From assembly GCA_946699065.1 (NCBI GenBank), contig CAMPDV010001191.1, positions 60,456-124,455 on the forward strand: a stretch of 64,000 bases of DNA. Direction: 5' to 3'. Made by a program: the position numbers and the translations under genes. This stretch comes from Loxodes magnus. Its lineage: Eukaryota > Ciliophora > Karyorelictea > Loxodida > Loxodidae. Below the pieces are notes generated by a model that saw only the letters and a list, made by a program, of their open reading frames with translations, was not told the origin of the DNA and made no database searches. Below, piece by piece: positions 1-64,000 of this stretch (its first letter is position 1; each line of letters starts with the position of its first letter).

Positions 1-214
1 TTTTTTATGTATTTTTAATATTATCCAACTTTTTTTTAATTTTGATAAATATGAGAATTAAAAAAGCTTTCGTTTATATTTTTCTTTTAGCATTTTTTTA
101 TCCCCTGTACACTGTATTTTTTTAAATTTAAAAAGACAGTTAGACTTAAGAAAAGTTACTAAATAAAATTTATTTGATTAAAAAGCATGATTCTTTAAAT
201 GAAAGCTTAAAGAA

Positions 215-745
215 ATGAAGAAGTTAATCACGCCATTTTAAGGAATGTTTTTAGAAACTTGATTAACTTAAATAAGATTTTAACTTTTTGAATTTTTAAG
301 ATAACTAAGACATATTATAAATATAAAGCTAAATATGCTAAACGGCATAAGAAACAAAATTTCTGATTAGAAAATTACAAAAATCTATTCAAATCAGCAT
401 GAAAATATTTCAGTAGTGTATAAATATTATTAAATAATAGAAATTCTAAGGAAAAATAAAATATATAAGAATAATAAAACAATAGAAAAAAAGCAAGATT
501 GAACAGAATTTATTGCAGCTAGAATGGAGATATTTACAAAATCAATAAAGATGCGATAAAACCAAGATTGGGGAGGATATGAAGGAAAATCTAGAGAAAC
601 CCGAGTTTCTAATCTCACTAAAATTGATGATTACAAACATTTTTATTATACAGAGAGCATGAGTTGCTACTTTCCAGATAGAGTTGAAATATCTTATAAT
701 GGAAATTAAATTTAAATAGTATTGATAATATAAAATTATAAGTGA
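215..745 (+). CDS. Hypothetical protein, about 176 aa
   Basis: An ATG at 215 opens a frame that reads to a TGA at 743-745 with TAA/TAG as Gln and internal TGA as Trp. The C-terminal half is the most protein-like part, with segments such as KKQDWTEFIAARMEIF and DDYKHFYYTESMSCYFPDR; the N-terminal part is Leu/Ile/Lys-rich and less certain. No family is recognised. The gene converges on a minus-strand reading frame that ends at 829, leaving about 80 nt between them, like other tight gene ends in this window. The start could lie elsewhere, since all frames are open in this code. Confidence 0.4.
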
Positions 746-828
746 AACTTTTAATTAATAATTAAAATTTTAAATCATAAAAAAACATAACATAAGTTCT
801 TAAAGCGATAGCACCGTTAAAAAGTTTA

Positions 829-1315
829 TCACTGGTTAATTTTTAAATTTTTTTATAAGATCATAGGATTATTCCAATCTTCATTAGGAATAATTTCTTC
901 TAATTACATAGCGGTTTGAACAAATTTAATTCTTCTTGACTACAGGAAATATCTCCAATCTCATTTAGACCCGAACAGTTATCTTTTCTTTTTTTTTCAG
1001 CATTGACTATACCTAATAATAATTAGTCTCCACATTATAACTTTTTCTTTTAGAGTTTTCCTTTTGGAAAACATTAAAATTAAAAACAATACAAACATCT
1101 ATTAAAAATACGTTCATTTTTTAAATAGTAGAAGCATCAGTAGAAGTATCTTGTTTTCATTCATTTAAACCTTAAACTATTTTTAGACATTTTTGCATTT
1201 TTAATTATTTAGAATTTTTTTTATTCAAAAAAGTTTTTGGGTTCTGTTATTCTATTATCGTAGGATTATTATCTGGATTGTGAAGAAAAAGAATTTATAC
1301 ATAATTATTTGGTTT
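829..1315 (-). CDS. Possible 3' part of a gene, frame uncertain
   Basis: The minus strand reads into a TGA at 829-831 through MQLEEIIPNEDWNNPMILQK, and further upstream through HNPDNNPTIIEQQNPKTFLN. The two blocks lie in different frames, so either a short intron lies between them or the reading is partly wrong. No family is recognised and no start was chosen. The end is convergent with the preceding plus-strand gene. Confidence 0.28.
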
Positions 1316-2029
1316 ATTAATTTCTATTGTTTTTTATTTCATTTTTTCCAATTCTTAGTTAATTGTGACATTGAAATCTTAGTGCTAATTTTCGTTTTTA
1401 ATTATTGATTTTCATTTTATTTTTATTGTAAAGTATAAGTTAGAAAAATCTATTCTTTACTTTATATTTAATTTTTTAATTTTTTTACCAGATATCCTAT
1501 TTAATATTTTAAATTTTATACTTTTCATTAATAAATAAAACTTTTAGAAACATAAGATGGAATACTAAGAAATAAATTGATTACATTAAATAATAAACTT
1601 GAAATTATTTTTTAAATATATGAAACTGTTAATAGAGTAGAAAAGTAAAAATTCTAATTTAATATTTAAATAAATTGTATTAATTTCAATTTTTATTAAT
1701 TATAATATTAACCAAAAGTAAAATATAAAAACATAAAAACTTAAATGTAAAATAAAAGGATAGAAAGTAATAATAACTAATATATTATTTTAAATTTTAA
1801 AATATTTAAAAAGCAAAATTATTTCTATTAAAATTGCTATTATTGTAATGTGATTTTTAACTCTTTATATTTATTCTTTTTTATTATTGATAAAAAAATT
1901 GTCTAAAAAGGATTGAATAAATAAAAAGTTAATAAGTTATGTTAAAATTTCTAAAAATATCAAAAGTCTTATTATTTTTATATTTTTATTTAGAGTTAAA
2001 TTATGTTAATTATCTTTTTCTTATTTTTA
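1316..2029. other. AT-rich spacer
   Basis: This stretch is very AT-rich, with runs of A and T and low codon-like structure on both strands. I see no gene, RNA or repeat in it that I can support. Confidence 0.5.
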
Positions 2030-2480
2030 GCTAGGAGTATTTTCAATGTCCATATTTATAACTTATATAAAGTTTCATTGAAATTACTCATATAGTTACT
2101 ATTTTGTAACCAAATTGTCTTAGATTAATTATCGTCTTAACATCAATAGTTCGTTGTTTAAGTCATCTATAGTACTCATAAATTTTCTTATTTATTCTTC
2201 TTGATTAATGACAAGTTCCTCGTAATTAGATATTTACTTCTTCATTTTTTGTAGTAGCACTTACAGTTGTATGTTTCTATCAGATTCGTTAATTTAAATT
2301 GTACCGATAATAATTTTTCCTTCAGACGAATAACTTGAAAGTTCTGGTTTTTGTTAATTTTTGAAAAGTTGTCTAGTGATTTTTTGGTTATAATTTGATT
2401 TGTTGAAAGTCTAATGTTTTGCTCGTAATTTGTTGTTCTATTTATTAGTTAATGATATAATGAATTTAAAATAATAAATA
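2030..2480 (-). mobile_element. Zinc-knuckle element, copy 3 (fragment)
   Basis: On the minus strand the translation carries SSEGKIIIGTIQINES, then a long coiled coil ending QLIQDNLVTKQQL. Copy 1 at 14.3 kb has matching blocks in the same order (SSSQGKIMTGTI and QLIENNLVTEEQL), so this is a relative of the same Gag/ORF1-like gene. I do not see the zinc-knuckle part downstream, so the copy is a fragment. It is older and more diverged than copies 1 and 2. Confidence 0.55.
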
Positions 2481-2588
2481 ATTTAATGAATATTTAGTTG
2501 AGAGTAATCTTTAAACTAGATGCCTTTTATAAAATTTAGTTTAAGAAATACTGTATAATATTTAAAAAGGATCTAATAAAGAGAATAT

Positions 2589-2729
2589 ATGATAAAAATA
2601 AAAAAAGTTAACTTAAATGAAAATGAAGCAATTATTCTGGAATGGTATTTATGTTGCAATTGTTTAGAAAATGATAAAGATCTATAAGAAATAGTTCATA
2701 TGTTTATTTTAATAGATAAATAAACATGA
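2589..2729 (+). CDS. Small possible ORF, 46 aa
   Basis: ATG at 2589 to TGA at 2727-2729, reading MIKIKKVNLNENEAIILEWY and then a short acidic helix. The composition is protein-like and the frame closes on TGA, but it is too short to assign. It may be a real small gene, an exon or a gene fragment in an otherwise non-coding stretch. Confidence 0.28.
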
Positions 2730-4685
2730 TAAATATTTTTTTAATTAGCAAATATAATTTATTAAAACAGTAATTTTAGTTGGAGTTATTGTTTAAGAGT
2801 ATTATTTTAGACTCTATTGTAATAAATTCTAATCTTGCTATACAATAATAATTACTGAAAATTTATAAATGTAAAATATTTATTTTAGTATTTTTAAATC
2901 AAAATAGAATAACATATGAAACAATAGAATTTAAATATAAAGAGCCACATTCTTTCTATTATTAAAGTTTTTAGTTTTATTACCAAAATGTTTTTATTTA
3001 TCCTAAAACTACTTTCAATTTTAAATATATCTAATGATATTTATTAGAATGGAATAATATTTTATGCTTAAATAACTTTTACTCAACTAATTTATTATAT
3101 TATCATTAACAGCTTTAATTTTCATTTCATCTTCTGAGATTATTTTATAACCTTTTACCATTTATATTCTAGTTTACCTTAAATTTATTACTTACTTTTA
3201 CTTCCCAAATTATATTAAAATCTAGTCATTTCCTATAAATGTTAAATTATAAAATTTCAGTATTGAATCTCTTTATTCTAAGATATTCTTTACAAAAATA
3301 TTTTAAACACTTTTAGTTGAAAGAAAAAATCTAATTATGATAGAATAATAATACTTAGCTACATTGTATAAACTATGTATATTAAATGCTAATGTAAAAG
3401 TAATTTATTTTATAATAAACTTTAATATATCTTACACTAATTAAAATTTACCTAAAAACTACTTAGAAGAAAAATTTTAATTCTTGAGTCAAATTATTAA
3501 CTACAATAATGATAGAATAATTTGGACAAATTGAAGCAGTTTGAAAGGAAGGAAATAAATATGAGCAGTAAATAAATTAGAATTGATGAAATGAAAATAA
3601 ACATCTTAATTACCTGCATGAAAATATAGTAAAGACATATTAATTAATATTAATATTACATTAGTAAAATATAGATTTCTTATTTTTAAATATGTAAATT
3701 TATAAATATTTAGCTGCTATTGAATAAATATTAAATATTAACTGTATAGGAATTATAAATGATATACTATTTTATATTAAATCTACATAATTATAATTAT
3801 TATAATAGAGACTTTAATCTAAAACATTACAGTTATTAATATTTATTTAATAATTAAGATCTGTCATTACCTAAATAAAAATGTTATTTACTATGCAATT
3901 TAGAATGAGTATACTTAAAAAAATCTAGTTTAACTTGCTAAGTATATTAAGCCTTATTATTTATGAGTGATTTGAAATCTCATTGCAATCTTCGAATTAA
4001 ATTAATATATTGCTTAGATAATAAGTAAGGAATATAAAGGGCATTTTTAATAACTTTAATGGTAAAATATTAAGTTTGCATTTTTTAAGTATTTAAATCT
4101 CATCCTTATATATAATAGCATAATTTTAATTTCGATTTACCAGCTAAGTTCTCAGAAAATAATATGGATAATATTATTCACAGTAAACCTTTATTGATTC
4201 TGAGTATATTTTATAACTAAAAGCAGCTATTTATTAAGACTATTTTTTCTTTAATAAAACTCTTTCTTGAGTTCTTAGCAAACTATTAAAAATATGTTTT
4301 TCTTTATGAAAAAGATTGATTTAAATGTTTATACTCTAGGAATTTCCTTATATTAATAGATATTAATTATTAATCATATAAGATTCCTAGGTAATCTTAA
4401 TCGATTATAAAAGTAAGAAAAAAACTTCTATATAGAGTTAGTAAAATGAAAGATTAAGGATATTTCATTTTAAATTAATACTAATTATTCTTTAAATTTT
4501 GATAAAGGGAATTTGAATAGTATTTTATTAAATCTCATTGGCTGATAAGTTATTACAAAAGATGAAGGAATTATCTTATTAGTTTAATTAATATAAAAAG
4601 GCAGATAATTTCTTGATTTTTTGAACCATTTAATATTTATTATTATTATAAAAAAAGAGAAAAAAGGGAAAATTTCTTGTCATCA
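2730..4685. other. Long AT-rich stretch without a supported gene
   Basis: About 2 kb of very AT-rich sequence. A short coding-like patch starts near 3509 (MIEQFGQIEAVWKEGNKY), but it fades quickly and I could not define a gene. No tRNA, tandem repeat or structured RNA was seen. Confidence 0.45.
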
Positions 4686-4689
4686 GTCT

Positions 4690-5215
4690 CTTTTTAAAAG
4701 GTTCCATCTTAATCAAGCAACGAATATTAAAAAATACTTTAAGAACTCAGAGTTATGCAACAAGAAAATTTTAACTTATTAAGACAAGCATAAAAACTTG
4801 AAAAGAAAACTGAATTTCTGATTTTCAATGTGTAAGATAAAAAAATTGGAAATAAATAAGAAGAAAATGTTAAAAAGAATAATCAGAAACTAAATTTAAT
4901 CAATTCGCAGAATTGACAGAAAGTATACTCCTATCAAAGCTTTCGATGAATATTCCTATGGACGTAGAATAGCATATCCCAACAATTTATATTCCCTAAG
5001 GGAAAATTATGACATATTGATATTGCAAGAGACCTAGACATAAAGTAAGAAGCTGTTTCCAATTGTGACTTAAGGAAAAGAGAATCATAGAAAATCAATG
5101 GGAAAATATTTTCAGAATCTAATGCAATTTGAAGGAAAACTTTATAGATAGAAAATACTCCAACTAAATAGAGAAGCTCCACATATTTAACTAAAAAAAT
5201 TTGTGGTACCTTCAA
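4690..5215 (+). mobile_element. Zinc-knuckle element, copy 5 (broken)
   Basis: The plus strand encodes a coiled coil with VMQQENFNLLRQAQKLEKK, then FAELTES and a degenerate CCHC-type zinc knuckle. Copy 4 (minus, 11.4-12.5 kb) has VMQQENLKLLRNLQELE and LAELTES in the same order, so the two form a subfamily. The copy is broken, with probably two or more breaks. It ends against the inverted repeat at 5207-5246. Confidence 0.55.
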
Positions 5216-5246
5216 TTTTCAGAATATGTTCTTCCAATTGAAGGTA
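5207..5246. repeat. 11-bp perfect inverted repeat
   Basis: TACCTTCAATT at 5207-5217 is matched by its exact reverse complement at 5236-5246, with an 18-nt spacer. It sits at the meeting point of element copy 5 (plus) and an acidic reading frame that ends at 5212 (minus). A 3'-end processing or termination hairpin, or an element terminus, are possible roles; nothing decides between them. Confidence 0.5.
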
Positions 5247-5448
5247 TTATATTGTTTTTAAATGAAGTTTATTGCTCTTCAGAACTTATTTTCTAGTTTA
5301 GGTTTTTTTTTACTTCTAAGTATCTCCTTTCTTGTTCATTTTCAATCTAACTTTCATCTATTTTCTGTTGTCAATCTTCTTCTTCTTCATCTTCGCTATC
5401 GTTTTCCTCTTCGTTCCAATCTTCTTCTTAGAAGCTCCACATAAACAT
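5212..5448 (-). CDS. Acidic Glu/Asp-rich protein, about 78 aa
   Basis: From an ATG at 5448 (a second lies at 5442) the minus strand reads EEDWNEEENDSEDEEEEDW, then a Gln/Glu-rich helix, and stops at TGA 5212-5214. Glu and Asp codons dominate, which favours this strand. The opposite strand reads as a Ser run here. Ser runs occur in the N-terminus of the zinc-knuckle element, so this could be the shadow of an element copy. Acidic tails occur in many chromatin proteins, but no domain is recognised. Confidence 0.38.
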
Positions 5449-5598
5449 GCAGTTAATGAGTTTAATAAGAAATGAATGTAAACTGACCTATCAGAAACCA
5501 TTAGAAAAAACAAAATGAAAATCATGAGGACTTATGACGGATTTGACCCAGACAAATTCGAAGTTTCTTTTTATTAACCAAAAACTATTAATTTGTGA
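5431..5598 (+). mobile_element. Possible zinc-knuckle element fragment
   Basis: The plus strand reads RTYDGFDPDKFEVSF to a TGA at 5596-5598. At both DNA and protein level this resembles the block PETYGIDPEQIGQL in element copy 2 (17.9 kb); the shared core is a GGA-TTTGACCCAGA-like string. Directly upstream lies a Ser-codon-rich stretch, as in copies 1 and 2. It overlaps the start of the minus-strand acidic frame, and only one of the two readings may be real. Confidence 0.33.
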
Positions 5599-7464
5599 AA
5601 AACCAAACAAAAGGTGACTCCACGTTAATCAATTATTATTATATTATAATTATTATAAATTGGAAATTATAATTTTCTTAGCTTGATTTATTTAATAATT
5701 TTGATTTTAATTTTAATTAAACTTTTTAATTTTAAATCTTATTCAAAATATAACTAATATATATCTTTATTAATCCAATTATTTAAAAATGAAAAAAATT
5801 ATCTTTTTAATAATTTAGAAAAGCTTTAATTCCAACTATTTCTGATATTAATGAAATTTGATTAAATTTTTCAGTATTTGAGGCCTTTAATTTTCAATAT
5901 TTAATTGAGGAATTTATATATTAGAGATAAGTTAATATGTCTTAGTGAATCATTCAAGTGCTTGGTAATTTGTACTTAAAGCCTGAATAACTAGACCATT
6001 TTTATTTAGATTAACGTTTTTTAATTAAAATTACGATATTTTCTAATAAGATCTTTATTATTTCATACTTAAATTTAGAAAGTCATATTTGTCTTTTAAA
6101 TTAAGGTTTTTACATTATTTTCTCGTTAATTTAAGTTGTAAAAGTTGAAGATATATAATAAATAATTTTTTAATATATTAGATTTACTAAATTTAGTTTT
6201 TTTAACTATTAGATATTTATTTCTAACTTTTATTTTTTTTTCATTTTTTAGTTAAAATTATTTAACTGATTGTAAATTGATTTATTGCTACATTCCTTAA
6301 GATTAATATTTTACCGGATCTTTAAATAACCATGTTTGATCTCGAAAAAGTTTGAATTTATTTTACTTTTACAAATTAACTTTTCTGTTATTATAGTAAA
6401 AAACTCCGAAAAAATATCGAAAAAATTAGTTATTTATTTTCATACTAAAAGGATAAATTTTAGTGTAAATTTACTTTTTAATAATATTTATAGAACTGAA
6501 AATTGTTTATGAAATTATATTTTATAAACATTTTCTGATCGGAAATTATCATCTTTGTATTAGAATCAATTTATAATTAAAAAATTGATAAAATTCCCTT
6601 TCTTTTGCTTATTTATTTTATTCTTTATAGTAGAACTTATAAATTTTCTTATCGCTTATAGTAAATAAAATGAATGAAAATTATGATTTTCTATAAAAAA
6701 ATTATTAAATTGAAAAAATAATAAAATTTACTTTAATTTATGGTTTAAATATGTTTCATATATAATCAATAAAATAGTTAATATAATTCGTCACTTTAAG
6801 GCAAAGTTTATAGTTTAAAAGTTTTATTAAATATCTAAAGTTTTCTTAGTTTTTATTTTTATAATTCTTCCATAATTATTTACAATTTCAAGATTATTAA
6901 ATCAATCTAAAGGTATACTTTTTTTCTTATTCTTTCTTATTTTAATTTATATTCAATATATTTATAAAATCAGCATAGACTAGGACTTTTTGCTTAGTCA
7001 ATATTTTTGATTTATTTCTTTTGAATATTTTAAGCTCAAATTTTTTCTAATTTAAATGCCGCTTTTTTCCAACAAATTTCTAAGATTTTCTTTTTCTATT
7101 TAAGTAGAATAAAACTTTATACAGATAAACTATAATTATGATATTTTTCTCAAATCTGTCGCATTTTTCAGATAATTGACTTGAATATTTTTACTGTGAG
7201 AAATCAACTTAATCTACTTCCTAAAAATTCACAAACTTTAACAATTTTTAAACTTCAATACTACATTAAACTTATAAAGAACAATTGAAAGCAAAATCTT
7301 ATAAAAAAATGTTTAAAGTAAAAAAGTAAATAATATAAGAAATTAAATGATGAACAAATATAATTAAAATAAGAAGAAATTGAAAAATAAAAAATTTTAA
7401 AATTGAAAATTACTTATAAAACAAATTAGAATACATTGATCTATAAATTATAATTTTCCATAGG
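5599..7464. other. AT-rich stretch with one coding-like patch
   Basis: Mostly AT-rich sequence in which I could not define a gene. Between about 5815 and 6020 the plus strand reads a protein-like block (EAFNFQYLIEEFIYQRQ, then VLGNLYLKPEQLDHFY). It loses coding character downstream. It may be an exon or a gene relic. Confidence 0.35.
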
Positions 7465-7707
7465 ATGACGTTAAAAAGTTTATTAGAATTAATCAAATTA
7501 AAAAAAGAGGAATTATAAAAAAGTTTCAAGACTAAGAAAAAAGAAACGAAAGAACAAGAAAATATTAAAGTGATCGAAGAAAGTGAATAAGAAAAAGAAG
7601 AAGATGAGGAAGAATAAGCTGATGAAGAAGATGATTTAACTGAAGAAGAAGTTGAAAGTGTGAATAATTGTAAAATTTTTAAATTACATTTCAGCATCTT
7701 TAATTGA
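7465..7707 (+). CDS. Lys/Glu-rich acidic protein, 80 aa
   Basis: ATG at 7465 to TGA at 7705-7707. The protein starts MTLKSLLELIKLKKEEL, passes through a Lys-rich helix and ends in a strongly acidic block (EQEKEEDEEEQADEEDDL). It is likely a charged coiled coil or disordered protein, and no family is recognised. Reading the last TGA as Trp would extend it into element-like sequence at 7.72-7.99 kb, so it may be the N-terminal part of a diverged element copy. Confidence 0.42.
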
Positions 7708-7719
7708 AGAAAGGAATTT

Positions 7720-7990
7720 CAACAATGAAAAAGATGTCACAAAACTATTAAGTTAAATTTAAATAATGTTGATAATTGTAACTTGAATAATTCTCTTAAA
7801 CTTATCTAAATGCTTTAATTGTAGGCAAAAGTCTTAGTGTTCTTTTAAGTAAAATACAATAAAGATGAAGCTAAAAATAAGCATTAAAGTTTAGAGATAC
7901 TATTATGGCACTCTATTTATAATAAGAGAAAATAATGGTTTCATTAAATTACATAATTATATAACTCTTATTAAAAATATTTAAATAAAA
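7720..7990 (+). mobile_element. Zinc-knuckle element, copy 6 (degenerate 3' part)
   Basis: The translation has a C-x2-C start of a knuckle-like motif (KCFNCRQKSQC). After the spacing seen in copy 2 it is followed by LFIIRENNG, comparable to LFITKNG. The match is weak and the copy is badly broken. The order and spacing of the two blocks are the main evidence. Confidence 0.33.
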
Positions 7991-8414
7991 AAGGAAATAT
8001 CTAGGCAACAACATATAGAAATTATTTAATATTTTGCCAAGAAAAATCTATTTTTTAATTTCTAAACATTCTACTGATTTACAACTTAATTAGTAAAATA
8101 CTCTCTAGTTATTATATAAGATATATAAGTTTAAAAATATTTTTGAAAAAGCTCTTTTAATTTTATTAATGTATCATTTCAAAATAATTAAAATAAACAG
8201 TTTTTAAAGCAAACATTAATAAATAAATGATTATAACTAGTCTCTTAGGATTATTTTTATATTGATTTAAGTTATTGGTTACTAATAAAATAGTTTATAT
8301 AAATAAAAAAATGGAAATTTATTTGAGTTCATTAAAATATTAATTATACAAATCCTTAGATAACTTAAAAATTAATTTTTAATATTTAAGAAATGGGTCA
8401 AGGTATAATTAAAA
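7991..8414. other. AT-rich spacer upstream of the tRNA
   Basis: No gene seen. The sequence is AT-rich up to the tRNA. Confidence 0.5.
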
Positions 8415-8487
8415 GGGGATCTAGCTCAAATGGTAGAGCGCTCGTTTCGCATACGAGAGGCAACGGGATCGATACCCGTGTTCTCCA
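8415..8487 (+). tRNA. tRNA-Ala, anticodon CGC
   Basis: A full cloverleaf can be drawn. The acceptor GGGGATC pairs with GTTCTCC, followed by discriminator A. The D arm contains the A-box TAGCTCAAATGG. The anticodon stem CTCGT/ACGAG holds the loop TTCGCAT with anticodon CGC, which reads GCG. The T arm ACGGG/CCCGT has an ATCGATA loop, as in other eukaryotic Ala tRNAs. The acceptor contains the G3:U70 wobble pair, the known identity signal for alanyl-tRNA synthetase. No intron is present. It is the most certain RNA gene in the window. Confidence 0.95.
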
Positions 8488-8492
8488 TTTTT
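8488..8492 (+). terminator. RNA polymerase III terminator of the tRNA
   Basis: A run of five T residues begins directly after the discriminator base, which is the usual Pol III stop signal. Confidence 0.8.
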
Positions 8493-8934
8493 ATGAAAGT
8501 AAAATGATAAATAAACTATAAAGATATTAGTTATTTTTAAATAAGTGATATAACTAATTACAATTTTTAGCAAGATAATTTCAAAAATAGACTTTTAATT
8601 ATACAACAACCTATAATAAGATCTATAAAACAGTAATAAAAAGACTTAACTTAAAAAAATATTTTACATAAAGAATAGATTTAAGTTAGTTAAATAAGCT
8701 ATTAAGGTTTGTAAAATTTAGTATAAAGCCTAATGATGAGATTTGTAAAGAAATTTTACAATGTTTATTTTAAAAAAAGTTATTAGAAAGGAATAATTAT
8801 TTTGAAATGTATATTATATCAAGTAATTAAATTTTATTTCTAATATTGTTTAAAAGTTATTTGATTGTTTTTAACTATTTGTAGAAAGTTTATTATTTAA
8901 TAAATTAAAATGCTAAATTAAAATTTTTAATGTA
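8493..8934. other. AT-rich spacer
   Basis: Nothing supported between the tRNA and the 3' end of the LINE fragment. Confidence 0.5.
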
Positions 8935-10075
8935 AAAGCGTTTTTGACATCTATAATTTCTATAACTATATGAATTACTTTTTCAATAATAGACGCTAGC
9001 AAATGTTTTTATTTCTTTTTAAATATAATCTTTATAAGATATATTTTTAATTACTTTTGTTATAGTCTCATCATTTATTTCTTCCTTTTCTATTTTCTAA
9101 AAATTATAGTATTCTTGATGTAAGTTTCTTTTGAGATATTTTATTTATAAATCTAAATATTCCAAATAAGACTTGGAAAGGAGTTTATAAGTCCTTAATC
9201 ATATAATATAAGGCAAGTCATAATTTCCAATCTTTTACGATAATCAATCTCTTATATTAGAATAGTATATATATTTAAAAATATGCTCCAATGTATCATA
9301 CTCTCCACTCATATAACAGGGATTATCAATAGGATAATGAACATCTTAAAGATCTTTTCGAAAATTATAGGATTAGGTTCTAAGTTTATATATACTGATA
9401 ATTTGGAAATTGGTAAAGATTACTAAATTGCTCGGTATATATTTTAGCTTTTTTCATTCTCTTAAATTCTGAGTAGCTATATTTTAGAAATAATGTTGTG
9501 CTTTGTCTTTTATATATTTAGTAAACATTTTTAAATTTGTACTATTCTGTGAATTCTATAGGTTGATATTATAAAGGTTTGGTCGATGTAGACCTTTATT
9601 TAAAAATTTTTCATATTAATCTACTAAAAAAAGAATCTAAATTGTAGGAAAAATACACATAATTAATTAGTTTATAAAAATGAACAAAAACAAAACACAA
9701 AAGTAATGGGAAGAGTTGGAGATGAAATGAACGACGCATAACTTAGGAACATAATTAAAATTAAGTATCTGATTCATATCAGTAACTAATTTCATAACAT
9801 TTTTTAAGGTGAATTCTTCTTCTAATAATAAAATATAAGAATGAACTATCGACTTAAAGATTTAATTATTCTTTCTTATATCTTTGTTAATTTTAACATA
9901 GTTATTGCAAATTTCTAAAGTATTTCGAGTTGTTATATGCAGTGGCATGTCTCTATAACGTAAAACTGTTTTTTTTAATTGTTTATCTAACTTTTATACT
10001 TTATAATTCTCAAAAGGTATTAAATAATGATTTCATCATCAATTTTAGTTAATAGAAATAATAACTAATAATTTA
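8935..10075 (-). mobile_element. LINE (non-LTR retrotransposon) ORF2 fragment
   Basis: One continuous minus-strand frame, with TGA read as Trp, runs from about 10075 to 8935. It resembles the part of non-LTR reverse transcriptases after the catalytic core. It has a thumb-like helical region (IPFENYKVQKLDKQL), a block GLHRPNLYNINL, and the short LREWKKLKYIPSNL step. A C-terminal NPCYMSGEYDTLEHIFKY follows, like the CCHC-type 'C..C...ETLEH' tail of LINE ORF2. The fingers and palm with the YxDD motif are absent upstream, where the sequence drops to plain AT-rich DNA. This fits a 5'-truncated insertion. In the tail motif one expected Cys is not seen. The element could be partner to the zinc-knuckle ORF1-like family, but no link is shown. 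Confidence 0.55.
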
Positions 10076-10713
10076 GCTGAAAGTATTAATTTTACTAACA
10101 TAATAAAATAATAATTTTAGAGCTTTAATATAAAAAACCGTAATTTAAGATTCTAAATTAGTGAATCTAGGTATAAATTAATGAAATGTTAATAAATAAA
10201 TTAAGAAGTAATTTTTATTTAAATCTTAGAAATAAAAGTTATCACTTTATTGAACTGAATTTCATTTTAATGTTATTTATGAATAAAAAGCTAATTTTAT
10301 TACTATTCTGAGTATATTTTTTATATTAAGATTAAAATTACCTTGAAGTAATTAATCTGATCAAAGTAGTACATTTTAGAATAGATTAATAATTAATTCT
10401 TCTTTAAAATATTTAATTTATTCCTTTAATTAACTTGTTACTCAAATATTGTAAATGCTAAAATATAAATATTTATACTATTCTTTTGCATACAACTTTA
10501 AAATAAACTATTAATTTTAAACTAGAAAGTTAAATTATAGATAAAATAAGCTATTTTATTATATATCATATTGATTAAAATACTTAAATCATTATTTTTA
10601 TTTTAAATACTTTAATTTATTAATTTAGTTTCTTAAATAATTAATAGTGATGTATTTATTTAGATTTATATAATTAATTTAAGAATCTTTTAATTCTATT
10701 TTAAACTTTCTAA
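10076..10713. other. AT-rich spacer
   Basis: No gene, RNA or repeat recognised between the truncated edge of the LINE fragment and the next gene end. Confidence 0.5.
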
Positions 10714-11265
10714 TCAATGCTCCCTAAACTAAAATCCATATCCTTTAAACTATTTTCTTAGTTTATGCAATATATTTCTACTTCCAACGTTCTATTATAA
10801 AATTTATCTTGCTTAAAGAATTTCTTATTTGGTTTAAGCATTTTTCAGTTATTTAATTTTCACTTAGAGCTATCTATTTTAAATTTGTATAAATAGGGGA
10901 TTATTTATTGTTTCCATCTACTAACTGAAATTCTTCTAGCTTAATATCTTTATTTTTTTAAATATCTAAATATTTCAAATTTTTGCAGTTAACTATAATT
11001 TATCTTATATCTTGTTTTTTAATCCCATCTTTCGAGAGTTTGTTGTTTTAAGTTTTATAATTTAGTTATTTCTTATATTCAATCTTTATTTTCAAACGAA
11101 TAAGCATAAAAACTCACTTAAGTTAACTAAGGACTATTTTATTACATTATCTATAAAGTTTCTTTACAAATCTTCCAAATTAGGAAAAGATAAATTAGCT
11201 TTAATTTTCTGTATTACAAAAAGATGTTTTACTAGTTTTAGCTTTTTATATACAAATACTTACAT
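10714..11265 (-). CDS. Coiled-coil hypothetical protein, 183 aa
   Basis: ATG at 11265 to TGA at 10714-10716 in one frame. It begins MQVFVYKKLKLVKHLF and contains PNLEDLQRNFIDNVIKQSL. The C-terminal half is Gln/Lys-rich and helical (IQIQNRQLQVKIKQLKNAQ, then QEILQARQILQQN). Trp is encoded by TGA at least twice. It looks like a soluble coiled-coil protein and no family is recognised. It lies just downstream of the 3' tail of element copy 4, on the same strand. Confidence 0.5.
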
Positions 11266-11367
11266 AAAGTTAAAAAACTTATTAAGTATCTCAAAATTTA
11301 ATAAGAAATCTATAAATAAAATAAAATAACTATATATATAAATAATAATAATAAATAAAGATTATTA

Positions 11368-11403
11368 TAGAGCGAGTAGCACCTCATTAGCGCGCAGCTC
11401 TTT
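11368..11403 (-). repeat. 3'-terminal hairpin of the element family (copy A)
   Basis: The segment TAGAGCGAGTAGCACC ... GCGCGCAGCTCTTT folds on itself through GAGC/GCTC and GC-rich inner pairs. Two related segments occur at 31358-31396 and 30903-30939. All are in the same orientation and each is followed on the minus strand by AT-rich tails. This suggests a conserved 3'-end RNA structure of a retroelement. Confidence 0.55.
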
Positions 11404-12524
11404 CAATATTAATATTTAATATTAAAAAAGTGTTATCATACTTCTTGTTGTCATTCTAGCTTCCAGTGAGTCACATCAGCTTCTCTTGATGGGGAATCTG
11501 CTTATTAAAGATTATTCTCGAATCTTGAACCAAATGCTCCATTCTTCTTGAATAAGGTCCAAATACGAATTAATAATTAAGTCATTAGTAGCTCTTCAGT
11601 CAAACGTTCATACTGATACGATAAGCCTCAGGTAAGTTAGGTTTGTATCTTCCGAGCTTGTCCACATTTTCCCCGTAATGATATCTAGTGCGAAATTACT
11701 CGTAAGGAAGTATAAACTTTACCAGATTATCCACTAGTTCTCCTAGCCACGGCCGAAACCTATATTTTAAATAATAATGAATTATAGTGATTCCATCTTT
11801 AATAAAGTTCATCAATGATTTAAAGTTTAATTGTTGTGCTAAATATTATTCCATTTCCAGCCTTCTTCTGAGTCTTCTTCTTTGAACACATATTTTTAAT
11901 ACTTCGTTAATTTTTTTAAATTAAAGGTATCTTGCTTCAATTGACTTCGACTCCAAGCATATTCAAATTTCTTCTTTATTGAGCAAATGCGATGTCCTTC
12001 AATATTTCATTCCCTATTATATAATTTTTTCAATAGTAAACCTTCTTTAGTGTAGTATATATTATTTATGGATTTCCATAACTTAAAGCATTAAAATTTT
12101 TATTTTTATTAGAATTTTCAATAATATCTTTAAATGTGATCATATTTCCTGCAATACCAGCATTAGTTTTTATTCTTTATTATCTCAATTTTTGCTAGCT
12201 GAAGATAGGTTCCATATCCATGGGATCATTATTTGTTGTATTTTTTATAAATAAACTTTCAGTCAATTCAGCTAATTAATTGACCTTGGATTCTATTTGT
12301 TCAAATCTCAGATTGAATTGTTGGGAATTTTAATTTTTTAATATTTATGTGTTAGACATTAGGTATGCAATTTTTACTTCTAGCTCTTATAAGTTTCTTA
12401 AAAGTTTTAAATTCTCCTATTACATAACATAGAGATTTTAGGGTATGTTTTTCTGATCGTAATTTGAATGGGAAGGATCCAGTTTAGAAGAGATTATAGC
12501 AAGAAATTTTAAATTTTTTATCAT
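11368..12524 (-). mobile_element. Zinc-knuckle element, copy 4 (broken, with 3' end)
   Basis: From an ATG near 12524 the minus strand reads SSKLDPSHSNYDQKNIP, a coiled coil with VMQQENLKLLRNLQELE, LAELTES, NDPMDMEPI and a degenerate CCHC knuckle. A GC-richer block at 11.44-11.76 kb that still reads like protein (LPYEQFRTRYHYGENVDKL) follows. The copy ends in a hairpin at 11403-11368 and an (ATA)n-like tail, giving a complete LINE/SINE-style 3' end. The copy is broken, with probably a few breaks. It shares a subfamily with copy 5. Confidence 0.58.
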
Positions 12525-12726
12525 AATAGAAATCAGCATAAAAAGATAAGAGCTAAAGTAAGAAATGACCAACCTTAGAATTATAAAATTATGATATTAA
12601 ATTGCTTTATTTTCTTATTATATCCTACTTTAAAATCTATATTAACTAATTTATATTAGCTTCTTGAATTTTGAAACAGTCTAATTTTCGCAATACTTCA
12701 TTATTTGAACAGGACAATTTTATAGG
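12525..12726. other. Spacer between element copy 4 and the next gene
   Basis: Short AT-rich spacer. It would hold the upstream region of both the minus-strand element frame and the plus-strand gene at 12727. Confidence 0.4.
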
Positions 12727-13428
12727 ATGAAAGCTAAAAAATTGGAAAAGAGCGTGAGTCTGTCAAGAAAGATAAGCAAGCAAAGAAATCAGATTAAAAA
12801 AATTAGTAGCTTTCTTAAATTTGATATTAATGTGGTCAGTGGATAAAATATTGAAATATCTCTAGTGCCACTAAACTTTAATTTATCATAATATATAAAA
12901 CTTAAATACATTAAATAAAAGATTTGAAGAGAATAGCATGAATTCATTAATAATATAATAAATACTATCAAGAAGTTATAAAATAATAAGCTAAAATTTT
13001 ATAATTTAACTATGATAAAACTGAACAACTTAAAAGAGAATAGACAAATGAGTGAATGATTGTAGCAACATAATTTTTCTAAATTTGACTTAATATCATA
13101 GCCATTTCTTAATTACTTTTCTAAAAAAGAAATAAATAAGTTAGAAAGGTTGATATCTAAGTAAATTAGAATATATATATTAAATAAACTAAATAATATA
13201 ACTTTATTTTATATATTCCCTTCTGCTTTATATTATTAATATTATTTTAAGGATTTTCCTTTCTAGTTTATTTTATATGTTTATAGTGTTTACTTTTTAA
13301 TGTTTATTATACCAATCTTTCTAGATAGCTTTTATTTATATTTTGTAAATAAGCAAATAAAATAGATATAGATTTGGAACTAATTTATTATTTAGAAAAG
13401 ACTATTAAGTTATAAAGATCTATTATGA
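12727..13428 (+). CDS. Hypothetical protein, 233 aa, possibly membrane-bound
   Basis: ATG at 12727 to TGA at 13426-13428 with one internal TGA (13057-13059) read as Trp in KENRQMSEWLQQHNFSKF. The N-terminus is basic (MKAKKLEKSVSLSRKISKQR) and is followed by FDINVVSGQNIEISLVPLNF. The middle-to-late part is rich in Tyr/Phe/Leu and could hold one or two membrane segments. It ends IQIWNQFIIQKRLLSYKDLL. If the internal TGA is the true stop, the protein would be 110 aa. No family is recognised. Confidence 0.45.
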
Positions 13429-13874
13429 GGTTTAAAAGTGTGAATGTAAACTAGAAAAAATATCTTTAAAATGATATATTAATGCTCAAAATATTTATTT
13501 ATACCTTTTAAAATGGCAAGTATGCTAAAGGATAATAAAGCAAGAATTTCAAGAGATAAATAAGAATATTTCTAATTATAAACTATCTCTCTAAGAATCT
13601 TAAACTCCTTATCAAATAATATAGTTACTTTTTATTTTGCCAATAAATTTGTAAATAAGCATCTAATTTATGAATCCTATTAATTTTATAATGTATATTC
13701 GATTTAATATCTAATATCTTAATACTAGTAAACACTATATTTTTAAACTTTATTTCTAATTTAAATATACTATTATATAGCATTTTTAATATTTACACTA
13801 AGCATTTTTATATCTTTGCTAAAGTTATTTTTAGTTAATAGATTTAAATATTAAAGTTAATTTAAATTAAAATA
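13429..13874. other. AT-rich spacer
   Basis: No supported feature. It separates two convergent reading frames. Confidence 0.5.
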
Positions 13875-14100
13875 GCTTTTTGGCTTCTTTAAGTGCAAGA
13901 GTTGCTTCCTTCAATTAAAGAAGTTAGTAAATGCTTTAATTGCTTTTTAATATTTTCTTTATCTCATAATTTTTCTTTAATTACTCCTTCTTTCTTCTCA
14001 TCTTTAGCTTCTTCCTTTTTTGCTTTCATCATTTCTAGAATCTCAAGCTTTCTTATCTTTAGCTTGTTTGTGAAATATTTTGGTTTATAAGTCTAAACAC
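13875..14100 (-). CDS. Lys/Glu-rich coiled-coil fragment
   Basis: The minus strand reads KLEILEMMKAKKEEAKDEKK, then IKEKLWDKENIKKQLKHLL with TGA as Trp. Near 13890 another frame carries LKEATLALKEAKKLF, so a short intron or a frame break lies between. The block is clearly coding-like because Glu/Lys codons dominate, but neither end could be fixed. A charged helical protein or a piece of one is likely. Confidence 0.4.
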
Positions 14101-14306
14101 TCGAATTTAAAGCTCGAAAATGAGTTGATATACTGTTGATGTTATAGTATGGCGTATAAATGTAAATATGATAGTAATATAGGTTTGATTTGGTTAAGCA
14201 ATAAGAGATAAAATAAGTAAAGAATTGAAGTAAGTGTATATTGGTTATATGATAAGGATGTAGAATAGTTGATTAATATAAGTAAAATTAAGCAAATAAA
14301 AATAAG

Positions 14307-15120
14307 ATGGAGCAAACATGCACCTTTCTAAAAATTATATAAGAAAAACTAAAAAAGGCAGCGTAGGAGTTACGCAAATAGGAAAGATAGGAATCAGATT
14401 CAAGCTCATCTTCGCAAGGCAAAATTATGACAGGTACAATTGAATCTAACAAACATCAAATACAGATCCAGGAAGATCTACGAATCAAGATTGAGATAAT
14501 TTAAGCGCAAATAATTAAATACGGAGAAACAATTTACAATTAAAATCTTTAAATGAGGGAGTTAACAAACTTTATAGAAGACTAAAGCAATGAACATGTA
14601 ATATTAAAAAACTAACTTATTGAAAACAACCTAGTAACGGAAGAGCAACTCTGAAAATAATCTTAACAAAACTTCAAATATTCTTAAAAGACGGAAGTCG
14701 AAAAACAGCCACTGTCGTGCGAAAAATAATCTAACCCATAAAAAGAATCTGAAAATTACGATAATAACATAATTAAAAGACTTGAAAAAATAGCAAAATT
14801 TTTTAATATAAGTACAATTTAGCAATAATCAAAAAAACATTGCAGATACTGTCAATCAAGCAATCATCTACTAAGAAACTGCTAATAATAAAAAAGATTA
14901 AACGAAAAAGAACAATAAAGAACATGATGTTGACTTAACAAATTATGGATAAAAAAAACTGGAATATATAGATAAAAACTCCTTGCAAGACTTACTTAAA
15001 TTTATTAGTGGTAACCTGCCACTTATCAAATAAGGTTATGGTCTACATCCATGTAAAAAAATGGCAGAGTGAAACTGGTTGGAACTCCAGCAAGCTCGAA
15101 AATTCTTAACATTTAGTTAA
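14307..15120 (+). mobile_element. Zinc-knuckle element, copy 1 (looks whole)
   Basis: One frame from ATG 14307 encodes a Gag/ORF1-like protein of about 265 residues. It starts with a basic/acidic N-terminus, then SDSSSSSSQGKIMTGTI, a coiled coil ending QLIENNLVTEEQL and a CCHC zinc knuckle CRYCQSSNHLLRNC at 14841-14882. The C-terminal tail contains IKKTGIYRQKLL and LVGTPASSKIL. TGA is read as Trp at least three times. One of these, at 14925-14927, lies exactly 43 nt after the knuckle, as in copy 2. An AT-only tail (TTAATTTTAATTTTAATTAA) follows. No reverse transcriptase is encoded nearby. It may be a short non-autonomous element, a lone ORF1, or a domesticated family. Confidence 0.65.
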
Positions 15121-15322
15121 TTTTAATTTTAATTAATAATATAATTAAAATGAATTATAATATAGATAAATTAAAGGATTAAGTAGTTAATGTATATTAT
15201 ATATCATCTTTATTTTCAAATCCTTATATTATAATCATGGATCTCAGATTTTATTTCCCTTCTACATCATTCTTTTAATAAAATCTAAACTCTTTGCTTT
15301 AAAGAAATAATGCCAATCCAAG

Positions 15323-15790
15323 ATGCACACTTGAATGATGAATGACACAATTCCTGATTAACTAAAATTATTTAACCTAGGAAAGCGTAAATAAATAGAT
15401 TCTTTCAAGATTTATAGAAAATAGCTATATGCAAGGAACCTTAAAAGCTTTAAATTAAAAATAAAAATAGAAATCTAAGAATGCATAAATCTAATACGAA
15501 AGAGATATTTTTGATTAAATACAGCTAAATCAACAAAAATATAATACTGAGCAAAGCTAAATAAAATAGTCACAAAAGCTAAATCAAACAATCTTATTTC
15601 ACTAAAACCTTTTAGTTTTAAAATCAAACTTTGTTTTATAAAACTTCGTTTAATAGACTTAAGCTTAAATTTATTAGTCACCCTAACTTAAAAAAAATTA
15701 ATACCTATAAAAAAAGAAATTAGACTAGCTTAATAACTGGTATAAAATATAAGAAAATATCATAAAAGAAAAATCAAACTTTTCAGTTTT
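15323..15790 (+). CDS. Possible basic protein, start or end unclear
   Basis: From ATG 15323 the plus strand reads MNDTIPDQLKLFNLGKRKQI a few codons in, then Lys/Leu/Ile-rich sequence (KSFKLKIKIEIQECINLIRK). No TGA stop closes the frame before the next gene begins at 15795. The opposite strand also reads plausibly. I record it as a possible gene or gene fragment. Confidence 0.28.
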
Positions 15791-15794
15791 CGTA

Positions 15795-17890
15795 ATGAAA
15801 TAGACAGAGGTTATAGATAAAGATTTGATTCAAAAATGTATAAAAATAAGAGAAAGCTAATTAACTTAGAAATTAAATCAATTCTTATTATAAGAAGATT
15901 TGTAAAAGCAATTGCTATAACTACTAAAGTGAGACTTTGGCTTTATCTAAGCTTTGCACATTCTAGTTCTTAAAGATTATATGATCTTAAGTTGATAAGA
16001 AATATCTTAATAGTGAAGAAAAGTAAGTTATATCGACTGTTTTGATAATCAGTAAATAATCTAAGCTATTCAGCAAAGAAAAATTTAATGAATGAAGTAA
16101 GTAACAATAGCAGGCTTAGTTTAAAATAATGAAGCCATTATTAATGAAAGTGCATATCTCTTTAACAACTAATAAATACTATACTCTATTTCTCTTAAAT
16201 AATTTATAATAGCATCTTTTCTTAATTTCTATTCAGATTAATTTTAAAATTTAGCTTTATAGGCAAAAAGATAAGATTAAGAAGATGATTAAATGCAACT
16301 AAGTTTATAAAAAATAGAAGTATGAAAAAAAAATAGTTAAGTAGTTAAATTATAGTTTGAGTAAAAGCTATAGTAGGAACAGAGATTTGATTACTACTAT
16401 CAAACACCATTTGACTTTGAAGATTATACAAACTTAAACTCTGAAGATATTTATTCGGAAGTGAAAAGTAAATATTCAGTTTATTAGATTATAGAAAAAT
16501 ATATAGATGTCATTAATAGCATTTGTTTTGAAGTGAATAAATTCTAAGAATTTGTGAGTATAAAGATTTAAGAAATAAAATTTAGCATTTTTATGGAATT
16601 TCTATTGATGCTTGCTAAAGTAATGTCTTATTCTTCATATTAAATTAAAGCGAAAGTAATAAAACATAATATGACAGAGTTAAAGAAGAAAATTGAATAG
16701 ATCAATTAAATTAAATAAAGCAAGACTAAAACTAAATAGAGCTATTAACAACTTTACTTTTGGAAGGCTATGACTTAAAAAAATAATATGGTCATTAACC
16801 ATTCAAAGATTGCAAAAATAAAGCCTATCGAATGACTTTAAAATATTTCTAACGAACGACAACTAAATTTAAAAGAAAACTAATAAATCTTAGAATTAAT
16901 ATAGAATAACTAGTAAAGCTAACTGGAAAATATAATAACTAAGAAGTATTTTATTAAGCAATAGTAATACAATTTGATATAAAGCATTTACATATTAAGT
17001 AATGATACTCTATTATATACCATTTCATTTTGGGGATTTCTTATTCTTAATTTTTATTGCCATACTTAATAAAAATCTCTTAGGTTTAATATAGCAAGTA
17101 GATTGAATAGGCTGTAATATTGCTTTACCATGGAAGATATTTTAAGTATCTGCATTTAATAGAATCTTAGCTAAATACTTATCGTAAAATTAAAACCTAA
17201 CACTCTACTAAAACTTTACTTAAATGGAATTACAAGTTAATCAAAAGCCAGAATGCTATGACTATTGGAGAGATGAACTTGTACAATGCTATTAAAAAGA
17301 TTAGACTTCAGATATAAATTTAGTGTTGTATTTACAAAGCGAATAAATATATCAATCAGCTAATCAAAGATAGAAAGCTTAAATAAATGCTTCATAGACT
17401 AATTAAAATGAATTAGAAGCAGAATTTTATAACATCTTATAATACAGACTTTGGCTAAAAATTTAAGTCTTCAAGTAAAATTAAAATATTATCAAACTAG
17501 CACTAGAAGAAGAAATCTAAAAGTCTTAATACTAAATTAATGAAATCTTTTACTAAAATATACTGAGCAATGTTATTGAAAGGATAGAAATAAATTAGCC
17601 TATTAAATAACTGGAAGGTGAAAAAATATAACTAGCTTAAGAGTTTTTATTTGCTTTTTAAGAAATTAATTAAGCTTTAAAAAAGAAATCTTAAGAATAG
17701 AAGTAAGCAACGTTATTTAAGAAAAACCAATCAATAATAAAAGTCTATTAATTACTAAATGATATAATCCACTATAATTCATAAGCAAAGGAATAGGAAT
17801 TATAAATGACTAATTTTGATATGGCTTTAAGTGATCTAACTAGCAAGCATTTTGAAGATTCATTAATTTAATTTGCAATAAAATAGCTAA
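15795..17890 (+). CDS. Large coiled-coil protein with a 19-nt intron
   Basis: ATG at 15795 opens a long frame starting MKQTEVIDKDLIQKCIKIRE. Recognisable stretches are RFDYYYQTPFDFEDYTNLNS, NSICFEVNKFQEFVSIKIQE and NMTELKKKIEQINQIKQ. The frame changes at a 19-nt intron candidate (16946-16964) and continues with GCNIALPWKIFQVSAFNRIL, NQKPECYDYWRDELVQCY and a coiled coil (FYNILQYRLWLKIQVFKQNQ, then LALEEEIQKSQYQIN). It ends near LSDLTSKHFEDSLIQFAIKQ, just before the ATG of element copy 2. No TGA closes it cleanly, so the true end may involve another short intron. Length is about 690 aa. The family is not recognised; a cytoskeletal or scaffold protein is a guess from composition only. Confidence 0.55.
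16946..16964 (+). other. Candidate 19-nt intron
   Basis: GTATTTTATTAAGCAATAG begins with GT, ends with AG and contains an ATTAA-like branch region. Removing its 19 nt joins the two coding frames of the surrounding gene. Its size matches the other short intron candidates here. Confidence 0.5.
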
Positions 17891-17891
17891 A

Positions 17892-18712
17892 ATGGAATTT
17901 CATATCGGGCAACATCTTAGTAAAGGCGAGAAAAAGAAGGCTAAGAAAAAAGCTCTTCTTATTTAAAATTAAAAACAGCAGGCCACTGAGAACTCAAGCT
18001 CCTCATCTCCTTATTAAGGTAAGCGCATGGTTGGTCCTGAAACTTATGGAATTGACCCAGAACAAATAGGGTAGCTTAAATCAGTTATCAAGAAACAAGA
18101 GGAAACTATTTATAACCTTTCGATTTAACTTAGAGAAATTTTAACCAACTATGATCAACTAAACAATGAAATAGATTAACTCAAGACTATATTGGTAAAT
18201 AACAAGTAAATTACTAGATAATAAATTTGATCTTAATCTTAATAACCTCCATCATCAAGTGTAGCAATGCAGGTCGAAGTTGTATAAGAAAACTAAATAA
18301 TCTCTCAATCTGCAGTACAACAAGTTGAAGAAGGAAATAGAATTGAAACAATTTAAATGAAAACAAGAATTGATTAAATTGAAAGATTTTTGAATTTAAA
18401 AACTTAAACGAAAACCTAAAGAAAAAAATGCTTATTTTGTTAATCTCAAAATCACTTATTAAGAAAATGTTGAAACTTTTAAATGCTCAAAAGAAATAAT
18501 GAATAAAAAACATGAAAAGAGATCACAAGACTATTTATAACTAAAAATGGAGTTTATAAAAGAAAATTGTTCCAGTCAAAAGATTCTGTGCATGAACTTT
18601 TAGGTTAAGCTTCCAACACAAAAAGCTTGTGGAATCCAACCACATAAAAAAATAGTGGTCATCGGAAGCAGGTTGCAAATCCTGTCAAAGATAAACACTT
18701 TTGAACTTTAAG
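17892..18712 (+). mobile_element. Zinc-knuckle element, copy 2 (looks whole)
   Basis: One frame from ATG 17892 to a TGA near 18707. It has a basic N-terminus (KGEKKKAKKKALL), NSSSSSPYQGKRMVGPETYG, a coiled coil and the CCHC knuckle CLFCQSQNHLLRKC at 18429-18470. The C-terminal tail has FITKNGVYKRKLF and QKNSGHRKQVANPVKDKHF. In-frame TGA codons are read as Trp; one at 18513-18515 matches in position and context the TGA of copy 1. A (TA)n tract follows directly at the 3' end. The copy starts immediately behind a host-like coiled-coil gene, which may be the insertion site. Confidence 0.65.
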
Positions 18713-18714
18713 TA

Positions 18715-18742
18715 TATTATATATATATATATAATTTAATTT
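18715..18742 (+). repeat. (TA)n tract at the 3' end of element copy 2
   Basis: A simple TA run directly follows the end of the element coding region. The comparable place in copy 1 has a TTAATTTTAATT-type tract. Simple-repeat 3' tails are common in non-LTR elements. Confidence 0.5.
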
Positions 18743-18767
18743 GCAATTACTTAGATATTCCTTACTA

Positions 18768-20610
18768 ATGCATAATAGCCCTCAACATTTGGCTTTTAAA
18801 TATTTAAGAAAGTAAAAGAAGAAAGAAATTGGGAATATTTTTTAAGAATGTCCAACAAAGAGATTATTTAACTATGTGAAGAGAATCTTTAAAGCTTGAA
18901 AGAAATTAATAAATTTCCTCAAAATCATAATTTATTTTAAGCTTTATAAACCGTTTTTGAACTATTTTTTTATAATATTAAAGACTTATCAAAACTGATG
19001 TTTGCTTTAGATAAATTATATAGTTTTAAATATAAATAGAATGAGACATAAGGAATAGCCTAATAATAAATAAATGATGGAGAAACATTTTTGGAAGGAT
19101 TGAAATCAGCTTTGAAAGAAAACAAGAAAATTGTTGATTATCTTTTTTCCATTGATGATTAATAATTTTTGTACTGGATATAAATAAAATAGAAAAATAG
19201 AAGACTAATATCATCTTTCCTTTTAGGAAAAAAAATTACTAAATTCTATTTTAACTCTAAGAAGAAAAGGATTTCAAATGAAAAAATATGGATCAGAATA
19301 CAATGGCTAGTATGTAGAAAATAAACGACAAGGAAAAGGAATTTGCTATTTTTTGCATGGCAACTAATATGAAGGTAATTGATATTAAGATTAGTAGCAT
19401 GGAATAGGAATATTTAGGTATGGAGATAGTTTGAGTAAAGTAAAAAGCACGGAAAAGGCATATTGATCTATAATAATGGTAATATATATAATGGAGAATG
19501 ATATCAAAATAGCAGATATGGATAAGGAAAATACATATTTAAAGATGGAACCATCTATGAGGGTTATTTCTAGAAGAATGTTAGATAAGGTTATGGAATT
19601 TGCAAATACTAAGATGGACGAAGTTATTAAGGAAATTGATTCAATGATGTAAAGCATGGGTAAGGTGTTTTAAGATATAGTGACGGAAGTTTGTATAAAG
19701 GTAATTTAAAAAAAAATTAGAATTAAAGATTATGGAATTTGTAACTATAGTTATGGAAATTAAGATTAAGGAGAATGAAAAATTATTTAAGAGATGGATA
19801 TGGAATTCTAAGATATTTTGATGGAACTATATATAAAGGATAATTTGAATAAAATATTAGATAAAGTAAAGGAACTTGTAACTTGTAAAGAAAGGAAATT
19901 ATGAAGGCGATTGGTATTTAAATAAAATACATGGATAAGGAAAATTTTATTTCAAGGATTTAAATGTTTATGAAGGTTAATTTGTAGAAAATTTTATGTA
20001 AGGAAAAGGAATTTTTCATTACTAAGATGTTAAAATATATGAAGGATATTGAATAAAAGGTTAATAATAAGGAGAAGGTTTTTAAGATATTTGGATGGAA
20101 GTAAATACGAAGGCGACTGAAGTTTAAGCAAAAAAAATGGATATGGTGTCTTATATTTATAAATGGCGACAAGTATGAAGGATATTTCGTTGATGATTTA
20201 ATGGAAGGTTAAGGTATTTTTTAATATACTAATGGAAATTTTTATCAGAGTTATTTTGAATAAAATAAAGATAAGGAAAGGGAATTTGCGTTTATAAGAA
20301 AGGAAATATTTACGAAGGTGATTGATTTGAAGACAAAAAGCATGGACTTTGCATTTTTCGAGTGAAGATGGAAGTAGATATAAAGGAAATTTTGTTTTAA
20401 ATAAAAGGTAAGGATTAGGAATTTATAATTATAAATAAAAACAATTTTATTAAGGAGATTGGTATAACAATTTTCAACATGGAACTAGAAGGATTTAATA
20501 TTAAAATAATAGTTTTCAATTTGGTTAATGAAAATGCAATAAACTTGCAATTTAAATAAACTACACGGATAGAAATGGAAATGAAAAGAAGATTTATCGA
20601 AACATTTCTT
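18768..20610 (+). pseudogene. MORN-repeat protein pseudogene
   Basis: The 5' part reads MHNSPQHLAFKYLRKQKKK and then, in another frame, MSNKEIIQLCEENLQSLKEI with a helical N-terminal domain. From about 19280 at least ten MORN repeats follow (pattern Y-x-G-x-W-x(4-6)-HG-x-G), for example YEGDWYLNKIHGQGKFYF. The MORN Trp is TGA at 19380, 19499 and 19637 and TGG in one repeat. The frame shifts by single bases at six or more places (near 19.28, 19.71, 20.09, 20.15 and 20.27 kb among others), mostly not at GT-AG pairs. I therefore call it a decayed host gene; sequencing indels are the other explanation. MORN proteins usually sit at membranes or in ciliary structures. Confidence 0.7.
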
Positions 20611-20789
20611 TCGCTTGAGACTTTAAAAAATTAAAAAATAATTATAAAAATATTAAATTTTTAAGTAAATATAATTATATACTACCCATTTATATTATAT
20701 TCTAATTTTTCTTTATTTATTTTTTAATTTCTTATATTAAAATCACTTAAAATTTATAATTGTTTTAATTTAATGAATTAATAGCATGA
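20611..20789. other. AT-rich spacer
   Basis: Short AT-rich gap between the pseudogene and the next minus-strand reading frame. Confidence 0.4.
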
Positions 20790-21306
20790 ACATCTTCGTC
20801 ATTGCACAAAAGATTATTAATTTTAGAGACATATCTGTTGAGATATCATTGATAGATCAAATATATATAAGATTTAAATACATTGAAAAACCTTCCTTAG
20901 GCATATAAGCAATCCTGAGTCCAAATATAAAGCAATACTCCTACGATTTTTATAGCTCTTAAATTTTTCTTATTTGATATTTCAGTATACACCTATAAGT
21001 TTATCTTCAATAATATAATATAAAAATGATCTTTGTTCCAATAATATATTTCTAACTTGTATCTAGTTTTCACTTTCGATTAAATATCTATCAAAATCAA
21101 AAACTGTATAAAATATCCAATAGAACTAGGTGTATTTATTGTACTATTTTTATCTCATACGAAATCAAATTTTCAAATTAAGAAGTTTTGTGATCTTTAT
21201 AATTATTTCTTTTTCGGCTTAAATATATTGAAGCGACCTTTATAATTAAATATTTAATTTTTTAAAACTTATCTAAATAGATACTTAACTTAATTGCTCT
21301 TTCCAT
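20790..21306 (-). CDS. Hypothetical protein, frame changes inside
   Basis: From an ATG at 21306 the minus strand reads MERAIKLSIYLDKFQKIKYL. A second frame carries the most protein-like part, FDFDRYLIESENQIQVRNIL then FLYYIIEDKLIGVYWNIKQE. The first frame resumes with LRIAYMPKEGFSMYLNL. The 'IIEDKLIGVYW' step recalls N-acetyltransferase strands, but the evidence is too thin to assign. Short introns or decay could explain the frame changes. Confidence 0.35.
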
Positions 21307-22114
21307 TATTTTAAACTTTACATTTCTAAGTTTATTTTCATAAAAACCGCAGAATTAATTCGCTACTAAATTGAAAAATTTAGCTATTATAAAAAACTTA
21401 AATTTTAGAATGAAAAGATTTAAATAAATTATTTTAATTATCTTCTAGTTCTAAAATCTTAGAATACCTTCCTAACTAATTTTCTTCTTTATTACCAAGG
21501 TATAAAAGTCACTATTTCAGATTTGCTTTGTGAGATATTTTTCATTCTTAAGCTATTTTAACAAAAAATTGTATTAATATTGATTCAATTTTATTATAAT
21601 ATCATTAAATACATCAAACATCATCAATTCTTAAGTAATCCCTCAGATAATTTTACCAGTATATAATAGAATAATAGACCTGACTGAATTTCTTAACTTA
21701 ATGACACAAAAATGGATAATTTAAGTAAAATAATAACAATCTTTTATAAAGAGAAACTAACCTGGGCAAAGAACTAAAGTAGTTAAATTAAAATATAACA
21801 ATAAAAATACAAAGAAAAATGAAGAACAATAAAGAAGAAAATTAAAGTATTAAATAGTAAATTAGTTATACATAATTAAGTGATATTGTCTTTAGAGGCT
21901 ATCTAAAATATGAGTTAAGCTAATATTCTTAAAAAATATAAAGAAAGTAAATACAATTTAGTACATTAAATTTATATTTCTTTCATTCTTATGCATTAAC
22001 TATTTCTAATAAACTAATGAAGATTAACTATAAAACCTTTTTTAAATAAAGAAGAATATTTAAAAGTTAGTAATTTTCTAGTTTTGCTTTTCCAGAAAAT
22101 AAACAAAATTAAAT
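21307..22114. other. AT-rich stretch without a supported gene
   Basis: No convincing reading frame, RNA or repeat was recognised here. Confidence 0.45.
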
Positions 22115-22725
22115 ATGAAAAATAACTAATTAAGAAATAATAAGATTATCTTTTTAAGCTTAATTAGACAAATAAAAGTTTAAAATAAATCTAAAATTTA
22201 TATATTTTAGATTTTTAGATAAAATATTTAAAATAAAATGAAGATATAATTCTTATTTTGCTAAACCAAAATGGCTTTACTACTAAAGAAAATATCTTTA
22301 AACTTGGAGAAATTTTAATATACTAAGGAAATGAAGTTCTATTTTGTTAAGCATACATCTTCAAAAGAACAATTTGATTAAATTTAAATAAAAAAGCAAT
22401 CAATTAAGTGCTATGTTCTAGGTTTTTAAAGTGATCTTTAGTTATTTTATCAATTAAACTTAATCCTTTCAAAGTTTCTTCCGATAAAATTAACGAAGTG
22501 AATGAATATAGAAGATATGAAGAAATCTAATGGCAAATTATCTATAAAATTATACAGTTATTATGCAAAAAGCGACAATAATAAATACTTATATCTGGTA
22601 ATGCTAAAATAAGAAGCATAAGAATGTTTAATGTTAGAAAAACAGATTAAAATTGAAATAATGCTGATAGATTGGTAATTTTGAGATTTAAAAATCAGAA
22701 AATAAAATGCCTGATGTCAAAGTGA
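22115..22725 (+). CDS. Hypothetical protein, about 160-200 aa
   Basis: The plus strand is coding-like throughout. One frame from ATG 22115 ends at TGA 22712-22714. A second frame, ending at TGA 22723-22725, carries the better protein text: NQNGFTTKENIFKLGEILIY, SSDKINEVNEYRRYEEIQWQ and NAKIRSIRMFNVRK. A short intron near 22.2 kb that joins the two would solve this, but I could not fix it. The gene meets the minus-strand gene at 22717, giving an overlap or gap of only a few bases. Confidence 0.4.
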
Positions 22726-22902
22726 GTATTTAATATAGAAAAATAAAATGTATAATATTAAATCAAATTTTGGATTGGTGTTGATTATTACTTCATAATC
22801 AAATTTAGTTAAAATTTGTTGGATTGATTCATAAACCTTTGAGTTAATTTGTACTGAATATGTTATCACAAAATTACGCATTTTATTTAAAATATCTATC
22901 AT
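22717..22902 (-). CDS. Small hypothetical protein, 61 aa
   Basis: ATG at 22902 to TGA at 22717-22719, with no internal TAA, TAG or TGA. It begins MIDILNKMRNFVITYSVQIN and ends in a hydrophobic stretch (FDLILYILFFYIKYSL) that could be a membrane tail anchor. It could also be an open shadow frame, because lack of TAA/TAG Gln codons is unusual for genes here. Confidence 0.35.
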   Translation of the reverse strand: MIDILNKMRNFVITYSVQINSKVYESIQQILTKFDYEVIINTNPKFDLILYILFFYIKYSL

Positions 22903-25900
22903 AACTTTCCTAATTATTTAAAGAGATTCTAATAATTCTCACAATGATAAGCTTTTAATAAAATCATATTACAAGAGTTTAAAAGAAATATTTAATCAAA
23001 TAAATCAAGAAAGTTGTATTTTAATTGAAGGAATTGGAAAACAAATTTTAGCGAAATGAAAACTAAGTTATTTGCTCATAGTATAGTTTATTCATATCTT
23101 ACTTCAAACTTAAAATTCTTATTCTTACCAGTAGTAGGTGCAAATTTTAACTCCAAAAAGAATTTAAATTCTTTGATGATTAATTAATCAGAAATTTTTA
23201 CTTTTTTCCTCACAAATCTATTTAGTTATAAAAATTTGCATTAAGAGTTTAAAAACCACAGGTTTTTACTTATACCTTTATAAATTTAAGTACAAATAAT
23301 TAAGTTAAAAATAAATAAACTTTTAATATAAAAATTAAATTTGCATTTACTGCTTAACTGCTAGATAGTTAGATATTTTCCAATTTTACCGTTTATTTTA
23401 AAATATTGTTTACGTTATTTTCCATAAAATATATAATATAAAGAATATTTTCAGTTAATATAAAAAGTTTCAATAGCTAAATTTAAAAAACTAATATTAT
23501 ATAATCAAAATATTACCTGATAAAATTACATTCTAAGACATTTATACAAAATTATGAATGAGAAAATTAAAAATTAGAAAGTAAATAATCTTATGCTATT
23601 TATAGTATAATAATTCACATTTACTAATAAGAATTATTTTTTAATTTTTAAGAAACTATTTAAGCAAATTATTCTAAATTAGTTTCAAGTTTATAGTTAT
23701 AAAAATTTTCATTGAAGCTTTAAATTATAAAATTTTTGAAGATAACTGATTAAATATAAGCATAAATGAAAAGATTATTTTTCTATAAAATATTAATAAT
23801 TCTCCTACTTTATCTTTTCAAATGTCTATTTATTAAAAAAAATTTGAAATGTTACTAAAATAAAAAAATCTATAAATTTGATGTAAATTTTCTAATTAGC
23901 AATATTTCTCATAGTTAAGAATTTTTATTATCTATTTTAATTTTCCTCATTATTAAGTAAAAATGCAAATCTTAGTTTTTTAGTCCAAATATTGAATAGT
24001 TACTATAATTAAAATTATTTAAATTTAAAATTAAAATTTATTTCTAATTAGTAATGTAAAATGTTATTTTTTTAAAAGAAGAAAAGTAATAGTTATAGAA
24101 AATAAAAGCTTTTAACTGATAAAATAAAAAATAAATGTAACTATTTCATTAAGAAAATGGAAGAATTTAGAAAATAATAAAAAACTTGAAACTGAGTTAA
24201 ATCTTTATTTAATAAGATCAAAAAGTATATTATCTTCAAATGAAATCTCTATTAATATCATAAAAACGTAAGAGAGAATTGAATGGCTGATGTTTAGGAC
24301 TATAAAATTTAATAAATTTGCTAGTAATTAAAAAGAAGAATTTACTAAACCTCATTTTCCCAAAAATATTCCGCATTTTCTAGTAAATTAAAGAGAGATT
24401 AAACTAATCAAAATTTTCTTTCATAATTATCCATTTAATTAGACCTAAATGATATTAAATAATATAAAATACATAATAAAATGTAAGTTAAAATATTAAT
24501 TTAAAAATAAATAAGTTTCTTATTTTAAATTTTATTTGATTAAAGAATATCATTTAAGAATTATTAGTTTTAAGATTATGTAATCAATTAGAATTTTGAT
24601 ATGAAGTAACAATTTAAGAAATAAGGTACAAAATTAACATAAGATAAAAAATTAAGAATTAAGAAACTTTTTTATTAAAGCATTTTTGCTTTTAAGACTA
24701 GCAATGATTAAACAACTTTAGATATTAAAAGAATAAATTATAGTAAAACTAGAATAAACAAATTTAATAAAATTCATTTAAGATTACAATTTTTTAAATA
24801 TTTAAAGTTTAAAGTAAAAAGATATATACATAAAAATAATTATCTCATGTCTTTTGATAAATTTTTATGGATTTGCAATTAATATATAATTTAAATTCTC
24901 TTTAAAGATAGTCAAGCATATTGTATTTTTTCAAAAATAAATAAAGACAAATAAAAAATAAAAAATGTCAGAATATTATAAAATTGAAGCTATTTTTCTG
25001 TAACTTAATTAATTAGAAACAATAAAATTATCTGACCATCTAAAGAAGATTAATCTGATAAAATATTTTTATAAAATAAACTTATATTTAAACTAAAATT
25101 TTTGCAAAAATTTGCTTAATATTTAAAGTTTAATAGATATTCTTAATGTAATAAATATAAAATAGCTTACTAAAGAAAAATTAAATAATTATAATTTAAG
25201 TAAGTTAATTCTTTCTATGATTTATCATTCTAATTCATAACCTACTAAGCATACTATTAAAAAATATTTAATTAGCATACTAAAATTAAATGATATTAAT
25301 TAATATCTAGTGGTGCTATTTAAATTTTAAATTTAAATAAATTTTGTTTGATATTAAAATTATAAAGTTAAATTTACAAAATGTATAGATTTAATCTTGA
25401 AGAAATTTAAATACTGAATATTAAATATTATAAACAAAAATTAAAATTAGCTCATATTATATTAATTTTTAGATTAAAATCAATTAAGTTAACTCTAATT
25501 TTAGATAATTACTTACTTTATCTTTATTAAATCATTCATTTTTACAGTAGTCAAGCTAGTTTTGCATTTTTTAATGTATCATTTGTAAACTGAATGAAAA
25601 TTAATTTAGCTTTCAAAATATGTTTACTTTTTCTTTCTGTATATAAAATTAAAAAAAATAGAAATAAATTTTTAATTTGTATATAATTAGAATTATCTAG
25701 ATATCAATAAGGAATAAAATAATCATTTGAATTATTAATTAGTTATCGCTTAAATATAATTTAAAACTGCGTGTTTTATAAAAATAGAAATCTAACCTTA
25801 AGCAAATAGATTCAAGGTCACCTAAAATTAAAAATTTCAATAAATACTTTATTTCCAACGTTTAATTCAATATCACGTCAAACGAGACAGTACATTCTCC

Positions 25901-25920
25901 TGTTTAAATTTTAGAATTTT
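22903..25920. other. 3 kb of very AT-rich DNA
   Basis: Long A/T runs dominate and neither strand gives a stable protein-like frame. I see no RNA gene or tandem array. It may be intergenic or old, decayed sequence. Confidence 0.5.
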
Positions 25921-27375
25921 ATGGCTACTAAAATAATTGTGTAGCAGTTGATGCTAAAGAAATATGATAAAGATAAACTCTTAAAAAAATAGATATTTAA
26001 CAGTTGCAAGTAACGCAAATTATTCGGTAACAATGCCTTTTGTTAAGATATTTTATGGTTTATGCGGATGAAGCAGCCGTATTCTTTAATTATAATGATC
26101 TACAAGAATGATAAAATGAATAACAACAACGAATCTTAAATTTTATAAAATATAGGAAGGCTAAAATAGTTTATTACAATATAACTAAACCTAAAACTTT
26201 TAAATCAAAGGCAGAATAAATCAGGACATTAAAACTAAAGATTATGAATTCCTTTATTCTTTAAGCCACAATATTTATTACTGTAAACTGACGGTGATAA
26301 TGCACTTGCAAATTGCGAATTTCTTAGAAGCCCTGAACATAATAAATATAAATTTGTTCATTTCTGAAAAAATTCTTATGGAAGTTAATAATAATGAAAA
26401 TTTTATGATGAAAAAGTTAATTAACGTTTACTCTTTTATTCATTATCTTACAAGACTCAAGATTATGTTTGGCTTTTCTTTAATGAAAGAGATAAATTTA
26501 CATGAGATGCAAATAAAAAATTCAAATATATTTAGAAAAAAATGTAAAATATACATGCAGGACCGTCCTGAGAAGGATATGATGAACTTTATACGTTGAG
26601 TTTACTTGAAAAGTGAGAAAAATTTTAATTTAATAAACTTGACTAGATTAATTTTATAAATAAAATAACATTAATGAAACTGATTACTTACTATTCTATG
26701 GGTAAAAAAGAAGATATTTTTCTAGAAAACATTTATATATTTAAAATACTGGAAATTGATGTTTTTAATACCTATAAGTTAGGAATTGAAAAAGTATACA
26801 ACAATTTTTAGAATATTGTGATATTTTGCATTTTTAATTTAGAATTTACAATTAATTATAATGAATTTATACTATAAGACTTGGTTGCAATTTTAGAAGA
26901 GAATTACTTGATATTGCATAATTTGCAGCAAAAGATAGAGAAACTAAAAATAAAGATTGGGAGGATATCATAAAGTATTTGACTCAAACAAAGCATGATT
27001 AAAACAGCAGATAAAAATCTTATTTAAATTAAATATAAAATCTAAAAATCATAAAACTCTTCATTCAATTAGCATTAATAATTCATAGTCTTTTTCAAAA
27101 AAAGTTTGGATAAAATAAAAAATGTTAAAAAGCAGAACTAAATATAACTTAAATGAGTTTTTTACAAATTAAATTGAATAAAATAGACGTAAAGTAAAAA
27201 ATTGTAGCGAAATATTTTATAATGAATAAAATAAGAAATGGTCAATTAGGAAAAAGTGAATCAAATAAATTAAAAAACACTGAAGGTATCATTATTTTAT
27301 TTATAAATATAGCAAAGGATTTTATATTATCTTCTCTAAGCAAGCATATTATTTACATTTATTATACATTTTAAA
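25921..27375 (+). CDS. Hypothetical protein, about 350-480 aa
   Basis: ATG at 25921 opens MATKIIVQQLMLKKYDKDKL. The frame, with TGA as Trp, contains YKTQDYVWLFFNERDKFTWD, NIHAGPSWEGYDELYTLSLL and FNTYKLGIEKVYNNF. A TGA at 26980-26982 would end it at 353 aa. From about 26892 another frame is strongly coding (FAAKDRETKNKDWEDIIKYL, then FLQIKLNKIDVKQKIVAKYF) to about 27375, so an intron or a frame break near 26.9 kb is likely. A stop-free frame at 26294-26599 is taken as a shadow. The family is not recognised. Confidence 0.45.
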
Positions 27376-27539
27376 GCTTTTTAATTTTTAATTTATATAA
27401 AAGTAAATTAAAAAATTAATTTTTATCTTTAGTAAAATTCATAAAGTTTGAGAATATTTAGTTAATAGTAAAAAGTTGACCAATTAAAAAATCAAATCTA
27501 TCAAGTATTATTTTAATTAATTTAAATTTGAAAAATCTA

Positions 27540-27974
27540 ATGGAAAAATAGATTACCAAAGATTCAATAAAATGTAAAAATCATCTGAGAAAATTATTTG
27601 GAAGTAGTTTTAAAGGATAAATAATTGTGTCTATAATCATATTTAAAATGGAAATTCTATTTAAAATAGTTGAAATAAATATATTTAGAGTTTTTGGCGA
27701 ATATAATTAAAAACTAAAAAATAAAAAAAAGTTTTTGCTTATTTTAATAATTAAGAAGTTTGGAAAAATTAATAAAATAAAATAAAAAAGATTATCCGTT
27801 TCTTTAAATCTGAATATGCTCATATTTGGATATAATTGTAAAATTATATAAGACAAAAGAACAGATTAATGTTGAAAAAGTAGTCTTTTTTTTCAAATTT
27901 AAAGTGAAAATTTGCTAATTAAAAGAAAAGTAAGAAATTAATGAAAATTCGTTAAATACTTAAAGAAAAACTGA
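27540..27974 (+). CDS. Hypothetical basic protein, 144 aa
   Basis: ATG at 27540 to TGA at 27972-27974. It begins MEKQITKDSIKCKNHLRKLF. The middle is Ile/Lys/Phe-rich (KMEILFKIVEINIFRVFGEY), and TGA serves as Trp in DQCWKSSLFFQ. It lies in very AT-rich DNA, so part of the reading may be chance. No family is recognised. Confidence 0.33.
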
Positions 27975-30902
27975 TGAAATAGAGAAATATCTTAATTTAA
28001 AATGAATGACTAAAATATTTGATATTAAATTTTTACAAAATGAAAGATGCTTACATAAATAACTTTAAATTTTTAAATTTTTCTTTTAAATTTTTTTAAT
28101 ATGTACAATTATTAAACATTTTTCTTACTAATGAGTTCGCCGCGTAGAAAGTAAGGAACTGATTTTCTTGTAATTAATAATTAAAAAAATCTTTAAAGAT
28201 ATGCAAACATAATTTCTTTTATTTTAGAGCTTTTCTTTTTATCTTTATAGTAATTAATTTTAGTTTTTTAGAATTTGAAATATGAATTTGCACAATTTTT
28301 ATAAGCATATAAACTAATCTTAAAATTTTAATTAAAATACTTTTAAAAATTCATTAATTCATTTTAAAACTAACTTGGTTTTATTAATTTGTGATAAATT
28401 AATTTTTTTATTGAACATTACAACTTAAATAGACAAAAATTATCCTTAAAAAGGTAAGAATTTTATATGGAAAGAACCATAAATTTATAATTATATTAAT
28501 AATGTGTAAAAGATAATTGCTATGTTGATTAAATTAATATTTTTTAAGATAATGAATTTGTTTGTTCAAGTATTCAATTATTTTAATTATTTTAACCAAA
28601 TATTAAAAACGATATTTTAAAATTTTATAGAAGTAGTATAATCATCATTTTTGTGGAATGAAAATTTAAAAAAATGTAAAATTCTATTAAATAAATTAGG
28701 AAAAAAAGATAGAAAAAAAATAAAGACTTATCATATGTAAAATTTAGAGATAATTTTTATCATTAATTTTATTAAAAAATTTTAAAATTTAAAAGCGTAA
28801 ATAAAAAATGGTGACAATAATCTAAAAATATTTTATTGTTTAAAATTCAACATTAAAAAATTACAAAAAAGATAAAAGCTTAAAAAGAATAAATTTTCTA
28901 AACAAAATAAATAAATTTGATTTATTAATTATTTTAAATAAGGAGTTTATCATAAAGTAAATATCAAGTTCATAATATTAAAATTAAACATAAAATAACA
29001 AAGAAAACTAAAATAATAGATTTAAGAAAATAAGTTTAATAAAATAAAAAATTATTGAAATCAAATTGTTTTTTGTATTCAAAAATTTATAAAATATAAG
29101 AAAATTTGTAATTTATAAGATTGCATAAAAGTAAATGTTTTTTTATTTAAAAAATTATATAAACATATAGTAAAGATAATAAAATTTATGCTTCCAAAAG
29201 AAAAAAAATTAGATTGTGTCAAAAAAAATAAGATTAAAAATTGTGTAAAATAAATTAATTTTAAATATAGGTATAAATTTTAAATTTTTTAGGAAACAAA
29301 TTAAAAATTAAAAATTCAATAAGAATATTTATTTTGAAAATTGTAAATTAATTGTTTGAAAAAATAAAACAGAAGCAGATTCTAAGAACATAGAAAAATA
29401 TGGAAAATCAAAATTATAAAATTATCTTTTTAAATATTATATAAAGCTTCAATTCTTAAGATTAAAATATACAAGATAAACTAATACAGAAATTTAATCA
29501 TTTTATAAATTTAAAAAAGAAATGTTATATTTAATAATTAAATAAAGCAAAGAATATCTGAAATAAAAGATTGATAGTTAAATAATTGATAAGGTATTTA
29601 AATATTCTTAAAGTATGCTGCTATAATTTAACATGATATAGTTTTTAAATTATTAATTTAATTTAAATTAAGATATAGATTTGATAAAAAGATTAAACAC
29701 AGTTTAATATCTTCTCTCAATTTCTTATTTTTGTCTGATTTTATTCAAGTTATATTTCTATCTTTTGTTACTTTTGCTTATTTTTTTAATTAATTTTACC
29801 TTTTTATTGATATATTTTACATTTTAAAGGAAAGTTATCTTCTTTTATAAAATTACAGCTTTTAAATACTTACTTTAATTTATTTTTTTACTGTAATTTT
29901 ATGATAAGATGATGATATAAAGTTTAAATATTTTTTAAATGCTTAATAAGATTTTTAATGTATTATATTTAGAAATACATTTAAAATTAAAAAAGTAAAA
30001 ATACACTAATTTTAGCATTTTTATTTGAAATTAAAGAAAAATTAAATATTTTTTAAATAATATTAAAATTACAAAAAGACATTCAAGCGTATATTATTTA
30101 CGTCATTGTGATTGACCGATTGATGCTATGAAAATTATTATTAATCTCTTTCAATTCTCTTAGTAAATAAAATTATAAAACTATAGAAAAATAAGGAAAA
30201 ATCTATTAAATTTTTTATTAATTATTTTATAAGAAATAAAAGAAAATTTATGATTACGTTAAATATCTAAAATTCAACAATTTCTTTAGATAAAAATTGA
30301 CTTGCTAACCTCTTAATCAAAATTATATTATTTTTTAATTTTTTAATAATAAACATTTTTAATTAAAAATAAAGTTTAATTTTAAATTATAAAAATGAAA
30401 ACATGAAAATAAAATATTACAAATTTACAAATTAGCAAGCTTTATAAAATAAATTTACAGAATTTAAAAATATGTTTTGAATGATATAAATTAAAGAAAA
30501 ATCGCAATAAACATATACTATAGTTTCAAAATATGAATAAATTATAAAAATAAATAATAAATAATATAATAGAAAGAAATTAGTTTAATATATAAAATGA
30601 TTCATATTTATTAGCAAATAAAATTAATACTTTTATCTATTAAGTAAATTTTTATGATAGAGGAATTAAAAAATTAAAAATTAAATAAATGAAGTTAATA
30701 TTCAAGATATTCTTTATCTAATTAGAAAAATTAAATTTTTTTTTAAAAAACTTGTATTGAAAATCTAATGAAATATATAAATTGTGAAATCGATAATTTT
30801 CGTTAAATCATCATCCAAGTATTTAAAAATTAATAACTTTTTATTAAGACTAAAAAATTTAGAGGGATTAATAAGCAAATAGCAAATAAATAAATTTAAT
30901 TA
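27975..30902. other. 3 kb of very AT-rich DNA
   Basis: Extremely AT-rich. Only tiny GC-richer islands occur (for example near 28140 and 30095). No gene, RNA or repeat array could be supported. Confidence 0.5.
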
Positions 30903-31200
30903 AAGAACACGTAGCCCTCTTGATGGTACGCAACTCTTTAAATTAATTTTATTTATTGTTAATAATAATTTCTAATTGGAAATTTCCTCTAGTAATTCAC
31001 TCCCTTGGAAATTCTGTCTTACAATAGAGCATGGTCTTATTGATGCCTGAAGAGACTTTATCGTCTGGCATCTTTCATCAACCATTACTCAATGCCTCCA
31101 GTTCTTTCATATTTGGTTCCTGCCAATATTCTTGCTCAGTTTATCACTCTTGAAGTGCTTTTTGGTATTTGAATTTAAGTTAATCTCAGTTGGAGGATTA
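30903..31200 (-). mobile_element. Element 3' end with terminal hairpin (copy C)
   Basis: On the minus strand a GC-richer block (31200 to about 30960) leads into a hairpin at 30939-30903 related to those at 11.38 and 31.37 kb, then an AT-rich tail. The block reads as protein-like text (TKKHFKSDKLSKNIGRNQ) and contains an internal stem GATGCC/GGCATC. Only the 3' end of the element is left. Confidence 0.45.
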
Positions 31201-31357
31201 CCCTAAATTTAAAATATATTTATATAATAAAATTTAGCTAATTGCTAGGTAATTTATTACAGATTTAGTAAAAAATAAGAAAATAATAAATTTAAAATAT
31301 TTAAAATTATGGAATCTAAGAAAATGTTTATAATAATAATAAATCAATAAATTTTAT
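31201..31357. other. AT-rich spacer with an (ATA)n-like tail
   Basis: It carries TAATAATAATAAAT at 31331-31344, just beyond the hairpin of copy B, consistent with the simple-repeat tail of that minus-strand element end. Confidence 0.4.
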
Positions 31358-31590
31358 TATAGAGCGCGTAGCACTCTCGTTGGTGCGCAGCTCTTTAAAA
31401 AAATGTTTCATACTGACAAGAATGCTTGTTACTGATAAAATTATCAGATACTGATAAACCTTGTTCAATACTGGTATAATTATTCAGTACTGATAAAAAT
31501 GTTCAATACTGATATAATTTTAGAATACTCGTAATCTTTAATACTTGCTGGAGGTCCAAGGACATGACAGGAATGTGTCTCATTGCATCA

Positions 31591-31650
31591 CCAAAGCAGA
31601 GGACGACATGTGTCAGTTATGGGTACTTAAATTCCCCACCTCTGATGAAG
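31591..31650. repeat. Structured unit 1 of a tandem pair
   Basis: The plus strand starts CCAAAGCAGAGG and ends CCTCTGATGAAG, so CAGAGG and CCTCTG can form an outer stem. Inside are GACA/TGTC and a hairpin with GGGTACTT as one arm and CCCC as the other. A related unit lies 158 bp downstream. Confidence 0.55.
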
Positions 31651-31748
31651 CTCGCAATATTATTTCTTTTTAGTTCCAGAATTAAAAATAAACGAAGCCA
31701 AGCCAAGCCAGTGACGAAGGTCTAAGAATCTTATGTCTCGAGGTCAAA

Positions 31749-31810
31749 CCAAAGCAGAGAAAGACATAAAGTCGATTATGGGTACTTAACTTCCCCAACC
31801 TCTGATGAAG
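31749..31810. repeat. Structured unit 2 of a tandem pair
   Basis: It has the same layout as unit 1 with CAGAG/CTCTG outside, GAC/GTC inside and the shared core ATGGGTACTTAA-TTCCCC. The paired arms are kept while bases between them differ, which suggests a conserved fold. Confidence 0.55.
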
Positions 31811-31818
31811 ATGACCTT

Positions 31819-31838
31819 GTTGTTCACCTTCGAACAAC
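31819..31838. repeat. 7-bp perfect hairpin
   Basis: GTTGTTC and GAACAAC flank the six-base loop ACCTTC, directly after the second structured unit. Confidence 0.5.
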
Positions 31839-31860
31839 TATGGCGGTTTTAAAGTAAATA

Positions 31861-32140
31861 TAATATCTTAGAAATAAAGAAATAATCTAATATAAAATTT
31901 AAGATGAAAATATAAGATTATATTATTAGAAGAAAATAAGCATCAAATATTAACAATAGATCAAGACCAAATAAAATTAGAACAAATTTATCAAATGTAA
32001 AGAAACTTTAATTTACTATTATAAATAATATATTCAAAAAATTCTATATAAAAATTACATTTGACTGAAAATTAAAAAAAAATTTTAAAAAAATTTAAAA
32101 TAAATAAAAAAAAATAAATTTTAAAAACGTTATATTTCAA
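31861..32140. other. AT-rich spacer with a short coding-like patch
   Basis: On the plus strand about 31920-32070 reads HQILTIDQDQIKLEQIYQMQ, which is protein-like but has no start or stop that fits. Otherwise AT-rich sequence. Confidence 0.3.
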
Positions 32141-32626
32141 TCAAGTGAAAAATTAGCTTTGAATTATTATTTTCATATTAATCAAATTAAAATGTTTTTT
32201 AGGAAAATTAAATGTTTCTTTAAAATTATCCCTCTAAGTTGAGAGTAAGCATAATACTCCTTAGTTTAAAACTTGCTCACTTTCAGGATTTCTCTACTTC
32301 TTAGTTAGAGCTTAGTCCTTCATAATTTTCAATCATATGTTATTCCAAAGGTAGTAAAACCTTTAATTTTTTTGCAGATTTTCTTAATTAGTCTGTCTTT
32401 TTTCCAGAAATGCTAATTGTTACTAAAAATGTAGCATTTCTTCTTTAAATTTTTATCTAGTATGAAGTTTCCTTTTTCCATTTTTGCCTCTTAATTTAAC
32501 AATTAGATTTGTTTACTATATTGTTTATTGTAAATTTGTCTTTTTTATGCCAATATTCACAATTTTGCCTATTTCTTTCATCTTAGTTTCAAAAATCTCC
32601 TTAGAATGAAAGTATGATGTATGCAT
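32141..32626 (-). CDS. Lys/Gln-rich coiled-coil protein, 161 aa
   Basis: ATG at 32626 to TGA at 32141-32143 in one frame. It begins MHTSYFHSKEIFETKMKEIG. It continues with a basic region (LIVKLRGKNGKRKLHTRQK), a helix (FKEEMLHFQQQLAFLEKRQT) and the tail KKQRNPESEQVLNQGV. The start could lie upstream at 32722, but that would overlap the divergent plus-strand gene, so the inner ATG is preferred. The family is not recognised. Confidence 0.55.
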
Positions 32627-32714
32627 TTACGTCTTTAAAATAAATTTGTTGCTATATCATAGTTATTTCAAACTTTTCCAGTAAAAATAAAAAATTTGGA
32701 TAAAGGCATCCGCA
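32627..32714. promoter_or_regulatory. Shared divergent upstream region
   Basis: An 88-nt gap between two divergent starts (32626 minus, 32715 plus) must hold the upstream signals for both. No motif is recognised. Confidence 0.35.
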
Positions 32715-33050
32715 ATGGACATTTCGCAGCTCCAAAGAAACAGGATTTAGCAACATCCTAGGGAATCTAGATTTAGGTAAAGGGAACTATAAAGACTACT
32801 CACTAATTAGAAATTTGCTTCTTACGAAAAATATAGAAAATAAACCAAGAACATTATTCACTCGAAAGTCTCTGATTTCCCTACAGAAGATTAGTTAAGT
32901 TATTATATCTTATTAAAGTAGTACTATATCTCCAGGAAGAGACTAAAGTTCTAAAAAAAGATAATAAAAAGACTAATGTATAATATAGAAATAACAGAAA
33001 AATTAGAATTGAGATTAGTATCCTAAGAAAGAGGCATAAATGGCTTCTGA
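32715..33050 (+). CDS. Basic hypothetical protein, 111 aa
   Basis: ATG at 32715 to TGA at 33048-33050. It begins MDISQLQRNRIQQHPRESRF, has a Tyr-rich middle (HSKVSDFPTEDQLSYYILLK) and a basic helical C-terminus (ITEKLELRLVSQERGINGF). Arg and Gln are frequent and most Gln codons are TAA/TAG. The gene converges on the next gene with a 6-nt gap. The family is not recognised. Confidence 0.5.
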
Positions 33051-33056
33051 AAACTA

Positions 33057-33416
33057 TCAATGACTAGAAAATTGTCTCAAAAATATTAATCTTAAAAATA
33101 AATAGCTAAATATTTAAAATAAAATAAAATAACTTATTTTCTCTAATATTACTAATTATATAATTTTTTTAGCAACTAAGATTCTACTATATTTTTTTAT
33201 AAATCGGTATGCAATAAAAAATTATTAATTTTAAATATTTAAGTTTTTCTTAAGACTATGAGGACTTGTTGATTCAATTAAATTTAATTTGTATCTATTC
33301 AAATAATTTTTATGTAAGCTTAATCTTTTAATTTTTAAAGGAAAAATACTCCTATATTTTTTTAATATATTTTGCTGTTTATATTTTTTAGATGTGCTTC
33401 TTACATTAAATATCAT
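33057..33416 (-). CDS. Hypothetical protein, 119 aa
   Basis: ATG at 33416 to TGA at 33057-33059. The first half is basic and protein-like (STSKKYKQQNILKKYRSIF, then YKLNLIESTSPHSLKKNLN). The second half is hydrophobic and AT-driven. It ends 6 nt from the convergent plus-strand stop. The coding case rests mainly on the N-terminal half. Confidence 0.38.
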
Positions 33417-33439
33417 TTCCTAATTTAGAAAATAAATTA

Positions 33440-33798
33440 TCATGTTTCCTTTTCCTTATCTACCAATATGATGTATGCTCTCTTTATTGTTTTATCTTGT
33501 TTAACAGCTTGAATATGAAAGAAAGCAGAATTGAAAGAAAAATTTTGATCTAAATATCCAAATATTTTGCATAATTCTAGAAAAGTTATGAAAGTTTCAA
33601 AACTGAAAAAATTTAAGATTTGAGTCTTGCGAAATGGAGGAAAAAGTTAATGATTCAATCTATTAATCTCGATCTATCGAAAGTCTATGTAAACTGAATT
33701 TTATATGTAAGTAAATTTATAATATCGCCTGTCTAAAGCTATATAAAAAGCAAAATATCTAAGTCTTTGCAGAAATTAAAGGAAACTATTAAATGCAT
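33440..33798 (-). CDS. Hypothetical protein, start and intron uncertain
   Basis: The minus strand ends at TGA 33440-33442 through AVKQDKTIKRAYIILVDKEK. Upstream in the same frame are LCKIFGYLDQNFSFN and NHQLFPPFRKTQILNFFSF. A good ATG at 33798 (MHLIVSFNFCKDLDILLFIQ) is in another frame, which would need a short intron of 3n+2 length. It lies 24 nt upstream of the next gene on the same strand and just downstream of the kinase gene. Confidence 0.38.
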
Positions 33799-33975
33799 TT
33801 TTTTATAATAATCTGAAGAATTGGGATAATTTAAAAAGAAAAATAAAGATTGATATTAATTATTTAAAATTACCTCTTAACTTTGAGCATAAGCCAAAAA
33901 GTTTTATTATACTTAATCATTTTTTATTTTAAATTCATATTGCAAAGAATTTATCCTCGATTAAAAGTCTATATT

Positions 33976-36208
<2,233 letters not shown>

Positions 36209-36586
36209 TTTAAGCTTTAAGAACTGAGAACATATATTAAAACACTTAAACAATCAGTCTTAGCTAAAACAAATCGATAAGAGAATTTTAAAATATATAA
36301 AGATTCTTGGATATTGATAAATTTCAAGTTTAGTGCAATACTTATTTAAACGCAACTAGATATGAAAGCTTGTTTTGGGTATTAATAATCTATATTGATA
36401 GAGTTAATGAAATAACCATCAAAATAAAAATTATGATAAGAGCTTATTAAAGAAGATATTGATTTTACCTTTTATTTTTGTTATGTATTACTGTATTTAT
36501 TTCGACCTTAAGATTATTAAAAAATAAAAAGAGAGGTTTTATAAAAAAGTGAAGTATGCTTATTGCTGTAACATTGGTTCTATTTG
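36209..36586. promoter_or_regulatory. Divergent upstream region of the kinase and membrane-protein genes
   Basis: About 380 nt of AT-rich DNA between the kinase start (minus) and the next start (plus). It should hold both upstream regions, but no known motif stands out. Confidence 0.35.
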
Positions 36587-37771
36587 ATGAAGTTAAACAA
36601 AGAGTATAAGGTTTTGAATAATCTCATAATTAGAAGAAGCAATAGAAAAATATATATTTGAATCTTCTAATTCTTTAAATTTAATTTAGCAGATGTAATT
36701 TTTTCTGGCTATAAAGAAATTTAATCATAAGCTTACAATTTCCATAAATTTGATGCCAAAGATACTTCAAATCAACTATGAAACTGTTTATAGAAGAAAT
36801 TACTAGATCTTAAATTATTGACATCACTAATAATAAACTCAAATTTTAATTGGTCAGAGAAAATAGCTTAACTATACAATCCAAATCGTTTTTACTATTC
36901 TAAAGGTACACATTAGATTCTTATCAGCATTTTTCTACTCCTTTCTCACATTACTTAGTTACATTTGTCATATAGCTTCTTTAAATTTACTTTGAGTTAG
37001 AATTATCTATATTATTTTATTAAATCATTTACTCTAAAGAATTCTTTCTATAACTTCCTTAAAGCACAAATAAGCTCTCTTTCTCATTTGCTTTTATGAA
37101 TATCCATGGATTTTGTATTTTAATCAAAATGAGAATTTAAACTTTACCTTCTTTATATAGTTTCACTCCCTTTATTATGAATACTATACTTACTTATTAT
37201 TATAAGCTTATCTGTATTTTATATTATCTAAGCTTTAAAAAATTGTAAGTAAGATGATGTATTTTCTAGGCTAAAAATTACTTTTTTCATTAATATTTAT
37301 TCTTTTATATTTTCAAAATAAAGCTTAAAAGTATCAAGAAAAGCATAAAGGGATTAGTGTTGTGAAGAGTTACAAACATTATAAGTCTAAAATTTAAGCT
37401 AGCCATATAACCATTATAGTACTTTCTGTATATTTAATTAGAGCTGCAAGAAAAGAAGCAAATATTATTAGACACTTACAAAAGATTATTCTTTTTACTC
37501 ATATCTATACAATAAGTGCGCTATAATAGTGTCATACTCTGCCATCTATTTTCAACTAAAATATGAAAATAGAATTATATGCGAAGAATATTTTTATCAG
37601 TTAAAGAAGCAACAAAGTTGGTTTTTAAACTGTAAAAGAATTCTTAATCTGGACATTAAGGATAATGAATGGTATTTCAACTAATTAATAGAATTTGAAA
37701 AGTAAAGATCATTAGAATAAAATCTGATTTGAATAATGATTATTGAAATGCAAAGAATTAGCGGTTTTTGA
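36587..37771 (+). CDS. Hypothetical multi-pass membrane protein, 394 aa
   Basis: ATG at 36587 to TGA at 37769-37771 in a single frame with several TGA codons read as Trp. It begins MKLNKEYKVLNNLIIRRSNR and contains DVIFSGYKEIQSQAYNFHKF. A hydrophobic region follows, including SLPLLWILYLLIIISLSVFY as a clear membrane span. A soluble C-terminus carries YFQLKYENRIICEEYFYQLK and LNLDIKDNEWYFNQLIEFEK. Other frames look partly coding, but this one alone is continuous from start to stop. The family is not recognised. Confidence 0.5.
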
Positions 37772-38164
37772 TATTTTTAAAAGATACCTAGATGTCTAAA
37801 ATTTTGCAAAAGGCTATTAGAAATGAATTAATAGTTTACAAGTACAAACTTATCTACTATTACCTAAAAACTAGCATATTAATAACGCTATATATATGAA
37901 GCAAAATAAAAAGTTTCTATATGATTACTGAAAAATATCTACAATCTATGCTTTAAATAGATATTTTAAGCGTATTAAAAAATATAAAATCTTTGTTACT
38001 TATTTAACTGATTATTCCATTCTTTCCTTTACTTTCAAATTACGATTGCTCTATTCAATATCCTCTCCTATTCTTATTCAAATTACCTAAATCTTATGAT
38101 AAGATAAGCTTAGAACGATTGCTAGGAGTGTGCTTAAGTATTGATTTATTTCTTTATTTATTGT
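37772..38164. other. AT-rich spacer
   Basis: No supported gene in this stretch. Confidence 0.4.
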
Positions 38165-38450
38165 TAAGAAACATTTTTTGAATCTAAGGTTAAGGTTTAA
38201 AAGGTTAGTATTGCACAGGCTATTATAAGTGAAGTTTAAGCTTTAAAAAGCTTATTTGTAAATAAAGATTCTATTTCTTAAATCATCGCTTAAAGCTTGC
38301 CATAGATCAGTCAATTAGTCCTCAAAATTCCAAGTCAATAAATTTACATGAGCTACACAAGTCTTAGTGTAGTGGACTATGTATCTGCATAATATGATTA
38401 GTTGGTTATTAAAAGTAAAGGGAAATTATTTAACAATAATTAAGAAAACA
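38165..38450 (+). CDS. Coding-like segment upstream of the CH-domain gene
   Basis: The plus strand reads VSIAQAIISEVQALKSLFVN, SISQIIAQSLPQISQLVLKI and SLSVVDYVSAQYDQLVIK, clearly protein-like. It is in a different frame from the gene that starts at 38451. It may be an upstream exon of that gene joined by an intron, or a short separate gene whose frame runs to a TGA at 38558-38560. I could not choose. Confidence 0.4.
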
Positions 38451-41400
38451 ATGGAATCGAAAAAGTTAATATTGCTAGATTGAATTAACTCATTAAACAT
38501 TCCAAGTTGTCTAATTTGTTCTTCATTCTAAGATTTAAAGAATGGAATTGTCCTAGCTGATATCGTTGCTTGACTACATGATAAAAAACCCTTTTAGTCT
38601 GTGGAAAGAAATCCAATAAGCAGTAATAAGCAGATTTTTAATATAAAGTTAGGATTTAATGAGATCAAGAATGCGAAAAGGTATTAAATGCCTTAAACTG
38701 TGATGTAGCTTTCAGCAGAATAGATACATGAGGATGAAGAAAATATGTTTTAGTTCATGTTTTTCTTGTCTCAGTGCAAAACAGAAAATGCTCCTAGGCT
38801 AGAGTTCAAAAAAATGCAATAAAATGTTGTGAAGAGTGAAGAAAAGAACTAAGCAGTTAGTATTTAAAGCTAGAATTTGAAGTAATATGCTACTTTGTAG
38901 ACTCCTGATGAAGATTCCCATGAAATGAATATTAAAGATATGCAAAATCTAAATACATCTCAGCAAAATCAAAACTAGCAAAGAAAGAACGAAATTTAGA
39001 GCCAAATTAATGAACTTAAATAAATAAAAAGTGGCTAAGAATCTACATCACAATAGCAGAAAAAAGAAGAAATTTAACAAGAGTAGTAAATGAAACTAAG
39101 TGACTAAAGCAAAAAAGAGGACTTAATCTAACAAAATGAAATGTAATATAATGTTGCTTAAAGTTCTGACTAGCAAAACAAAGATCTAGAAGTAACATAA
39201 AAGTAAAGCTCATCAAAATAGAATTTTCTACAATAGTTCACATTTAATAAAAACAGCTAAATCTACAATTTCGCGTCTTAATAAAATATAGAATCTGATT
39301 AAACCTTAGAGAAGACTTAAAAGCAAAATAAGGTTGACTAAAGTCAACAGAAACATAAAGAAAGGTCATTTTCTTAATAGCAACCAACGAACAATAAGCT
39401 AGTAAATATTTCTAAATAAGAAACTTCACAAATGTCATATAACCATCCTAAGCTTTCGTTGTAATCCTCCACACCACTCATAACAGATAAAACTATTAAC
39501 TCAATAAGATACAGTTCCTTAAGGAAGCCTTCATAGAATTTACTGTAGAAGAAAAAGTAAAATATGCTAATTACCTTATGTAGAGGAGTGACTTGCGACA
39601 AACCAAAAGTAGATTGCTTTTTATTTAGATTTCCAAGTGCTTTACCTCCTTGCACAGAAATATGCGGACTTTTTAAGAAATAGAACAAAGAACTGAAGAG
39701 ATCAATGAGTATACAAAATAGAAGTATAAAACTAGAACAAAAATCTAAGATACTTACTGCGAATAATACTCCTACCAGCAAAGTATCAAAATAATCTTAA
39801 TATTTACTGGGAGATTTTACCAACGAAACTCTATAAAAAGAATTCTAAACATATGATGAGCGAAATCCAAAGAACATATCTCAAACCGAATAAACATCAA
39901 GAATAAAACTCTTTTAATGAATTCAATCGCTTCAACTTCTGAAAAACAAGCAATAGGAAGATGTAATAATATTATGCAGTACTGGAGAGCTACTAGCTGA
40001 TATTATAAATCGTATTTAAGGGAAAAATGAAGTTATCAAAGGAATTAAAAAAGGAGCAACTACTAAAACGTAGATGCTATCGAACGTAAATAAAGTGCTA
40101 AATTATCTGAAGCAACTTCCTAAATTTAGAAGAAGGTTTCTCTTTTGTCCTAATAAAATAACACAGTGTGAAGAAAAGGCATGCTGAGGGATCATTGAAG
40201 ATATGAAAAAATACTTTTCGAAGGTTCAAGCAACTTAAAGATAATCAAATTTAACTTAGTTAAGTGATTAAAGCTAATAACCTATGAAAGCTTTTACACC
40301 TGGAGATACCACTCCAAAAGGATAAAAGCAAGAAAAGGAAGAGTAAAATTCAAGATTCCTAAATAAATAACTTATCTAGAGTTAGTCTAATATGAGTGCC
40401 TTTGATATTTTCCCAAAGCCATTTATCTAGACTCCTTAGCCTTTAAAAAAGTTTAGCTTAGATTTTTAAAACTCATTTGGTAGCATATCAGGTGATAGAA
40501 AAAGTAAAAGCAAAACTTAGACATAGGAGATTGAGAGAGATAAAAGTAAAATAAGATAAATATCTGAGAGGAATATACAAGAAATAAAGATCTGGTTAGA
40601 CAGATTAGGATTAAGCCATTTACTTCATTTCTAGCAATAACATTTTTTAAAGGATCCATTAAGGAATGGAATACTCTTAGCAGAATTACTAACATTACTA
40701 GAACCAAATAGTACTAAGTTCAAATTTAAAAAAAAAGTGTAAAACGTATAAAGTGCTAAATGGAACGTCGAGCAAGTTTTTCAGTTATTATGAAGATGCT
40801 GTCCTATGCCTAAAGGATTAATGTGAAGACATGAAGAAATTTTAAGAGGAGATATGTAGATAATATGGGGAATCCTTTGAGCTATATACTAGTACTATAT
40901 TACTCCAGATACTAGGCTAAATTTTGATGTCAACGATGATTTTCAGCTCATTTTAAGATGACTCGAGAGTATAAAGATTATTTACATTGATGATTACTAG
41001 GAATCAGTTCAATAAGTACTGGGTAGTTGTAAAAATGGAGTATTGATATGCTAGTTAGTCTAGTAAATATTTCAAGAGTAGTTAAAAGGAAACTTTTTCA
41101 CTTCTCCCAAAACTGAAGGTGCAGCTTTGCACAATCTAAATAAAGCTTTTTAGATTTTGAGAAAAAAACCTAACTTTCCTTAAGAAAACCTGAATAAGGC
41201 AAGGGAAATTGTTTAAGGAGATAAGCAAGTTATCTTAGCACTACTCAAAGACTTCGAATCTTACTATCAAGTGCTTTATCCTAATGTTTCTATACCGCAA
41301 GGTAGTAAATAACTTAGTAGCAGAATTTCTAGAAGCAGTTCATCCAAGCCAAAGCCTTAAGTTATAGAAACAACTTAATAGGATGATTTCAACTTGATAA

Positions 41401-42149
41401 AGTCAGAAAAAATGACTCCAATGCTTAGAAGCTATTTTTCACCCTAAAGTAGTTGCCAGTTTAATACTCTAAAGGATTAAAAGTTAAAAGAGAGTTAAGT
41501 TATTCAATAAAATGCTAGCAAAGATCGAAGGTTTCGCACCTTTTCCTTATAAAACTTAGATAATTAAAATAGCTCGACAAGAGCTTCAAGGATATCCATA
41601 AGAGAAGAATCACCTGGTAATAAGTGATTTTAGTCACAGATGAATTCTTTGTTTATAGATAAGGAAATTACAATACTTAACTAATGGTTATAGACAGTTC
41701 TAACTGAGTTTCAATAGAAAAATATCCAATTGGAGGCAGAAACTATAGAAGCCTTCAGTGATGGGTAAGAATTCTATACAGTACTCTATTATGCTAAATT
41801 GTGAGCTCACTGGAAAGAATTCCTATTTAAGGAATTCATTGAAAAGTTAGGTCAAAAGCAGCTGCTAAACATAATATTAAGTGAGCTATAGAGATTCTAA
41901 AGAAAAAGAACGTAAGCATTTACTTTAGGATTTTCCAAGCAAATTTCTGTTTTGTGAAAATTAAATAATACAAGGAAACGGAGAAATAATTCGAGACTTG
42001 CTGAAATACTTAAAGCATTAATATCGTTACAGAAATTTAGCCAGAAGCTGCAATTAAATATCCACATAATAGTAAACCAAAACTGATATTGAGGCTGACG
42101 AGAGATCAAAGATTTTAAAACTGTAATAATCAAGAGATTAGTTTTATGA
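38451..42149 (+). CDS. Protein with four calponin-homology (CH) domains
   Basis: ATG at 38451 to TGA at 42147-42149, one frame of 1,232 aa without introns. CH1 (about 5-110) reads LLDWINSLNIPS, DLKNGIVLADIVAWLHDKKP and PQTVMQLSAEQIHEDEENMF. A Gln/Ser/Asn-rich linker follows. CH-like domains lie at about 481-588 (LFQWIQSLQLL ... STGELLADIINRI), 709-818 (IKIWLDRLGLSHLL ... LRNGILLAELLTLLEP) and 829-945 (LILRWLESIKI ... CKNGVLICQLVQQIF). Key CH Trp residues are often TGA. CH domains bind actin or microtubules, and tandem CH proteins are common in cilia. The true stop may be the TGA at 42084-42086, the first of three close TGAs. The gene faces the TOG-array gene with a gap of 140-200 nt. Confidence 0.8.
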
Positions 42150-42288
42150 CTGAACAACCTTCTTACATTTATAATTTATTTAAAGTATAATATTAACATA
42201 CAGTCAAATATCTCAATGGCTTAAAAAAAACCTACATTTATATAAAATTTAGTTTAAAAGTAACATAAACGTACATGTTAATAAATAA

Positions 42289-45200
42289 TCACATAAGTCT
42301 TGCATAATTTGTACACTTCTCAATTAAGTATTTTATAAATGCTGATTTTTCGATTTCTTGGTACTCGACAAATCTAATTCACTCAACAAAACTATTCACT
42401 CCTGCCGCATCGAGTTAGAATAGTTTATCGCTAATCTTTTTCATATCCTAGAAGATTTAAAGCATAAAGGAATCACTGGTTTTCTGTATTAGTAACTTAC
42501 TATTATATTACTTGGATTTTTCTTCTTAAATAGCTGAAAAATAAACCAGAGAATCTTAAATACCTTCACTTTCTTTTTCGTTAATTCCAAAGCTTGTACA
42601 AGTCTTAAAGAGCTTTTACTTACTAGAGTTAAAAAAACAGGATTACGAACTTTTTGCTAGTAGTCAGTCGGAAGCTGCTCAGTTAAAATTTCTATTAGCA
42701 AGCATATCATTTTTGTTCCGTTCTTAGTTTCTAAGATTGTAGCATTTAAAATTTGAAGAGAAGGCTGTACCTAAGGATCTGTGCATATGGTAGCTAATTA
42801 CAGCACAAAAATAACTATTTGCTTCAGACTTTTCTTAGGAAACAAAATTCCAATTCTCTTATCACGAATACTTAACTCTAAAAGCTCTAAAATTTTTTTT
42901 TGCTTGTTCTTATCCAGCTTGTTAAATCTAATAAAGATCTATTCTAAAGTTGGTTTAAGCTGAAATGATAGTATTTATTACTAGATCCAAATAACAGAGT
43001 TAAGTTTTTATTCCTAATTAAGCAAAATTTCCAAAATTTCGGTCTATTTCTGGTTCTAGTTTTCTTCTTCTATCTAAAAAGATTCAGATATTAAATCTAT
43101 AGGCATCTACTATTAAATAATAGGTGTCTATTTTCGTTCATTCTCTTACTTATAATTTTTTTCATTTTCCACTTTAAAGTTTTTCTCTATCTCAGGCTTT
43201 GATTATAGCCCTTTACTAAAATTTTGCTAGTTTTCATTTATCTAATTGAACTTCTAAAAGCTTTATTGTTTCTCTTAGTTTTCTAATTCTTATAAACCAG
43301 AAAAGTGTAAAAGCAGCTTTTCGTAAGTCTATTCGCTGCTTAACTTCTCAAGAATTTGCTTGTTATATTTCCAAGCTGAGCTTTGGAAATTATCCGTACT
43401 TTCCTAAAAGTGCTGGCTTATTTCTTGAAATAGTTGAGAGTACTTTTAGTTGAATTTTTCAATATATGACTAAGATATTTCTTTGCTTTGTGTCTGTTTT
43501 TGGATTTCTTCCTTAATAAAATCTCTAACTCTTTCAAAGGTGTATGTTGCTATCAGTTGATCAAATAGTTCCCTTACATTTTATTTGGTGCTTTCCTCAA
43601 AGTCTTCATATTCCTGATCGTTGGTTAGTATCTTAATAAAAAGAAGAAGGAGAGGATTTAGGAGTTCTAGCGTGAACATATCTCTTCGCTTAAGGAATCC
43701 AATTACTGCATTTATAGATCTTTCATAATCACTCTTATCTTCACTGGATTACTTGACTGATTCCAAATACTTACAATAAGCTTGAGGTAGTTCTTAAAGT
43801 GGAATTCATCTGTTTATAAGAAGATCTAAAGGACAGGACACACTTGATTCTAACTAATCAGAAGAATCAACAGGCAGAAGTGTAAACAAAAATAGTAGAA
43901 CTGACTAAGCAGATTATTAGGAAACTGCTAATCTCAATGCTGAAACTGCATCAAGTACTGTTAAGTGGAAATCTTCGCTTCTTAGTTCAGTTATATAGTT
44001 AATAAAAATTTCTGTTATTTGAAGGATTTATTAATCACTTGCTTCTTCGAAGTTATTGTTTCCTCTTCCTTACTTCCTCTACCATTTTTTAGGTTGTTTA
44101 CTGAAGTTCTAGCAAGCTTCTATAAAGTCTAAAAGATAATCTTATCTTGCTAGCTTTAGTTTCTAAATTCACTCTACAATCTTAGAATTAGACTATTGCT
44201 ACTACTCACTTATGCTTTACTATTGCACCAATTTCTACTTTTCTTTTGACTGAATTATCTCTTAGCTTTGCTGTTCAGTTTAACTGTTTTTTCGCTAAGA
44301 CTAAATTTGCTTTGACTTAGAAATATCTATAACCTGCTAGCTTTACTTCTACTCTAACTACTCTTTCAAATCATTCTCCTTTTATCCACTTAAAAGACTA
44401 ACTAAAGCATGCTTTAGATGATCTAGGCCTTATATCTAATCGATTAATTGAACGAGTCCTTAGATATAAGGAATTGAGCTTTTCTGCTTAAAGAGTTAAC
44501 TTCTATGAGTAATTCTACTAATGCATCATGTAAGTGACCTCTTACAACTCTAATGGATTTATTCCTCGTTCAGTTTAGAATTTCCTGAGAGTATTTACTC
44601 TAATGTTTGCTTAATTAGGAAGATAAGCTAGAACTACTCATTTATCATGAATAGCTAATCAAGACATGATTCTATTACTTTTATATGCTCGTTTTGTATT
44701 CCTCCTGGAACTAAGCCCAAAGTTTAAAGAAGCAGTTTGAGAGCTATCTGTAGCTCTTGAGAATTAGTCTCAAATGACTTTAGTAAAACTTTGGTAAGAA
44801 TATGTAACAAATTTGGTACTATCATATGTAAGCTTTTGCTGGGGAACTAGTTAAAATGATAAAGCAGGCACTGCAAAATATAACCCTTGATTTAGTTTAT
44901 AATCTCAGCACTTTAAGAATCAAGATAATAGATAACATCCTATTAGTTAAGTAACTACGTTTCATTAATTTCCTGAACTATCTTTTCTAAAATATCCCTA
45001 TGTTATTCACTAAGCTCTTAAGTATCAGGTAGAACATATTCATTCTATATCTAGTAAGATGTTTACTTTTAGTCTTGCTAATTTGGAGTACTAGGTCTAG
45101 ATCTTCTTGGTGATTTTAAGTTTTTCTATGGAGTTTGTGGTTAAAAATTTTCCACTCCTTGTAGCAAATTCTATATTTTTAATGCCGTTTCTTTAACTAC

Positions 45201-47009
45201 AACATAAGCTGGCTATTCCTATATTTTTTGAATAAAGTTAGTCAATTTTTTTTGCAGCTTTTGCTAAATTTTGGCAAGTTAGTTTGTCTCATCCTAACCT
45301 GCATCACCTAACATAATATCAACTGAACATTTGTTCAGACTTTCTAGCAAGCCGTATCAGAAAATCATACACCTTTCTCTTATTTAGATGTTTTAGCTAC
45401 TTATTGCCTTTTCTAGTAAAATTTCTGATATCTTTTCGATAGAAACGCACTCACATTTGATTAAGTTGTTAAGAGTATCATCTATAATCAGTAAAAAGGT
45501 TTTCTTCCTTTCCTTGTACTTTTCAAGGATACGCAAGCAGAGCCACTATGAATTTTCTTACATAAACTTCCTATAAATCTGAGCTAGAATATTCAAAGTT
45601 TTAATGGCTTCTTAGTAAACTAAGATATTTGGATCTTCAAGTAATGTGCCAAGAATAGTTAAGATCTGTACATAAAGTATTTTTTTATTATTTTGGTCAA
45701 TGAATATTCCAGGTGTTTCTATTTAATAGTTTAAAGACTCTAGAATCTTCCTTTTCATCTTTGGATCGCTTGTATTTCCTATTTGTAAAAAATCCTGTGA
45801 AATCAGTGTACTAAGCTCAATGTACTAATTCTCCATTCCAATCAAATTATTTCCTTGAGTCTACTTTTCCTAATTTTTTTGAACCTACCAAGTAATTTAT
45901 TGTTCTTACTTTTGGTTATATTTCTTATCTGTTTATTCTTCAAATACAAAAATTAAAGGATTCTATTTCTGTTACTTTACTAAACATTACTCTATTTCCT
46001 TAATTAAAGCTTATCTTAACTGACCATCTTAGAATAGGTTCAAAATCATTTCTGAAGAGTCCAGAATTCTTGAAAACAAGGTAGTTAAGCAAGAAAGAGT
46101 TGCTTCTCTAATAACTCTTTGAGAATGCTTCAAATTTTCCTTCAAGCTATAAATAAGTTCTTAGAATACTGGCTATAACTTCTAATTTGCTTATTCTATT
46201 TACTAAACTGCTGTCTATGTCTATTTGATACAAAACTAGCTCAGTTTTGTATTCTTATGACTGAAAAACTTGACAAGTTCTAGGATAAAATTGACGTTTT
46301 TCTTACATACTAGCTGAATTATACTTTCAATAGTCTTTACTTTCAGCTATAAGGTATGAGATAACTCTACTATCTTCTAGAATTGAATTGCATCTAAGTT
46401 AAACTTTGTGTTTAGCAAGAATGACTTTGTGCATTTCAAAATTTCGTGTGTTACTGATAGATTGGACTCTTCCAAAAATGTCATCAGGTTTGAAGAAAAA
46501 ATTTAAGCGCAGTCCTATGTAAGCTAAGACTGACTCATTGTTAAGTCATTGAATTACTTTTACATTAATTAGAAGCCATTTTACCTTACCGCCCATTACT
46601 TATGCTATATTTTCTGGCTAATAGATAGCTAATCAGTATCTTCCTCTTCCTGCAATCCTTACTTACTATAGAGATTCTGCTTTTAAGTTGATAATTTTTC
46701 ATTTTACTTAGAATTAACAGGAGACTCTAGCAACGGTTAATCAAAAGCAGAAGCCTTGAAGTGAAAATCCTTATAATCTAAATTCTATTATAGCTAGAGT
46801 TCTCTATACTAAAACTAGACATTCTTTTTATTTTTTTCAGGAGTGGAAATCTCAGACAACTCTAATGCGGGAGTCTTCTAATCATTAGAATTTTGTAAGT
46901 AGTAATAGTTTTCTTCCATCTCTTCTTTCTAGTTTCTAAACATCTACTAAGTCTTTGGTTTATTGCTATAAAGAGATTTTTCTTAAGTTTGAGTTTTGAT
47001 ATTTTCCAT
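42289..47009 (-). CDS. Giant TOG/HEAT-array protein, about 1,567 aa
   Basis: ATG at 47009 to TGA at 42289-42291; the length divides by three after a 17-nt intron is removed. The first 130 or so residues are polar and Gln-rich. A long series of paired helices with HEAT/TOG character follows. The best TOG-like stretch is VYQEAIKTLNILAQIYRKFM, LRILEKYKERKKTFLLIIDD, then CMIFWYGLLESLN with Trp as TGA. This compares with XMAP215/CKAP5-type or CLASP/crescerin-type arrays that bind tubulin. A coiled coil rich in Gln/Glu/Lys precedes the C-terminal helical domain, which ends near EKCTNYARLM. The exact subfamily is not settled. It is convergent with the CH-domain gene and divergent from the gene at 47129. 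Confidence 0.7.
42484..42500 (-). other. 17-nt intron in the TOG-array gene
   Basis: On the minus strand it reads GTAAGTTACTAATACAG. This is a consensus-like 5' site GTAAGT, a TACTAAT branch motif and CAG at the 3' end. Its removal restores the frame to the C-terminus and makes the whole gene divisible by three. It is the best intron candidate in the window. Confidence 0.75.
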
Positions 47010-47128
47010 TTTATTTAGTTGCGATTTTATTTGAAAAAAATACCTTGAAATTCAAATTTATTTCTTGTTTAATGCCTAAATATCATAATACTAATGTTTC
47101 TAGGATTTATCTAAGTGTAAGCATTTAG
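47010..47128. promoter_or_regulatory. Shared 119-nt divergent upstream region
   Basis: It separates the starts of the TOG-array gene (minus) and the gene at 47129 (plus). It is AT-rich with no recognised motif, and likely holds the start sites of both. Confidence 0.4.
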
Positions 47129-48391
47129 ATGAAGAACTTCGAGAATTCCCTTTACATAGTACCTTTTAAGTCTTTACTATCGAAAATGTTTTTTTATTAT
47201 AGTATTTTAAACTTAAAACCTATCTGTCATGAACAGTTTTTCAAAAGAAAGCTTTTCTTAGCTTTAATACTAAGTATTATACTAATAAAGATAGCTTATA
47301 TTCAATCTTTATTAATTCATTAAAAATATTCCTTTGTCTAGCTTAAGACATAAATAGCTACTATTTAAATTAGATAGTCATCTTTATTACTATTATAACA
47401 GTTTTCTAATAGCTATATTGGCTAAATGTATTTGAGTATGCTCAATCTATACTAATTTTATTACTCTTTAAGTATTTTTTTAATTCTTTCATCACTATAT
47501 TCATTACTAATATTTAAACTTTCTTAAAGGAAAGATTAAGCAGTTACCTTATAGTTATTTAAGCTAGAATTAAAAGAATTTAGAATAGCAACAATCTATA
47601 ATGGCAAAAAGATAAATCCCGAAAAGCTAAACAAGACAGCTTTTTTCTTTCTTTTTTTTAAAGATAAAAGTGGTAATTTTACTTAAATTTAGCTATTGAT
47701 ATCCTTATAACTCATAAGTAATATCTAATCAGCTCATTATTATCGATTAAGAAGTCAATCATCTATTTATATTATGAACATATTAGATAATTTTAATAAT
47801 TTAAGTATTCCTTTTGCATATGATTAATAAGCTATTATATTAGTAAAGCATTTTATAAGGAATTAAATTCCTGCTACTATGAAGTTAAGAACTCTTAAGT
47901 TATCATTTAATTTAGAATGTATCTGCTATATTTATCATATTTATCATATCTATCATTATCTTTAATAATTCCAAGTTTAATAATTTCGCTCTTTTGCAAA
48001 TATCAATTTCTTTACGTTAGAGTTGTAAGAGGATGATCAGATTATGTATTAGCAGCTATATTAATATAATACAATTTTAATTAGACTATCTCTTTCCTTA
48101 TAGCTAAGGATTTGCACAATTGAATGATCTCAGTAATAATTTTATAAAGCATGCTTTGATAAATGTTTTGAGTGATAAGATGAAAATGAGTAAAAGGAAT
48201 AATTAGAGCAGAAATAAACCTATTAAGCCAAAGAATATTTCTAAGTAAAACATTTTTTAATTAACGAAAAAAAACTTGACTAAGTAGAAAAAGTAAATTA
48301 TACCAAACCAAAAAAATCAGAAGAAAAAGGTATTAAAACTCATAGAAACGAAGAAAATTAAAAAAATTATAAAATTGTGAAACTAATTTGA
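47129..48391 (+). CDS. Hypothetical protein, 420 aa, N-terminal membrane segment
   Basis: ATG at 47129 to TGA at 48389-48391 in one frame. It begins MKNFENSLYIVPFKSLLSKM. A hydrophobic segment FLALILSIILIKIAYIQSLL looks like a membrane anchor or signal anchor. Later parts are SAHYYRLRSQSSIYIMNILD and LQEDDQIMYQQLYQYNTILI. TGA is Trp in CTIEWSQQQF and CFEWQDENEQK. A YIYHIYHIYH tract comes from a short TATTTATCA repeat near 47.94 kb. The C-terminus is Lys/Glu-rich. The family is not recognised. Confidence 0.5.
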
Positions 48392-48862
48392 ACTAAAATT
48401 ATCGAAGCATATTTATTACTTAGACAATTAGAAATATTTCAGAACTTCAATATCTTTATTTAGTTGTTACTCTCTTTAAATCCTTGCTAAGAAGTTTAAT
48501 CTCTAATTGTATATAAAAATCCTTTAGATTTCTCTTTTTAAGATAAAACTTAATCTTTTATCCCTTTAAAGTTTCTTACTTTAATAAAAATGTATAAAGC
48601 AAGTTATCAGTTTGTTATTTTTTAACGCTATAAACTAAATTAAATTTTATTTTTATTTTAGTTTACTTAGCATTACTGCAAAACTATTTCTTTTATATCT
48701 TAAAGAAATCCGTATCCTAATAGCTATATAAGTAAAAATATTATATATATAAATAATTATTAGTAAAGGGTAGTAAATATAGATGTATGCTATTATAAAG
48801 CTAATACTTAAATGAGATAGAATACCTATATAATTATTAACATGCATAGAGTGCTTTAACAA
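48317..48862 (-). CDS. Possible small membrane protein
   Basis: From ATG 48862 the frame has a strong hydrophobic stretch (SISFIIAYIYIYYPLLIIIY) and then a basic tail (FILKREIQRIFIYNQRLNFL). It reaches a TGA only at 48317-48319, overlapping the previous gene by 75 nt. Another frame with a TGA at 48447-48449 is also coding-like. The strand is fairly likely, the frame is not settled. Confidence 0.3.
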
Positions 48863-49032
48863 GCTTAATTAATATATTTACAGTTTATAAATAACTTCAT
48901 TCTTAAGTTAAATTATATTAAAGCAATTACTTTTCCTATATAATTTTGTCTATCTTAAGATTATTATTTAATTATATGTTTTTTGTATATACATTTTATT
49001 TTAACAATTCTAATAATACTCCTACCTTCCTT
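48863..49032. other. AT-rich spacer
   Basis: No feature recognised in this short gap. Confidence 0.4.
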
Positions 49033-49656
49033 TCATTCATTTTTATATAGACATTGCTTGTAAAAGATTATTATTATGTATAATTTCATATTCTTTTTAT
49101 TATAATCAATGCAATTTTGCTTGGATTCTAAAACTTAAATTTTTAGTAAAGCAAACATTGTTGTTTCAATTAATTTTACCATCTCTTAAATGTTTTGAAT
49201 ACTTTTAAATAACTCTCTTTACTTATTAATTACTATAGCTAAAAAATCCTTTTAAATTAAATTTATTACTTGCTTAATAGTCAATAGCCATTTTCCCAAA
49301 TTGTCTTTAATCTACATTTAAAAATCTACCTTGCTAATAATATGCTTGAAGCAATTTAAATTAAATAATATTTAACTAAACTCTTAGTACTTAATTGACT
49401 TTAATTGAGGATGTTAAAAACAGTTTCTTATCTTTATTTGATTTAGTTTTTAACAATGATTAACTTAATAAACCATTGACTTACTTAAAAATTGTACTCT
49501 AAAGGTTTTAATGATAAAAGATCTTGCACAGACTTATTGTTCTTTCTATTGATTTGTATCATTAACGTTTTAACTACTTTTTGCTAATAACTTTTAATTA
49601 AAATTTATTTGTCTCTAGTTTTTAATCTTTTCATTATATATCTTAACTATATCCAT
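49033..49656 (-). CDS. Hypothetical helical protein, 207 aa
   Basis: ATG at 49656 to TGA at 49033-49035, one frame, with no TGA inside. It begins MDIVKIYNEKIKNQRQINFN and contains NDTNQQKEQQVCARSFIIKT. A helical C-terminal half follows (DFQMQIKDNLGKWLLTIKQV, then KSIQNIQEMVKLIETTMFAL). Gln is often TAA/TAG. A second frame is locally coding-like but is not continuous. The family is not recognised. Confidence 0.5.
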
Positions 49657-49811
49657 GCTTTATAGAAGCCTTCTTATTTTTATTTTAATATTGAAAATTT
49701 AATCTCAGTCAATCCTTAAAGCTGCCAGAGTTTTAAAATTTATAATTTTTAGTGAAAATACTAGGGAACTGCATTTGAAAGCTTATATATAACTTGAGGT
49801 AGAATACTAAT
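49657..49811. promoter_or_regulatory. Shared divergent upstream region
   Basis: 155 nt between divergent starts at 49656 (minus) and 49812 (plus). It is AT-rich apart from a short GC-richer patch (CTGCCAGAG) near 49.72 kb. Confidence 0.35.
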
Positions 49812-50900
49812 ATGTTTAAATATTAATTAAAAGAGGTTTTTATCTAAAAAAGCAAGCATCATAATGAAGTAATTAAGTCCTTTAATGGAACTTAAATTTG
49901 ATTCTATAAATTGATATACTACAGTAATAAAGTTGTTCCCTTAACTCATTAAGAAAAAATGAAAAGGATTTACCTTTTACCAAGACAGATTACTTAAATT
50001 TTTAAAGCATTTATATCTAAAATTAGAAAAAAGAATGATCACAAGAAAAAAATTTAACATAATCGTTGAAATACTTTTTAAAAGGCATTTAGTAAAGTTA
50101 AAGAATTATTAAGTTTAATAAAGTGGAGAATTCCTTAACTAAAAGAAGATAAAAAGATAATTTCGAATGCTTTATTGAAGCAAAATAAAATTTAAATTAA
50201 GATTTATAAGCATTTTTATAAGAGGAATCCATCTAAGTAGAAAAGATTACTAAGATGATATCTAATGTATAAATTGTAATAAAATGAATCTTTTCGAAAG
50301 CTAAACTTAAATTTGCAAGATAATTTTATATCTTTAACTATAAAGCATGAATTGACTATTATAAAATTTAGAAGGCAATAAAAATACTATCCTACAGGCT
50401 ATAAAATTAAAAAGTGTAGACAAAATTTTAATATCCCTAGGGCAGAATAAAGAAGATATTTAATGCTTCACGAAAATTTTAGTTAAATGATAGCAATCCT
50501 AGAATTCCTAATAGTAAATAAACATAAACAAGCTACACAAAAATTTTCAGAATGAATAGAGTTAATTTTGAAGTTTTATCTAAATTACATAAAAAAGGAA
50601 AAAGACAATATCAATAAGGAATTTCGGTAAGAACTTTTAAATCCTTAGAAAAAGCATAGAAAATTTAAGCTTCGCGTTTTTTAACTATTTTAACAAAAAT
50701 TCAAGAAAGGAAAGAATAATTTCCTTAAAAGATAAAAAAAAATATAAAAATGATTAAAAGTCTCGATAAATTTGAACTTAGAGCCTAAAATAATAGAGCT
50801 TGAGCCAATGAAGAAGGATTAGTAAATGATTGTATAAGATAGATAATTTATTCATTTAGCAAAGGTAAGCAAATCAAGGTCTAATTAAAAGCCCATTTGA
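49812..50900 (+). CDS. Basic hypothetical protein, 362 aa
   Basis: ATG at 49812 to the first of two adjacent TGA codons at 50898-50903, one frame. It begins MFKYQLKEVFIQKSKHHNEV. It is strongly basic with blocks such as AFISKIRKKNDHKKKIQHN, KYYPTGYKIKKCRQNFNIPR and KKHRKFKLRVFQLFQQKF. TGA is Trp in HNRWNTF, LLRWYLM and FSEWIELIL. Basic charge would fit a nucleic-acid or ribosome-associated protein, but no domain is recognised. The double TGA supports the chosen stop. Confidence 0.55.
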
Positions 50901-51056
50901 TGACGTAATTTTAGACCAATGCCTTAAAATTTTTAATTTAGCTTTTATTTTATAATTTTATTAATCCTTACAATTTTAAACATCTAATTGTAAACTATAA
51001 CTTCAGTAGGTCAAATATAATAAATCTAGTAGGGTTTATTACCTATAATATTAAGT

Positions 51057-51350
51057 TCGTTTCTGGAATAATTGAAAAGATGATGGGAGCAGAGAGTGAC
51101 CTTCGTAACTAAACTTTCCGGTTTTATGGCTAGGAACAAGTTCCTTTCATGTCGTTGAAAAGTGCCTGGTCATTTTCTGAAGGGAACGCTGTCTTTAAGA
51201 TTATCCGCTCTTGGTAGGGGCTTGAAGCCTGGCTTCTCATAGCGTGGAGCTCCTAGCAGCTGTGCCTGGAGCACAACAGGATATCCCCGTTATTCCATAA
51301 AAAAAGAGCGTTGGGTCGTGCAAATGGAAAAGAGTTTCCGGTCCAAAAAC
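51057..51350 (+). ncRNA. Structured ncRNA gene, possible RNase MRP/P RNA
   Basis: A sharply GC-richer island of about 290 nt sits in AT-rich DNA and does not read as protein. TGGAATAA near its 5' end can pair with TTATTCCA near its 3' end. Short hairpins include AGGAA/TTCCT, GAAGC/GCTTC and GTGC/GCAC, and AACGCT can pair with AGCGTT. The string GCAGAGAGTG is identical to the conserved GARAR-type loop region of human RNase MRP RNA, and the size suits that class. No T-run lies right at the 3' end. SRP RNA or another long RNA cannot be excluded, and the ends are approximate. Confidence 0.5.
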
Positions 51351-52050
51351 TTCTTAGTTGAAATTAATTAATTAAGTTCTTTTCTGATTTTCAACTATTT
51401 CTCTTTTTAACTAATACTTTCCTAAATTTATCTACATCTTTAAATTAAAGCATATTTGAATAGTAATAATAAATAACACAGATATAAGCTAATAATATTT
51501 GATTTTTGTATAGCTAAATAAACTATCCAGCTAGATAAATAATCATATCATATTGTATTAATTTATGCTTTACTCTTTTATTATATAAATACTTTCTATC
51601 AAGCTTTCCTATTTATATTAAAAGTAATATATTTAACTTTAAGAAAATGTAATTAATAATATCATAAATCATCATAAAGGATTTTTAATTTAACTAATAA
51701 ATAGAATGTAATTAAACTATCTTTACTAGTTTATTAAATATAGTCCTTAATTTACCTTCTATAATTACATTTTAAAGAAAAGCATCTTAGTTGTTTTTCT
51801 AAAAGGATACTGAAAGATAGCTTTACAATAATAATATTGAAGATATTTTACTTTAAAAAAATTAATAATTAATAATTCAAAGATATTTTATCATATTATT
51901 CTGATTTATTTAAACATTTAAGAATATAAATTTTTATATTTTAAGCTTTATATTTATTATAAATTTAAATTACATAATAAACAATACTTTTATTTTTAAA
52001 TTGGATACTTTCCTTTCTTTAATATTTATATATTTATTATACATAAATAA
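51351..52050. other. AT-rich spacer
   Basis: 700 nt of very AT-rich sequence with no supported gene. Confidence 0.5.
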
Positions 52051-52380
52051 ATGGAGTAGCTATCCTCCAAATGAAATTAAATTACAATATGGAACAAAAA
52101 AAATAGTATAGATGAAGATCCAAAAAAATCTGATAGAAGAAAAAAAAAAGAAGACTAAAGTGTCATAAAAAAATCATTGAAGAAGGATGCAAGATAATAA
52201 TGCAACATAAAAAGCAATCCGATCATGTCCCATAGAAGAAAAACTAACAAAGAATGCTAGTGCTGAGTAAGACTTCAGAAAATTACTCTAATAATCAAAG
52301 TTAAAAAGCTACGTGTTATCGAAGAGCTATGCGCAATACGAAAAAGCATAACTATTCTTTAGTAATTTATTAAATAATAA
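52051..52380 (+). CDS. Possible small basic protein, frame uncertain
   Basis: From ATG 52051 the plus strand reads NSIDEDPKKSDRRKKKEDQS and SHRRKTNKECQCWVRLQKIT, with a Lys/Arg-rich make-up. Other frames read comparably (for example QATCYRRAMRNTKKHN-like text), and no TGA closes the frame before the satellite starts. It may be a decayed gene at the array border. Confidence 0.28.
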
Positions 52381-55300
52381 AATTATTTTTACTTAAAAAA
52401 TAAAAAAAGTTTTAATCTGACGTCAGACTCTCTTGTCTCAAAAATATAAATCTAAGATTCGTGTTTTTTAGTGAGAATATTAAATTTGAATATCAGAGTG
52501 AGTTAACAAAGTACGAAAAAAAAAGTAGTTAAATTTTTAAGGGAAAAAAGCGTAGTTTCTAAGTGTTTTTTAGTGAGGATATTAAATTTGAATATCAGAG
52601 TGAGTTAACAAAGTACGAAAAAAAGTAGTTAAATTTTTAAGGGAAAAAAGCGTAGTTTCTAAGTGTTTTTTAGTGAGGATATTAAATTTGAATATCAGAG
52701 TGAGTTAACAAAGTACGAAAAAGAGTAGTTAAATTTTTAAGGGAAAAAAGCGTAGTTTCTAAGTGTTTTTTAGTGAGGATATTAAATTTGAATATCAGAG
52801 TGAGTTAACAAAGTACGAAAAAAAGTAGTTAAATTTTTAAGGGAAAAAAGCGTAGTTTCTAAGTGTTTTTTAGTGAGGATATTAAATTTGAATATCAGAG
52901 TGAGTTAACAAAGTACAAAAAAAAGTAGTTAAATTTTTAAGGGAAAAAAGAATAGTTTTTGAAGTGTTTTTTAGTGAGGATATTAAATTTGAATATCAGA
53001 GTGAGTTAACAAAGTACGAAAAAAAGTAGTTAAATTTTTAAGGGAAAAAAGCGTAGTTTCTAAGTGTTTTTTAGTGAGGATATTAAATTTGAATATCAGA
53101 GTGAGTTAACAAAGTACGAAAAAGAGTAGTTAAATTTTTTAAGGGAAAAAAGCGTAGTTTCTAAGTGTTTTTTAGTGAGGATATTAAATTTGAATATCAG
53201 AGTGAGTTAACAAAGTACGAAAAAAAGTAGTTAAATTTTTAAGGGAAAAAAGCGTAGTTTCTAAGTGTTTTTTAGTGAGGATATTAAATTTGAATATCAG
53301 AGTGAGTTAACAAAGTACAAAAAAAAGAGTAGTTTAATTTTTAAGGGAAAAAAGCGTAGTTTCTAAGTGTTTTTTAGTGAGGATATTAAATTTGAATATC
53401 AGAGTGAGTTAACAAAGTACGAAAAAAATTAGTTAAATTTTTAAGGGAAAAAAGCGTAGTTTCTAAGTGTTTTTTAGTGAGGATATTAAATTTGAATATC
53501 AGAGTGAGTTAACAAAGTACGAAAAAAAGTAGTGTAAATTTTTAAGGGAAAAAAGCGTAGTTTCTAAGTGTTTTTTAGTGAGGATATTAAATTTGAATAT
53601 CAGAGTGAGTTAACAAAGTACGAAAAAAAGTAGTTAAATTTTTAAGGGAAAAAAGCGTAGTTTTTGAAGTGTTTTTTAGTGAGGATATTAAATTTGAATA
53701 TCAGAGTGAGTTAACAAAGTACGAAAAAAAGTAGTTAAATTTTTAAGGGAAAAAAGCGTAGTTTCTAAGTGTTTTTTAGTGAGGATATTAAATTTGAATA
53801 TCAGAGTGAGTTAACAAAGTACGAAAAAAAGTTTTTAAATTTTTAAGGGAAAAAAGCGTAGTTTCTAAGTGTTTTTTAGTGAGGATATTAAATTTGAATA
53901 TCAGAGTGAGTTAACAAAGTACGAAAAAAAGTAGTTAAATTTTTTAAGGGAAAAAAGCGTAGTTTCTAAGTGTTTTTTAGTGAGGATATTAAATTTGAAT
54001 ATCAGAGTGAGTTAACAAAGTACGAAAAAAAGTAGTTAAATTTTTAAGGGAAAAAAGCGTAGTTTCTAAGTGTTTTTTAGTGAGGATATTAAATTTGAAT
54101 ATCAGAGTGAGTTAACAAAGTACGAAAAAAAGTAGTTAATTTTTAAGGGAAAAAAGCGTAGTTTCTAAGTGTTTTTTAGTGAGGATATTAAATTTGAATA
54201 TCAGAGTGAGTTAACAAAGTACGAAAAAAAGTAGTTAAATTTTTAAGGGAAAAAAGCGTAGTTTCTAAGTGTTTTTTAGTGAGGATATTAAATTTGAATA
54301 TCAGAGTGAGTTAACAAAGTACGAAAAAAAGTAGTTAAATTTTTAAGGGAAAAAAGCGTAGTTTCTAAGTGTTTTTTAGTGAGGATATTAAATTTGAATA
54401 TCAGAGTGAGTTAACAAAGTACGAAAAAGAGTAGTTAAATTTTTTAAGGGAAAAAAGCGTAGTTTCTAAGTGTTTTTTAGTGAGGATATTAAATTTGAAT
54501 ATCAGAGTGAGTTAACAAAGTACGAAAAAAAGTAGTGTAATTTTTAAGGGAAAAAAGCGTAGTTTTTGAAGTGTTTTTTAGTGAGGATATTAAATTTGAA
54601 TATCAGAGTGAGTTAACAAAGTACGAAAAAAAGTAGTTAAATTTTTAAGGGAAAAAAGCGTAGTTTCTAAGTGTTTTTTAGTGAGGATATTAAATTTGAA
54701 TATCAGAGTGAGTTAACAAAGTACGAAAAAAAGTAGTTAAATTTTTAAGGGAAAAAAGCGTAGTTTCTAAGTGTTTTTTAGTGAGGATATTAAATTTGAA
54801 TATCAGAGTGAGTTAACAAAGTACGAAAAAAAGTAGTTAAATTTTTAAGGGAAAAAAGCGTAGTTTCTAAGTGTTTTTTAGTGAGGATATTAAATTTGAA
54901 TATCAGAGTGAGTTAACAAAGTACGAAAAAAAGTAGTTAAATTTTTAAGGGAAAAAAGCGTAGTTTCTAAGTGTTTTTTAGTGAGGATATTAAATTTGAA
55001 TATCAGAGTGAGTTAACAAAGTACGAAAAAAATTAGTTAAATTTTTAAGGGAAAAAAGCGTAGTTTCTAAGTGTTTTTTAGTGAGGATATTAAATTTGAA
55101 TATCAGAGTGAGTTAACAAAGTACGAAAAAAAGTAGTGTAATTTTTAAGGGAAAAAAGCGTAGTTTCTAAGTGTTTTTTAGTGAGGATATTAAATTTGAA
55201 TATCAGAGTGAGTTAACAAAGTACGAAAAAAAGTAGTTAAATTTTTAAGGGAAAAAAGCGTAGTTTCTAAGTGTTTTTTAGTGAGGATATTAAATTTGAA

Positions 55301-55799
55301 TATCAGAGTGAGTTAACAAAGTACGAAAAAAAGTAGTTAAATTTTTAAGGGAAAAAAGCGTAGTTTCTAAGTGTTTTTTAGTGAGGATATTAAATTTGAA
55401 TATCAGAGTGAGTTAACAAAGTACGAAAAAAAGTAGTTAAATTTTTAAGGGAAAAAAGCGTAGTTTCTAAGTGTTTTTTAGTGAGGATATTAAATTTGAA
55501 TATCAGAGTGAGTTAACAAAGTACGAAAAAAAGTAGTTAAATTTTTAAGGGAAAAAAGCGTAGTTTCTAAGTGTTTTTTAGTGAGGATATTAAATTTGAA
55601 TATCAGAGTGAGTTAACAAAGTACGAAAAAAAGTAGTTAAATTTTTAAGGGAAAAAAGCGTAGTTTCTAAGTGTTTTTTAGTGAGGATATTAAATTTGAA
55701 TATCAGAGTGAGTTAACAAAGTACGAAAAAAAGTAGTGTAATTTTTAAGGGAAAAAAGCGTAGTTTTTGAAGTGTTTTTTAGTGAGGATATTAAATTTG

Positions 55800-55900
55800 A
55801 ATATCAGAGTGAGTTAAGGGAAAAAAGCGTAGTTTCTAAGTGTTTTTTAGTGAGGATATTAAATTTGAATACAGAGTGAAAAAAGTACGAAAAAAAGTTT
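55800..55900. repeat. Shortened, rearranged satellite unit
   Basis: Here a unit jumps from GAGTTAA directly to GGGAAAAAAGCG, missing the middle, and the next unit has an altered core (GAATACAGAGTGAAAAAAGTACG). It marks a local unequal exchange or repair event inside the array. Confidence 0.7.
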
Positions 55901-58900
55901 TTAAATTTTTAAGGGAAAAAAGCGTAGTTTCTAAGTGTTTTTTAGTGAGGATATTAAATTTGAATATCAGAGTGAGTTAACAAAGTACGAAAAAAAGTAG
56001 TTAAATTTTTAAGGGAAAAAAGCGTAGTTTCTAAGTGTTTTTTAGTGAGGATATTAAATTTGAATATCAGAGTGAGTTAACAAAGTACGAAAAAAAGTAG
56101 TTAAATTTTTAAGGGAAAAAAGCGTAGTTTCTAAGTGTTTTTTAGTGAGGATATTAAATTTGAATATCAGAGTGAGTTAACAAAGTACGAAAAAAAGTAG
56201 TGTAATTTTTAAGGGAAAAAAGCGTAGTTTCTAAGTGTTTTTTAGTGAGGATATTAAATTTGAATATCAGAGTGAGTTAACAAAGTACGAAAAAAAGTAG
56301 TTTAAATTTTTAAGGGAAAAAAGCGTAGTTTCTAAGTGTTTTTTAGTGAGGATATTAAATTTGAATATCAGAGTGAGTTAACAAAGTACGAAAAAAAGTA
56401 GTGTAATTTTTTAAGGGAAAAAAGCGTAGTTTCTAAGTGTTTTTTAGTGAGGATATTAAATTTGAATATCAGAGTGAGTTAACAAAGTACGAAAAAAAGT
56501 AGTTAAATTTTTAAGGGAAAAAAGCGTAGTTTCTAAGTGTTTTTTAGTGAGGATATTAAATTTGAATATCAGAGTGAGTTAACAAAGTACGAAAAAAAGT
56601 AGTGTAATTTTTAAGGGAAAAAAGCGTAGTTTCTAAGTGTTTTTTAGTGAGGATATTAAATTTGAATATCAGAGTGAGTTAACAAAGTACGAAAAAAAGT
56701 AGTTAAATTTTTAAGGGAAAAAAGCGTAGTTTCTAAGTGTTTTTTAGTGAGGATATTAAATTTGAATATCAGAGTGAGTTAACAAAGTACGAAAAAAAGT
56801 AGTTAATTTTTTAAGGGAAAAAAGCGTAGTTTCTAAGTGTTTTTTAGTGAGGATATTAAATTTGAATATCAGAGTGAGTTAACAAAGTACGAAAAAAAGT
56901 AGTTAAATTTTTAAGGGAAAAAAGCGTAGTTTCTAAGTGTTTTTTAGTGAGGATATTAAATTTGAATATCAGAGTGAGTTAACAAAGTACGAAAAAAAGT
57001 AGTTAAATTTTTAAGGGAAAAAAGCGTAGTTTCTAAGTGTTTTTTAGTGAGGATATTAAATTTGAATATCAGAGTGAGTTAACAAAGTACGAAAAAAAGT
57101 AGTTAAATTTTTAAGGGAAAAAAGCGTAGTTTCTAAGTGTTTTTTAGTGAGGATATTAAATTTGAATATCAGAGTGAGTTAACAAAGTACGAAAAAAAGT
57201 AGTTAAATTTTTAAGGGAAAAAAGCGTAGTTTCTAAGTGTTTTTTAGTGAGGATATTAAATTTGAATATCAGAGTGAGTTAACAAAGTACGAAAAAAAGT
57301 AGTGTAATTTTTAAGGGAAAAAAGCGTAGTTTCTAAGTGTTTTTTAGTGAGGATATTAAATTTGAATATCAGAGTGAGTTAACAAAGTACGAAAAAAAGT
57401 AGTTAAATTTTTAAGGGAAAAAAGCGTAGTTTCTAAGTGTTTTTTAGTGAGGATATTAAATTTGAATATCAGAGTGAGTTAACAAAGTACGAAAAAAAGT
57501 AGTTAATTTTTTAAGGGAAAAAAGCGTAGTTTCTAAGTGTTTTTTAGTGAGGATATTAAATTTGAATATCAGAGTGAGTTAACAAAGTACGAAAAAAAGT
57601 AGTGTAATTTTTAAGGGAAAAAAGCGTAGTTTCTAAGTGTTTTTTAGTGAGGATATTAAATTTGAATATCAGAGTGAGTTAACAAAGTACGAAAAAAAGT
57701 AGTTAAATTTTTAAGGGAAAAAAGCGTAGTTTCTAAGTGTTTTTTAGTGAGGATATTAAATTTGAATATCAGAGTGAGTTAACAAAGTACGAAAAAAAGT
57801 AGTGTAATTTTTAAGGGAAAAAAGCGTAGTTTCTAAGTGTTTTTTAGTGAGGATATTAAATTTGAATATCAGAGTGAGTTAACAAAGTACGAAAAAAAGT
57901 AGTTAAATTTTTTAAGGGAAAAAAGCGTAGTTTCTAAGTGTTTTTTAGTGAGGATATTAAATTTGAATATCAGAGTGAGTTAACAAAGTACGAAAAAAAG
58001 TAGTTAAATTTTTAAGGGAAAAAAGCGTAGTTTCTAAGTGTTTTTTAGTGAGGATATTAAATTTGAATATCAGAGTGAGTTAACAAAGTACGAAAAAAAG
58101 TAGTTAAATTTTTAAGGGAAAAAAGCGTAGTTTCTAAGTGTTTTTTAGTGAGGATATTAAATTTGAATATCAGAGTGAGTTAACAAAGTACGAAAAAAAG
58201 TAGTTAAATTTTTAAGGGAAAAAAGCGTAGTTTCTAAGTGTTTTTTAGTGAGGATATTAAATTTGAATATCAGAGTGAGTTAACAAAGTACGAAAAAAAG
58301 TAGTTAATTTTTAAGGGAAAAAAGCGTAGTTTCTAAGTGTTTTTTAGTGAGGATATTAAATTTGAATATCAGAGTGAGTTAACAAAGTACGAAAAAAAGT
58401 AGTTAAATTTTTTAAGGGAAAAAAGCGTAGTTTCTAAGTGTTTTTTAGTGAGGATATTAAATTTGAATATCAGAGTGAGTTAACAAAGTACGAAAAAAAG
58501 TAGTTAAATTTTTAAGGGAAAAAAGCGTAGTTTCTAAGTGTTTTTTAGTGAGGATATTAAATTTGAATATCAGAGTGAGTTAACAAAGTACGAAAAAAAG
58601 TAGTTAATTTTTAAGGGAAAAAAGCGTAGTTTCTAAGTGTTTTTTAGTGAGGATATTAAATTTGAATATCAGAGTGAGTTAACAAAGTACGAAAAAAAGT
58701 AGTGTAAATTTTTAAGGGAAAAAAGCGTAGTTTCTAAGTGTTTTTTAGTGAGGATATTAAATTTGAATATCAGAGTGAGTTAACAAAGTACGAAAAAAAG
58801 TAGTTAAATTTTTAAGGGAAAAAAGCGTAGTTTCTAAGTGTTTTTTAGTGAGGATATTAAATTTGAATATCAGAGTGAGTTAACAAAGTACGAAAAAAAG

Positions 58901-61209
58901 TAGTTAAATTTTTAAGGGAAAAAAGCGTAGTTTCTAAGTGTTTTTTAGTGAGGATATTAAATTTGAATATCAGAGTGAGTTAACAAAGTACGAAAAAAAG
59001 TAGTTAAATTTTTAAGGGAAAAAAGCGTAGTTTCTAAGTGTTTTTTAGTGAGGATATTAAATTTGAATATCAGAGTGAGTTAACAAAGTACGAAAAAAAG
59101 TAGTTAAATTTTTAAGGGAAAAAAGCGTAGTTTCTAAGTGTTTTTTAGTGAGGATATTAAATTTGAATATCAGAGTGAGTTAACAAAGTACGAAAAAAAG
59201 TAGTTAAATTTTTAAGGGAAAAAAGCGTAGTTTCTAAGTGTTTTTTAGTGAGGATATTAAATTTGAATATCAGAGTGAGTTAACAAAGTACGAAAAAAAG
59301 TAGTGTAATTTTTAAGGGAAAAAAGCGTAGTTTCTAAGTGTTTTTTAGTGAGGATATTAAATTTGAATATCAGAGTGAGTTAACAAAGTACGAAAAAAAG
59401 TAGTTAAATTTTTAAGGGAAAAAAGCGTAGTTTCTAAGTGTTTTTTAGTGAGGATATTAAATTTGAATATCAGAGTGAGTTAACAAAGTACGAAAAAAAG
59501 TAGTTAATTTTTAAGGGAAAAAAGCGTAGTTTCTAAGTGTTTTTTAGTGAGGATATTAAATTTGAATATCAGAGTGAGTTAACAAAGTACGAAAAAAAGT
59601 AGTTAAATTTTTTAAGGGAAAAAAGCGTAGTTTCTAAGTGTTTTTTAGTGAGGATATTAAATTTGAATATCAGAGTGAGTTAACAAAGTACGAAAAAAAG
59701 TAGTTAAATTTTTAAGGGAAAAAAGCGTAGTTTCTAAGTGTTTTTTAGTGAGGATATTAAATTTGAATATCAGAGTGAGTTAACAAAGTACGAAAAAAAG
59801 TAGTGTAAATTTTTAAGGGAAAAAAGCGTAGTTTCTAAGTGTTTTTTAGTGAGGATATTAAATTTGAATATCAGAGTGAGTTAACAAAGTACGAAAAAAA
59901 GTAGTTTAAATTTTTAAGGGAAAAAAGCGTAGTTTCTAAGTGTTTTTTAGTGAGGATATTAAATTTGAATATCAGAGTGAGTTAACAAAGTACGAAAAAA
60001 AGTAGTTAAATTTTTTAAGGGAAAAAAGCGTAGTTTCTAAGTGTTTTTTAGTGAGGATATTAAATTTGAATATCAGAGTGAGTTAACAAAGTACGAAAAA
60101 AAGTAGTTAAATTTTTAAGGGAAAAAAGCGTAGTTTCTAAGTGTTTTTTAGTGAGGATATTAAATTTGAATATCAGAGTGAGTTAACAAAGTACGAAAAA
60201 AAGTAGTGTAAATTTTTTAAGGGAAAAAAGCGTAGTTTCTAAGTGTTTTTTAGTGAGGATATTAAATTTGAATATCAGAGTGAGTTAACAAAGTACGAAA
60301 AAAAGTAGTGTAATTTTTAAGGGAAAAAAGCGTAGTTTCTAAGTGTTTTTTAGTGAGGATATTAAATTTGAATATCAGAGTGAGTTAACAAAGTACGAAA
60401 AAAAGTAGTGTAAATTTTTAAGGGAAAAAAGCGTAGTTTCTAAGTGTTTTTTAGTGAGGATATTAAATTTGAATATCAGAGTGAGTTAACAAAGTACGAA
60501 AAAAAGTAGTTAAATTTTTAAGGGAAAAAAGCGTAGTTTCTAAGTGTTTTTTAGTGAGGATATTAAATTTGAATATCAGAGTGAGTTAACAAAGTACGAA
60601 AAAAAGTAGTTAAATTTTTTAAGGGAAAAAAGCGTAGTTTCTAAGTGTTTTTTAGTGAGGATATTAAATTTGAATATCAGAGTGAGTTAACAAAGTACGA
60701 AAAAAAGTAGTGTAAATTTTTTAAGGGAAAAAAGCGTAGTTTCTAAGTGTTTTTTAGTGAGGATATTAAATTTGAATATCAGAGTGAGTTAACAAAGTAC
60801 GAAAAAAAGTAGTTAAATTTTTAAGGGAAAAAAGCGTAGTTTCTAAGTGTTTTTTAGTGAGGATATTAAATTTGAATATCAGAGTGAGTTAACAAAGTAC
60901 GAAAAAAAGTAGTTAAATTTTTAAGGGAAAAAAGCGTAGTTTCTAAGTGTTTTTTAGTGAGGATATTAAATTTGAATATCAGAGTGAGTTAACAAAGTAC
61001 GAAAAAAAGTAGTTAATTTTTAAGGGAAAAAAGCGTAGTTTCTAAGTGTTTTTTAGTGAGGATATTAAATTTGAATATCAGAGTGAGTTAACAAAGTACG
61101 AAAAAAAGTAGTTAAATTTTTTAAGGGAAAAAAGCGTAGTTTCTAAGTGTTTTTTAGTGAGGATATTAAATTTGAATATCAGAGTGAGTTAACAAAGTAC
61201 GAAAAAAAG

Positions 61210-61290
61210 TAGTAGTGAGGATATTAAATTTTATCAGAGGAAAAAAGAAAAAAAGTAGTTTTTAAGGGAAAAAAGTGTTTTTTTTAGTGA
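61210..61290. repeat. Scrambled satellite unit
   Basis: Between two normal units lie fragments of the repeat in a changed order (GTAGTAGTGAGGATATT, TTATCAGAGG, then AAGTAGTTTTTAAGGG). It is the only strongly scrambled place in the last 8 kb of the array. Confidence 0.7.
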
Positions 61291-64000
61291 GGATATTAAA
61301 TTTGAATATCAGAGTGAGTTAACAAAGTACGAAAAAAAGTAGTTAAATTTTTAAGGGAAAAAAGCGTAGTTTCTAAGTGTTTTTTAGTGAGGATATTAAA
61401 TTTGAATATCAGAGTGAGTTAACAAAGTACGAAAAAAAGTAGTTAAATTTTTAAGGGAAAAAAGCGTAGTTTCTAAGTGTTTTTTAGTGAGGATATTAAA
61501 TTTGAATATCAGAGTGAGTTAACAAAGTACGAAAAAAAGTAGTTAAATTTTTAAGGGAAAAAAGCGTAGTTTCTAAGTGTTTTTTAGTGAGGATATTAAA
61601 TTTGAATATCAGAGTGAGTTAACAAAGTACGAAAAAAAGTAGTGTAAATTTTTTAAGGGAAAAAAGCGTAGTTTCTAAGTGTTTTTTAGTGAGGATATTA
61701 AATTTGAATATCAGAGTGAGTTAACAAAGTACGAAAAAAAGTAGTTAAATTTTTAAGGGAAAAAAGCGTAGTTTCTAAGTGTTTTTTAGTGAGGATATTA
61801 AATTTGAATATCAGAGTGAGTTAACAAAGTACGAAAAAAAGTAGTTAATTTTTTAAGGGAAAAAAGCGTAGTTTCTAAGTGTTTTTTAGTGAGGATATTA
61901 AATTTGAATATCAGAGTGAGTTAACAAAGTACGAAAAAAAGTAGTGTAATTTTTAAGGGAAAAAAGCGTAGTTTCTAAGTGTTTTTTAGTGAGGATATTA
62001 AATTTGAATATCAGAGTGAGTTAACAAAGTACGAAAAAAAGTAGTTAAATTTTTAAGGGAAAAAAGCGTAGTTTCTAAGTGTTTTTTAGTGAGGATATTA
62101 AATTTGAATATCAGAGTGAGTTAACAAAGTACGAAAAAAAGTAGTGTAAATTTTTAAGGGAAAAAAGCGTAGTTTCTAAGTGTTTTTTAGTGAGGATATT
62201 AAATTTGAATATCAGAGTGAGTTAACAAAGTACGAAAAAAAGTAGTTAAATTTTTAAGGGAAAAAAGCGTAGTTTCTAAGTGTTTTTTAGTGAGGATATT
62301 AAATTTGAATATCAGAGTGAGTTAACAAAGTACGAAAAAAAGTAGTGTAAATTTTTAAGGGAAAAAAGCGTAGTTTCTAAGTGTTTTTTAGTGAGGATAT
62401 TAAATTTGAATATCAGAGTGAGTTAACAAAGTACGAAAAAAAGTAGTGTAAATTTTTAAGGGAAAAAAGCGTAGTTTCTAAGTGTTTTTTAGTGAGGATA
62501 TTAAATTTGAATATCAGAGTGAGTTAACAAAGTACGAAAAAAAGTAGTGTAATTTTTAAGGGAAAAAAGCGTAGTTTCTAAGTGTTTTTTAGTGAGGATA
62601 TTAAATTTGAATATCAGAGTGAGTTAACAAAGTACGAAAAAAAGTAGTTAAATTTTTAAGGGAAAAAAGCGTAGTTTCTAAGTGTTTTTTAGTGAGGATA
62701 TTAAATTTGAATATCAGAGTGAGTTAACAAAGTACGAAAAAAAGTAGTTTAATTTTTAAGGGAAAAAAGCGTAGTTTCTAAGTGTTTTTTAGTGAGGATA
62801 TTAAATTTGAATATCAGAGTGAGTTAACAAAGTACGAAAAAAAGTAGTGTAAATTTTTAAGGGAAAAAAGCGTAGTTTCTAAGTGTTTTTTAGTGAGGAT
62901 ATTAAATTTGAATATCAGAGTGAGTTAACAAAGTACGAAAAAAAGTAGTTAAATTTTTAAGGGAAAAAAGCGTAGTTTCTAAGTGTTTTTTAGTGAGGAT
63001 ATTAAATTTGAATATCAGAGTGAGTTAACAAAGTACGAAAAAAAGTAGTGTAATTTTTAAGGGAAAAAAGCGTAGTTTCTAAGTGTTTTTTAGTGAGGAT
63101 ATTAAATTTGAATATCAGAGTGAGTTAACAAAGTACGAAAAAAAGTAGTTAAATTTTTAAGGGAAAAAAGCGTAGTTTCTAAGTGTTTTTTAGTGAGGAT
63201 ATTAAATTTGAATATCAGAGTGAGTTAACAAAGTACGAAAAAAAGTAGTGTAATTTTTTAAGGGAAAAAAGCGTAGTTTCTAAGTGTTTTTTAGTGAGGA
63301 TATTAAATTTGAATATCAGAGTGAGTTAACAAAGTACGAAAAAAAGTAGTGTAATTTTTAAGGGAAAAAAGCGTAGTTTCTAAGTGTTTTTTAGTGAGGA
63401 TATTAAATTTGAATATCAGAGTGAGTTAACAAAGTACGAAAAAAAGTAGTTAAATTTTTAAGGGAAAAAAGCGTAGTTTCTAAGTGTTTTTTAGTGAGGA
63501 TATTAAATTTGAATATCAGAGTGAGTTAACAAAGTACGAAAAAAAGTAGTTAAATTTTTAAGGGAAAAAAGCGTAGTTTCTAAGTGTTTTTTAGTGAGGA
63601 TATTAAATTTGAATATCAGAGTGAGTTAACAAAGTACGAAAAAAAGTAGTGTAAATTTTTAAGGGAAAAAAGCGTAGTTTCTAAGTGTTTTTTAGTGAGG
63701 ATATTAAATTTGAATATCAGAGTGAGTTAACAAAGTACGAAAAAAAGTAGTTAAATTTTTAAGGGAAAAAAGCGTAGTTTCTAAGTGTTTTTTAGTGAGG
63801 ATATTAAATTTGAATATCAGAGTGAGTTAACAAAGTACGAAAAAAAGTAGTTAAATTTTTTAAGGGAAAAAAGCGTAGTTTCTAAGTGTTTTTTAGTGAG
63901 GATATTAAATTTGAATATCAGAGTGAGTTAACAAAGTACGAAAAAAAGTAGTGTAATTTTTAAGGGAAAAAAGCGTAGTTTCTAAGTGTTTTTTAGTGAG

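Follow-up and report, generated by a model that had tools for sequence, protein, structure and literature searches.

What ends a gene in a stretch of DNA where all three canonical stop codons are also translated? The question is raised by the Loxodes magnus window (the whole 64,000-nucleotide stretch analysed). Its code is almost certainly NCBI translation table 27, in which TAA and TAG encode Gln and TGA is both Trp and the sole stop, and it is read as karyorelict nuclear DNA, very probably from the L. magnus macronuclear assembly. This assembly was published at 706 Mbp, and its authors state the table 27 code in the available text of their paper (PMC11441545); the genome that we searched beyond the window comprised 705,730,643 bp. 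The dual meaning of TGA is already known for the karyorelict class and for this species, and is not new.

Sense TAA, TAG and TGA codons in a protein kinase gene

The protein kinase domain located on the minus strand (35425..36217; best Pfam match PF07714) is open only if TAA, TAG and TGA are sense codons. Its frame (36217-35425) consists of 264 codons, including 11 TAA, 5 TAG and 3 TGA, and is cut into 20 pieces by the standard code and into 4 if TGA alone stops, but is left whole by table 27; the table 27 translation matches PF07714 (1e-61) and PF00069 (5.7e-56). When the kinase was aligned with stops masked, its partners being paralogs and not independent genes, TGA or TGG was found in 80 of 83 aligned cells at its TGA codons, and TGG or TGA in 54 of 54 at its TGG codons. 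The TGA at 35468..35470 is the Trp of the C-W motif near the end of the domain, as had been proposed from inspection of the sequence under the label of a putative subdomain XI (paralog cells: TGG 18, TGA 8, Leu 1); the other two are located, likewise on the minus strand, at 35885..35887 (TGA 18, TGG 9, Met 1, Val 1) and, within RGKW, at 36104..36106 (TGA 16, TGG 11). The CAA columns contain TAA 83, AAA 20, TAG 19 and CAA 17 among 190 paralog cells. At the TAG columns, TCT occupies 28 of 124 cells and TAA, TAG or CAA 32 of 124, so that, in the kinase alignment taken by itself, the case for TAG as Gln is weak.

A Pfam amino-acid swap test was decisive in part only. With PF07714, Trp at the TGA codons scored 210.5 bits and six other residues at most 203.8, but PF00069 displayed no preference for Trp (191.7 bits, versus 192.8 for Cys, 192.9 for Arg and 193.8 for Gln). 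At the TAA and TAG codons, PF07714 barely separated Gln from Lys (210.5 versus 210.1), and PF00069 favoured Lys over Gln (193.2 versus 191.7).

In aligned conserved domains, TGA stood opposite human Trp in 3 of 3 cases, and TAA or TAG opposite human Gln in 25 of 44 (TAA 7/19, TAG 18/25), compared with 23 of 35 for CAA/CAG. The assignment of Gln to TAA/TAG and of Trp to TGA, made in the preliminary description, is borne out; the Trp reading of internal TGA codons is a probable one drawn from alignment. The likely stop TGA of the kinase/kelch gene is located at 34177..34179 on the minus strand (G+C 0.32 before and 0.12 after, next base T), and upstream of it PF24981 matches with 33.7 bits, under its 50-bit cut-off.

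Other genes of the window

The MORN-repeat gene (19269..20500, plus strand), identified by translations and by PF02493 in all three frames, runs through several frames, which may reflect short introns or frame breaks. Its sense TGA codons at 19380..19382 (YEGN-W-YQD), 19499..19501 (YNGE-W-YQN) and 19637..19639 (YQGN-W-FND), all on the plus strand, coincide with the W of YEGxW-type repeats, and the earlier placement of TGA on MORN Trp positions holds at all three.

The ends of genes inside the window were placed by composition only. The CH-domain gene (38352..42153, plus strand; PF00307, 8e-20; coding segment 38352-41891) contains sense TGA codons in its translation, at places that, judged by the CH motif, are probably Trp-like, and its likely stop is the TGA at 42151..42153 (plus strand; G+C 0.32 before and 0.18 after, next base A). 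This codon lies close to the end, at 42149, of the region first described. For the TOG-domain gene (XMAP215/CLASP-like; 42396..47033, minus strand; PF21041, 3.7e-16; coding segment 42561-47033), the TGA at 42396..42398 on the same strand is a weak candidate stop, since G+C, 0.37 before it, is still 0.30 after it, which leaves the end of the gene uncertain.

Two consecutive TGA codons are present at 50898..50903 (plus strand), as had been noted, but their interpretation as a doubled stop at a gene end found no support, since a six-frame search of 47200-52101 yielded 0 Pfam families at E 0.05. A doubled TGA as a general stop mark was also discarded: a second TGA directly follows the stop in 1 of 64 anchored stops.

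Sequence context of terminating and sense TGA codons

Composition around stops was studied on a set of 64, selected with TGA required and therefore silent on stop identity, in which G+C falls from 0.39 before the stop to 0.19 after it, a drop that fits the position model already published. In other genes of the same genome, TAA is rare within the last 20 codons (3 near versus 45 far, p = 0.0018 against CAA+CAG) and TAG is not obviously so (12 near versus 30 far), in agreement with the published pattern; among Trp codons, TGA accounts for 0 of 15 near the stop and 3 of 23 far from it, a difference that is not significant (p = 0.26). The earlier proposal that a true stop is told apart by its position or context agrees with the karyorelict work as far as the available text of PMC11441545 and PMC4967479 describes it.

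Could termination instead be the default, with TGA turned into Trp by local context or by selenocysteine-like recoding alone? The base after a stop TGA is G or T in 54 of 64 cases, about 0.50 being expected from the next 20 bases, and G in 27 of 64 versus 0.07 in the sequence beyond. G is moreover rarer after sense TGA (75/354) than after TGG (74/252; p = 0.022); the coding sequence used for this count, 128 kb in all, was called automatically and may in parts be in a wrong frame. Against recoding, sense TGA is frequent (48 TGA versus 46 TGG among 6475 codons called as coding in window segments and two training genes), and the share of G after it is near the coding average of 0.24, so that no local signal emerges as exclusive. 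The model presented in the available text of PMC4967479 also has translation as the default, and recoding alone is very improbable.

Under the table 27 reading, it is possible, though doubtful, that the next base (G/T) tunes release alongside the distance to poly(A), helping termination without deciding it. Against such a role, paralogs inflate the count of G or T after stops, the excess is little seen in the RPS13, RPS14 and LC8-like genes, and A follows two of the three candidate stops of the window. That stops prefer a flanking U has been noted already for Condylostoma, according to the available text of PMC4967479.

Identity of the stop codon

Stop identity was scrutinized through conserved C-termini of 10 protein families with paralogs in the same genome, where the last residues were chosen after the translations had been viewed and the next codon was left free: TGA followed at once in 55 of 55 ends, and TAA or TAG in 0 of 55. 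Thirty-eight of these ends equal the human end residue for residue or to within one like residue (H4, LC8, PP2A, RPS14, RPS15A and RPS16), eight are of human length (RPL23 and RPS13), and nine are one residue shorter or three longer than the human protein (RPS23 and RPL40). In three LC8-like genes, TGA encodes a conserved Trp and is also the stop. Four PP2A-like matches (L101, L102, L109 and L110) that end short of the C-terminus are outside the 55. So are eight LC8-like paralogs, of which seven have TGA at the expected end and one (L100) has it about four codons further on; the RPL27A query gave no anchored match.

These ends favour table 27 over table 28, the Condylostoma-like code in which each of the three codons can be translated or can terminate. 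The window kinase, with TAA, TAG and TGA all sense, speaks for table 28, but neither TAA nor TAG stands at any of the 55 conserved ends, and this code is even less probable than recoding. The choice of table 27 made in the preliminary description is further upheld by the presence of TGA on Trp positions and of TAA/TAG often on Gln positions. Least probable of all is that the frames are pseudogenes or out-of-frame noise in which in-frame stops are plain stops: stop-like triplets abound in A+T-rich DNA, and frame changes are many in the MORN gene, but TGA and TGG replace each other at the same columns among the kinase paralogs, and in-frame TAA and TAG codons also occur in the histone H4, ribosomal protein and eRF1 genes of the same genome. 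Here eRF1 corresponds to L010/L011; L009 was dropped as eRF1, and is probably a Dom34/pelota-like frame.

tRNA genes

No tRNA-Trp(UCA) gene, as envisaged in the preliminary description, appeared when one exact pattern was run over the genome (0 matches). The tRNA-Trp genes found carry the anticodon CCA, and in many of them a 27-43 mismatch (A27-C43 and U27-C43 forms) shortens the anticodon stem to 4 bp; two genes with a 5-bp stem were also found. The exact C43 pattern of tRNA-Trp(CCA) gave 124 matches, with A or T at position 27 among the 100 listed; a looser pattern gave 736, and the statements on anticodon and stem cover the smaller part looked at. Suppressor tRNA-Gln genes were found in part: the anticodon UUA was recognised by eye in the pattern rows, but CUA was absent among the matches listed. 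A tRNA-Gln pattern had 276 matches, the 100 listed including both UUA and UUG forms, and a tRNA-Gln(CUA) pattern 171, of which the 100 listed are UUA forms at 1 mismatch. The idea that tRNA-Trp genes were specially multiplied for UGA was rejected, as initiator tRNA-Met (621 matches at no more than 2 mismatches) and tRNA-Gln (276) are likewise multicopy, with tandem arrays.

Comparison with known codes and proposed mechanism

The karyorelict nuclear code, table 27, was reportedly described by Seah in 2022, and the Blastocrithidia code with its 4-bp-stem tRNA-Trp(CCA) is said to come from Kachale in 2023. Compared with table 27 as outlined in the available text of PMC4967479 and PMC11441545, the Loxodes genes share UAA/UAG as Gln, UGA as Trp and the sole stop observed, A+T-rich sequence after stops and, in other genes of this genome, the rarity of UAA before the stop; no departure from that outline was found here. 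The Condylostoma code (table 28) is similar in that all three codons are sense and stopping depends on position, but there all three also stop, whereas TGA alone does so at the 55 Loxodes ends (PMC4967479, available text). A 4-bp-stem tRNA-Trp(CCA) likewise belongs to the Blastocrithidia code, which differs, in the available text of PMC13092985 and PMC12153298, in having UAR as Glu and UAA as stop, in contrast to UAA/UAG as Gln and TGA as stop in Loxodes.

In the mechanism that we propose, TGA would by default be read as Trp by tRNA-Trp(CCA), many of whose genes have an anticodon stem of 4 bp. Release would prevail only when the codon lies close to the 3' end of the mRNA, where eRF1/eRF3 may be aided by the poly(A) tail and by a 3' UTR that is short and rich in A+T. 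The decoding of UGA by the 4-bp-stem tRNA and the poly(A)/PABP step are the parts that we infer from published work.

With one codon serving as both Trp and stop, termination can depend on where the codon lies along the mRNA and not solely on its identity; the dual-meaning TGA is a natural test case for the competition between release factor and tRNA. For annotation, standard gene calling would fragment genes such as the window kinase.

Sense meanings of the three stop codons

The kinase gene of the window (36217-35425, reverse strand) is a frame of 264 codons containing 3 TGA, 5 TAG and 11 TAA. The standard code breaks it into 20 pieces; translated with the karyorelict code (table 27: TAA/TAG Gln, TGA both Trp and the sole stop), it matches PF07714 at 1e-61. 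This frame was aligned with 27 paralog loci (30 matching frames) out of 39 other matches, with X in place of every stop codon to keep the alignment from favouring any codon meaning. The 83 paralog cells in the TGA columns hold TGA 42 times, TGG 38 times and other codons 3 times, and the 54 cells in the TGG columns hold TGG (31) and TGA (23). The CAA columns (190 cells) are occupied mainly by TAA (83), AAA (20), TAG (19) and CAA (17), and the TAA columns (293 cells) by TAA (80), AAA (40), TAG (29), AAG (23) and CAA (15); the TAG columns are less clear (124 cells: TCT 28, TAA 13, GAA 12, TAG 11, CAA 8). When residues were swapped against Pfam models, Trp was favoured at TGA, among seven residues, with PF07714 and not with PF00069, while Gln and Lys were hardly separated at TAA/TAG.

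An alignment of conserved genes from this genome with human sequences places human Gln opposite TAG in 18/25 cases, TAA in 7/19 and CAA/CAG in 23/35, and human Trp opposite TGA in 3/3. The preliminary reading of TGA as Trp inside genes is upheld by alignment (80 of the 83 kinase cells TGA or TGG, and 3 of 3 TGAs opposite human Trp), as is that of TAA/TAG as Gln, from both the kinase columns and the human-aligned genes, TAG being the less clear in the kinase. The MORN, CH and TOG genes were also as first described, based on Pfam matches and translations; the Trp positions of the CH gene are judged from a motif. The MORN gene (19269-20500) displays many reading-frame changes over short distances, likely very short introns, a decayed gene being a less favoured alternative.

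TGA at conserved gene ends

With 11 human C-terminal stretches joined into one chimeric query, 68 matches were obtained at 67 loci, of which 37 were fetched. The C-terminal anchors placed no demand on the next codon, their ends having been fixed after inspection of the translations. The codon following the anchor was TGA in 41/41 cases from seven families (H4 9, PP2A 8, LC8 7, RPS15A 6, RPS23 4, RPS14 4 and RPL23 3), and reading of the translations added RPL40 (5/5), RPS13 (5/5) and RPS16 (4/4). Combined, TGA ended 55/55 conserved C-termini, with no TAA or TAG stop among them, which bears out the proposal that TGA also ends genes, as in table 27. At three LC8-like loci (L099, L104 and L106), TGA encodes the conserved Trp and, further along the same frame, serves as the stop, so that it carries two meanings within a single gene.

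The dual-meaning TGA is correct and well supported, and it is already known: PMC11441545 (Seah et al. 2024), which describes an L. magnus macronuclear assembly of 706 Mbp, places karyorelicts including Loxodes on table 27, with UGA as sole stop and Trp. The assembly searched here comprises 7843 contigs and 705,730,643 bases.

The eRF1 gene of locus L010 carries the motifs RAQNIKS and FLCENTF (TASNIKS and YLCDNKF in human eRF1). The frame examined contains no sense TGA, and its TGA stop is followed by two further in-frame TGAs within five codons. A second eRF1-like locus, L011, lies about 35 kb away on the same contig (C196, at 19713 and 54613), and both end in DEDFL followed by TGA.

tRNA genes

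The preliminary description had suggested looking for a tRNA-Trp(UCA) gene; a single exact UCA pattern run over the genome gave 0 matches. A looser tRNA-Trp pattern gave 736 matches, a minority of which were examined, and for 7 of 12 loci taken from it ARAGORN reported tRNA-Trp genes that were all CCA. Those in tandem arrays on contigs C67 (482309-491370) and C148 (155450 to at least 169435) have A27-C43 or U27-C43, and hence a 4-bp anticodon stem in the genes examined, whereas two on contig C110 have a 5-bp stem (the script was limited to CCA loops). The exact C43 pattern matched 124 times in the genome, 100 of these being among the matches listed. The presence of 4-bp tRNA-Trp forms in Loxodes is reported in PMC13092985 and PMC12005148, which cite a Swart et al. 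paper other than PMC4967479. The array units are about 187 bp and 241 bp; initiator tRNA-Met and tRNA-Gln(UUA) likewise occur in arrays, which are not special to tRNA-Trp. Our literature search, outside the PMC11441545 supplements and the 2022 paper, found no description of Loxodes tRNA arrays, and we claim no novelty for them.

The window itself encodes a tRNA-Ala with anticodon CGC (8415-8487; ARAGORN). It closes with a 100-bp satellite (52461-64000; about 115 copies in two runs, 97-98% match) with a strong G over C skew of about 0.62, which extends to the window end, also the end of the contig.

Distinguishing stop TGA from sense TGA

Stop surroundings were compared over 64 anchored stops (L010, L011, L024-L053 and L074-L110), a set in which TGA was required. 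G+C drops from 0.39 in the last 60 bases to 0.19 in the next 60. The base after the stop TGA is G in 27, T in 27, A in 8 and C in 2, thus G or T in 54/64; over the next 20 bases, G has a share of 0.07 (one sixth of that after TGA) and T of 0.43. The set includes families of shared ancestry, and the bias is slight in the RPS13, RPS14 and LC8-like genes. In automatically called coding segments, G follows sense TGA in 75/354 cases, near the coding average of 0.24, vs 74/252 for TGG (p = 0.022). The next-base bias is real within this set and not exclusive, and no novelty is claimed here; according to its legend, PMC11441545 Fig. 3B displays base composition around stops.

Of the Gln codons, TAA seldom occurs within 20 codons of the stop (3 vs 45 farther upstream; p = 0.0018 against CAA+CAG), while TAG shows no obvious scarcity there (12 vs 30). 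Sense TGA accounts for 0/15 Trp codons near the stop vs 3/23 farther up, a comparison of few Trp codons (p = 0.26). The TAA/TAG pattern repeats a published one: PMC11441545 reports depletion of UGA and UAA over ~20 codons ahead of the stop, as well as short karyorelict 3' UTRs, averaging 53 bp. In PMC4967479, Swart et al. (2016) judged flanking-base preferences insufficient alone, and proposed that translation is the default, overridden by nearness to the poly(A) tail and its binding protein. Our stop-region data are consistent with this model, in which the role of poly(A) is putative.
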